DNA from: Chitinophaga pinensis
GTDB lineage: Bacteria; Bacteroidota; Bacteroidia; UKL13-3
Length of the DNA: 41,192 nt
Assembly (NCBI GenBank): GCA_945898275.1
Contig: CAMDHZ010000026.1
Location: 1-41,192, forward strand
Direction of reading: 5' to 3'
Below the pieces are notes generated by a model that saw only the letters and a list, made by a program, of their open reading frames with translations, was not told the origin of the DNA and did no database searches. Numbering within the stretch: position 1 is the stretch's first letter; each line of letters opens with the position of its first letter. The position numbers were made by a program, and so were the translations under genes. Shown one piece after another: positions 1 through 41,192 of the stretch.

Positions 1-102
1 TTTAGAAGAGTAAAAGCAAATAATTATACGCCTGATGAGTTTAGAAAAATCATCAAGCGTTTTAATGACAGACTACAATTAGGCAAAATTCCAATTAACT
101 AA
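1..102 (+). CDS. C-terminal end of an unknown protein (partial)
   Basis: The first reading frame is open from base 1 to a TAA at 100-102, giving the last 33 residues of a protein that starts outside the window. The piece is lysine- and arginine-rich, looks helical, and includes YTPDEFRKIIKRFND. I do not recognise a family. It converges on dnaN with only 4 bases between the two stop codons. A 33-codon open frame can occur by chance in AT-rich DNA. The protein-like composition and the tight convergence are what favour a real gene. Confidence 0.45.
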   Translation, partial: FRRVKANNYTPDEFRKIIKRFNDRLQLGKIPIN

Positions 103-106
103 ACAA

Positions 107-1228
107 TTAATAGTTGTTTAACATCATTGGCATGATCAGCATTAGGATATCTTCATCTGCCTCCTGCTCTGCCGGAAGGATTACGCCCGCTCTGTTTGGC
201 TGAGATAGTTCTATGGTTATCATGGCCGCATCCATGTTATTAAGCATTTCTAATAAGTATTTAGAATTGAACCCAATTTCCATATCATCTCCAAGATATG
301 AGCAAGCCATCTTTTCAACTGATTCGTTTTCGAAATCAATATCCTCTGCACTAATGGTTAATTCGCTGCTTGTCATTTTTAAACGAATTTGATGGGTAGA
401 CTTATTTGAGGTAATGGACACACGTCTAACTGCCATTAAGAAATCTCCCCTATCCACTGTTAACCTATTTGGATTTTCGGTTGGAATCACAGCTTTATAA
501 TCAGGATATTTCTCATCAATCAAACGACAGGTTAAACTTTGCTCACCAAACTGAAACTGTGCATTTTGTCTGTTAAAAGAAACCTTTACCATTGTATCAT
601 CTGAAGGCAAAGATGATTTTAAAAGATTTAATGCCTTTTTTGGCAATATCAAGGCATCTTCTGCACCTGGCTTAACATCATTCCTTGTAAATCTAACTAA
701 GCGATTAGCATCTGTTGCCACAAAAGTTATGTTATTTTTAAACAATTGAAGATAAACTCCAGTTAGATTCAACCTTATTTCATCAGAACTTGTGGCAAAA
801 ACAGATTTAGCAACGGCCTTCTGCAAAACTTTTGCTGGAATTTCAAATGAATTTAAATCTTCTAATTGCGGTGTCTTAGGAAACTCATCGCTGCGCTGAG
901 CAGTTAATTTAAACCTTCCAGTTTCGTATTTGATTTCTACAGTTCCCTTTTCTTCATTAATTGAAAAAGCCAATGGTTGGTCTGCTAAAGTTTTTAGCAA
1001 TTCCATTGTAGTTTTAGAAGGAATAGCTATAGAAACATTTTCCTTTGCATCTACCTTAATGCTAGTACTCATGGTTGTTTCTAAGTCTGTAGAATAAATA
1101 GAAAGCATTCCATCAGTAATGGTAAACAAGAAATTGTTTAGAATTGGAATGATAGGTTTTGCTACAACAACCCCATCAATATAGCTAAGCTGGCGCAGTA
1201 AAACACTGCTATTTACAATAAACTTCAT
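107..1228 (-). CDS. dnaN: DNA polymerase III subunit beta (sliding clamp)
   Basis: This is the ring-shaped processivity clamp that tethers DNA polymerase III and other replication and repair enzymes to DNA. The product of about 373 residues is the usual bacterial length, with three repeated clamp folds of roughly 120 residues each. The N-terminus MKFIVNSSVLL and the C-terminal LIMPMML (compare the MPMRL ending of Escherichia coli DnaN) are typical. After that motif the protein carries a short extra NNY tail. An ATG two codons upstream (1234) is also in frame, but the MKFIV start matches the family better. dnaA and recF are not next to it, as is common in Bacteroidota. Confidence 0.96.
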   Translation of the reverse strand: MKFIVNSSVLLRQLSYIDGVVVAKPIIPILNNFLFTITDGMLSIYSTDLETTMSTSIKVDAKENVSIAIPSKTTMELLKTLADQPLAFSINEEKGTVEIKYETGRFKLTAQRSDEFPKTPQLEDLNSFEIPAKVLQKAVAKSVFATSSDEIRLNLTGVYLQLFKNNITFVATDANRLVRFTRNDVKPGAEDALILPKKALNLLKSSLPSDDTMVKVSFNRQNAQFQFGEQSLTCRLIDEKYPDYKAVIPTENPNRLTVDRGDFLMAVRRVSITSNKSTHQIRLKMTSSELTISAEDIDFENESVEKMACSYLGDDMEIGFNSKYLLEMLNNMDAAMITIELSQPNRAGVILPAEQEADEDILMLIMPMMLNNY

Positions 1229-1347
1229 CGACATATTTCGTTTAAATCATTAAAATGAATTTGAATTCTAGACCTATTCTTCCAAACAAAAATAGAGGTG
1301 CTCACCAAAGGCCACAAAACAAGTTATGCACACCTTTTCCCATATGC

Positions 1348-2313
1348 TCATTCTTCCCTTCCAAAAAAGGGTTTTACTGGTGCAATTTCAATTGAATCTT
1401 GTAAAAACAAGGGTGTTTCAAGTAAGTTCCATTGGTCAATTTTTGGCTGCCCTGCATCCACCCAGGCTGTGTACCAATAAGAAGCTACAGCCATAACAGC
1501 TGCTTGCATCCTTTGCTCTACAATGCCTTCAAGTTTCTGATGGTAGGCAGTTGAAATTCTTTTTGAGTAAACTTTTTGTGAACTATTATTTTTTTGCTCA
1601 TACCCAAATTTTTGGTCTTCTGGCGTTTCGGTTTGAACCAATTTTTCAGTTGCAAACACCATTGGAACATAAAAAAAACTTCCTGAAACTGCTTGCCAAG
1701 CTGAGGCTAAAGGATTTTCAATATAATTGGCTTTGCCCACAAAAAATGTATAAGTATCAAAAAACAGCTCAGGCAACCTCGATTCAAAAAAACCATGAAT
1801 ACCATGCTGTCCGCTCATTTGACCATTATAGTTTTCTGTTGTATGCAATGGCACATGGGCATCGCCAGCATAATGCCCTAATTCGGCTGAAAGTTTGAGA
1901 ACTCTCCCAACATCATGTTGTTCAAAGGCTGTTGTGAGTTTTCTCATCATCCATTGTATGTTCCAAGGAACTATCCCATAGGCATGAATGGTATCTTTAC
2001 CCAACATTTCAATAGCATCTTTATATTTCATTGGGATGGTATCAATGGGTAGCGCCTTTTCGTAATGGTCTATGTCTATATAGTGTTTTACATCCTCTCC
2101 TTCTACCAAATACCTCCTCTTATCTGGGTCTACTGCATGTTCAGAAAGGTATTCTATGTTTCTTTTGTAAAATCCAAACATCTCTTCTGGCAAAGAGAAT
2201 ACTGCCAATCTGTTGATTTGCTTATGCGCAAAAAATCCCCAAGCCGCAGCCTTTTCGGGTAATGCAAAAAAAATAAAAAGGCAAATGCCAAATTGAAATT
2301 TACTAAAATTCAT
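1348..2313 (-). CDS. Secreted S1/P1-type nuclease or zinc-dependent phospholipase C
   Basis: A signal peptide of about 23 residues ends at AAA, leaving Trp as the likely first mature residue (AWGFFAHKQINR). In S1/P1 nucleases and zinc-dependent phospholipases C the N-terminal Trp is itself a zinc ligand. Further ligand motifs follow: HYIDIDHY, then ELGHYAGDAHVPLH near residue 150, then HGIHGFFE. These are the trinuclear-zinc signature of the fold. The substrate, single-stranded nucleic acid or phospholipid, cannot be told from sequence. The start is placed at Met 2313, because it begins a clean signal peptide. An in-frame ATG at 2340 would add nine residues that cover a GGTTTGAACC repeat. Confidence 0.85.
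   Translation of the reverse strand: MNFSKFQFGICLFIFFALPEKAAAWGFFAHKQINRLAVFSLPEEMFGFYKRNIEYLSEHAVDPDKRRYLVEGEDVKHYIDIDHYEKALPIDTIPMKYKDAIEMLGKDTIHAYGIVPWNIQWMMRKLTTAFEQHDVGRVLKLSAELGHYAGDAHVPLHTTENYNGQMSGQHGIHGFFESRLPELFFDTYTFFVGKANYIENPLASAWQAVSGSFFYVPMVFATEKLVQTETPEDQKFGYEQKNNSSQKVYSKRISTAYHQKLEGIVEQRMQAAVMAVASYWYTAWVDAGQPKIDQWNLLETPLFLQDSIEIAPVKPFFGREE
1630..1639. repeat. Iterated palindrome GGTTTGAACC, copy 1
   Basis: Exact copy inside the S1/P1-type gene, where it is read as part of LVQTET. The extended form is CGGTTTGAACCAA. Confidence 0.8.
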
Positions 2314-2328
2314 CTTGCAATTAGTTAT

Positions 2329-2338
2329 GGTTTGAACC
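2329..2338. repeat. Iterated palindrome GGTTTGAACC, copy 2
   Basis: Exact copy just upstream of the preferred start of the S1/P1-type gene and 23 bases before the end of the helicase gene. It is probably non-coding. Confidence 0.8.
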
Positions 2339-2360
2339 AATATGCAAGCATGCCTTAAAA

Positions 2361-3698
2361 CTAAATCAGGTTTGTAAGATAGGCCTCCTCAACTTTAACT
2401 TTTTTACCTTTTAACTTTTCTTCTTTGATTTTGGTTAATGCGACCTTAAAAACAGGCGATGAAATTGCAGCATAAGAGGAGTTGTCCAAAATGTCTATTC
2501 TTCCTAATTGGTCTTTTTCTAACAACCCTTTTTGGTGCAACCAACCTGCAATATCTACCTTGCTAATTTTATCTTTTTTACCAGCATTAATATATAAAGT
2601 TCTAAAAGAAGGCATTTGCAAATTTTCTTGTTTAGTTGGAAGCTTTACTTCCTGAGGTTTATCCTTTAGAAAATGAGGCAGCTTTTCATTAACATCTAAT
2701 AAAAAATAGGCTTCTCCATCGGCATTCATCCTAGCCGTTCTGCCGTTTCTATGAATCATAGCATCTTCTTTCAAAGGAAGTTGATAATGTATTACAACGT
2801 CTATTTCGGGAATATCTAAGCCTCTTGAACCTAAATCGGTTGAAACTAATACTCGAATGCTTCCATTTCTAAACAAAATCAAAGTCTTTTCGCGGTCTAT
2901 TTGCTCTAAACCGCCATGGTAATAGCCATGAAGAAAATTCATTTTTTTGAGTTGAAGTGAAATTCTATTTACTGCATCTCTGTGGTTGCAAAAAATAATA
3001 ATTGATTTTTCTCTTAAGGCACCAAGCAAAAGTATTAATGCCTCGAGTTTATCATCTCCTTTTACATGAACATATTTAAGGCTAAGGTTTTCGATAGGTT
3101 GTTGTAAACCTTGTGTAAAGTTGAGTTCAAAAATCCTTCTTTTTCCAATAAATGCAGGGATTTTCTCTAAAGGTGTAGCCGAAGTAAACAGTCGTTTTTT
3201 TAGGGCTTTGGAGTTGTTTACGATATACTCCATTTCATCTTTAAATCCAGATTCTAACGACTTATCAAACTCATCTAAAACCAGGTACTTCGCCTTGGCG
3301 ATTGAAATGTTTTCATTTCTTATATGATAGGAAATTCTACCCGGCGTGCCAACCAAAACTGTTGGTGGAACACTTAAACTGCTTTCCTCTATGCGAGTTT
3401 TATGTCCGCCATATACACAAGTAATTTTAAACCCACTTGCCATTTGCTTGAAAACCATTTCAATTTGCAAAGCCAGTTCTCTTGTTGGCACCACTATAAC
3501 GGTTTGAATTACCTCTTTTAAATCTTTATCTAAATTGGAAGCAATGGGCAAAAGAAAGGCTAAGGTTTTTCCAGAACCAGTTGGAGAAATTAGGATGATA
3601 TCTGAGTCAGCATCAAAAGCATGTTGCATGGCCACCTGCATTTCATTTAAGGCTGTGATGCCAAAATTCTTTAATAAGGTTTGCTGTTGTGGCGTCAT
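2361..3698 (-). CDS. DEAD-box RNA helicase with DbpA-type RNA-binding domain
   Basis: An ATP-dependent RNA helicase, likely acting in ribosome assembly. All superfamily 2 motifs are visible in order: SPTGSGKT (Walker A), PTRELALQ, TPGRI, VLDEFDKS (motif II), SATP, STDLGSRGLDIP and HRNGRTAR. After about residue 375 there is a DbpA-like RNA-binding domain (KVDIAGWLHQKGLLEKDQLG to the end), which in Escherichia coli DbpA binds 23S rRNA hairpin 92. Motif II reads DEFD instead of DEAD. The Asp-Glu pair needed for ATP hydrolysis is kept. 445 residues is normal for the family. Confidence 0.92.
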   Translation of the reverse strand: MTPQQQTLLKNFGITALNEMQVAMQHAFDADSDIILISPTGSGKTLAFLLPIASNLDKDLKEVIQTVIVVPTRELALQIEMVFKQMASGFKITCVYGGHKTRIEESSLSVPPTVLVGTPGRISYHIRNENISIAKAKYLVLDEFDKSLESGFKDEMEYIVNNSKALKKRLFTSATPLEKIPAFIGKRRIFELNFTQGLQQPIENLSLKYVHVKGDDKLEALILLLGALREKSIIIFCNHRDAVNRISLQLKKMNFLHGYYHGGLEQIDREKTLILFRNGSIRVLVSTDLGSRGLDIPEIDVVIHYQLPLKEDAMIHRNGRTARMNADGEAYFLLDVNEKLPHFLKDKPQEVKLPTKQENLQMPSFRTLYINAGKKDKISKVDIAGWLHQKGLLEKDQLGRIDILDNSSYAAISSPVFKVALTKIKEEKLKGKKVKVEEAYLTNLI

Positions 3699-3767
3699 AA
3701 TTCAATTTAATTAAGTGTGTGAAGGTAGTTTAGATATACTCAATCACAAAATAGAAGTAGATTTTGC

Positions 3768-4739
3768 TTAAACAAAAACTACAAGTGCAGAAAGCAATAA
3801 CAATTGAACTACAAAGATAAATAATCCAAATATGATTCCCTTTTTGCCTGAATTAAACAACTTTTTAAAACTAACTTTAAGTCCTATTGCAGCCATAGCT
3901 ATGGTTAAAATAACTTTACCACCTGTTTCAAAAACATCCAAAATCACTTTAGGTATTGGAAATAGAGATGTTAAAATTGTAATGCCAATGAAACTCCATA
4001 AATACCAAGGAAGATTGAAAGAATTGCCTTTTGAATTGCCTTTATTAACCAAATAATTAAAAAATAATAAGGCAGGAGAAAGTAAGGCTACTCTAGCCAG
4101 TTTTATAGTAATGGCTGCTAATCCTACCTCAGAACCCATCGAATATCCAGCCCCAGCAACATTACCTACGGAATGCAATGAACCTCCAATTAAAAAGCCC
4201 ATTTGCGTTTGGTTCAAACCAAAATTTACCAAAACCAATGGAAGCACTATCATCCCTAAACTACCAAATAAGTTAACTACTGCCATAGAAATTGCAATAT
4301 CATCTTTGTTTTCTGTAGTTGAAGGTGCCAAAGCTGCAATAGCTGAGCTGCCACAAATTGCTGTTCCAAACCCAACTAACCATCCTGAAGTCCCTGGGCA
4401 TTTAAATTTTTTGGCTAAATAATATGTTAATAAAAGAATAACTAAAACAACCAGTCCAATCAGGCTAAAACTCTTCCATCCAAGGCTTGCAATGTTTGAA
4501 TAATTAATACTAAAGGCTAAAAACAGTATCGACAACTCTAACATTTTACTGCTCGTAAAACCAATTCCAGATTGAAAAGCATCTGGTAATGTTATAAAAT
4601 TTCCAAGTACCATACCTAATAATAGGGCTAACAAAATGCTATTGAAAAAGGATGGTAAAAATGCCGAAGAGAAATACGCTATAAGGCCAATGCTTATGGA
4701 TAAAACTATTCCTTTTATTTCTTTTTGAAGCAAATTCAT
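3768..4739 (-). CDS. YeiH/UPF0324 family putative sulfate exporter
   Basis: A polytopic inner-membrane protein of 323 residues with about ten hydrophobic segments. The conserved core GFGTAICGSSAIAALAP near residue 125 and the SLHSVGNVAGAG segment near 185 are typical of the YeiH family (PF03601). Family members are annotated as putative sulfate exporters on limited evidence, so the substrate here is not established. It stands alone between the helicase and tRNA-Leu on the same strand, and the tRNA terminator ends about 30 bases before its start codon. One codon group (GLNQTQ) carries the GGTTTGAACC repeat. Confidence 0.85.
   Translation of the reverse strand: MNLLQKEIKGIVLSISIGLIAYFSSAFLPSFFNSILLALLLGMVLGNFITLPDAFQSGIGFTSSKMLELSILFLAFSINYSNIASLGWKSFSLIGLVVLVILLLTYYLAKKFKCPGTSGWLVGFGTAICGSSAIAALAPSTTENKDDIAISMAVVNLFGSLGMIVLPLVLVNFGLNQTQMGFLIGGSLHSVGNVAGAGYSMGSEVGLAAITIKLARVALLSPALLFFNYLVNKGNSKGNSFNLPWYLWSFIGITILTSLFPIPKVILDVFETGGKVILTIAMAAIGLKVSFKKLFNSGKKGIIFGLFIFVVQLLLLSALVVFV
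4211..4220. repeat. Iterated palindrome GGTTCAAACC, copy 3
   Basis: Exact copy within the yeiH-like gene, extended symmetrically to TTTGGTTCAAACCAAA. On the coding strand it is read as GLNQ. Confidence 0.8.
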
Positions 4740-4767
4740 GAAGCTAAATTAGTTTAGCAATATCAGT

Positions 4768-4807
4768 ATAAAAAACAAAGGCCCAAGTAACATAAGTTAC
4801 TTAGGCC
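4768..4807 (-). terminator. Rho-independent terminator of tRNA-Leu
   Basis: The inverted repeat 4780-4807 has a 12-bp stem (one G-T pair) and a 4-base ATAA loop. On the minus strand it is followed by a T-rich run. It lies directly after the 3' end of tRNA-Leu. Confidence 0.85.
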
Positions 4808-4812
4808 TTTCG

Positions 4813-4896
4813 TACCCAGAGCCGGGGTCGAACCGGCACGAGGGTGAGCTCACTGGTGTTTGAGACCAGCGCGTCTACCAATTCCGCCATCTGGGC
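4813..4896 (-). tRNA. tRNA-Leu (CAA)
   Basis: Folds into a complete class II tRNA of 84 bases. The acceptor stem pairs GCCCAGA with TCTGGGT. The anticodon arm is CTGGT, loop CTCAAAC, ACCAG, with anticodon CAA reading UUG. There is a long variable arm and a T-arm of CCGGTTCGACCCCGG. The discriminator base is A and the CCA end is not encoded. The long variable arm and the A73 discriminator agree with leucine. Confidence 0.96.
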
Positions 4897-4952
4897 AACG
4901 GGGATGCGAAGATAATAACATAAATATTTGTTACAAGATTTATTTTAATAAA

Positions 4953-7268
4953 TTATTCTACTACAATTTCATCAGCAAACAACCATGCTCCTTGCCCTTC
5001 TCCAGGGTGTCCCGGAGGACAAATTCCAATATTCTTTGCTTTAATCTTGATAAACTTTGCCTTAACAGCTTTTAATGAAATTCCAAATTGTTGGGTTATA
5101 GGATTGGCCTCTACCATTGGTGTATTGTTATTAGTAATTATTACTTCCGACCATTTGATGCCATCTAAAGAATAAGAAAACTCCACTTGCTGTGGTGCAA
5201 ATACCCAAGCCTTATAGAAGTGAAGAAAGTTGATATAAATGCTATTAACATCAGTAACCTGAGGAAGCTCCATGGTTAGCGATAGATCAGATTTATTGAT
5301 TGAATGCCAGCTGCTGCGAGTTGCCAATGGTCCAAAGATGCCATTTACCAGAGTGCTTTCACCTTCTGCTGGATAGATTTTACTCACAGGTTTATCATAA
5401 GTTATTTTTGAACCAATTCCCTTATGCAAAACATACTTTTGTTCACTTGGAAAAATGCTTAATTGATGTTTGTTTCTATAAAGCCATGCTTTTATAGTAC
5501 CACTAGAATCAATTGAAATAGTATCTTTATAAGGAGTATTGGTTGTTTTGCCAGTTAAACTATAAATAATATTCGCATTTGGAATTTCTGATTTAAGTAT
5601 CGCTTTCAATTTATTTTGATGCACAAATGTTTGAATGTCTACTTTAAAATTTCCTTTGCAATAATTGAGTCCCATTTCTGCAAACCTCATTTGATGTGCT
5701 TCAATTCTTGGATAAAACTCCAACCAGTTTCGTGTGGCCTTTGGCGACCATAGCACCTCGGCCATTGCAGGCATTCTTGGCAATATCATATACATCACAT
5801 GATTAAAACTAGACATGTATTCCGTCCAAACATTGGCTTGGGCTCCCAAAACAAAATGACTTAAAGAATCACCTAATTCGGCAGGAATTGGTTCATAATC
5901 ATACACGCGTTTTAGCGAGTTAAAACCTCCAATGGCTTTGGGCTCTGTTTCTGGGTCGGCTTGGTAATGATCAAAATAGCATGGCACTCCGGGGGTCATA
6001 ATTACTTCGTGTTGCTGTTTGGCGGCGGCTACGCCGCCGCTTTCTCCGCGCCAACTCATTACAACTGCATCACTTGCTAATCCTCCCTCTAGTATTTCAT
6101 CCCATCCTATCATTTTCTTACCATTAGCTTTTATAAACTTACCTATACGCTTCACAAAATAACTTTGTAATTCTAACTCATCTTTCAATTGCTCGTCTTT
6201 GATTCTTTTCTGACAAGCTGCGCATTCTTTCCAAGGTTCCTTTTCTACCTCATCTCCTCCAATGTGAAAATATTTTGAAGGAAATAAAGGCATCACCTCT
6301 GAAATAACATCGGTTAAAAACCTAAAGGTTTCTTCTTTGCCAGCACAATAATTAGAAGACTTACCTATGTAATCACCACCTGTTAAAGGCAATTGCATTT
6401 CTCCTTTGCAACTAAGAAAAGGATAAGCAGCTATTGCCGCAGCGCTATGCCCCGGCAATTCAATTTCAGGAACAACAGTTATCATTCTTGCAGCGGCATA
6501 AGCAACTATTTCCTTCACTTGCTCTTGGGTATAATAACCGCCATAATTTGCAATTTCTCCTAGTTTGGCCGCTGGCCTATCATTAAAATGCCATGCCCTC
6601 CTATCTACTCTCCAAGCGCCTGTTTCAGTAAGTTTGGGATACTTCTTAATTTCAATGCGCCAGCCTTGATCGTCTGTTAAATGCCAATGAAAAGTATTCA
6701 TTTTATACATTGCCATAAGGTCTAAATATTGCTTCACTTGGTCTACAGTAAAGAAATGTCTCACTACGTCTAAATGCATGCCACGCCAAGAAAATCTAGG
6801 ATAATCAACAATACTTATTTTTGGTAAAACTAATGCACAATTACTTTTAGAGGCAGGCAATAACTGCAGTAAAGTTTGGAAACCATATTGAATTCCAATT
6901 GCAGTATTAGCTTCAATATAAATGCCATTCGAATCAATTGTTAAGTGATAAGCCTCGGGATGATTGCTTGCAGTTAATGCAGTAATATTTACGTGAATAT
7001 AATTATGTTTTGCCCTTCCCTTTTTTAGTTTTATGCCACTTATAGCTTCAATACTCGATTTAAAAACAGCAATGCTTCTCCTTAAGGAATCATTGGCACC
7101 TTTAACCACCAATTTGGTGCTTTCGTTAATTTGAAAAACATTATTAATCCCAAAATCAACTAAATCTACAGGTTTCGGAATGATGTTTACAGCATTTTGG
7201 GCAAATAACTGATGTTGGTTCAAACCATATCCAACACAAAAAATTAGTAACACTTTTAAAATCTTCAT
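4953..7268 (-). CDS. Beta-N-acetylhexosaminidase, glycoside hydrolase family 20
   Basis: An exported exo-hydrolase that removes terminal N-acetylglucosamine or N-acetylgalactosamine from glycans. Of its 771 residues, 1-24 form a signal peptide ending LFAQ. Residues 25-150 are the GH20b N-terminal domain, and about 155-500 the catalytic barrel. The barrel holds RGMHLDVVRHFF, HWHLTDDQGWR and the catalytic Asp-Glu pair in HIGGDEVEKEPW (D339, E340). The last 130 residues form a discoidin-like, probably carbohydrate-binding, beta domain (FYKAWVFAPQQVEFSYSLDG). I see no type IX C-terminal sorting domain, so it is likely periplasmic or lost to the medium by another route. It is monocistronic. Confidence 0.94.
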   Translation of the reverse strand: MKILKVLLIFCVGYGLNQHQLFAQNAVNIIPKPVDLVDFGINNVFQINESTKLVVKGANDSLRRSIAVFKSSIEAISGIKLKKGRAKHNYIHVNITALTASNHPEAYHLTIDSNGIYIEANTAIGIQYGFQTLLQLLPASKSNCALVLPKISIVDYPRFSWRGMHLDVVRHFFTVDQVKQYLDLMAMYKMNTFHWHLTDDQGWRIEIKKYPKLTETGAWRVDRRAWHFNDRPAAKLGEIANYGGYYTQEQVKEIVAYAAARMITVVPEIELPGHSAAAIAAYPFLSCKGEMQLPLTGGDYIGKSSNYCAGKEETFRFLTDVISEVMPLFPSKYFHIGGDEVEKEPWKECAACQKRIKDEQLKDELELQSYFVKRIGKFIKANGKKMIGWDEILEGGLASDAVVMSWRGESGGVAAAKQQHEVIMTPGVPCYFDHYQADPETEPKAIGGFNSLKRVYDYEPIPAELGDSLSHFVLGAQANVWTEYMSSFNHVMYMILPRMPAMAEVLWSPKATRNWLEFYPRIEAHQMRFAEMGLNYCKGNFKVDIQTFVHQNKLKAILKSEIPNANIIYSLTGKTTNTPYKDTISIDSSGTIKAWLYRNKHQLSIFPSEQKYVLHKGIGSKITYDKPVSKIYPAEGESTLVNGIFGPLATRSSWHSINKSDLSLTMELPQVTDVNSIYINFLHFYKAWVFAPQQVEFSYSLDGIKWSEVIITNNNTPMVEANPITQQFGISLKAVKAKFIKIKAKNIGICPPGHPGEGQGAWLFADEIVVE
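7217..7226. repeat. Iterated palindrome GGTTCAAACC, copy 4
   Basis: Exact copy inside the signal-peptide coding region of the hexosaminidase. On the coding strand it is read as GLNQ. Confidence 0.8.
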
Positions 7269-7302
7269 GTGGGCAATTTCATAACTAATTAACGTATTCC
7301 AA

Positions 7303-7318
7303 AATTTTAGCTAAAATT
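7303..7318. promoter_or_regulatory. Perfect 16-bp AT-rich palindrome upstream of hexosaminidase
   Basis: AATTTTAGCTAAAATT is a perfect palindrome 35-50 bases upstream of the hexosaminidase start, a position suited to an operator. No regulator family is recognisable, and AT-rich palindromes arise easily by chance. Confidence 0.25.
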
Positions 7319-7422
7319 CTAATCTCAATTAACTTGTTTAAAGGTTACAATAACTAAATCAAAATTGCTAAGCCAAAGAATGGGAAGCTTTGCGAAAACC
7401 GTTATTGCCTAATTAAAAATCT

Positions 7423-7475
7423 GGTTGCCAACCTAAACGTATGATTGCCAACCTAAACGAACGGTTGCCCAGCGA
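7423..7475. repeat. Degenerate 20-bp tandem repeat
   Basis: Two nearly identical 20-base units, GGTTGCCAACCTAAACGTAT (7423-7442) and GATTGCCAACCTAAACGAAC (7443-7462), are followed by a third start, GGTTGCCCAGCGAAG. It lies in the roughly 220-bp gap between the hexosaminidase start and the tRNA-Arg terminator, which otherwise shows nothing coding. Confidence 0.6.
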
Positions 7476-7483
7476 AGTCGAGG

Positions 7484-7509
7484 CAAAAAAAACCCCGAAA
7501 TAATCGGGG
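7484..7509 (-). terminator. Rho-independent terminator of tRNA-Arg
   Basis: Stem CCCCGA/TCGGGG at 7493-7509 with a 5-base loop. On the minus strand it is followed by a run of eight T (7485-7492), just after the tRNA 3' end. Confidence 0.85.
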
Positions 7510-7515
7510 CTTTAG

Positions 7516-7589
7516 TGGTCTCGACAGGATTCAAACCTGTAACCTTCTGATCCGTAGTCAGATGCTCTATTCAGTTGAGCTACGAAACC
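7516..7589 (-). tRNA. tRNA-Arg (ACG)
   Basis: A 74-base class I tRNA. The acceptor stem is GGTTTCG/CGAGACC. The anticodon arm is TCTGA, loop CTACGGA, TCAGA, with anticodon ACG (wobble A normally becomes inosine, reading CGN). The T-arm is ACAGG TTTGAAT CCTGT. The discriminator is A and CCA is not encoded. Confidence 0.96.
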
Positions 7590-7620
7590 ATCTTTGATGG
7601 GGTGCAAATATAGTATTTGC

Positions 7621-7670
7621 TTTTAAAAACACAAAAGTGATTGCATATTTTTTTGCAATCACTTTTGTGT
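7621..7670 (-). terminator. Terminator after the peroxiredoxin gene
   Basis: A 17-bp perfect stem (7629-7645 with 7654-7670) around an 8-base loop. On the minus strand it is followed by TTTTTA, 11 bases past the peroxiredoxin stop. It separates that gene from tRNA-Arg. Confidence 0.88.
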
Positions 7671-7680
7671 CAACCTAATA

Positions 7681-8151
7681 TTAAGCTAATTTAAGTAAGG
7701 TTTGGTTGATAGCTTCGAAATTTGGAAGCTCACCAGCATTCTCCAATACTTCTGCGTATTGAATCATCCCTTCTTTGTCAATCACAAAGGCAGATCTTTT
7801 ACTAACGCCTTTTAGTCCTAAAATCCAATCTTCATAAATAGCACCGTAAGCCCTTGATGCTTCTTTGTTGAAATCAGATAATAAAGTAAAGTTTAAATTT
7901 TGTAATTCTTTGAATTTACCTAAGGTAAAAGGTAAATCAACAGAAATTGCAACAACTTCACAAGAATCATTGTGATAAAGACTTATTGCATCTCTAACCG
8001 TACATAACTGAGTTGTACATACGCCGGTAAAGGCAGCAGGAAAGAAGTGTACAATTAAATTTTTACCTGAAAAATCGCTTAGTGAAACTTCTTTTTTATC
8101 AGAATCAACTAATTTAAATGCAGGCGCTTTGTCTCCAATTTTTAAGCTCAT
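7681..8151 (-). CDS. Peroxiredoxin (AhpE/BCP-like, AhpC/TSA superfamily)
   Basis: A cytosolic thiol peroxidase that reduces hydrogen peroxide and organic hydroperoxides. In its 156 residues the peroxidatic Cys sits in PAAFTGVCTTQLC near residue 45, the usual Pro-x3-Thr-x2-Cys motif. A second Cys follows five residues later, so a 2-Cys mechanism is possible. ISVDLPFTLGKF and AFVIDKEG are typical of the fold. Its own terminator follows, and no partner reductase is adjacent. Assignment to AhpE, BCP or Tpx-like subfamilies is not firm. Confidence 0.92.
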   Translation of the reverse strand: MSLKIGDKAPAFKLVDSDKKEVSLSDFSGKNLIVHFFPAAFTGVCTTQLCTVRDAISLYHNDSCEVVAISVDLPFTLGKFKELQNLNFTLLSDFNKEASRAYGAIYEDWILGLKGVSKRSAFVIDKEGMIQYAEVLENAGELPNFEAINQTLLKLA

Positions 8152-8198
8152 AGTTTTAAAATTTATATAGTGTTTAACTTTTTATATTGATTTATGTT

Positions 8199-8993
8199 TT
8201 ATACAATTTGTCTTATGTTTCTCAATATGTGCGTATGTTTCTTTTTTTCAACATTAAAGATCCCATAACTATCTAAAGCATCAATTCTTACCTTGCCAGC
8301 AGCATGAATAATTTTATTATCTCCAATAGCCATTCCTACGTGTGTTATTTTTTCAGCTTCATCCCCAAAAAAAAGCAAATCACCTGCAAGAATTTCTTCC
8401 AAAAAAGTTTTACTTTTACCTATCGCTGCTTGTTGCCATGCGTCTCTTGGTAACTGAATACCCATTGTTTTATACAAAACTTGGGTAAATCCAGAACAAT
8501 CTATTCCAAATGCGCTTTTGCCTCCCCATAAATAAGGAACGTTTAAAAACTGCATTGCTAATTTTAAAACATCACTCATTGTTGAGAAATTTTCAATTTT
8601 AGTTTCGGTTTGAACCAAATATCGTATGCCGTTTAGCCTAAAATGAAACTGCTGTTCTTCTAAATATAAATCATACACAATTGCAGCAGTTGGTAAAAGA
8701 ACATTTTCATTTTTCTCCAAATTGAGCGCTTTAACAAAAGGAAAATTATTTATAACAAAAGGAAAATTGTTTAATAACTTACTCGTTAATGGGAGTTCAA
8801 GCAAAGGTTCAAATTGTAAATGATTAATCCAACCCTTGTATTTGTCTGATTGATTTTCTACAAAAAACCATTCTTCCCTCTCTTCAAGGATGTTATAAAT
8901 CTCTCCAAATAACAATTGAGTAACCATTTCACTTTTGGAACTTGGTTCAGACCGTAAAGGCAATAAACTTAAGGAACAAATGCCTTGTTTCAT
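8199..8993 (-). CDS. NlpC/P60 (C40) cysteine peptidase with SH3-like domain
   Basis: A probable cell-wall endopeptidase cutting gamma-D-glutamyl bonds in peptidoglycan stem peptides. An SH3b-like N-terminal region (about residues 5-75, LPLRSEPSSKSEMVTQLL) precedes the C40 domain. That domain shows the catalytic Cys in VPYLWGGKSAFGIDCSGFTQ, a GDLLFFG segment and the catalytic His in ITHVGMAIGDNKIIHAAG. The start is set at 8993 (MKQGICSLSLL); a longer in-frame start at 9065 would overlap the divergent HPt gene. No clear signal peptide is visible with this start. 61 bases separate it from the HPt start codon. Confidence 0.88.
   Translation of the reverse strand: MKQGICSLSLLPLRSEPSSKSEMVTQLLFGEIYNILEEREEWFFVENQSDKYKGWINHLQFEPLLELPLTSKLLNNFPFVINNFPFVKALNLEKNENVLLPTAAIVYDLYLEEQQFHFRLNGIRYLVQTETKIENFSTMSDVLKLAMQFLNVPYLWGGKSAFGIDCSGFTQVLYKTMGIQLPRDAWQQAAIGKSKTFLEEILAGDLLFFGDEAEKITHVGMAIGDNKIIHAAGKVRIDALDSYGIFNVEKKKHTHILRNIRQIV
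8607..8616. repeat. Iterated palindrome GGTTTGAACC, copy 5
   Basis: Exact copy inside the NlpC/P60 gene, read as LVQTET, the same peptide as copy 1 in an unrelated protein. A one-mismatch variant (GGTTCAGACC) lies at 8944-8953 in the same gene. Confidence 0.8.
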
Positions 8994-9054
8994 TGTGCGA
9001 ATGTTTTGCGCAAGTAACAAGTTTTTTTTGTATAGTTGTACTGAATTTATCATT

Positions 9055-9402
9055 ATGGCTAACAATATAGATTTAAGCTACTTACAAGAAATCTCTGGTG
9101 GAGATTCAAGCTTCATAAAGGAAATGCTAGAACTTTATGTAAACACAACTGCTCAAGAAGCCTCACTTTTTCCTGCTTTATTGAGCAGTGGAGACATTAA
9201 TGGAATTGGCAATCTTGCACACAAAATGAAAGCGCCTATACAAATGTTAGGGGCAAATCAACTGTTCGAAACAATCCGCAGCTTAGAACAAATTGGTAAA
9301 AATGGCCAACATACTGATGAGATTGAACCTTTAATTGAAAAAGTTCAAACATTAGTTAATTCATCTATTGAAGAAATTCATCAAATATTAGGCACCTTAT
9401 AA
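9055..9402 (+). CDS. HPt domain protein (phosphotransfer)
   Basis: A stand-alone 115-residue histidine-phosphotransfer domain that passes phosphate between a hybrid sensor kinase and a response regulator. The helical bundle carries the HPt signature LAHKMKAPIQMLGA near residue 60, whose His is the expected phosphorylation site. The ATG at 9055 begins the domain immediately; upstream in-frame codons would run into the divergent peptidase gene. No kinase or receiver gene is in the window, so its partners are unknown. map follows 25 bases later on the same strand. Confidence 0.88.
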   Translation: MANNIDLSYLQEISGGDSSFIKEMLELYVNTTAQEASLFPALLSSGDINGIGNLAHKMKAPIQMLGANQLFETIRSLEQIGKNGQHTDEIEPLIEKVQTLVNSSIEEIHQILGTL

Positions 9403-9427
9403 GCCTAGTTTCTAATTAATTTTTATT

Positions 9428-10234
9428 TTGGCATTTAGAGATACGGGCAGTAAGATAATTATCAAAAGCCTCGAACAAATCGAAGGCATTAGGGCGAGTT
9501 CGAAATTAGCAGCACAAACGCTTGAAATGATTGAATCCTACGTTAAACCTGGGGTAAGCACTGAATTTTTAAATTCAATTTGTGCTCAATTTATGAAAGA
9601 TAATGGCGCAGTTCCTGCCACTTTAGGATATAATGGGTATCCCAAAGAAACTTGCATATCAGTAAATGATGTAATTTGCCATGGCATTCCTGGAAAATAC
9701 GAATTAAGAGAAGGTGATATAGTTAATATTGACGTAACTACCATATTAAACGGATACTTTGGAGACACTTCAAAAATGTACACAGTTGGGAGTATTACAG
9801 AGCATGCCCAAAAGTTAATTAAGGTAGCAAAAGAATGTTTGAACCTAGGTATTGAACAATGTAAAGAAGGTAATCCACTAAATAATATTGGTTATTTTAT
9901 AAATAAACATGCAACTGCACATGGCTATAGCACTGTTTATGAGTTTTGTGGACATGGAGTTGGGATTAAATTTCATGAGGAGCCAGAAGTTTGTCACATT
10001 GCCGAGAAAGGCACTGGGCCATTACTTAAACCTGGAATGATTTTCACCATAGAACCAATGATTAATGCTGGAAAAGCCAGGTCAAAAGTAGATAAGAAAG
10101 ATGGCTGGACGGCAAGAACAATTGATGGTAAACTATCCGCCCAATTCGAACATACCATTTGTATTACAAAGGGTGAGCCTTATGTGCTCACAGATATTTA
10201 TAATGAATTTCCAATTCCAACAGAGATATTTTAA
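9428..10234 (+). CDS. map: Type I methionine aminopeptidase
   Basis: Removes the initiator methionine from nascent proteins with a two-metal centre. All five ligand positions are visible: NIDVTT (Asp), GDTSKMY (Asp), FCGHGVG (His), FTIEPMI (Glu) and QFEHTICIT (Glu). The substrate-contact His is in VICHGIPG. The start codon is TTG at 9428: no ATG or GTG exists upstream before an in-frame stop, and the first in-frame ATG lies after conserved N-terminal sequence. 268 residues is slightly longer than the roughly 250 of minimal type I enzymes. It leads a close-packed series with agmatinase (6-base gap). Confidence 0.94.
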   Translation: MAFRDTGSKIIIKSLEQIEGIRASSKLAAQTLEMIESYVKPGVSTEFLNSICAQFMKDNGAVPATLGYNGYPKETCISVNDVICHGIPGKYELREGDIVNIDVTTILNGYFGDTSKMYTVGSITEHAQKLIKVAKECLNLGIEQCKEGNPLNNIGYFINKHATAHGYSTVYEFCGHGVGIKFHEEPEVCHIAEKGTGPLLKPGMIFTIEPMINAGKARSKVDKKDGWTARTIDGKLSAQFEHTICITKGEPYVLTDIYNEFPIPTEIF

Positions 10235-10240
10235 TGTTAT

Positions 10241-11128
10241 ATGAAGTGCTACAATCATAAAAAGAACTTTTTAGCCATAGAGGATGAAGCTTATTTTAAT
10301 TTCGATAATGCAAAATATGTTATACAATCCGCACCCTATGAGCATACTTCTTCCTATATAAGTGGATCTAAAAAGGGGCCTGAAGCTATTTTGAAAGCCT
10401 CGCATTTCGTAGAATTCTATGATGAAGAATTGGATCAAGAAACCTTCAAAAAAGGTGGTATTTGCACTTTACCTCCAATGGATTTTGAAGATAAGGTCAA
10501 TGAAAAAGCAGTTAAGCTTATTGAAAAAAACACCCTAAAATTACTTTCTCAAAATAAGTTTCCTATAACATTAGGTTCAGAACATACTATTACATATGGA
10601 ACGGTTAGAGCTGTAAAGCAATTTGTACCAGATGTACATGTACTGCAAATTGATGCTCACAGTGATTTAAGAATGGAATACCACGGAAATCCTTATTCAC
10701 ATGCTTCTGTAATGGCAAGGGTGCATGAAATAAACGTACCTTTAACGCAAGTTGGAATTCGAGCACAATGTATTGAAGAATCAGAATTGATTAAAAGCAG
10801 CACTAATATTCATACTTTTTACGCACATCAAGTAAGAAATAATCCTAAATGGGCTTCAGAAGCACTTAAAACTCTTGGTGAAAATGTTTATATTAGTATC
10901 GATGCAGATGGATTTGACCCTTCGATTGTTCCTGCAGTAGGAACTGCTGAACCAAATGGTATGTTGTGGCAAGAAACCCTTGAGTTTTTAAAATCCGTAT
11001 TTGCCAATAGAAATGTAGTGGGATTTGATGTTGTGGAAATTGCTCCTATTAAAGGAAATATCTTGACCGAATTTACCATGGCTAAACTTGTTTATAAATT
11101 AATCGGCTTTCAAACCTTAAAAGCATAA
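10241..11128 (+). CDS. speB: Agmatinase / ureohydrolase family
   Basis: A manganese ureohydrolase, most likely hydrolysing agmatine to putrescine and urea. The ligands are in GSEHT (His), DAHSDLR (Asp, His, Asp) and SIDADGFDPS (two Asp). The 295-residue length and the SHASVMARVHEI segment fit agmatinase better than arginase. The substrate cannot be proven from sequence, since guanidinobutyrase and related enzymes share the motifs. It is packed between map and the cysteine desulfurase, with 6-base and 1-base gaps, so the three are probably co-transcribed. Confidence 0.85.
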   Translation: MKCYNHKKNFLAIEDEAYFNFDNAKYVIQSAPYEHTSSYISGSKKGPEAILKASHFVEFYDEELDQETFKKGGICTLPPMDFEDKVNEKAVKLIEKNTLKLLSQNKFPITLGSEHTITYGTVRAVKQFVPDVHVLQIDAHSDLRMEYHGNPYSHASVMARVHEINVPLTQVGIRAQCIEESELIKSSTNIHTFYAHQVRNNPKWASEALKTLGENVYISIDADGFDPSIVPAVGTAEPNGMLWQETLEFLKSVFANRNVVGFDVVEIAPIKGNILTEFTMAKLVYKLIGFQTLKA

Positions 11129-11129
11129 T

Positions 11130-12269
11130 ATGAAGGTATATTTAGATAATGCAGCTACAACGCCGCTTGATGCTGAAGTGGCAAAAGAAATGTATAAAGT
11201 AATGTGCGAAGAGTTTGGTAATCCATCTTCTACACATTCGCATGGCAGAATAGTAAGGACAATTATTGAAGACTCCCGTAAAAAAGTTGCTCAATTATTA
11301 AATTGCACACCGGGAGAAATCTTTTTTACCAGTGGTGGTACCGAGGCAGATAACATGGCCATTCGGAAGTCTGTTGAAGATAAAGGTGTTAAAAATATTA
11401 TTACTTCAGCAATTGAACACCACGCCGTAAGCCATACCATTGAAGAACTTGCACATCAAGGAAAAGTAAATTTACACTTGGTAAACCTGCTTCCAAATGG
11501 TCATATAGATATTTCACATCTAGAAGAATTACTTGCTAATCATTCAAATGTTTTGGTTAGTTTGATGCATGCAAACAATGAAATTGGGAATCTACTTGAT
11601 ATTGAGAAAGTGGGTGAGTTATGTAAGCAGCATAATGCCTTGTTTCATTGCGATACAGTTCAAACCATTGGACATTACTCCTTTGATTTACAAAAATTAA
11701 ACATTGATTTTTTAGCATGTGCTGCTCATAAATTTAACGGCCCAAAAGGTGTTGGCTTTATTTATATAAACCACACCACAAAAATTCACCCTTTTATAAC
11801 AGGTGGGGCACAAGAAAGAAATATGCGTGGTGGCACCGAAAATGTTTATGGAATTGTAGGTTTAGCAAAAGCGATGGAAATAGCCTATGCAAGCCTCGAC
11901 GAAAAAAAGAATCAAATCACAGGTTTGAAAAATTATATGATTGGGAAGTTAAATGAATTGGTTCCAGGCATTAATTTCAATGGTGATGCTCAAGGTAATT
12001 CGCTTTATACAGTGCTTAATGTCAACTTCCCTCCTACGCCAATTGCAGAAATGATTCTTTTTAAGTTAGACATTGCCGGCATTTCAGCATCTGGAGGAAG
12101 TGCTTGTTCTTCTGGCTCAAATGTTGGCTCACATGTGCTTGCAGCCTTAAAAGTTGACCCCAATAGACCAAGTGTAAGGTTTTCTTTTGGCAAGCACAAT
12201 ACAACTCAAGAGATAGATTATGTGCTAGAACAACTTCAAAAAATGTTAGGATATTCCTCAATGAACTAA
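11130..12269 (+). CDS. Cysteine desulfurase (NifS/IscS-type, class V aminotransferase fold)
   Basis: A PLP enzyme that takes sulfur from cysteine for iron-sulfur cluster and thio-cofactor synthesis. MKVYLDNAATTPLD starts the family signature. The PLP lysine is in AAHKFNGPKG, the cofactor contacts are in SAIEHHAV and HCDTVQTIG, and the persulfide-carrying Cys is in SGGSACSSGS near residue 330. 379 residues matches NifS/IscS-like proteins. No iscU or iscR is beside it, so its scaffold partner lies elsewhere. It begins one base after the agmatinase stop. Confidence 0.92.
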   Translation: MKVYLDNAATTPLDAEVAKEMYKVMCEEFGNPSSTHSHGRIVRTIIEDSRKKVAQLLNCTPGEIFFTSGGTEADNMAIRKSVEDKGVKNIITSAIEHHAVSHTIEELAHQGKVNLHLVNLLPNGHIDISHLEELLANHSNVLVSLMHANNEIGNLLDIEKVGELCKQHNALFHCDTVQTIGHYSFDLQKLNIDFLACAAHKFNGPKGVGFIYINHTTKIHPFITGGAQERNMRGGTENVYGIVGLAKAMEIAYASLDEKKNQITGLKNYMIGKLNELVPGINFNGDAQGNSLYTVLNVNFPPTPIAEMILFKLDIAGISASGGSACSSGSNVGSHVLAALKVDPNRPSVRFSFGKHNTTQEIDYVLEQLQKMLGYSSMN

Positions 12270-12296
12270 TAAAAAAATAATAAAAAAATAAAAAAA
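12265..12296 (+). promoter_or_regulatory. A-rich translation leader of the DUF3078 gene
   Basis: The bases between the desulfurase stop and the next ATG consist almost only of A runs broken by TAAT/TA. A-rich leaders without Shine-Dalgarno sequences are known to favour translation in Bacteroidota. No -7/-33 promoter is visible within it. Confidence 0.45.
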
Positions 12297-13208
12297 ATGA
12301 AAAAATTACTCATTACAAACCTTTTTGTATTAACCTTTTCAGTTGTATTTGCCCAAGGAGATTCAACCTCAACACCAAAACAAAGAAAAGTAAAACATAA
12401 TTTTCAAGCGGGATTCAATCTAAACCAATCTACATTTAGTGATAATTGGACAAGTGGTGGTTTTAATAGCTATGCATTTGGTGGCTTTACAAATTATGTT
12501 GCAAAGTTCAAAACCAAAAACTGGGATTTCACTTCCGACCTTCAAATACAATTAGGATTTCAAGAAATTCAAAATGAGGGAAGAAGGAAAAACGCGGATA
12601 GGTTGTTTTATGATTTTAAAGCAGGATACATGATCAATAAAAAATGGAACTTTTTTGCATCCATGAACTTCCTTTCTCAGTTTATAGAAGGATATGATCA
12701 CAAAACGAAAAGCGCCATAGAACCTAGCAAAGATTCTTTAATATCTGCCTTGTTTGCTCCAGCTTATTTAACTTCATCAATTGGATTAGAATATAAACCA
12801 CTAGAATACCTTTGGATGCGCTTTGGAGCTGGTACACTAAGACAAACAATTGTATTAGATGAAAGGATTTCTAATGCAGGATTATATGGTTTAAAGAAAC
12901 CAGGAGATAAGCTAAGAAATCAAGCAGTACTTCAATTCATTGCTAATTTCGATAAAAACCTAGCACAAAATGTAAATTTAAAACTCAGGTACATGAGCAA
13001 TTTCGATTATATCAAAGCTACCGAATTAGGCGGCGGAATGGAAAATTCCATTGTTCATATTTTCAATGCTAATTTAACCTTAAAAGCAACAAAATATATT
13101 AGCACCAACTTGCAGATAAACGTAATTAAAGATCCCGATCAAGATAAAAACACACAATTTTCCCAAATACTTTCATTGGGTGTTGTCTATAGCTTATCTA
13201 GAGAATAA
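12297..13208 (+). CDS. DUF3078 family outer-membrane-associated protein
   Basis: A signal peptide of about 20 residues (ending VFAQ) is followed by a beta-rich protein with alternating amphipathic strands and FSDNWTSGGFNSYAFGG, typical of DUF3078. Members are found in Bacteroidota and are predicted to be small outer-membrane barrels. No function is established. The N-terminal lysines and the single cleavage site suggest export, and no lipobox is present. It follows the desulfurase at 27 bases, behind an A-rich leader. Confidence 0.8.
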   Translation: MKKLLITNLFVLTFSVVFAQGDSTSTPKQRKVKHNFQAGFNLNQSTFSDNWTSGGFNSYAFGGFTNYVAKFKTKNWDFTSDLQIQLGFQEIQNEGRRKNADRLFYDFKAGYMINKKWNFFASMNFLSQFIEGYDHKTKSAIEPSKDSLISALFAPAYLTSSIGLEYKPLEYLWMRFGAGTLRQTIVLDERISNAGLYGLKKPGDKLRNQAVLQFIANFDKNLAQNVNLKLRYMSNFDYIKATELGGGMENSIVHIFNANLTLKATKYISTNLQINVIKDPDQDKNTQFSQILSLGVVYSLSRE

Positions 13209-13269
13209 TTATTCCTAAACATAATCGCTCAAACAGTGTTTATTAATAAATAAAAACAATAATTTAATT

Positions 13270-13824
13270 ATGACTTTTAAAATCTATACTAAAACAGGTG
13301 ACGCCGGTGAAACATCATTGATTGGAGGTGTTCGCGTACTCAAATCACATCTTAGAATTGAAAGTTATGGTACAATTGATGAGCTAAATTCTTATTTAGG
13401 TTTAATTAAAGACCAAATAGAAATCCCCAAAGCAAAGGAAGTAATTTACGAAATTCAAGATAGACTATTTACTGTTGGGGCAGTTTTAGCAAGCGACCCA
13501 GAAAAGTCAAAAATGAAGGTTCCGGACATTCACGAATCTGATATTTTGCTTTTAGAAAAAGAGATGGATGGCATGGAAGAATCACTTCCTCAACTTAAAA
13601 ACTTTGTTTTACCGGGCGGAAATGTAACGGCATCGCATTGTCACGTGGCTAGATGCATTTGCCGAAGAGCAGAAAGAATTATTGTTTTATTGTCTCTAGA
13701 GTCAGAAGTACCTGAGATTATTATTAGATATGTAAACAGATTAAGTGACTATCTATTTATGCTTTCAAGATATGTAGTTCAAAATGCAGGTGCCGAAGAA
13801 ATTTTGTGGCGACCTAGAGCTTAA
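13270..13824 (+). CDS. Corrinoid adenosyltransferase (PduO/MMAB type)
   Basis: Transfers adenosyl from ATP to cob(I)alamin, making adenosylcobalamin. The ATP-binding N-terminus YTKTGDAGETSLIGG, the IDELNSYLG helix and the cobalamin-side motif ARCICRRAER, with its key Arg residues, are all present. 184 residues is standard. It suggests the cell uses B12-dependent mutases or salvages corrinoids, though no such gene is nearby. Its stop codon overlaps the stop of the convergent SPOR gene by 4 bases. Confidence 0.92.
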   Translation: MTFKIYTKTGDAGETSLIGGVRVLKSHLRIESYGTIDELNSYLGLIKDQIEIPKAKEVIYEIQDRLFTVGAVLASDPEKSKMKVPDIHESDILLLEKEMDGMEESLPQLKNFVLPGGNVTASHCHVARCICRRAERIIVLLSLESEVPEIIIRYVNRLSDYLFMLSRYVVQNAGAEEILWRPRA

Positions 13825-15110
13825 TTTGCTGCGTATATCCAGACATTTTTACCAGAAAGCTTTAGTTGTTCGGCTGCGGTCTTGGCTTTGTCTAGACTGA
13901 CCTTTTTAACATAAGCAACCAAATGAAATGGATATTGTTCTGGTTTAACGGAAACAGCGTCTTTATAGCTATTTTTTCTTAATTTGAGGGTTAAATTTTT
14001 TGCATTGTCTTCTTCCTTAAAAGCACCAGCAATAACATAAAACCCAGTTGAAATATTATTTATTGAGGCATCCACATTGACAATTTCAATTTCCTCATCT
14101 TCTATAAGCAATGGTTGGCTCTCAATTTTTTGAGATACCACTTCTTTTTGTTTAATAACCTCGTTAGTATGATTTTCTTGTACTATTATCGATTGTGGTT
14201 CTACTTTAGTAATTTCTGTTTGAACCAAATCATAAACACAGTAGTCTATGCTATCAAAATAAAATGAGTCTTTATGAAAGGTTAATGCAACATGCATAGG
14301 CAATTGCGTTAAATCTTCTAGTACTATACTTTCTTTAGAAATTGGCTTCTCTTCAGGCAGAATTGAATCAACTTTTAAAGATTCACTCACTGTACTTTCA
14401 ATAACTTCTCCAGTCTTTCCAAAAACACCCATGGTGGCAACTTGGGTTTTTAAATGATCAACTGGTCCGCTGTATAAATACAAACCTAGATTTACCAATA
14501 AAATCAGAATTAAAACGGTTGTAATAACTGGAAACAATTTGCTGCTTTTTCTTTCATTTACACTTTCAGAAATTTTAGCTTGATCCAACATCACTTTTAA
14601 CTCCTTTAAAGCAGATTCGCGCATCTGAGATAATGCCGCATCTTCTTCTTCTTCAAGGCTAACATCCATTCGTTTAACCTTATGCAAATTTGCAGCAAAA
14701 TGCACAGCATCGAGTCCGAATGATGATTTTTCAAAACTTAAATTCTTTGTAGGTTCAAAATCCAATTCACCTAAAATATTAAATTTAAAATAGCCAAAAC
14801 CTTCTATTTCAAATCGCTTACCTGGCAGTATAGCTGCTCTTAAAGAAAGTCCAAATAAATTTAACTTATCCTCCAGGTAAATAATATCACTATAATCCTT
14901 TAAAAAAACAATGAAGTCAGGCGTAGTTTCAAAATCTCCTTGAGAAAAATTAATACTTTTTTTCTTTGGTGAAACAATTTTAGAAATTGGATCAACCGTA
15001 AAATCAGAAACCTCACAAACAAACCTACCTATACCTGCAACACATAATTCGTTATGGCTAAACAAATAGTGTTTAATAAAGTAGGCAATTTTTAATTCTG
15101 ACTCAGTCAC
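13821..15110 (-). CDS. HU-CCDC81/SPOR membrane protein
   Basis: A 429-residue bitopic protein. Residues 1-150 contain two regions matching the bacterial CCDC81-type HU domains (IGRFVCEV and FEIEGFGYFKFN), placed in the cytoplasm. One membrane segment lies at about 193-213 (LFPVITTVLILILLVNLGLY). A linker follows, then a C-terminal SPOR domain from about residue 350 (GFYVIAGAFKEEDNAKNL), which binds denuded peptidoglycan at division sites. The architecture is Bacteroidota-specific. The HU-like fold could bind DNA or serve as a cytoplasmic protein contact. It lies downstream of gldN beyond a strong terminator, so it is a separate transcription unit. Confidence 0.86.
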   Translation of the reverse strand: MTESELKIAYFIKHYLFSHNELCVAGIGRFVCEVSDFTVDPISKIVSPKKKSINFSQGDFETTPDFIVFLKDYSDIIYLEDKLNLFGLSLRAAILPGKRFEIEGFGYFKFNILGELDFEPTKNLSFEKSSFGLDAVHFAANLHKVKRMDVSLEEEEDAALSQMRESALKELKVMLDQAKISESVNERKSSKLFPVITTVLILILLVNLGLYLYSGPVDHLKTQVATMGVFGKTGEVIESTVSESLKVDSILPEEKPISKESIVLEDLTQLPMHVALTFHKDSFYFDSIDYCVYDLVQTEITKVEPQSIIVQENHTNEVIKQKEVVSQKIESQPLLIEDEEIEIVNVDASINNISTGFYVIAGAFKEEDNAKNLTLKLRKNSYKDAVSVKPEQYPFHLVAYVKKVSLDKAKTAAEQLKLSGKNVWIYAAN

Positions 15111-15191
15111 TGTATCAATTTATCTAAGCAAAGTAAGTAAAAACATGGAAATTAGTATCCACAAGCTATCAACATTAAGAAAAAAATAAGA

Positions 15192-15230
15192 ATAAAAAAG
15201 GGGGTTACTTAAATTAAGCAACCCCCTTTA
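15192..15230 (-). terminator. Terminator of the gldKLMN operon
   Basis: A hairpin with a GGGGGTT...AACCCCC stem (15200-15226), followed on the minus strand by T-rich sequence (15191-15199). It lies 22 bases after the gldN stop. Confidence 0.88.
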
Positions 15231-15247
15231 TATGAAAATTTTAAATA

Positions 15248-16084
15248 TTAATATTCCCAAAGGTCATGCTCTTTTTCAAAAAGCTCTTGTTTAATTCTTT
15301 CACCTTCAAGTAATGCTGCAACACCATTATCCTTAAATTCAGCATATTGACGAATATACATATCTTGTTGATTAGCTTCCTTAATAATGTAACCATTAAA
15401 CAAGCGTTGCTCAAACCAATCGTCATAGGTTAACCTTGCTGCATCATTTTGTCTGTTAAATACTTCAAAATTAATTAAGAAGTGTCTTAAGTCGTTTCCA
15501 TCAGATGAGTGATACTTAAATACACACAAATCTTGTTCACCTAAATCTACTCCGCCAAGTGTTACTCTATACTGTGGTGAAATAGAGACTATACGAACAA
15601 ACATTTGTGAATGTTTCTTGTCAAAAATCCAATCTTCTACAATTCTAAACTTAGTGATTCTAAGTTCAGGAATCATTGGATTTACAATAGTATCTAATTT
15701 AGTAAAAGTAGGATCTTCTGGATCAATTGGAACTTCTACATATTCCGTGTCGGTTCCAAGCGCTAAAAACTCTTCAATTGACATTTGCGTAGCCAATGAA
15801 TCATCACGATATGGAACCAATTCGCCCTTTTTTACAGCATTGTATAACACTATACTTAAAGGATTTTTAGGCCAAGCCATGGGTTGATTGGTTTTTTCTC
15901 TCACATCAATCATTCTTACAACACGCTTAGCATACATTACATCTGCTTCACGAAGGTAAGGCCATGGAATAACCTTACGCTCAGATACTGCTTGTCTATT
16001 GTATATAAAATCATCATATACACCTTGTGCCATAGAAGGCAAAGCAAGTACTATCAAAACTAAGATTCCAAATATTCTTTTCAT
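15248..16084 (-). CDS. gldN: Type IX secretion / gliding protein GldN (PorN)
   Basis: A periplasmic protein that forms, with the lipoprotein GldK, the large ring under the outer membrane in the type IX secretion system. Of its 278 residues, the first 19 are a signal peptide (LALPSMAQG). YDDFIYNRQAVSERKVIPWPYLREADVMYAKRV contains the family hallmark VIPWPYLRE. Position and strand, last in gldKLMN and 17 bases after gldM, confirm the assignment. Confidence 0.95.
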   Translation of the reverse strand: MKRIFGILVLIVLALPSMAQGVYDDFIYNRQAVSERKVIPWPYLREADVMYAKRVVRMIDVREKTNQPMAWPKNPLSIVLYNAVKKGELVPYRDDSLATQMSIEEFLALGTDTEYVEVPIDPEDPTFTKLDTIVNPMIPELRITKFRIVEDWIFDKKHSQMFVRIVSISPQYRVTLGGVDLGEQDLCVFKYHSSDGNDLRHFLINFEVFNRQNDAARLTYDDWFEQRLFNGYIIKEANQQDMYIRQYAEFKDNGVAALLEGERIKQELFEKEHDLWEY

Positions 16085-16101
16085 TGCTTACAAATTTTCA
16101 A

Positions 16102-17649
16102 TTATTGTCTAACTTCAAGTGCCAAAGAAGCTGGAACAGGAACAACACCAGCAGGGCCTTTAGCTTTAATACCCATTAATATATAAATATCACCAGGTCT
16201 TGCAGAATTTAACATAGATTTTGCTCTTGGTGTCAATTGCTCACTATTACCTTTTTCTACAGATGCCTGACCATTTTTTGGCTTATAAACTAAATTCCAT
16301 TCAGTAGGTGAATACTTAACTCCTTCAAATGCAAAGTCTTTTAAAGCTGTTAACACAAAGTTTGCAGATTTTAACTGACCCATAGATACAGAACCCGATG
16401 CATCAATTGGTCCAAGCATTGGTTGTGGCTTAGGAACTTGACGAACGCGATATTCTTTTATACCCATTGTTTTTCCATCTACAGAAGCAGAAATGGTAAC
16501 TGTTCTTTGAGAACCATCTACAGAAAGTTCAAACTCTCCATCTTTTACCTTCTTTAAGCTTCCACCAGAAGTACATGAAACGTTAATTTTATTAGCACCA
16601 ACACCTGGTACAGAAACTGAAATTGGATTTTGAAGTCCAATATAAACTACATTCATTTTTGTTGCAGAGATTACTGCTATAGGAGCTAAGGCAAAAAACT
16701 CACCTTCTTTTTCATAAGTTTTCTTTTGACCACTGCTATTTACTGTTGAAATAACAGCCTTAAACTTATTAATACCTTCTCTAGTTGCAGTCATTGTATA
16801 CTTACCAATACCCTTTTCGGATGCAATTTTAGAACCATTAACGGTAATATCAGCTTCACTTCTGCTACTTGACGCAGCTAAGAATATTTCAGCTTCATAC
16901 TTATTCCCTAAAGTAATATAAGTTCCACTTGTAGGTATAATTTGAGCTTGAAAATCTGTTACAATTTGAACATCATCAGTTAATGAACCTTTTAACAAGT
17001 CTAAAATTTGAGATTCAGTATTTTTAATGTCATTTTGTGTTTTAGCCATAAGCGCTACAACAGCTGCTAAAGGCGTATGTTCAAACATTTCTGATTCCCA
17101 AGTTTGTCCATCTTTAGGGTCTTCAGTTAAAAGGTCTGATTTAACCATTTTTTGCTTATCTGCAGATAAAACAGCTAGCATTTTAGTTCTAAGCTCATTA
17201 ATTTTAGCCTTAACTTCAGCACCTTTTCCTTGATTAATCATTAAATTGGCATGTAATTCAATATTACTAGCTTGAGCCAATTCTTCTTTAGGGTCTCCTT
17301 CTGGAAACTCATCAGAACCTTTACGACCTCCTGCAGTGGTGATTAATTCATCCTTTAAAGTTTGAAAATACTTAACACCTTCATCAGCAATCTTCTTTAA
17401 CTCGATTGATTTGTTGTAGGCTTCAGTACCTTTGGTATCATTGGGAAGATCTGTATGAAACTTCTCAATTTGTACCATTGTATTTTTGTTCTTTTCATCA
17501 ATGTTTCGGCCAGCACTATCCATGCTCACCTCCACCATATGAAAAGACTTTAAGATCTCTGCTGATACATTTAGCGCCAACAATGCTGTTAGCACTAAAT
17601 ACATCATATTGATCATTTTTTGTCTTACTGTTAATTTACCACCAGCCAT
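16102..17649 (-). CDS. gldM: Type IX secretion motor protein GldM (PorM)
   Basis: The proton-motive-force-driven motor subunit that spans the periplasm and pushes on the GldKN ring. A single N-terminal membrane helix (about residues 12-32, INMMYLVLTALLALNVSAEIL) is followed by a helical D1 region (about 35-220) and three Ig-like periplasmic domains to residue 515. The membrane helix contains the conserved Glu that is proposed to act with GldL in proton flow. 515 residues is the expected size. Confidence 0.96.
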   Translation of the reverse strand: MAGGKLTVRQKMINMMYLVLTALLALNVSAEILKSFHMVEVSMDSAGRNIDEKNKNTMVQIEKFHTDLPNDTKGTEAYNKSIELKKIADEGVKYFQTLKDELITTAGGRKGSDEFPEGDPKEELAQASNIELHANLMINQGKGAEVKAKINELRTKMLAVLSADKQKMVKSDLLTEDPKDGQTWESEMFEHTPLAAVVALMAKTQNDIKNTESQILDLLKGSLTDDVQIVTDFQAQIIPTSGTYITLGNKYEAEIFLAASSSRSEADITVNGSKIASEKGIGKYTMTATREGINKFKAVISTVNSSGQKKTYEKEGEFFALAPIAVISATKMNVVYIGLQNPISVSVPGVGANKINVSCTSGGSLKKVKDGEFELSVDGSQRTVTISASVDGKTMGIKEYRVRQVPKPQPMLGPIDASGSVSMGQLKSANFVLTALKDFAFEGVKYSPTEWNLVYKPKNGQASVEKGNSEQLTPRAKSMLNSARPGDIYILMGIKAKGPAGVVPVPASLALEVRQ

Positions 17650-17677
17650 GTTTTAAAATAATTTAATGAATTTAAAA

Positions 17678-18472
17678 TTAGTTGCGAACGTTCATAGCAG
17701 CAAGCATGTTGCCGTATACACTGTTTAACGAAGAAATGTTCTTGTTTAGTTTATCCATTTCTCCTTTAAATTGATCCGCATTTGATGAAGTTTCATTTAA
17801 AGTATTAACTACTTTAGATAAACCATTCACAAATTCATTAATAGATTTTAAATGATTGTTAGATTCAGCAATTTCTAATTCGTAAATTGAATTTAATGAA
17901 GAAAGATTTTTAGTCATTTTTTCAATTTGTGCGCCATATTCGCGAGATCCTTCTGAAGCGTTAACAATGCCTTCCATTGCTACAACAGCTTTAGAATAAG
18001 ATGTGTTAATTCCAGTTAAAGAATCTGCAGCTTGTTGTACATTTTTAGTGTAATTATCTGTAGCTACTGCAGCAGTAGAAAGTTCTTTCATACTTGTAAC
18101 GTTTTCGCTTAAAGTACGCATTCCATTTCCTAGGCTGCTAATCAAATCAGGTCCGATTTTAGCATCTTCCAACATTTTATCTAATTGTTGAGTGATAGAA
18201 CCTTTGTTTGCAGAAGACTTCTTTTCTTTTGGTTCTAATCCAGCTAATTCAGGATATACCAATGTCCAATCTGGTTCTGCATGAGGTGGTTCGAAAGCCG
18301 AAATAAAGAAAATTGCTGCCTCAGTTAATAAACCTACCATCAACATGAAATCAGCACCTGGCCAATGTAGAATTTTAAATAATGCACCGATAATTACGAT
18401 TGCCGCTCCGATACCATACGCTTTAGCCATGAAAGACTTAAAGCCTTTGCTTTCCATAAAACTGTTTTTCAT
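17678..18472 (-). CDS. gldL: Type IX secretion motor protein GldL (PorL)
   Basis: The inner-membrane stator partner of GldM. Two membrane helices lie near residues 18-36 (YGIGAAIVIIGALFKILHW) and 42-60 (LMVGLLTEAAIFFISAF). They include the Glu of LLTEAAIF, which matches the conserved charge proposed to take part in proton translocation. The remaining 200 residues are cytoplasmic and helical, with heptad-like repeats around NTLNETSSNADQFKGE. The order K-L-M-N and the 28-base gap to gldM are standard. Confidence 0.96.
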   Translation of the reverse strand: MKNSFMESKGFKSFMAKAYGIGAAIVIIGALFKILHWPGADFMLMVGLLTEAAIFFISAFEPPHAEPDWTLVYPELAGLEPKEKKSSANKGSITQQLDKMLEDAKIGPDLISSLGNGMRTLSENVTSMKELSTAAVATDNYTKNVQQAADSLTGINTSYSKAVVAMEGIVNASEGSREYGAQIEKMTKNLSSLNSIYELEIAESNNHLKSINEFVNGLSKVVNTLNETSSNADQFKGEMDKLNKNISSLNSVYGNMLAAMNVRN

Positions 18473-18517
18473 TGTTAGGATTGTTTAGTTAGTTTAGTTG
18501 ATATTGATTGATTGATT

Positions 18518-19804
18518 TTACTTTTTATCTCTGTTAGAGCGTCCTACATAACTCATTACACAACGGAAACCAGTGTAAGAGTTGCAGCTATCTTGGTATT
18601 CATAAGTTCTAGAACCATTGCTGATATAATGTGCAATATCTTTCCATGAACCTCCACGAAGTACTTTTCTTTTTAAGGTTTCTTTATCCTCGTCTTTAGC
18701 GTCATACTGATAATCTGAGTTTAAATCATGTGAAAATAAGTGACCAGACTCTGCAAAAGCAGATATAGTCCATTCTGCAACATTACCACTCATATCATAT
18801 AGACCGTAATCATTAGGGAAGTAAGAAGCTACACGAATTGGATAAACTCCACCATCTGCGCCATAATCACCACGACCAGGTTTGAAGTTAGCTAAAGCGC
18901 AACCTTTAGCATTGCGTACATAAGGTCCACCCCAAGGATACATTGTTTGATCTCTTCCTCCTCTTGCTGCGTATTCCCACTCATATTCGGTTGGTAATCT
19001 AAATGCTGTAACCAAATTCTCGCCATTTTCAGCATAAGAAGCATTCAAATGGAAGGTTCTCCAATGACAGAAAGCACGCGCTTGCTTCCAATTTACACCT
19101 ACTACTGGATAATCATCATATTTTGGATGCCAGTAGTACATTGTAGAAATTGGCTCATTATAAGCGTAAGTAAAATCACGCATAAATACTAGTGTATCAG
19201 GATAAACCTCTACAACCTCTTCTTTTTTGAATTCGGCTCTGCTATGCTTGTAGGCATCTTGCTTATGCAACAAAGCGGCTGCTCTATAATCTACATAATC
19301 GTAGCGATATTTGAGTTTTCTAACGTCTATTTGCTTAGTACGGTAGTAAATTTCATTACCTTGATAATACAAATCATTGATTTCACCGCTTTTTAAATCT
19401 TCGGTTTCAATTTTTAATCTGTAATCAATGGCATGACCTTCCATCTCTTCTTCGGTGATTGGGTCAATCAAAGGAACATAAAATTTGTCTCCTAATTTTT
19501 CACGCACGATTGAATCCAAGATTTCATCTACAAATTGACGGTATTCGTTATTTGTAATTTCAGTATCATCCATGTAAAAGGCTGTTACTGTAATTTGCTT
19601 ATTAGGTGCAATCATTGCATTAGGAACATCTTGTTCGTTTGCACCAACATGAATTGTTCCTGAAGGAATGTAAACTGTACCAAATGGTTGCGGATGGAAC
19701 CACGCGCTGCGCCCTGGAACACCATTTAATTCCCCATTGTTACTGCTGCAACTTCCTAGAACCACAGCCAACGAAAGGAAGAAAAACCACTTAAATTGCT
19801 TCAT
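18518..19804 (-). CDS. gldK: Type IX secretion lipoprotein GldK (PorK)
   Basis: A ring-forming outer-membrane lipoprotein. It has a lipoprotein signal with lipobox LGSC (Cys 19). A formylglycine-generating-enzyme (FGE-sulfatase) fold covers the rest: GVNWKQARAFCHWR, RLPTEYEWEYAARGG, YDMSGNVAEWT, VLRGGSWKD and GFRCV. In GldK this fold is structural and not known to be enzymatic. The gene leads the gldKLMN operon. A candidate promoter of Bacteroidota type lies 33-63 bases upstream of its start. Confidence 0.96.
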   Translation of the reverse strand: MKQFKWFFFLSLAVVLGSCSSNNGELNGVPGRSAWFHPQPFGTVYIPSGTIHVGANEQDVPNAMIAPNKQITVTAFYMDDTEITNNEYRQFVDEILDSIVREKLGDKFYVPLIDPITEEEMEGHAIDYRLKIETEDLKSGEINDLYYQGNEIYYRTKQIDVRKLKYRYDYVDYRAAALLHKQDAYKHSRAEFKKEEVVEVYPDTLVFMRDFTYAYNEPISTMYYWHPKYDDYPVVGVNWKQARAFCHWRTFHLNASYAENGENLVTAFRLPTEYEWEYAARGGRDQTMYPWGGPYVRNAKGCALANFKPGRGDYGADGGVYPIRVASYFPNDYGLYDMSGNVAEWTISAFAESGHLFSHDLNSDYQYDAKDEDKETLKRKVLRGGSWKDIAHYISNGSRTYEYQDSCNSYTGFRCVMSYVGRSNRDKK

Positions 19805-19836
19805 CGTATTGTTAAATATTAGTTACGCTAATGTGG

Positions 19837-19867
19837 CAAAATTATGATTTCATATGAATAAACCAAG
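19837..19867 (-). promoter_or_regulatory. Candidate Bacteroidota promoter for gldKLMN
   Basis: On the minus strand, TAATTTTG (19837-19844) fits the -7 consensus TANNTTTG. A CTTG (19864-19867) 19 bases upstream partly fits the -33 TTTG element. The site lies 33-63 bases upstream of the gldK ATG. It is a consensus match only. Confidence 0.4.
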
Positions 19868-19916
19868 TTTTGCCATAAATTATTTGTATAAAAACGAACT
19901 TTTTGAAAAATTATTA

Positions 19917-20933
19917 TTACATGAACCTCGGTCCAACCCTAGATCTAATAGGTTTATCCCTTTCTGGAATCTTAACCCCAAAGCAATATCTTAATACTAT
20001 TTCATGAGAACCTGAAGAGTAATTAAGGATTTTAGTTGTGGTTAAATCATAGGAGTATCCTGCAAATAACGGGAATTTAGGGAATTCATACCCAGCCAAA
20101 ATAACAACTGCATCCATTGGCCTCCAAGTTAAACCGCCTTTGATACTTTGGTTCAATATTGCCATACAATTAATATCTGCTTGTATTTTACCTGGATCTT
20201 TTTTAACAAGCACATTTGGGTTCAAAACTAATCCATTGCCTAAATCATAATCTGCTCCCGTAACAAAATAGTAATGTAATTTTGAATCTACTGTTGAAGA
20301 ACCTTTCGGATCCCAAGTATATGTAATTGTATTTTGGTTTAAATGTGTGGCAGAGAGTCCAGCATAAAAATTATCTACTATCCCAAATAGATTTGCTTGT
20401 GTATAGTATAAACCAAAATCAAGGTCTAAAGCTGTGCCTCTTACTACACCATTTGGTATTAATGGGTCATTTGGGTCAATTGCTTTCAATTTGCCTCCAT
20501 CCAAAGACCTTTGCATTTGCCCTACGCCTATCCCTATACCTAAGTTGCCACCTGTTCCAATAGGTTGACGGTATGCTAGCGCTCCACGAAATACTAAATT
20601 TTCTTCAAAGCCAAGTACATCGTTTACAATAGTAACCCCTACTCCAAGCCTTTGACTTTTTCCAATACTTGCATTAATAGAACCAACGAGGTTTCTAGGT
20701 GGATCTCCTTGTGCTACATCTCCTATGTATGTGCTTCCGCCAAAACCAACCCATTGGTTACGGTTTAATAAACTTACACAAATTTTCCCATCAGTTGCCC
20801 CAGCATTACCAGCATTGAACAATAATTTATTGTACATAAATTGACTGTAATGTGGATCTTGCTGAGCCTTTAAGGTAACAGCTGATAAGAGGACAACTGT
20901 AGCAAAAATAATTTTTGTAAAAGGTATCTTCAT
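19917..20933 (-). CDS. PorP/SprF family type IX secretion outer-membrane protein
   Basis: A signal peptide of about 24 residues (TLKAQ) precedes a predicted 14-strand barrel with the family signature QQDPHYSQFMYNKLLFNAGNAG. PorP is part of the type IX core and contacts the GldKN ring. SprF paralogs help export particular adhesins such as SprB. Its position immediately upstream of gldK on the same strand favours the PorP role, but genomes often hold several paralogs. A 112-base gap with a candidate promoter separates it from gldK, so it may have its own transcript. Confidence 0.9.
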   Translation of the reverse strand: MKIPFTKIIFATVVLLSAVTLKAQQDPHYSQFMYNKLLFNAGNAGATDGKICVSLLNRNQWVGFGGSTYIGDVAQGDPPRNLVGSINASIGKSQRLGVGVTIVNDVLGFEENLVFRGALAYRQPIGTGGNLGIGIGVGQMQRSLDGGKLKAIDPNDPLIPNGVVRGTALDLDFGLYYTQANLFGIVDNFYAGLSATHLNQNTITYTWDPKGSSTVDSKLHYYFVTGADYDLGNGLVLNPNVLVKKDPGKIQADINCMAILNQSIKGGLTWRPMDAVVILAGYEFPKFPLFAGYSYDLTTTKILNYSSGSHEIVLRYCFGVKIPERDKPIRSRVGPRFM

Positions 20934-21044
20934 TCTTTAGTTCGTTAATTCTCTAGTTGTATTGAATTACGAATTTAGAAAATATCAGCAATAAAAGAAG
21001 CCTTGTGTAAAATTTAAGAAAAATTATACATTACTAGACACCTA

Positions 21045-21815
21045 TTAAATCCCTTTATTATGGGCTTCAATATGCTTATCGATGGCCATTATCATGGATG
21101 GTTTTTGTGGAGTTGGTGCTTGAACATTTGCCACCAAACCCGCGTCAATCATGGCTTTTATAGTGGTGGCTCCAAACCCTGCTATCAATGTTTTATTCTG
21201 TTTGAACTCTGGAAAATTCTCGAAAAGTGAACGAATATCTGCTGGACTAAAAAATGCAATGATATCGTAATTTACATGAGTTAAATCGCTTAAGTCGGAA
21301 GATTTTATCTTGTAAAAGTATCCTTCTTTGAATTCGATTTTACTTTTCTTCATGAATTTTTCGATGTCTTGCTTTCTCCAATCACTGCATGCAAAAAGAT
21401 ATTTTTCTGTTAAATGATTTTTGAAGAGTGGAAAAAGTTCCATTTCGGTGCCCTTGCCAACAAATATTTTACGCTTTCTAACTTGTATGTATTTAGCAAG
21501 ATAATTTGCAATACTTTCATTTACGCAAAAGTATTTCATTTCTGCAGGCATTTCTTGCTTCATCTCGGCGCACATTCTAAAGAAATGGTCAACAGAATTT
21601 CTAGAATTTAAAATGATGGCTGTATAGTCTAAGATATTTATTCTTTGTTGCCTAAATTCTTTTGCAGAAATAGGTTCAACCTGAATAAAAGGCCTAAAAT
21701 CCATTTTAAGCTTGTACTTTCTTTCAAGTTCAAACCAAGGTGACTTCTCACTCTCTGGACGAGGTTGAGAAATTAATATACTTTTTATTTTCGACGCTTT
21801 TACACTACCTGCCAT
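21045..21815 (-). CDS. hemD: Uroporphyrinogen-III synthase (HemD-like)
   Basis: Closes hydroxymethylbilane to uroporphyrinogen III in haem and sirohaem synthesis. The 256-residue product shows the two-lobed HemD pattern: ILISQPRPES at the start, then AIILNSRNSVDHFF and DIIAFFSPADIRSLFENF, then TLIAGFGATTIKAMIDAG. HemD is poorly conserved, so assignment rests on these segments. Its first 11 bases overlap the end of the DUF4271 gene, which suggests translational coupling. No other porphyrin-pathway gene is in this cluster; hemW lies 2.6 kb away on the other strand. Confidence 0.82.
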   Translation of the reverse strand: MAGSVKASKIKSILISQPRPESEKSPWFELERKYKLKMDFRPFIQVEPISAKEFRQQRINILDYTAIILNSRNSVDHFFRMCAEMKQEMPAEMKYFCVNESIANYLAKYIQVRKRKIFVGKGTEMELFPLFKNHLTEKYLFACSDWRKQDIEKFMKKSKIEFKEGYFYKIKSSDLSDLTHVNYDIIAFFSPADIRSLFENFPEFKQNKTLIAGFGATTIKAMIDAGLVANVQAPTPQKPSMIMAIDKHIEAHNKGI

Positions 21816-22731
21816 TGATGAACAACTTTAACAAAATTAGCCAAGGCACAATTTCCAAGCTGCAAAGGTATAAAATTATGTAGATTAATTGTTCATTACC
21901 TGCTTGCAAACTCATTAATGTATTTTTAATGGTTCGGAAAATGATAGCTATAAAAATCAAAATTAAAATAATAGACTCAACAACCATAAGGGTTTCAGGT
22001 GTTGGTATATAAATATAAAATAAGTTAAAAAAAACAAGCAACACACCCAAAAAATTATTTACAACAAGCGTATTATATAGAAATACTTGAGCATATTTAC
22101 CCATTTCAAAAATGTAACCAACCACAATGCCAATAATGAATTTACCTGCATAAAGCACTAACAATATTCCAACTTGTTGCCAAAGCCTAAAAGAATATTG
22201 CACATTTTCTTCTAAACTATGGTACTCAATATAGGTGACCCAAAAAAGAGATAACGAAAGCAAAAAGTTTGCAAATAGTGCAATATGATTAAACAAATAA
22301 CTTCCTGTTTTTTCACTTGAGAATTTCAAATCAATGTTAAAATCAATTGATGTCATTAACTGTTCATCAAATCGCTTTATGTTAGAAATTCTTATAAATG
22401 ATATAAAGCATAGTGAACCAACTAAAATCCAAAATTTCCAATTCTCGCGCTTGGGTAATCTATATCTGATGGATTTTAACCTAGGCAAATCGCGCGTTTT
22501 CTCAGACTCATTCATTTGAACCTCTTCCCCACTGATTTGTTCATTAAGAAAGAACATTTTACGCAAGTTATTATCCCTTCGTAAGCTGTCTAAAAAGATT
22601 GTTCCTTCAGGTTTTTTAATTTGAACAGGGATTTTTATGCTATCACTTTTTTGCAATACAGTAGCTGTTTGAGCCAACATTGTGTTAAGTCCAAAAAGTA
22701 AGAAGGCAAAAAGTGAAAGTAGTTTTTTCAA
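21805..22731 (-). CDS. DUF4271 membrane protein
   Basis: 308 residues with a signal-like N-terminus ending in LAQ, an extracytoplasmic region of about 85 residues, then about six membrane helices from residue 100. The C-terminus LCSLEIVPWLILLKLF is the DUF4271 signature. The family is restricted to Bacteroidota and has no established function. It overlaps hemD by 11 bases and begins one base after the BamA-like gene, so the three are most likely one operon. Confidence 0.82.
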   Translation of the reverse strand: MKKLLSLFAFLLFGLNTMLAQTATVLQKSDSIKIPVQIKKPEGTIFLDSLRRDNNLRKMFFLNEQISGEEVQMNESEKTRDLPRLKSIRYRLPKRENWKFWILVGSLCFISFIRISNIKRFDEQLMTSIDFNIDLKFSSEKTGSYLFNHIALFANFLLSLSLFWVTYIEYHSLEENVQYSFRLWQQVGILLVLYAGKFIIGIVVGYIFEMGKYAQVFLYNTLVVNNFLGVLLVFFNLFYIYIPTPETLMVVESIILILIFIAIIFRTIKNTLMSLQAGNEQLIYIILYLCSLEIVPWLILLKLFINGR

Positions 22732-22732
22732 A

Positions 22733-24361
22733 TTAAAAAAAGTTCAATAAGCCAAAATGTATTTTTGCAAACCTCCACGCTAGCGGATTTCCCTTCTCGC
22801 TGCCAACTGCATAATATAAAGTAAATAATCCAGCGCCAGTTTCTAAATTCATACCAGCTCCAATGCCATATGGCCAATCGGAGGTTTTTGCAGGGTTTGC
22901 TTTATTTTCATAATAAGCGCCGTTAGCAAATAATAGGAATCCAGAATTTTGTTGAAATAAATATTTCATTTCAATGTTTAATACAGCAAAAGTACTTGCA
23001 AATATGCTTTGTTCATCAAAGCCTTTTAAAGTTTTTATTCCACCAATTCTATAAAGTTCATTTAGAAAGAGCTGAGAATTATACACCCAACCCGTTTTCA
23101 ATTGATTGGCTAAAACCCAATTTTTCCCAATTGGAATATAAAATGCTGCGTTAATATTAGATTTATATTGTATGGTATTTTTCTGAATTGAATCGTAAAC
23201 ATTATAAATTCCACCCTCACTTGTGCTGAATTTTATTTCTTTTAAGCTATTGTTTTCTAAGATGTTTTTTAATCCAGTTGCAAAATCAAACTCCAATACG
23301 TAACCGCGCCTTGGATTAAGTGCATAATCTAACTTGATTAATTTTCCACCTAAACCATAATAGGTGGTTTTAACATCTGAAAACAAAGGAAGTTTACCCG
23401 TTTGCCTTACATATAGTGTATCTGGAGATAGTACATTAACCTGCTGCTGTTGTAGGTTCATCTTTAAATAACTCCCCCCTCCTATTGAATATTGAAATCC
23501 TAAATCATTAAATATTTCCAGGTAAGTACTGTCAAATCTTAATAACTTAAATGAATAATCTAGTCCAAGCTTTGTTTTTAAAAAAAATGGCCAAAAGAAT
23601 TGTGCTTGCAAATCTTGTGAACCACTTAAAAAACTTTTAAAGGATAAAGATAAATTCTTTCCACTGCCAGCTAAATTTAACAGCTTCAAATTTAGATCAC
23701 CAGTAATCACTAGTTTATTATTAAGCTGACTGTTTGGGGCAAAACCAATGATACCATCAAATGAACTTGCCTTTCTGTTTTCTAAGTATAAAACAGGTTT
23801 AGCCTTGTTACCAGAAAAGTAAACACCTGGCGCTCGAGTAACCTTTATATACGGCAACTCACTTAATCTAGCTTCTAAATTTTTGATTTGCTTTTCGCTA
23901 TAAGGTTCATTTACCTTTATATTAAGATAGTTATGCAAAAAGCTTTTTGTTATTCTAGCAGTCCCGCCAATATCAATGCTATCATAGGTTATGAGCTGCT
24001 CACTGTTGAATTTTACATTTAGGTTCAAGCCTAAACTATCTACAAACATTGAATCTAGATAAAAATTCGAAAATGGATAGCCATTTTGTTCCATTTGGGT
24101 TAATACGCCTTCTATTGCAAGCTTTAATTTACTTACATTTTCTGCCTTTTTAATCGCAGAAAAAGTTGAATTGGCAAAAGAATCCTTTGAAATGATTTTT
24201 AGGTTCAGAAAATTAATAGGCATTTTTTTATCCATCTTTTGCAGCGTATCCAATGAATTTTGAGCAAATGAATCATTAATCATGGCTGATCCAAACACTA
24301 AAACAACAAATAATATTCGACTAATCAACAAGCGGTATTTTATCTTAGTATTTTGCAGCAT
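22733..24361 (-). CDS. BamA/TamA-like outer-membrane barrel with POTRA region
   Basis: 542 residues: an N-terminal signal ending NDSFAQ near residue 34; a POTRA-like region (about 90-180, with LNLNVKFNSEQLITYDSIDI and EARLSELPYI); then a barrel domain of surface antigen D15 type to the end. The last residues FGLLNFF close with Phe, the usual barrel-recognition ending. It is too short for BamA (about 800 residues) and is closer to a TamA or single-POTRA Omp85 protein. Its start codon lies only 16 bases from that of the divergent hemW. Confidence 0.78.
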   Translation of the reverse strand: MLQNTKIKYRLLISRILFVVLVFGSAMINDSFAQNSLDTLQKMDKKMPINFLNLKIISKDSFANSTFSAIKKAENVSKLKLAIEGVLTQMEQNGYPFSNFYLDSMFVDSLGLNLNVKFNSEQLITYDSIDIGGTARITKSFLHNYLNIKVNEPYSEKQIKNLEARLSELPYIKVTRAPGVYFSGNKAKPVLYLENRKASSFDGIIGFAPNSQLNNKLVITGDLNLKLLNLAGSGKNLSLSFKSFLSGSQDLQAQFFWPFFLKTKLGLDYSFKLLRFDSTYLEIFNDLGFQYSIGGGSYLKMNLQQQQVNVLSPDTLYVRQTGKLPLFSDVKTTYYGLGGKLIKLDYALNPRRGYVLEFDFATGLKNILENNSLKEIKFSTSEGGIYNVYDSIQKNTIQYKSNINAAFYIPIGKNWVLANQLKTGWVYNSQLFLNELYRIGGIKTLKGFDEQSIFASTFAVLNIEMKYLFQQNSGFLLFANGAYYENKANPAKTSDWPYGIGAGMNLETGAGLFTLYYAVGSEKGNPLAWRFAKIHFGLLNFF

Positions 24362-24377
24362 TAATTAGCACTTAGTT

Positions 24378-25508
24378 ATGGCTGGTATTTATATTCATAT
24401 TCCGTTTTGTAAAAAGGCATGCTACTATTGTAATTTCCACTTCAGTACCACCTTACATCACAAATTAAGCTTGTGCGAAGCAATATCAAAAGAATTAATT
24501 TTAAGGAAGGATGAATTATCAGGTCAGATTATTGAAAGCATCTATTTTGGTGGAGGAACTCCTAGTATTTTATTACCAGAAGAACTTTCAATTATTTTAG
24601 ATACTTTAAAAAATCATTTCGACCTTTCTTTTGTAAGGGAGTTTACCTTAGAAGCAAATCCTGATGATATAACGGAAGCATACCTAGAATATTTGAAAGG
24701 CTCACCAATAAATCGATTAAGTTTAGGTATTCAAAGTTTTTTGGCTCAAGACCTTGCTTGGATGAACCGTGCACATGATGTTAGCCAAGCAAAGAATGCA
24801 TTAAGTTTAGTTAAGAAACATGGGTTTAATTCCATAAGCCTCGATTTAATGTATGGGCTACCAAATTTATCTCATGAAGATTGGATAGCAAACATTGCAA
24901 CAGCCCTTAGTTATTCTCCTGAACACATTTCTGCATATTGTTTAACCATAGAGCCCAAAACTGCGATGGCCAATGCAATTGAAAAAGGAAAAATGCCACC
25001 AATTGAAGAAGAAATTGCAGAAGTTCAGTTTAAGATTTTGAGAGAAATGTTGTTAAAAGCTGGCTATATACATTATGAAATTTCCAACTTTGCAAAACCT
25101 GAAAAGCTAGCTCTCCACAATACAAACTATTGGAGGGGAGAAAATTATTTAGGTGTTGGGCCAGCTGCTCATAGTTTTAATGGCAATCAAAGAAGTTGGA
25201 ACATCGCAAATAACCCACAATATCTTAAATCAATTCAACATAATGAGCTGCCTTTAACAACTGAAGTTCTTACAGAATCCAACAAGTTTAATGAATATAT
25301 TATGACCTCCTTGCGAACAGTTTGGGGTATTAACTTAGATATACTTGAGAAAAGGTTTGGTTCAAACCGAAAAAACAAATTGCTGCATGAAGCAGAAAAT
25401 TTAATTAAGGAAGGAAAATTACTACTAGTTGAAGATAAACTCAGGATTGCAGAAAATGCACTTTTTTATGCAGATGGTATTGCATCCGACTTATTTCAAC
25501 TTGGTTAA
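24378..25508 (+). CDS. hemW: Radical SAM haem chaperone HemW
   Basis: Radical-SAM protein with the 4Fe-4S motif CKKACYYCNF (Cys 11, 15, 18) followed by FGGGTPS. The residue after the last cluster Cys pairs with Phe (CNF) as in HemW, and not with Cys as in the coproporphyrinogen dehydrogenase HemN. Members of this branch bind haem and deliver it to apoproteins. 376 residues is typical. The stop codon is directly next to the stop of the convergent membrane-protein gene. A GGTTCAAACC repeat is read here as GSNRK. Confidence 0.9.
   Translation: MAGIYIHIPFCKKACYYCNFHFSTTLHHKLSLCEAISKELILRKDELSGQIIESIYFGGGTPSILLPEELSIILDTLKNHFDLSFVREFTLEANPDDITEAYLEYLKGSPINRLSLGIQSFLAQDLAWMNRAHDVSQAKNALSLVKKHGFNSISLDLMYGLPNLSHEDWIANIATALSYSPEHISAYCLTIEPKTAMANAIEKGKMPPIEEEIAEVQFKILREMLLKAGYIHYEISNFAKPEKLALHNTNYWRGENYLGVGPAAHSFNGNQRSWNIANNPQYLKSIQHNELPLTTEVLTESNKFNEYIMTSLRTVWGINLDILEKRFGSNRKNKLLHEAENLIKEGKLLLVEDKLRIAENALFYADGIASDLFQLG
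25359..25368. repeat. Iterated palindrome GGTTCAAACC, copy 6
   Basis: Exact copy in hemW read as GSN, a different frame from copies 1 and 5. The flanks extend it to TTTGGTTCAAACCGAAA. Confidence 0.8.
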
Positions 25509-26396
25509 CTACCTTAATTGATAGGTTAATCCAAGCAGCACACTGTCTTCCAAATTTCGCTCATTTATTTGCAATTGACTGTTAGTTGCATTCAAGCTTA
25601 ACACGTTATAATACTTTGCATAAGATTGATTGAATACGCAAGTTCCCATGCTATCTATCAATAACAATTCTGATTGCGCTTGAATTCTAGGCGCTAATGC
25701 TAAAACAGCAAGGTATTTAAAAGAGCTAATTGGTAAAACATAAATTTGTTCTATGGGCTGAATAAGCAATTTTGAATTAAATGAAAATCCATTGGCAGGA
25801 TTTATAAACTTAAGTTTTTGATTGGAATAACTAATTTGAATTGAATCAAAAATTTGGGAAGGGATGCCTTCAACATTTGTAAAAACAGAATCTATTTGCA
25901 CTTCTTCTAAAGCAGCAAGATTAATTGATTTTGGCTTTGGTGGTGGCGTGTTGTAGCTTAAAACACGGTCAAATGTTGTTTGTATGGGTTGAACCAAAAG
26001 CGTAAATATTAGGGCTAAGGAAATTATCAATAGCGAACTGTTCATCAGTTTATAGGTATAAGGTTCTGCTACTTTAACCGCTGAGGTATGGATTATTAAT
26101 GCTATTAAATATCCCGTAATCGCTGCCAAAATGTTTATAGGAAAGAACCACCAAACGACGCTATAAAAACCATCATTTATATTTAAAAAGCTATTCATGG
26201 CATTTAACACTACAAAGGAAATTGCCGCAATGGAGTAGAAAATAAATGCGTAAAAAAACAGTGAATAGGATTTAACAGAGGGGTGTTTAGCAAACCTCAC
26301 GCGCATTGCAAAAAAGAAAAACAAAATACTGATAATGGTAGCTGCTAACAACCAAATATTAACATGTTGCAATAAGGGCCAGATAAACCTATTCAT
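25509..26396 (-). CDS. Membrane protein of unknown function
   Basis: I do not recognise a family. With the start at 26396 (MNRFIWPLLQHVN) it has 295 residues. Four hydrophobic helices lie in the first 150 residues, the last being SLLIISLALIFTLLV, followed by an extracytoplasmic region of about 140 residues rich in short strands. The proline stretch TPPPKPKS begins that region. It overlaps the end of the M23 peptidase gene by 8 bases, so the two are probably translationally coupled. A longer in-frame start (26459) would place over 60 more bases inside the upstream gene and lacks a membrane-protein N-terminus. Confidence 0.7.
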   Translation of the reverse strand: MNRFIWPLLQHVNIWLLAATIISILFFFFAMRVRFAKHPSVKSYSLFFYAFIFYSIAAISFVVLNAMNSFLNINDGFYSVVWWFFPINILAAITGYLIALIIHTSAVKVAEPYTYKLMNSSLLIISLALIFTLLVQPIQTTFDRVLSYNTPPPKPKSINLAALEEVQIDSVFTNVEGIPSQIFDSIQISYSNQKLKFINPANGFSFNSKLLIQPIEQIYVLPISSFKYLAVLALAPRIQAQSELLLIDSMGTCVFNQSYAKYYNVLSLNATNSQLQINERNLEDSVLLGLTYQLR

Positions 26397-27450
26397 TTTC
26401 TCTGTAAAAAATATCGTTTCTATTGAGATAAGGTGTGCCCTTTCCAGACCAAAACCCAAATCTATTTCTATTGATTTGATTGAAGCGAAATGGTAAACCT
26501 AATGCGGTTGTATCGTTGTAAACGGGCTTGTTTTGGATTCTAATATGTAGGTGTGGAAAAGTGGAATTACCACTATTACCAAGGCTTGCCAAATGGTCTC
26601 CTAAACTAATGGTGTCACCCTCTTTAACTTTTATATTGTCTGGAGAAAGATGAGATAAAAACAGAAATTTATTCTCAGTCATTTGAATGGTCATGTAATT
26701 TCCAGCCGTATTAAAAGTATCTGGTCCATTAGCGATTTCTTGGTTTGGAAAGGTGTTAACAATTTTTAATACAGTTCCGTTTACAGGAGAAAATACTGAG
26801 TCGTTAAAGCACAAAAAATCTGCATTTTTCTCACCCATTTCAGTGAAGAAATTACCCTTTTCATCAACTTTAACCATGTCTACACTAAACTTTTGTGGAG
26901 GGTAATTTCCATGATAATTCACCCAAGGTTTTTCGCCCGCATGCAAAGCAAGCCACTTTCCTTTGACTGGCATTTCTATGATATTGCATTCAGCCACTGA
27001 TGGATAATCAAAAGTTCCTTTGAAAATTAATGCTGCAAAGCCAAATGAAAACAAACAAAAAATAGCCATCAAAAGGAAAACCATTCGTTTTATAAATTGC
27101 TCGGCTAAACTTTTGGTTACTGTAAAGCTTAGGATAATTTCCATGACAGCAATTGAAATCAACACAATCAAAAAAGTATTGTAAAGAAGCGGTAGTACCA
27201 AAGGTTTGAAACTTGCTACGCTTAAAAACCAAGTAGGAATATTAAGTAAAAACAATAGCATAGTAATAAGCCAAATTAGTTTTAAAATCCATACTAAAGC
27301 TGGAACTTTAGCTTTCCAAATCAGGCTTCTAGTTGTAATTTCTTTTCTAACATACCAAAGTCGAACTAACAAAACCCCAAGAAAAATAAGGGCTGCGATT
27401 ACGATACCATTCTGATAAGTATCTCTTAAATAACCAAATGTATTTTTCAT
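26389..27450 (-). CDS. Membrane-embedded M23 (LytM-like) metallopeptidase
   Basis: 353 residues: about four membrane helices (near 15-32, 48-70, 82-108 and 118-142), then an extracytoplasmic M23 domain. The domain shows FSPVNGTVLKIVN, LFLSHLSPDNIKVKEGD and GNSGNSTFPHLHIRI, whose HxH supplies a zinc ligand and the catalytic His. The first ligand motif is unusual: NYHGNYPPQKFSVD in place of HxxxD. Several other M23 proteins carry an NYH...QRxAxD arrangement, which suggests the His of NYH serves as ligand, so the enzyme may be active. It probably cuts peptidoglycan cross-links. Its start is one base after the stop of the MacB-like permease gene. Confidence 0.82.
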   Translation of the reverse strand: MKNTFGYLRDTYQNGIVIAALIFLGVLLVRLWYVRKEITTRSLIWKAKVPALVWILKLIWLITMLLFLLNIPTWFLSVASFKPLVLPLLYNTFLIVLISIAVMEIILSFTVTKSLAEQFIKRMVFLLMAIFCLFSFGFAALIFKGTFDYPSVAECNIIEMPVKGKWLALHAGEKPWVNYHGNYPPQKFSVDMVKVDEKGNFFTEMGEKNADFLCFNDSVFSPVNGTVLKIVNTFPNQEIANGPDTFNTAGNYMTIQMTENKFLFLSHLSPDNIKVKEGDTISLGDHLASLGNSGNSTFPHLHIRIQNKPVYNDTTALGLPFRFNQINRNRFGFWSGKGTPYLNRNDIFYRENE

Positions 27451-27451
27451 T

Positions 27452-28684
27452 TTATTCGAATCTTAAAGCATCAATTGGGTCAAGCTTACTGGCTTTGATA
27501 GCAGGATAAATGCCACTAACTAGTCCAACCAATAAACATAGCGTAACACCACCTATAATCCAAAGCCATGGAATTATAAAGCCTACCCCAACCAAAGAGG
27601 TTACAACATTTCCAATGATTATCCCAAGGATGATTCCACCTATTCCACCAATTTGACAAATAACAATTGCCTCCATTAAAAATTGCCTTCGTATTACTTC
27701 TTGCGTGGCACCAATAGCCTTGCGAATACCAATTTCACGGGTTCTTTCTGTGACAGACACCAACATGATATTCATTAATCCTACCGCTGCACCAATAAGG
27801 GTTATAAACCCAATCACCGTTGCTGCAATGGTTACATAACTTAAATTAGAGATTAATTCTTTGGCAATATTATCTGATTTATAAATATTGAAGTTATCCT
27901 CTGAACGAACTGGTATTCTTCGCACTTTTCTAAACACTGAGGTAGCTTCTTCAACTGCAAAATCAAGTGTTTTGATATCATTTACTGCAACCGTAATTAC
28001 ACTGCTCATGTTTGGCATAGAAAAGGTTTGATAAGCATTTTGTATAGGCACAATAATGATTCTATCTCCACCAAAACCCATGCTACTCCCCTTGCTTTTT
28101 AATATTCCAATTACGCGAAACTTTGCTCCACCAATAAATATGTTTTCTCCCAAAGGATTAAGACTTTTAAATAGTTTAGTTTTAAGTTCTGAACCTATGA
28201 TAGCCACATTTGTAGCAGAATTGATTTCTTGTTGAGAAAAGTTTCTTCCTTCAGCAACATCATATCCTGCAACCTTTAAGTAATTGATGTCTCCTCCCAT
28301 AACTAATACATTGGGATCCGTTTTCTTGTTTCCAAACTTCACAGTACTGTTAAAGCTTGCATTTACAGACAATGAGATGGTTGCTGGAAATTTGAAATCT
28401 TCTACAAACTTATCTGCCTCTGTTTTTAAGATAGGTCTATACTTTTTAACCCCTCTTGGACCTCCAGAAAATTTGATACTCTGCCCTCTATTTTTAATGT
28501 TAAAAGAATTTGCTCCCATGTTAGAAAAGGAAGTATTGATGCCGGCCTTTATGCCATCTATTGCAGTTAAAATTCCAACCAATGACATTATACCAATAGA
28601 AATAATTAGGGCAGTTATGATTGCCCTTAATTTGTTTCCTTTAATAGAATTGAGTGCTATGCTTAAATTTTCGGTAAATGTCAT
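27452..28684 (-). CDS. ABC transporter permease, MacB/FtsX type
   Basis: A 410-residue permease of the mechanotransmission class. There is an N-terminal helix (about 18-42), a large MacB_PCD periplasmic domain (about 45-270), and three C-terminal helices near 285, 335 and 370. Family hallmarks are [43 protein letters not shown] between the helices, and the end [15 protein letters not shown]. No ATPase gene is adjacent, so its nucleotide-binding partner must be encoded elsewhere. It sits 2 bases after the HesB-like gene and directly before the M23 peptidase gene. Confidence 0.93.
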
Positions 28685-28686
28685 GG

Positions 28687-28998
28687 CTAGTTAACTAAAG
28701 AATTTGCTTTTTTCTTTTCAACAAAGAAAAAACCTTTTCTTCCCTCTCTTTCTGTAAAATCGATAAGCAAACCTGCAAAAAAGAAGACTTGTCCTGCGTT
28801 ATAGATTACATCAACTCCTTGAATCAAGGCTTGTTTGTCTTTATCTGATTTTTCATCAAAACCAATCACCAAGCCTTTATCTTGTGCATTTTTCTGTCTA
28901 ATTCCCACACGTAAGGCATAACCTTCAGGAATTTGCAATGTATTTTTATAATGTTGAATTGCCGCTATGGCAGATTCTGTAAATTCAATTAGCTGCAT
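28687..28998 (-). CDS. HesB/IscA-like protein lacking all cysteines
   Basis: A 103-residue protein with the A-type carrier fold: [54 protein letters not shown] and a closing GFFF strand. Ordinary IscA/ErpA/SufA use three Cys for iron-sulfur binding (one after the GVR strand and a CGC near the end). This sequence has no cysteine at all. It therefore cannot bind a cluster in the usual way. The start is placed at ATG 28998; a GTG at 29040, one base after the pdeM stop, is an alternative that would add 14 residues. Confidence 0.78.
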
Positions 28999-29041
28999 AT
29001 TTCTGTTTTGCAAGTTAGTACTTCTAAGAACAAATTTCACT

Positions 29042-29686
29042 TCAAAAGGAAGTTATCTCAATAAGCTGATTATCTGCAATTACCCAAATTCTATCATTGG
29101 ATTGCTTTTCAAAATTTGCCAAGCCTGTGAGTCCACCAAAAGCAGGTAGTATGGCTCGGTTTGAACCAATAACGAAGCAAGGTAATCTTAATACCTGTTT
29201 TGCTTTTCCTCTAAGCGTGAATCCTGGATGGATATGACCACTAATTACATATTCAGTTTCATCCCCTCGTGGTTCATGTATTAAACAAATACCATGGCTT
29301 ACGTATTTATGTGCGGTTTCTAAGTTGGGTAATTTTAATTGAAAAGCTGGCATAATATCATGATTTCCGCGCAACAAGATGAATCTAATAAAAACATATT
29401 GGTTCAAAAAATCTTTGAACCAATCCCATTCGGAGTTGAGATGAGAATGAAATAAGTCGCCCACCACAAAAATCTTTTTGGGCTTATACATCGAAATTAA
29501 AGATTCAAGCTGAAATAGGTCGAACTTACCTGCTTCGGCGGGAAATGGAATGCCATTTTTTCGAAAATGTGTTGCTTTTCCTAAATGAATATCACTTAGT
29601 ACCAAAGCAGCTTCGTTGCTCCAAAACATTGCTTTTTGCGGAATTAAAATGAACTCATTTTCATTTAGCAGTATTTTTTCGGACAA
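29042..29686 (-). CDS. pdeM: Ligase-associated DNA damage response endonuclease PdeM
   Basis: A calcineurin-type metallophosphoesterase of 214 residues. Metal-binding motifs appear in order: SDIHLGK (Asp 32, His 34), VVGDLFHS, LRGNHD and SGHIHPG. The short core and the THFRKNGIPFP segment match PdeM, which in other bacteria is encoded with a DNA ligase, an exonuclease (Lhr-associated) and a helicase. None of these partners is present here; it instead leads the permease/M23 operon. It is divergent from the nucleoid protein gene, with 45 bases between start codons. Confidence 0.87.
   Translation of the reverse strand: MSEKILLNENEFILIPQKAMFWSNEAALVLSDIHLGKATHFRKNGIPFPAEAGKFDLFQLESLISMYKPKKIFVVGDLFHSHLNSEWDWFKDFLNQYVFIRFILLRGNHDIMPAFQLKLPNLETAHKYVSHGICLIHEPRGDETEYVISGHIHPGFTLRGKAKQVLRLPCFVIGSNRAILPAFGGLTGLANFEKQSNDRIWVIADNQLIEITSF
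29158..29167. repeat. Iterated palindrome GGTTTGAACC, copy 7
   Basis: Exact copy in pdeM, read as GSN on the coding strand. Confidence 0.8.
29399..29423. repeat. Inverted pair of TTGGTTCAA half-motifs
   Basis: TTGGTTCAAA (29399-29408) and TTTGAACCAA (29414-29423) form a perfect 10-bp stem with a 5-base loop inside pdeM. Both arms are copies of the core of the iterated palindrome. Confidence 0.75.
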
Positions 29687-29731
29687 TTTTCTTTTGATTT
29701 AAAGCTTCAAAATAAATTAACTTTCGCCATT

Positions 29732-30781
29732 ATGTTAGATTTTTCTCTTTGTTCAATTAAACATTTATCTGTTCACCAAACAGGGAATAAGCAAAATGGC
29801 GAACCATTGTTGCTTTCTAAGCAGTCAGTTGCTTTATTAGATGAGGATTTAGAAGCCCATCTTCTATCCTATTTTTTAAAACCTTTTCAAACGCAAGAAT
29901 ATTATCACCTTAGCTTTAGCAATGATGATCACGCTTTAAATCCAGTATTTAATTATGCCAAAGATTTGTTTGAACGCCCTGATTCCTTTCATATCCAAAG
30001 CATTCATTTAGCAAAGCATTTGTATGAAATTGCAATTCACCCCAACATTTTGGCAGGCGATTTTTATGTTTGCAGTTTCGATGGTATGCAGTATCAAGGC
30101 AACTTGGTTCAAGCCATTGGCATCTTTAAAGCAGAAACTAAAGACCATTTTTTAAAGGTTAGCAGAATTGGTCAGGATTATGACTTAGCGGTGGAGAGCG
30201 GCATTGCTATTGATAAACTTGATAAAGGCTGCTTGATCATAAATGTGGAAGAAGAAAAAGGTTTTCGAGTTTGTGTAACTGATAAAACCAATAAAAGCAG
30301 TGAGGCAGCCTATTGGAAAGACCTTTATTTAAAGATTAAACCTTGCTCGGATGCTTACCATTTAACGCAAAATTTCTTGCATGTAACCAAAGACTTTTTA
30401 ACCAAACAAGTTCCTAAAGAGTTTGAAGTAAGCAGAACAGACCAAATTGATTTATTGAATCGTTCCGTAGCTTTTTTTAAGGAAAACGAAACCTTTAATG
30501 AGCATTTATTTACAGAACAAGTTTTTGAAGGAAATGAAGGTTTAGTTACTTCTTTTAAAGATTATAAAAACTCGGTTCAAACCGAATATGAAATAGAACT
30601 TAAAGACGGTTTTGACATTTCTGAACAAGCAGTAAAAAAACAAGCAAAGGTTTTTAAGAGCATTTTGAAACTGGATAAGAACTTTCATATTTATATTCAT
30701 GGCAATAAAAATATGATTGAAAAAGGCATAGAGTCTGACGGCAGAAAGTTTTATAAAATCTATTATAACGAAGAACATTGA
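29732..30781 (+). CDS. Nucleoid-associated protein (NdpA/YejK family)
   Basis: 349 residues with the family start SIKHLSVHQTGNK, the central FYVCSFDGMQYQGNLVQAIGIFK strand region and the C-terminal DGFDISEQAVKKQAKVFKSILKLDKNFHIYI. In Escherichia coli the homologue YejK is a nucleoid-bound protein of little-known role that interacts with topoisomerase IV. It may organise the chromosome here too. It carries an exact GGTTCAAACC repeat. It ends in a TTGA overlap with the pseudouridine synthase gene. Confidence 0.84.
   Translation: MLDFSLCSIKHLSVHQTGNKQNGEPLLLSKQSVALLDEDLEAHLLSYFLKPFQTQEYYHLSFSNDDHALNPVFNYAKDLFERPDSFHIQSIHLAKHLYEIAIHPNILAGDFYVCSFDGMQYQGNLVQAIGIFKAETKDHFLKVSRIGQDYDLAVESGIAIDKLDKGCLIINVEEEKGFRVCVTDKTNKSSEAAYWKDLYLKIKPCSDAYHLTQNFLHVTKDFLTKQVPKEFEVSRTDQIDLLNRSVAFFKENETFNEHLFTEQVFEGNEGLVTSFKDYKNSVQTEYEIELKDGFDISEQAVKKQAKVFKSILKLDKNFHIYIHGNKNMIEKGIESDGRKFYKIYYNEEH
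30574..30583. repeat. Iterated palindrome GGTTCAAACC, copy 8
   Basis: Exact copy in the nucleoid-protein gene, extended symmetrically to TCGGTTCAAACCGA and read as SVQTE. Confidence 0.8.
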
Positions 30782-31485
30782 GTTTTAGAAACAAGCTTCA
30801 AAACCTATTGGTAAAAAAAGTCGCACTAAGCCATAAGCAAGCAAAATTAGCCATAGAGAATGGGGAAGTACTTTTGAATGGCCAACATGCAGAAACAAAC
30901 TGTGTGATATTAGAAACTGATGAAGTTATTTATAATAGTCAAATAATTCAGTCCTCAAAAAGCTATAAGTATGTTAAATATTATAAGCCTTTGGGTATAG
31001 AATGCAGCATGCGATTAGACGATAAAGATGCTTTAGGTTTGAACCTACCTGATGCTTTAAAGGGTTTGCAAATTTGCGGAAGGCTAGACAAAGCCTCTGA
31101 GGGACTTTTGATTTTAACAGATGATGGTAAGTTTTTAAACAAGATTACTAGCCCAGGAAAATCGGTTTGGAAAACATATTTGGTTTGCCTAGAAAGTGAA
31201 GTAAATGATACACTTATTAGGATTTTTGAGCAAGGCATTTTGCTTAATGGATATCAGACATTACCGGCTAAAATAAGGAAAATTAACAGCCATACCATAG
31301 AAGTTAAATTACAAGAAGGACGGAACAAACAAATACGGCGGATGTGCTTTGAAGCAGGTAATTTTGTAACCAAGCTTATACGAACAAGTATTGGAGAAAT
31401 TGAACTTAAAGCATTAAAATCAGGAGTTTTTGAAAACTTAACATTTAAAGAGTTAGAATTTGTCAAAAAAATTGATTCTATTTGA
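30778..31485 (+). CDS. Pseudouridine synthase, RsuA/RluB/E/F family
   Basis: Converts a uridine of ribosomal RNA to pseudouridine. The 235 residues comprise an S4 RNA-binding domain at 1-60 (LLVKKVALSHKQAKLAIENG) and a catalytic domain with the Asp in GRLDKASEGLLILTDDG. RKINSHTIEVKLQEGRNKQIRRMC is the family end motif. The S4-plus-short-core layout fits RluF or RsuA; the target base is undetermined. The start is TTG at 30778, overlapping the upstream stop as TTGA, which indicates coupled translation. No ATG exists before the S4 domain in frame. Confidence 0.9.
   Translation: MSFRNKLQNLLVKKVALSHKQAKLAIENGEVLLNGQHAETNCVILETDEVIYNSQIIQSSKSYKYVKYYKPLGIECSMRLDDKDALGLNLPDALKGLQICGRLDKASEGLLILTDDGKFLNKITSPGKSVWKTYLVCLESEVNDTLIRIFEQGILLNGYQTLPAKIRKINSHTIEVKLQEGRNKQIRRMCFEAGNFVTKLIRTSIGEIELKALKSGVFENLTFKELEFVKKIDSI
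31036..31045. repeat. Iterated palindrome GGTTTGAACC, copy 9
   Basis: Exact copy in the pseudouridine synthase gene, extended to TAGGTTTGAACCTA and read as LGLNL, a third distinct peptide reading. Confidence 0.8.
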
Positions 31486-31528
31486 CTCTGATTTATAAAT
31501 ATTTAGATTTGAATAAAGTTTAATACCT

Positions 31529-32092
31529 ATGTTAAAAAGAGCGCTTATTATCGCAGCCATATTTGTTGTTGTTATTGTTATTTTTTTCAATTGGTTCAAA
31601 AAGGATACAAAAAAACATAGTCCATCTGCAACAGCTGAATATGCAGAAGGTCCATTAAAAATAAAGATTGATTATTGTCGTCCCTCAGCAAAGGGCAGAA
31701 TTATTTTTGGAGATAAAGCCACAGAAGCCTTGCAACCATATGGAGAATATTGGCGATTAGGAGCAAATGAGGCCACTGTTTTTGAGACAAACTCTCCTAT
31801 TTTCTTTAACGATAAAAAGTTAGATGCAGGCAAATATTCTTTATATGCTTACCCAGGAGAAAAGGTTTGGACCATTTGTGTAAATAGCGATTGGGACCGC
31901 TGGGGTGCTCAGGAAGCAGATAAGTCAAAAGATGTTTTGAGAACAGAAATTGAAGCAATTAATGATGCGCCTATTAAAGAGCAATTTGAAATCACGTTAA
32001 CACCAATTGATTCAAATAATACAGTAGCATTAAATTTCCATTGGGACAAAACTTCTGTTACTGTGCTGCTAAAAAACGCTTTAGGAGAATAG
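31529..32092 (+). CDS. DUF2911 membrane-anchored protein
   Basis: 187 residues with an N-terminal membrane anchor (about 5-22, IIAAIFVVVIVIFFNWF) and a DUF2911 domain. Diagnostic segments are IDYCRPSAKGRIIFG, YGEYWRLGANEAT, LDAGKYSLYAYPG and WGAQEADKSKDVLRTE. The family is common in Bacteroidota; its function is not established. It is predicted to sit on the periplasmic face of the inner membrane. Its 3' end overlaps the convergent glycosyltransferase gene by 12 bases. Confidence 0.85.
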   Translation: MLKRALIIAAIFVVVIVIFFNWFKKDTKKHSPSATAEYAEGPLKIKIDYCRPSAKGRIIFGDKATEALQPYGEYWRLGANEATVFETNSPIFFNDKKLDAGKYSLYAYPGEKVWTICVNSDWDRWGAQEADKSKDVLRTEIEAINDAPIKEQFEITLTPIDSNNTVALNFHWDKTSVTVLLKNALGE

Positions 32093-32821
32093 TCTAAAAT
32101 TAACTACTCCCATCTTCTGCAATCTAAACATTATACTCGTTCTAAGCACGCCTAGTCCATAGATTGAACTGCGTTTAAAGTTAATGGAAGATGCTTCTGG
32201 AAAGTATTTTGTTGGACAAGTTACTTCTGCTATTTCAAAACCTTTTAAACAGATTTGAGCAGTTATTTCATTGTCAAACACAAAATCATCACTGCATTTA
32301 TCAAAATTTACAGTTTTAAGTACATTTGCATCGAAAGCTCTATAACCTGTGTGGTATTCAGATAGTTTTTGGCCCATTAAAATGTTTTGGAACAAGGTTA
32401 GCATTCTGTTAAAAATGTATTTATAAATAGGCATACCACCTTTTAGGGCGCCTTTACCTAGAATTCTTGAACCAAACACAACAGGATAAACTTCATTTGC
32501 TATGATGCTACTCATGGCTAAAATTAGTTTTGGAGTATACTGGTAATCTGGATGTAACATAATTACAATATCTCCATTAAGTTCTAAGGCTTTGTTGTAA
32601 CATGTCTTTTGATTTCCTCCATAGCCTTTGTTTTGCTCATGCCTAATCACATGCTGAATACCAATACTTTTGGCAAGATCTGAAGTTTCATCCCGGCTAG
32701 CATCATCCACTAAAATCACCTCGTCTACAATTTCCATTGGAATCTCGGCATAAGTTTTTTCCAATGTTCTAGCTGCATTATAAGCTGGTAATACAACAAT
32801 TATCTTTTTTCCGTTTAGCAT
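32081..32821 (-). CDS. Family 2 glycosyltransferase (dolichol/polyprenyl-phosphate type)
   Basis: A GT-A fold transferase of 246 residues: VVLPAYNAARTLEKT at the start, VDEVILVDDASRDET with the nucleotide-binding Asp pair, and IVIMLHPDYQY in the place of the DxD metal site. GSRILGKGALKGGMPIYKYIFNR follows, then the HTGYRAF segment found in polyprenyl-phosphate mannosyl- and glucosyltransferase-like enzymes. No membrane helix is evident. Donor and acceptor are unknown. It is last in a minus-strand series, 17 bases after the antiporter gene. Confidence 0.88.
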   Translation of the reverse strand: MLNGKKIIVVLPAYNAARTLEKTYAEIPMEIVDEVILVDDASRDETSDLAKSIGIQHVIRHEQNKGYGGNQKTCYNKALELNGDIVIMLHPDYQYTPKLILAMSSIIANEVYPVVFGSRILGKGALKGGMPIYKYIFNRMLTLFQNILMGQKLSEYHTGYRAFDANVLKTVNFDKCSDDFVFDNEITAQICLKGFEIAEVTCPTKYFPEASSINFKRSSIYGLGVLRTSIMFRLQKMGVVNFRLFS

Positions 32822-32837
32822 ATTGACGCAAAATAAA

Positions 32838-34169
32838 TTAAATAAAGAAGAGTATCCAAACTAGAATTAAAACTGGTAATAAAATAGGTAGGCTATATTT
32901 AAGAATATACTTGCCAAAATCTGGCATTTTAACACCATTTTGTTCTGCAATTGCTTTAACCATAAAGTTTGGTCCATTTCCTATGTAAGTCATTGCACCA
33001 AAGAATACTGCACCTACAGATAGAGCCATAAGTTGGCTAAAATTCTCGCCTGCTACAAATGCCTTTACATCTGCAATTTCGTTGATGCTAAGTCCAGCTT
33101 TTGACAGAATTAAAGTCATTACATTTAAATAGGTTGGCGCATTATCTAGCACACTGCTAAAAATACCGCTGCTCCAATAAACAATGGAATCATTTAATAC
33201 CAAGCTGCTGCCTGCTCCATGTGCAAATGCTTCTAATAACTGCAAAGCTGGCATCATACTTAAAAAGATTCCGATAAAAAGAAATGCAACCTCTTTGATA
33301 GGTTCAAAATCAAATTCATTGCTTTTAATTGCCTTGGTATTTGCAAAGCTAAAGCTTAAAAATGCGGCCAATAATTGAATGATTTCTCTTACAAAAGATA
33401 ATTTCTTTCCATGAAAATCAATGGATGGAATGAAATCAAAAATATTTGGGTCAAGAAAAACAGAAGCAACTGCAACCAAAAGCCAAAAGAAGTTCCTTTT
33501 GCCAGTAATGATTATGCGATTGCTATATTTAACATTGCTATCTACCTCATCTAACTCTTTATTTTTACGCTCGAAATAATAAAAAAGTCCTAACAGGCTA
33601 AAAATAGCAACCAACCACGGTTTCCAAAGGTGCGTTAAGGTCCATTGAAAAGGAACACCTTTTAAAAAGCCCATGAATAGCGGTGGGTCACCAATTGGCG
33701 TAAGCGAACCACCCACGTTGGATACAATAAAAATAAAAAATATAATATGGTAAGGCTTTAATCGGTATCTGTTTAAACGCATAAATGGCCTAATGAGTAG
33801 CACAGATGCTCCAGTAGTTCCAATTAAGTTGGTTAATAAGGCTGCTATAAATAAAAAGATAATATTAGAAATGGCCTTGGATTCTATGTCTAGAAATATA
33901 TAGATACCGCCACTTGCAACATACAAAAGCGTGAGTAGGCTAATAAATGACAAGTATTCTGCAATTGTTTCTATGGGTAAAAAGGTATTTTGTAGCATAA
34001 ACACATAATATAACCCAACCGATGCTCCAATTAAAATACTGAGTTTTTTATAATGGTGGTGCCAAAAGTGAGGAAAAAACACTGGGCCCGCTGCAATCAT
34101 CAATAACAAAGAAACAAAAGGTATGACCAACCAATTAGGCGGCAAAGAGGCTGTTACACTTAATATCAT
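32838..34169 (-). CDS. NhaD-like sodium:proton antiporter family membrane protein
   Basis: A polytopic transporter of about 443 residues with roughly twelve hydrophobic segments and the ion-transporter motif VGGSLTPIGDPPLFMG near residue 155, typical of NhaD/ArsB-superfamily proteins. FSSVLDNAPTYLNVM and the re-entrant FFGAMTYIGNGPNFMVKAIAEQ near the C-terminus match NhaD homologues. Sodium/proton exchange is the likely activity. The start at 34169 (MILSVTASLPP) begins close to the first membrane helix; a start at 34202 would add 11 residues and reach within 7 bases of the yraN stop. Confidence 0.85.
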   Translation of the reverse strand: MILSVTASLPPNWLVIPFVSLLLMIAAGPVFFPHFWHHHYKKLSILIGASVGLYYVFMLQNTFLPIETIAEYLSFISLLTLLYVASGGIYIFLDIESKAISNIIFLFIAALLTNLIGTTGASVLLIRPFMRLNRYRLKPYHIIFFIFIVSNVGGSLTPIGDPPLFMGFLKGVPFQWTLTHLWKPWLVAIFSLLGLFYYFERKNKELDEVDSNVKYSNRIIITGKRNFFWLLVAVASVFLDPNIFDFIPSIDFHGKKLSFVREIIQLLAAFLSFSFANTKAIKSNEFDFEPIKEVAFLFIGIFLSMMPALQLLEAFAHGAGSSLVLNDSIVYWSSGIFSSVLDNAPTYLNVMTLILSKAGLSINEIADVKAFVAGENFSQLMALSVGAVFFGAMTYIGNGPNFMVKAIAEQNGVKMPDFGKYILKYSLPILLPVLILVWILFFI

Positions 34170-34208
34170 TGGACAAATATAGGATAATTCTAAAAAGCCC
34201 AATTTTAC

Positions 34209-34589
34209 CTACTTATAATAAATGGGGTAAAAGGCATCTTCAAAATGAATAATTTCTGTTTGCCCATTGCCATGATTGATGGCAATGATATCAAACCTAA
34301 TTTCCTGCTTGAGCTTTTTTAAACGCATGTATCCTTCGGCAGCTCTGGCAATATGCTGTTGTTTACTTCTATTAACGGCAAACTCTGGTTCTACTTTGGC
34401 GTTGTGCCTTGTCTTGACTTCAATAAACACTAGTTTGTTTTGAAACTCACTGATTAAATCTATTTCATACTTACCTGAAACAAAATTTGTATCAAGGATT
34501 TTGTATCCCTTTTTTTCTAAAAAATTAATGGCCAACTCCTCTCCTTTTTGACCAGTAAGCTTGTTATTATTGGGTGTTTCTGTATTCAT
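34209..34589 (-). CDS. YraN/UPF0102 family endonuclease-like protein
   Basis: 126 residues with the restriction-endonuclease-like core: GEELAINFLEKKGYKIL, then GKYEIDLISEFQNKLVFIEVKTR. This supplies the Asp and Glu-x-Lys active-site positions (EIDLI...FIEVK). YraN proteins resemble Holliday-junction resolvases, but their role is not proven. Position between the EamA transporter and the antiporter genes suggests a co-transcribed run. Upstream, bases 34590-34623 contain a GGTTCAAACC copy. Confidence 0.88.
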   Translation of the reverse strand: MNTETPNNNKLTGQKGEELAINFLEKKGYKILDTNFVSGKYEIDLISEFQNKLVFIEVKTRHNAKVEPEFAVNRSKQQHIARAAEGYMRLKKLKQEIRFDIIAINHGNGQTEIIHFEDAFYPIYYK

Positions 34590-34610
34590 AACAGAAGTTA
34601 CAGAAAATTT

Positions 34611-34620
34611 GGTTCAAACC
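34611..34620. repeat. Iterated palindrome GGTTCAAACC, copy 10
   Basis: Exact copy in the 34-base gap between the EamA gene and yraN, extended to the perfect-arm form TTTGGTTCAAACCAAA. It is non-coding. Confidence 0.85.
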
Positions 34621-34623
34621 AAA

Positions 34624-35523
34624 CTACCCGTTTTTACTCACCAAAATTACCCCACCAATGGTAAACCCTGCGGCAATTAAGGTATTAATGTCTAAGGATT
34701 CGCCTAACCAAAACCAACCAAGCACAATGGCAACCAAGGTATTTATATAGGCATAGGTAGATACAATGGTGGCTGGCAAATTTTTAATCACATACATATA
34801 AGCGCTGTAGGCAAGTAATGAACCAAATAAAACCAAGTAAACCAAGGCATTAATGGCTTGTGGAGCAGGATTGAGCGCAACTAACTCTCCTCGCAAAGCA
34901 GCTACAACAAATAACAATAACCCTCCAGGAATCATTTGCAAACCTGCTGCAAATAGCGGAGGTACATTTGTAACATGGTTTTTAGAATATACTGTACCCA
35001 TGGCCCATAAAATATTGGAAAGTACTACAGCAGCAATTCCCCAAGCATACATGGGGTCATCAAAATAGGAAACTTTATCTTTAAAAAATAAAACTTGCCC
35101 GATAAGACAAATCACAAAGCCCAAAATCACCAACCAAGAAATATGCGTTTTATCTCCTGTGATTCTATTGATTAGCACAATCCAAACGGGTGTTAAGGCA
35201 CAAATTAAGGCAGTTAATCCACTTCCAACGTATTGCATGGCCCAACTTATGATACCATTTCCTCCTGCCAGCATTAACAATCCATTTAATGAAAAGGTGC
35301 GTAAGGCTTTTAAGTTAGGTATTTTATGCCCTTTGATTAAAAAGTAGGAAATAAGTATAATTCCGGCCGAAGTATGCCTAAATGCAGCCATGGCAAAAGG
35401 AGGAAAAGTGGATATCCCTATTTTGATAGCAAGAAAGGTTGTACCCCAAAAAATGGAAACAGCCCAGAATGCAAGCCATCCAATGGCCTTTGGTGATAAA
35501 TTCAAAGTTTGTAGTTTAAGCAC
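34624..35523 (-). CDS. EamA/DMT family transporter
   Basis: About 300 residues with ten hydrophobic helices in two EamA repeats: FWGTTFLAIKIGISTFPPFAMAAFRH in the first, and IAAVVLSNILWAMGTVYSK opening the second. It ends in a positively charged tail. The family exports small metabolites such as amino acids; the substrate is not predictable. No ATG precedes the first helix. GTG at 35523 is chosen; TTG at 35505 (MNLSPKAIGW) is as likely. TTG at 35574 would overlap the divergent dihydroorotase gene by 10 bases. Confidence 0.88.
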   Translation of the reverse strand: MLKLQTLNLSPKAIGWLAFWAVSIFWGTTFLAIKIGISTFPPFAMAAFRHTSAGIILISYFLIKGHKIPNLKALRTFSLNGLLMLAGGNGIISWAMQYVGSGLTALICALTPVWIVLINRITGDKTHISWLVILGFVICLIGQVLFFKDKVSYFDDPMYAWGIAAVVLSNILWAMGTVYSKNHVTNVPPLFAAGLQMIPGGLLLFVVAALRGELVALNPAPQAINALVYLVLFGSLLAYSAYMYVIKNLPATIVSTYAYINTLVAIVLGWFWLGESLDINTLIAAGFTIGGVILVSKNG

Positions 35524-35564
35524 AAATGTACAGTTTGAAACAATATTTATTAAGTTCGCAGTAA

Positions 35565-36902
35565 ATGAAAACAATACTTATTAAAAATGCACTCTTGGTG
35601 AATGAGGGTGAACAATTTCATGCTGATGTATTTATAAAAGGTGCTTTTATTGAAAAAATTGAAAGGCAAGGGATAAATATGCCTGCCGACCAAGTAATTG
35701 ACGCGATCGGAAAAATCTTAATTCCTGGTTTAATTGACGACCAAGTGCATTTTAGGGAGCCAGGTTTAACGCATAAAGGAGATTTATATACTGAACCAAA
35801 AGCAGCAGTTGCTGGCGGGGTTACCTCTTATATGGAAATGCCAAACACCTCCCCTAGTGCCGTAACCATTGAATTGTTAGAGCAGAAATATTCGCGCGCA
35901 GCAGAAGTTAGTCTTGCTAATTATAGCTTCTTTATGGGTACTACCAACCATAATATTGAAGAACTTCTTAGAGTGGATGAAACCAAAATCTGTGGGGTAA
36001 AGATTTTTATGGGCTCAAGTACGGGCGATATGTTGGTGGATGACCCTTTGGCTTTAGAAAGAGTTTTTAAAGAAGTTAAAACTATTATTGCCACACATTG
36101 CGAGGACGACCCAATGGTAAAGGCCAATCAAGCTGCGGTAATTGCAGCAAATGGAGAAGCTATTGACGCCAGTTGGCACCCAAAAATTAGAAATGAAGAA
36201 GCCTGCTATTTGTCGTCTAGCTTTGCAGTTGAATTAGCAAAAAAGCACAATACGCGTTTACATATCTTGCACATTAGTACAGCAAAAGAACTAGACTTAT
36301 TTAGAAATGATATTCCATTGGTTCAAAAACGCATAACTGCCGAAGCTTGTACACATCATCTTTGGTTTAGCGATGAAGACTATGCAGAAAAAGGGAATTT
36401 TATAAAATGGAACCCAGCGGTAAAATCTTCAAAGCATAGAGAAGCAATTTTAAAAGCTGTAATTGATGGTAGAATTGATGTGCTGGCAACCGACCATGCG
36501 CCGCATACTTTGGAAGAAAAATCGCAAAGCTATTTAAAAGCGCCTTCGGGCGGACCTTTGGTTCAACACACCCTAAATGCCTTATTGCAACTTTACAAGA
36601 AAGGAAAAATAAGCCTAGAAAAAATTGTTGAAAAAGCCTGTCACAACCCAGCGATACTGTTTGAAATTGACCGCAGAGGATTTATCAAAGAAGGCTTTTT
36701 TGCAGATTTAGTATTGGTAGATTTGAACCAAAAATACACCGTTTCTAAAAGTAATATTTTATATAAGTGCGGCTGGAGCCCTTTTGAAGGAGTGCAATTT
36801 GACTCAGTTGTTACCCATACCTTAGTAAATGGAAATGTAGTTTACAAGGAAGGGAATTTTGATAAAAGCAATAAGGGTATGAGAATTCTATTTAACAGAT
36901 AA
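35565..36902 (+). CDS. pyrC: Dihydroorotase (class I type)
   Basis: Catalyses ring closure of carbamoyl aspartate to dihydroorotate in pyrimidine synthesis. 445 residues of amidohydrolase barrel. Visible are the metal-bridging Lys in GVKIFMGSS, the ATHCEDD and LHILHIST histidines, and the catalytic Asp in ATDHAPHT. The usual first ligand motif HxHxRxPG reads QVHFREPG, so one of the two His is replaced by Gln. The closing VVTHTLVNGNVVYKEG is normal for the family. The Gln form is, to my memory, shared by other Bacteroidota. No other pyr genes are adjacent. Confidence 0.9.
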   Translation: MKTILIKNALLVNEGEQFHADVFIKGAFIEKIERQGINMPADQVIDAIGKILIPGLIDDQVHFREPGLTHKGDLYTEPKAAVAGGVTSYMEMPNTSPSAVTIELLEQKYSRAAEVSLANYSFFMGTTNHNIEELLRVDETKICGVKIFMGSSTGDMLVDDPLALERVFKEVKTIIATHCEDDPMVKANQAAVIAANGEAIDASWHPKIRNEEACYLSSSFAVELAKKHNTRLHILHISTAKELDLFRNDIPLVQKRITAEACTHHLWFSDEDYAEKGNFIKWNPAVKSSKHREAILKAVIDGRIDVLATDHAPHTLEEKSQSYLKAPSGGPLVQHTLNALLQLYKKGKISLEKIVEKACHNPAILFEIDRRGFIKEGFFADLVLVDLNQKYTVSKSNILYKCGWSPFEGVQFDSVVTHTLVNGNVVYKEGNFDKSNKGMRILFNR

Positions 36903-36923
36903 TCGAACCTATATAAGCAAAAA

Positions 36924-36993
36924 CAGGTTTCACTGCAAATTGCGGAGTATTACTATGGTTAGTAATTCCCAAACAATATTGCAATGAAACCTG
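36924..36993. repeat. Imperfect 70-bp inverted repeat between convergent genes
   Basis: CAGGTTTCACTGCAA (36924-36938) pairs with TTGCAATGAAACCTG (36979-36993) with one mismatch. An inner shorter stem (around GTATTAC and GTAAT) lies within the loop. It fills the gap between the pyrC stop and the convergent globin stop. It could be a bidirectional terminator, but neither side has a good T run. Confidence 0.55.
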
Positions 36994-37008
36994 CAAGCTA
37001 GTTAGTAA

Positions 37009-37584
37009 TTATTGCTGAACAATATCGGCCTTAGTTGTGTATAATAAAGCAACTAAATCATCAACCAATTGTTTGTTGTTGGCAGCAGTTACGCCATTTT
37101 TAGCTAGTCCAGCTCCAATATGCCCTACAAACTTATCGAAATCTGCAGATGAAGCTTTTACTCCCATGCGGCTGTGTTTAGCTGGATTATGAGCATCTTT
37201 CATATTTAATCCTGTATAGGCATAGCTGGCATTTTTGCAACCTGTAGCAGCGCACATAAAGTCTGTGAAGTTTTTGCTCAAAGCAGCTAATCCATTGGTA
37301 TTTCCTGAACCCAATTCCATAAACAAAGTAGGGAAAAATTTTGTCATTTGAGTATCTGCGGCAATAATTAAGATAGAACTATCAACCACAGCACGAAGGG
37401 TTAACCTTCCTTTTTCAATCATTGTAGATGGATTGTTTGGATCTGCAACCATTGTGCTACCACCTACTCTTGTATAAAGAGAAGCAGGTGTTTGTTGTGG
37501 CTCAATTTTCGTTTCATCTTTTTGACAAGAGATGCCTAATAGCATTAAAAATGCTGCGGTAATAGCGAGTGTTGTTTTTTTCAT
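37009..37584 (-). CDS. Lipoprotein with group 1 truncated-hemoglobin fold
   Basis: A lipoprotein signal ends in LGISC (Cys 20), followed by a 170-residue truncated-globin domain: SLYTRVGGSTMV for helices A/B, FFPTLF for the CD region, NFTDFMCAATGC for helix E, then YTGLNMKDAHNPAKH, where the His of MKDAH is the likely proximal haem ligand. DFDKFVGHIGAGLAKNGV covers helices G/H. Compared with cytosolic trHbN it carries an insertion of about 25 residues after helix A. It is therefore predicted to be a haem protein tethered outside the cytoplasm, perhaps in oxygen, NO or peroxide chemistry. It is the last gene of the ECF sigma operon. Confidence 0.78.
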   Translation of the reverse strand: MKKTTLAITAAFLMLLGISCQKDETKIEPQQTPASLYTRVGGSTMVADPNNPSTMIEKGRLTLRAVVDSSILIIAADTQMTKFFPTLFMELGSGNTNGLAALSKNFTDFMCAATGCKNASYAYTGLNMKDAHNPAKHSRMGVKASSADFDKFVGHIGAGLAKNGVTAANNKQLVDDLVALLYTTKADIVQQ

Positions 37585-37607
37585 GTTGTTTTTATTTAGT
37601 TTATAGA

Positions 37608-38036
37608 TTAATTAGAACTTAAAAATGAAAGTGCTTTTCCTAAAAAGGAAAATTTGTTTAGGTCAACTGGACAACCAGATTTGAGCTCAGTTTCAGAAGA
37701 AATATATCTAGTGGCTAATGCTTTAGAATGGTTTTTAACTTTGTTTAAAACCATTTCTGCATCTACAATTTTTGGTTCATAAATGAACACCAATACGCGC
37801 TCTTGAGAATTATAAATGGCATTGCTTATCCCATTTATAGAAGCGGTATATTCTCTAATACCGGTTAAATTTTCTTGTTCAGTTTGAGCCTTAAAATCTA
37901 TCCTGCCCAATGCAAAAACTTTTTGATTTTCTTTAGCTTTATGGATAAGAAATAAATGAATGGCTAAAGAAGCTAAAAGACCAACAAATAAAATAAGCGT
38001 GATTCGCACTGTTAAATTAAGATTTTGATTTTCCAT
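37608..38036 (-). CDS. Membrane-anchored protein with possible HMA-like fold
   Basis: 142 residues from Met 38036 (MENQNLNL). One membrane helix (about 9-27, ITLILFVGLLASLAIHLFL) precedes a soluble domain whose pattern GRIDFKAQ, then GISNAIYNSQERVLVFIYEP, then MVLNKVKNHS, resembles the beta-alpha-beta of heavy-metal-associated domains. The metal-binding CxxC is absent. A single Cys occurs near the end (SGCPV). I do not recognise a named family. It lies between the anti-sigma and globin genes with gaps of 72 and 23 bases, so it probably works with one of them. Confidence 0.6.
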   Translation of the reverse strand: MENQNLNLTVRITLILFVGLLASLAIHLFLIHKAKENQKVFALGRIDFKAQTEQENLTGIREYTASINGISNAIYNSQERVLVFIYEPKIVDAEMVLNKVKNHSKALATRYISSETELKSGCPVDLNKFSFLGKALSFLSSN

Positions 38037-38108
38037 GTGTTTTATAAATTGATTACAAACACATATACGAGAAAACAAAAAGAGTGGATTTAAAACCAGT
38101 AAAAAAAA

Positions 38109-38924
38109 TTACGAGCCAATGACTTTTCCTGCAACAACCATTTCGCTAAGGGTTGGACTGACACTTCCGCCTTTGTCTTCTATTGTAACTGCAAAAAGGT
38201 CGGCCTGAGTGGTAGAAACGTCGCTAAGAATTAAGATTCCTTGAAGGCTATCAAATACACCTGCATTAATCGGCTTCCCATTTACCAATGCCCACAATTG
38301 AAATTGTTTTCCTGAAGGTAAATTTGGTATTTGTATAAGACTAATAAAAGTCTCTTTGGATGCTTTGTTCCAAAAAACCTTCATTTGCGCATTAGGAAAC
38401 TTTTCTGTTCCAGCTAGTTTAACTTGAATAAAATCATCAGTACTAATCTTTTTAAAGCTTTGACTCAAGTTAGTTAATTCTAAAGAGGTGCGATTAACAT
38501 TTTCTGACAAGAGTACTTTTTCTTGGTTCAGAATTGCCAATTGATTTTCAGTATCCTTCAATCTACTTTGTGTAAAGAATAAAATGATACTTAAACCTAA
38601 TACAACAAGCAGACTTGCTGCCAATGAAATCCTGTAAAAATTTAAGTGATTCTTCTTGACTTCAGTAGCTGCAACGTTTGAAAAACTCTTTAATTCAGGT
38701 TTAAAAACCAATTGTTTTTTAATTTTTTGATCGAGTCCTATTGGAGGTGTTTCGGCATAAATTTGAGCGTAATTTTCTAAGGCTGCATTAATATCATCCA
38801 ATTCTACAGATAACGCTGGATATAAATCAAGGTACTTTTCAACCAATAATTTTTCCTCTGGAGAACAAGCATTCAACGCATATAATTCAAGCAAACCACT
38901 ATCTTTAAATTCTATTAAATTCAA
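38109..38924 (-). CDS. RskA-like anti-sigma factor
   Basis: A membrane-spanning inhibitor of the adjacent ECF sigma factor. The N-terminal cytoplasmic sigma-binding part (LLELYALNACSPEEKLLVEKYL) lacks the zinc-binding HxxxCxxC of ZAS anti-sigmas. One membrane helix lies near residues 95-115. The periplasmic RskA domain has FQLWALVNGKPINAGVFDS and TIEDKGGSVSPTLS. Release of the sigma factor would follow an envelope or redox signal by regulated proteolysis, as in SigK/RskA systems. Its start overlaps the sigma-factor stop as ATGA. Confidence 0.88.
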   Translation of the reverse strand: MNLIEFKDSGLLELYALNACSPEEKLLVEKYLDLYPALSVELDDINAALENYAQIYAETPPIGLDQKIKKQLVFKPELKSFSNVAATEVKKNHLNFYRISLAASLLVVLGLSIILFFTQSRLKDTENQLAILNQEKVLLSENVNRTSLELTNLSQSFKKISTDDFIQVKLAGTEKFPNAQMKVFWNKASKETFISLIQIPNLPSGKQFQLWALVNGKPINAGVFDSLQGILILSDVSTTQADLFAVTIEDKGGSVSPTLSEMVVAGKVIGS

Positions 38925-39484
38925 CTTATTCCTCCTTTCTGTTTTTCATTAAATACACCTCTTAACTTTTGTATGGCTTGTCTTGCTCTTGTTTTGACTG
39001 TGCCTAAAGGGATTTCAAAATCTTTGGCAATTTCGGATTGCGTATACCCTTCAAAATACATTTTCTGAAGAATTTCCAATTGGTCTTTTGGCAATGCTTC
39101 AACAATCTTTTTCAACCCAATACCATCTGTATTGAAATCAGTTTGATATTGCTGATCAATTACATATACGGAATTTTCTATATCTTGGTTTTGAAGGCTG
39201 TTTCGTTCTTGTTTGCTTTTGAGTGCATCAATGGCTGTATTTCTAGCAATATTAAGCATCCAGGTATACAGTTTACCCTTTGAGGAATCATAGGAAGAGA
39301 AGTTGTTCCAAATTTTTACAAAACTCTCTTGGGTAATGTCTTCTGCTAATTCTCTATTGTTAACTATCTTCAGAATTGATCCAAAAATTGAGGCTGAATA
39401 ATTATTATACAATAAATTAAATGCAGCCTCAGTGCCGGTATTTAAAACCAGAATCAAATCTTCTTCTGAGATAAGTTTGCGCAT
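38921..39484 (-). CDS. ECF-family RNA polymerase sigma factor (SigK-like)
   Basis: A 187-residue group 4 sigma factor. Region 2 is seen in NRELAEDITQESFVKIWNNF and LYTWMLNIARNTAIDALKSKQ. Region 4 helix-turn-helix is in MYFEGYTQSEIAKDFEIPLGTVKTRARQAIQKL. There is no extra C-terminal domain. An RskA-type partner downstream places it with SigK-like ECFs. The start is ATG at 39484; TTG three bases earlier is less likely. It probably transcribes its own operon, including the globin. Confidence 0.93.
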   Translation of the reverse strand: MRKLISEEDLILVLNTGTEAAFNLLYNNYSASIFGSILKIVNNRELAEDITQESFVKIWNNFSSYDSSKGKLYTWMLNIARNTAIDALKSKQERNSLQNQDIENSVYVIDQQYQTDFNTDGIGLKKIVEALPKDQLEILQKMYFEGYTQSEIAKDFEIPLGTVKTRARQAIQKLRGVFNEKQKGGIS

Positions 39485-39523
39485 CAATTCTTAAAATATA
39501 GTTAGGCAATCTAAAGAAATTTA

Positions 39524-40240
39524 TTAAATAAGCATAGGCACTTCCATCAATAATATTTCGGCTTGATCCGACAAGGCTGTGACAGAGATTTCTGAAGTTT
39601 GTGACAGTCCGATGCCATCTCTTGAAGCTAAAACAGTTCCATTGATGTTCCAATCTCCAGAAAGTATAAAGGCATAGACACCATGTTGCTCACTTTTTAG
39701 GGTGTGTTTAACGCTAAAATCCTTATCAAACTTTCCAAGGTAGAATCTGGCATCTTGGTGAATCCAAACCGCATTGGGTGAAGGTTCGCTAGAAAGAACC
39801 AATTGTAAGTTGTTTTGTCTATCTGCAAGGTTTAAGGTTTTCTGGTCGTACCTTGGCGCAACATTGCGTTGGTTTGGAAAAACCCAAATTTGCAGGAATT
39901 TAGTTTGTTGGTCTTTATTACGATTGTATTCGCTATGAAAAATTCCTGTGCCGGCGCTCATCACTTGAATATCGCCCTGCTTAATCACAGCGGTATTACC
40001 CATAGAATCTTTGTGTTCTAAATCGCCTTCAAGCGGAATAGAAATTATTTCCATGTTATCATGCGGATGTTTGCCAAAGCCCATTGCCGCAGCAACAGTA
40101 TCATCATTTAAGACCCTTAATGCGCCAAAATGAACTCTTTCTGGGTTATGGTATGAACCAAAGCTGAAAGTATGAAAGGATTTTAACCAACCGAAATCTG
40201 CTTTTCCGCGCGTATCGGCTTTATGGATGATGGTATTCAT
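39524..40240 (-). CDS. Pirin family protein (YhhW-like)
   Basis: A bicupin of 238 residues. The N-terminal cupin carries the metal ligands in FGKHPHDNMEIISIPLEG and LEHKDSMG with later Glu, as in Escherichia coli YhhW, which has quercetin 2,3-dioxygenase activity. The segments GWLKSFHTFSFGSY and HFGALRVLNDD are typical. The physiological role is not clear. 70 bases separate it from the Crp/Fnr regulator upstream on the same strand, and that gap holds a TTGGTTCAA half-motif. Confidence 0.92.
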   Translation of the reverse strand: MNTIIHKADTRGKADFGWLKSFHTFSFGSYHNPERVHFGALRVLNDDTVAAAMGFGKHPHDNMEIISIPLEGDLEHKDSMGNTAVIKQGDIQVMSAGTGIFHSEYNRNKDQQTKFLQIWVFPNQRNVAPRYDQKTLNLADRQNNLQLVLSSEPSPNAVWIHQDARFYLGKFDKDFSVKHTLKSEQHGVYAFILSGDWNINGTVLASRDGIGLSQTSEISVTALSDQAEILLMEVPMLI

Positions 40241-40310
40241 ATTGATTTAATTTTGGTTCAAAACTAAACCATTAAAGTAAGCTAAACCTTAAATTAGATT
40301 AAGAAAGCGT

Positions 40311-40910
40311 TTAGCGATTTTGTGTTTTTAGTTTGGATCTAATTTTTGAAAGAAACTCGGGTGTAATACCCAGATAAGCAGCAATAAGATGCTGAGGAAC
40401 CCTTTGAACAATGGCAGGATATTTTGCCAAAAAAGTTAAATAACGGTCTTCTGCAGGCTCGCTAAAGGAAGAAATTAAACGTTTCATGAGGGTTTCATGT
40501 GTACGTTGAATCATTAACCTAAACATGCGTTCAAAGGCAGGAATTCTATTGAATAATCGCTCCTTGGCTTCATAACTAATCAGAATTAACTCGGTATCCT
40601 CTAAAGTTTCTATGAATAAATTGGAAGGCTTTTGTTGGGAAAAACTAGCCATATCACTCACCCACCATTCTTCAATACCAAAATACAAATCAACCTCATT
40701 ACCTTTTTCGTTTAAATAGTACACCCTGCAACAACCTTTATTGATAAAGGCTTCGAAGTTGCAAATTTCGCCAGCGCTAAGTAGACGACTTTTCTTTTTG
40801 TATTGCTTAACCGTTAATTGAGAATGAAAGTAAGCAAAGTCGGCTTCTGAGAGCGAAATGCACCTGGCGACATAGGCGTCAATGGAGGTAAAAGAGGAAG
40901 GAGAGGTCAT
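40311..40910 (-). CDS. Crp/Fnr family transcriptional regulator
   Basis: 199 residues: a cyclic-nucleotide-binding-like beta roll (about 10-120, AGEICNFEAFINKGCCRVYY), a dimer helix, and a C-terminal winged helix (RVPQHLIAAYLGITPEFLSKIRSKL). No Cys cluster like that of Fnr is present, so oxygen sensing through iron-sulfur is unlikely. It probably controls the pirin gene directly downstream, as such pairs commonly do in Bacteroidota. Confidence 0.88.
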   Translation of the reverse strand: MTSPSSFTSIDAYVARCISLSEADFAYFHSQLTVKQYKKKSRLLSAGEICNFEAFINKGCCRVYYLNEKGNEVDLYFGIEEWWVSDMASFSQQKPSNLFIETLEDTELILISYEAKERLFNRIPAFERMFRLMIQRTHETLMKRLISSFSEPAEDRYLTFLAKYPAIVQRVPQHLIAAYLGITPEFLSKIRSKLKTQNR

Positions 40911-40981
40911 TTTAAAACTATAAATTATTCAGAGCTTTCTTTTGCAATATATTTACAAGTTATCAAAAAATCATTTAAAAA

Positions 40982-41044
40982 GACGATAGTCCATGGACCA
41001 AAGTCGATAGTCCATAGTCGATGGTCCATAGTTGATGGTCAAAG
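40982..41044. repeat. Degenerate 14-bp tandem repeat
   Basis: Copies of GTCGATRGTCCATA: GACGATAGTCCATG (40982-40995), a half copy, then 41003-41016, 41017-41030 and 41031-41044 in tandem. It lies in the unassigned 280 bases upstream of the Crp/Fnr gene, where I see no gene. Confidence 0.65.
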
Positions 41045-41136
41045 TGTAAAAGCCTAAAATACGTTGACCGCTAATTAACTATCTTTTTTATTTCTAATTG
41101 CCAAAAATACATTCTGAACTTTTGGCTTTGTTTGCT

Positions 41137-41169
41137 CAGTTAAGTGGGGCTCGACGCCCCATTTAACTG
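41137..41169. repeat. Strong 14-bp hairpin with GGGGC/GCCCC core
   Basis: CAGTTAAGTGGGGC pairs with GCCCCATTTAACTG (one G-T pair) around a 5-base TCGAC loop. No T run follows on either strand, so a plain rho-independent terminator is not supported. It may be a dispersed intergenic repeat. Confidence 0.55.
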
Positions 41170-41192
41170 TGTTTGCCGTAAAATGACTCCAT

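Follow-up and report, generated by a model that had tools for sequence, protein, structure and literature searches.

The locus raises the question of why one short word recurs throughout the window, i.e. the whole stretch of 41,192 nucleotides analysed here, and whether something in the cell reads it. The sequence-only reading had counted ten exact copies of GGTTCAAACC/GGTTTGAACC and 21 copies of TTGGTTCAA/TTGAACCAA, and every one of them was recovered in its place. An order-3 Markov model of the window predicts 0.16 and 1.9 copies, respectively, so the excess is about 60-fold for the former and about 11-fold for the latter; the earlier expectations of 0.05 and 0.5 were somewhat low by this measure, but the large excess stands. 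An order-5 model of the window, which is itself fed by the word, gives 0.78 for GGTTCAAACC and 8.8 for TTGGTTCAA. As had been anticipated, the excess extends to the complete 3.52-Mb Bacteroidota genome, which contains 785 exact words (394 on the + and 391 on the - strand) as compared to 29 copies of the reversed word, and 1461 matches to TNGGNTCRRNCC as compared to 55 for the reversed control. The full word thus occurs about once per 2.4 kb. Chance or composition as its source is ruled out by the counts against the Markov expectation and the reversed word.

We note that the 10-mer seen at first is the most frequent version of a longer word with some degenerate positions, namely a pseudo-palindrome of 14 bp, approximately THGGNTC-RR-NCCRA, in which TNGGNT half-sites flank a central C-R; the form of this genome (G000) is THGGNTCAANCCRA. 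Positions within the word are strict, the spacing of the half-sites is operator-like, and the information in the flanks falls off near the edges of the word. Single mismatches at the core positions are not in excess in G000, whereas the right half does show such an excess.

There are 15 matches to TNGGNTCRRNCC in the window and they include all ten exact words. The form TTGGTTCAAACCGA is found at 1628..1641 (-) within ORF 1348-2340, at 8605..8618 (-) within ORF 8199-9065, at 25357..25370 (+) within the hemW ORF 24378-25508 and at 29156..29169 (-) within ORF 29042-29686; the last two are full sites in the relative G007 and half-sites in the relative G008. TTGGTTCAAACCAT occurs at 2327..2340 (-), at the TTG end of ORF 1348-2340 and possibly 5' of the real start, and at 7215..7228 (+) within ORF 4953-7268 (glycosyl hydrolase family 20). 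TTGGTTCAAACCAA lies at 4209..4222 (+) within ORF 3768-4739, which is on the opposite strand, and at 34609..34622 (+), a non-coding position with ORFs 34209-34589 and 34624-35574 on either side. The AG-type site TTGGTTCAGACCGT is at 8942..8955 (+) within ORF 8199-9065, TAGGTTCAAGCCTA at 24020..24033 (+) within ORF 22733-24361, and TCGGATCAAGCCGA at 39558..39571 (-) within ORF 39524-40240. Three sites are full in G008 and altered in G007, namely TTGGTTCAACCCAT at 25984..25997 (-; two mismatches), placed within ORF 25509-26459 by the ORF list though intergenic by a second gene caller, TTGGTTCAAGCCAT at 30104..30117 (+; three mismatches) within the NA37 gene 29732-30781, and TAGGTTCAAACCTA at 31034..31047 (-; one mismatch) within ORF 30778-31485 (pseudouridine synthase). 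The NA37 gene contains a second site, TCGGTTCAAACCGA, at 30572..30585 (+). In general, the location of the full word is mostly intragenic.

The remaining 11 copies of TTGGTTCAA in the window are half-sites. They lie at 20148..20156, 31591..31599, 36318..36326, 36558..36566 and 40253..40261 on the + strand, at 5408..5416, 14220..14228, 32467..32475 and 36723..36731 on the - strand, and as an inverted pair at 29399..29407 (+) and 29415..29423 (-). This class is over-represented and its conservation is no higher than that of the flanks. The TNGGNTCAA half-sites were rejected as functional sites on the same ground, in the comparison with G007.

The coding copies were compared to a null in which every protein and the codon usage of each gene were kept. 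In 441 kb, 83 copies were observed as opposed to 7.6 ± 2.5 in the shuffled sequences (200 shuffles, maximum 14). The word is read mainly in a few frames, LVQT, GLNQ and GSNR, with RFEP/WFEP and RFKP besides, so the VQT, GSN and GLN readings reported earlier are indeed present. Nevertheless, peptide selection is not the explanation, as had been argued, and the codon-pair use of Val-Gln-Thr, Gly-Ser-Asn and Gly-Leu-Asn, the proposed escape, fails as a full account by the same figures. The synonymous positions under the word are frozen as well: 193 of 218 codons are kept, where 117 are expected (z = 11.2), which bears out the synonymous-site conservation for which the sequence-only reading had called. 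The conserved footprint is about 14 bp and covers both halves. A codon or peptide cause is excluded by these two results.

Conservation in place points the same way. In a relative at 94% DNA identity, 37 of 41 aligned exact words are identical, as compared to 60.6% of all 10-mers; at 79% identity the corresponding values are 27 of 37 and 12.6%. Of 73 sites, 52 have the full motif in each of the three species, vs. 21% of 62 shuffled-word sites. This shows that, between near species, selection acting on the nucleotides themselves maintains the word at its positions. Alignments to more distant members of the genus reveal turnover, with 8 sites shared and 23 one-sided, and at 3 of the 8 shared sites the dialect (see below) has switched in place. 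An origin of the copies in this genome from a longer mobile repeat was rejected since flank information and conservation end close to the word.

The distribution of the word was investigated in a family sample of 62 genomes. Enrichment is 5.8- to 46-fold in each of the 19 genus members, and the remaining 43 genomes, from 13 further genera, do not exceed 2.45-fold. Among 395 genomes sampled across the phylum, the present one has 785 exact words and the runner-up 45. Across the species of the genus the number of sites ranges from hundreds to over two thousand, with a roughly 7-fold spread in density; G009 and G002 are the two word-poorest genomes. Genome counts, the codon-preserving null, orthologous and synonymous conservation, and strong enrichment in a single genus of those compared together support the conclusion that the iterated word is under nucleotide-level selection and is not a codon or peptide effect.

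The species differ in the two central purines, whereas the TNGGNTC core is constant. AA makes up 92% in G000, GA 90% in G012 (21 strand hits) and AG 55% in G017 (20 strand hits); some other species are mixed. In G012 the GA dialect forms a perfect palindrome, TNGGNTCGANCCNA, from which single-base deviations most often affect the first and last base. The AA dialect of this genome has a CA centre and is not a perfect palindrome, and palindromic GA forms in G000 are near background (9 matches vs. 4 reversed).

No replication-strand bias was found on the 220-kb contig C1 (47 + and 46 -), where GC skew is negative in 10 of 11 segments. The orientation relative to genes is biased, with 95 same-strand and 61 opposite sites. 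The sites are spread throughout both sampled contigs, are far more than tens, and are irregularly spaced (CV 0.89 for 75 sites and 1.64 for 10 sites). Islands particular to G000 hold 1 site in 26 kb as compared to 75 in 138 kb (one 164-kb span); in G008 the difference, 3 sites in 11 kb vs. 93 in 172 kb, is not significant (p = 0.29). An inverted word pair sits between convergent genes.

Taken as a recognition word, the earlier proposal holds for the selected, iterated word itself on counts, null and conservation; a matching reader is a strong inference, since the species have dialects and the positions are strict. The reader would be a sequence-specific DNA-binding protein of the genus, and this putative protein and its sites would change together. 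We suggest, with a probability of roughly 0.4, that the word serves as a self-DNA label recognised during uptake or recombination. Word-bearing DNA would be preferentially imported or retained during natural transformation, probably through a Bacteroidota-type machinery of ComEC with surface and TonB-linked parts and no type IV pilus. Such biased import would preserve good copies and remove broken ones, and it could allow a new dialect to spread genome-wide. In full, i.e. as a genus-wide, coevolving 14-bp self-recognition word with dialects, pilus-free uptake or recombination and a probably dimeric reader, the proposal is tentative and a shade less probable.

The counts, the restriction to one genus, the conservation and the synonymous test count for the self-mark reading, as do the dialects with their constant core, the in-place dialect switches and the lack of replication-strand bias. 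The island depletion in G000, ComEC (present in 61 of 62 family genomes) and the inverted pair between convergent genes, an arrangement typical of known uptake words, are further points in favour. So is the literature on Riemerella, a naturally competent genus that has ComEC, DprA and ComF as well as proteins whose function is unknown (PMC8459023), and of which R. columbina favours its own DNA (PMC7965970). DUF5689, a Riemerella domain, was rejected as a marker as it is patchy (10 of 19 genus genomes and 18 of 43 others) and does not track the word. Several observations count against uptake. A receptor was not found, and we know of no case of transformation in this genus. The gene-orientation bias is not predicted by it; a pseudo-palindromic site is more in keeping with a DNA-binding dimer than with a receptor of the pilin kind; and decay and repair should leave single mismatches in the core, which are not in excess in G000. 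The non-significant islands of G008, the turnover at distance, the patchy DUF5689 and the rarity of the pilus/type II ATPase PF00437 weigh in the same direction. This ATPase, the sole pilus family searched, has no match in this genome and is above the cut-off in 1 of 62 family genomes, as a partial match of 54 positions. As it is missing here, an uptake route of the Neisseria/Haemophilus type is unlikely.

DUS of Neisseriaceae are placed inside genes and in terminators. In the excerpt of PMC3630211, they reach thousands of copies in some genomes, their dialects follow phylogeny round a constant core, and five other Neisseriaceae genomes are without an obvious DUS. The present word resembles them in its copy number, which runs to hundreds or thousands and lies far above expectation on either strand, and in the species dialects AA, GA and AG round an invariant TNGGNTC; it differs in belonging to another phylum, in being a 14-bp pseudo-palindrome, and in that the pilus ATPase was not found here. 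In common with the USS of Pasteurellaceae, it is iterated and, in this genome, combines a rigid core with a side that is A-rich and graded; it differs in that the core has partial symmetry, in that no excess of single core mismatches is seen in this genome, and, again, in that the pilus ATPase was not found.

If true, this would be to our knowledge the first DUS-type language in Bacteroidota; no title among the literature matches listed, mostly without subscription papers and bioRxiv, concerns this word. Few lineages (Neisseriaceae, Pasteurellaceae, cyanobacteria) are known to have iterated, selected words that form dialects, and a case in Bacteroidota without the pilus ATPase would offer a fresh system for reader discovery. 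It would test whether chromosome structure, repair linked to methylation or biased uptake gives rise to such words, and would hint at what restricts gene flow between species. With two low-density species and clear dialect switches, the reader can be searched for through comparative genomics.

An alternative that we consider unlikely is a HIP1-like palindrome with a solitary DNA methylase, in which the word or its core would be methylated and the copies would arise and persist through methylation-linked repair or regulation. HIP1 and the alternate HIPs of cyanobacteria are also highly iterated and (near-)palindromic with lineage versions; the excerpt of PMC4390886 describes deviations at the outer bases, as in the perfectly palindromic GA dialect, and replacement palindromes in some cyanobacteria. 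The present word is, however, longer, interrupted, less GC-rich and, in this genome, non-palindromic, with GA forms near background. Usual methylase sites are shorter than a 14-bp interrupted word. A methylase motif regex had no match in 441 kb (about 12%) of this genome, a slight point against, and on stretches of 12 relatives gave one DPPF match, in G009.

Similarly doubtful is a genus-specific dimeric chromosome organiser (nucleoid, segregation, topology) for which each copy is useful. The two half-sites with their operator-like spacing, the footprint over both halves and the even use of the replication strands would suit it, but the site numbers, the 7-fold density differences and changes of dialect in whole sets are hard to reach by site-by-site selection, and the spacing is irregular. 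Sites of MatP, Noc, SlmA and ParB are tens of palindromes in one chromosome region; copies of this word exceed such numbers by far and occur all along both sampled contigs of the draft genome. The nucleoid-associated NA37 of the window is present in 18 of 19 genus genomes and missing in word-poor G009; 29 of the 43 genomes from other genera, which are without the word, also have it, as does word-poor G002. NA37 was therefore rejected as the genus-specific reader.

A Chi-like word steering the recombination nucleases of the genus is very improbable: the word is short, over-represented and concentrated in the core DNA of this genome at a density near that of E. coli Chi, yet, in contrast to known Chi sites, it is interrupted and of greater length, and it is degenerate at fixed positions. 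A strand-biased Chi or KOPS word is unsupported by the even strand counts, though any strand bias would be less marked for a near-palindrome.

That nothing reads the word, the excess stemming from codon pairs, peptide repeats, mobile repeats or composition, could draw on the few dominant frames and on a short repeat cassette with two word copies in G005, but is already refuted, unless the tests share an error, by the codon-preserving shuffles, the frozen synonymous codons, the confinement of information and conservation to the word, and its absence from sister genera.

As to a phage-borne word, no word-rich virus was seen among the 80 loci listed of at least 120 viral-contig stretches with TTGGTTCAAACCGA; each has one match, which is chance-like. 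A survey of seven other genera, 100 kb each, gave no dispersed word of comparable strength. ACCACAGGCA has 19 copies in G034 (0.3 expected), 17 of them within one 7.7-kb stretch, i.e. a local cluster. Clustering is also seen for AGGGGTCG (G024) and GGGGTCAAT (G031). TTAGGGTC in G037 is dispersed yet rare, with 9 copies.

The word is real and under selection, and it is carried throughout the genus in several dialects, i.e. forms that differ in the two central purines. All ten copies of GGTTCAAACC/GGTTTGAACC and 21 copies of the shorter core TTGGTTCAA/TTGAACCAA that the sequence-only reading had reported were found in the window exactly where it placed them. The enrichment extends to the whole source genome (G000; 3.52 Mb in 106 contigs, one of which, C26, is the window; rated 98% complete), where GGTTCAAACC occurs 785 times (394 on the plus and 391 on the minus strand) vs 29 occurrences of the reversed word. 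In a 441-kb sample of this genome (G+C 35.5%) the commonest 9- to 12-mers are fragments or variants of a single word: GGTTCAAACC has 102 copies vs 1.8 expected from an order-3 Markov model, TTGGTTCAAACC 60 vs 0.33 and GGTTCAAACCGA 49 vs 0.05. When the 102 copies of GGTTCAAACC are aligned, the information spans T(-2) to about A(+13), with little beyond. Judged by its genes for type IX secretion GldM and PorP/SprF, the genome is assigned to Bacteroidota; the closest GldM sequences come from metagenome-assembled genomes (e.g. JAIYCU010000012, 88%), and UKL13-3 (CP012155) has 58%.

The one-mismatch count that had been proposed gave a sharp spectrum for TTGGTTCAAACCG. Most positions are strict (T1, G3, G4, T6, C7, A8, A9, C11 and C12, with 0 to 3 copies per variant) and four are free or half-free, i.e. 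2 (T>A>C), 5 (any base), 10 (A>C>G) and 13 (G>A). The word is therefore T-H-GG-N-TC-A-A-V-CC-R-A, a C-A centre flanked by two TNGGNT half-sites. With a wider pattern, mismatches in the core (T1, G3, G4, T6, C7, A8) sum to 25 in G000 vs 24 for the reversed control, and those in the right half (A9, C11, C12, A14) number 12 to 51 vs 0 to 3. The sole enriched core change in three pooled relatives of the same genus (G008, G007 and G005) is A8 to G (16 vs 2), which is the GA dialect. Half-sites TNGGNTCAA without VCC number 250 in 441 kb, the reversed control for the whole TNGGNTCAA class being 77; their conservation does not exceed that of the flanks in the alignment of G000 with G007, and half-sites of this kind may be weak, newly formed or decaying ones. 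Two TTGGTTCAA half-sites lie inverted and 16 bp apart at 29399-29423 of the window, within the ORF 29042-29686.

Peptide selection had been discounted as the cause from the sequence alone, rightly so, and codon use does not explain the copies either: 83 are coding, vs 7.6 +/- 2.5 when the synonymous codons of each gene are shuffled. Another 19 of the 102 exact copies fall outside ORF calls, in 8% of the DNA, a soft excess since the simple gene caller misses some ORFs. The sample was aligned to G008 (167 kb at 94% identity) and G007 (151 kb at 79%); 61 and 65 of the 102 exact copies, respectively, were unaligned, mostly because they match parts not sampled. Of the aligned exact words, 37/41 are identical in G008 and 27/37 in G007; the baseline for all 10-mers is 60.6% and 12.6%, and a shuffled-word control gives 32/55 and 1/51. 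At TNGGNTCAAVCC sites compared with G007 column by column, conservation is 0.90 to 0.97 at fixed positions and falls to about 0.75 on either side of the word, which gives a footprint of about 14 bp. Conservation at synonymous sites, which the sequence-only reading had suggested looking for, was found in both relatives: among codons with a conserved amino acid and the third base inside the word, 193/218 are identical in G007 (117 expected) and 258/268 in G008 (227.5 expected). In the three-way comparison, which tallies palindromic sites on both strands, both relatives have the full word at 52/73 of the G000 sites, vs 21% of shuffled-word sites (n=62); at 37 aligned places the full word is missing from one or two of the three species.

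GGTTCAAACC is found in 19/19 genus genomes (46 to 1318 copies vs 6 to 37 for the reversed word), at 3 to 53 copies in 45 genomes from 13 other genera of the family, and at no more than 45 copies in 394 other sampled genomes of the phylum. A mild excess among the latter (20 to 45 vs <10 reversed; e.g. G240 45 vs 6, G343 33 vs 4) is chiefly seen in a distant family, f25, four genomes of which (G240, G343, G200, G252) have 31 to 45 vs 4 to 8, far under the genus level. The dialect-free form TNGGNTCRRNCC is enriched 5.8- to 46-fold in 19/19 genus genomes (289 to 2229 vs 24 to 95) and at most 2.45-fold in 43 genomes of other genera, the top being genus g3. The poorest genus members are G009 and G002.

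The AA dialect prevails in G000 (92%), G008, G007 and G005 (81%). G012 has GA in 90% of 21 strand hits, and its sites are perfect palindromes; GA shares are somewhat inflated since palindromic sites can match on both strands. AG leads in G017 (55% of 20), and G004, G011, G013 and G001 are mixed. A single C-to-T transition within the central CG, on one strand or the other, separates AA from GA. Since the GA form is near background in G000 (9 vs 4 reversed) and the AA form was matched once in the first 44 kb sampled of G012, each of these genomes discriminates between the two. In short alignments with genus members further away (70 to 81% identity), 23 sites are one-sided and 8 are shared, and at 3 of the 8 the dialect has changed while the site stayed where it was; word positions thus turn over at that distance. 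AA-rich genomes form two separate groups in a GldM tree, a one-gene, midpoint-rooted tree in which the genus is not one clade and G001 is a long branch.

Outside the genus, TTAGGGTC of G037 (L142-L146) has 9 dispersed copies in 100 kb vs 0.6 expected and contains the TNGGNTC core; it may be a distant dialect. Words of this kind in G024 and G031 turned out to be clustered locally, as are the 16 copies of ACCACAGGCA within 5.5 kb of G034, a genome of a sister genus (L135 5344-10840). In G005 a stretch of 5 kb has three near-identical occurrences of a short cassette of two inverted copies 28-29 bp apart (L151 11313-11430, 12861-12902 and 16209-16250), with another copy at L149 16574, as if the word rode on a small repeat; the L149 copy had no match in the phage collection.

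Within genes the full word prefers the coding strand (95 sites vs 61 on the opposite strand; p = 0.008), with 24 sites outside ORF calls; amino-acid tolerance may cause this preference. Spacing is near random (CV 0.89 for 75 sites on contig C1, 1.64 for 10 sites in part of the window). Gaps between convergent genes make up ~16% of intergenic bases and contain eight of these 24 non-ORF sites, and on contig C2 an inverted pair 16 bp apart between convergent genes is terminator-like. Along the C1 span aligned to G008 the core has 75 sites in 138 kb vs 1 in 26 kb of G000-specific DNA (p = 5e-5); the mirror test in G008 goes in the same direction (3 in 11 kb vs 93 in 172 kb) and is not significant (p = 0.29). 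Two C1 islands, 105853-118667 (12.8 kb) and 133524-139495 (6 kb; L014-L015), are without the word, and both are species-specific, i.e. unaligned to G008 and G007.

We consider a mark of self DNA for uptake or recombination the best explanation, with a probability of about 0.4, because it best accounts for dialects that change across the whole set of sites, for the differing densities of the species and for the island depletion in G000. A HIP-like iterated word is an unlikely reading, and we do not file the word with HIP1 since it is not a palindrome in G000. Sites that organise the chromosome are doubtful to the same degree; the nucleoid-associated protein gene NA37 (PF04245; window 29732-30781), with two word copies inside, occurs in 18/19 genus genomes, being missing in the word-poor G009, and is also present in the word-poor G002 and in 29/43 genomes of other genera. 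The palindrome geometry speaks for a dimeric cytoplasmic reader or a methylase, as does the lack of intermediates in the core. A Chi-like word is very improbable; replication-strand bias is absent, a 220-kb contig with negative GC skew in 10/11 segments having 47 + and 46 - sites.

As regards uptake, the inner-membrane channel of transformation is present, judging from ComEC, which does not discriminate since it is near universal (61/62 family genomes). The word is not filed as a DUS/USS because the pilus ATPase was not found: PF00437, the sole pilus family searched, has no match in G000, and among the 62 genomes only one 54-position match, outside G000, is above the cut-off; sub-cut-off matches (40/62 at E <= 0.001) are mostly one short stretch of an ~870-aa ORF. 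Among the matches listed for the word on both strands, and for Bacteroidota uptake words and neighbouring topics, no title concerns this word; the comparison covered titles and abstract openings, mostly without subscription papers or non-PMC bioRxiv preprints. In the same phylum, Riemerella is transformable by means of ComEC, DprA, ComF, RecA and some proteins of unknown function, including one with DUF5689 and an outer-membrane one with CarboxypepD_reg (PMC8459023), its TonB mutants are impaired in transformation (PMC8383284), and R. columbina prefers its own DNA, the authors' candidates being A/T-rich k-mers only (PMC7965970). In G011 a TonB-receptor-like CarboxypepD_reg gene is divergent from the gene for a DUF5689 protein that has a type IX sorting tail, with a 245-aa ORF between them, a pairing that is suggestive but may be common; DUF5689 was matched in 10/19 genus genomes and 18/43 others. 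In G017 a protein encoded ~750 bp upstream of recA (L342 2919-7201) has 824 aa and a type IX sorting tail.
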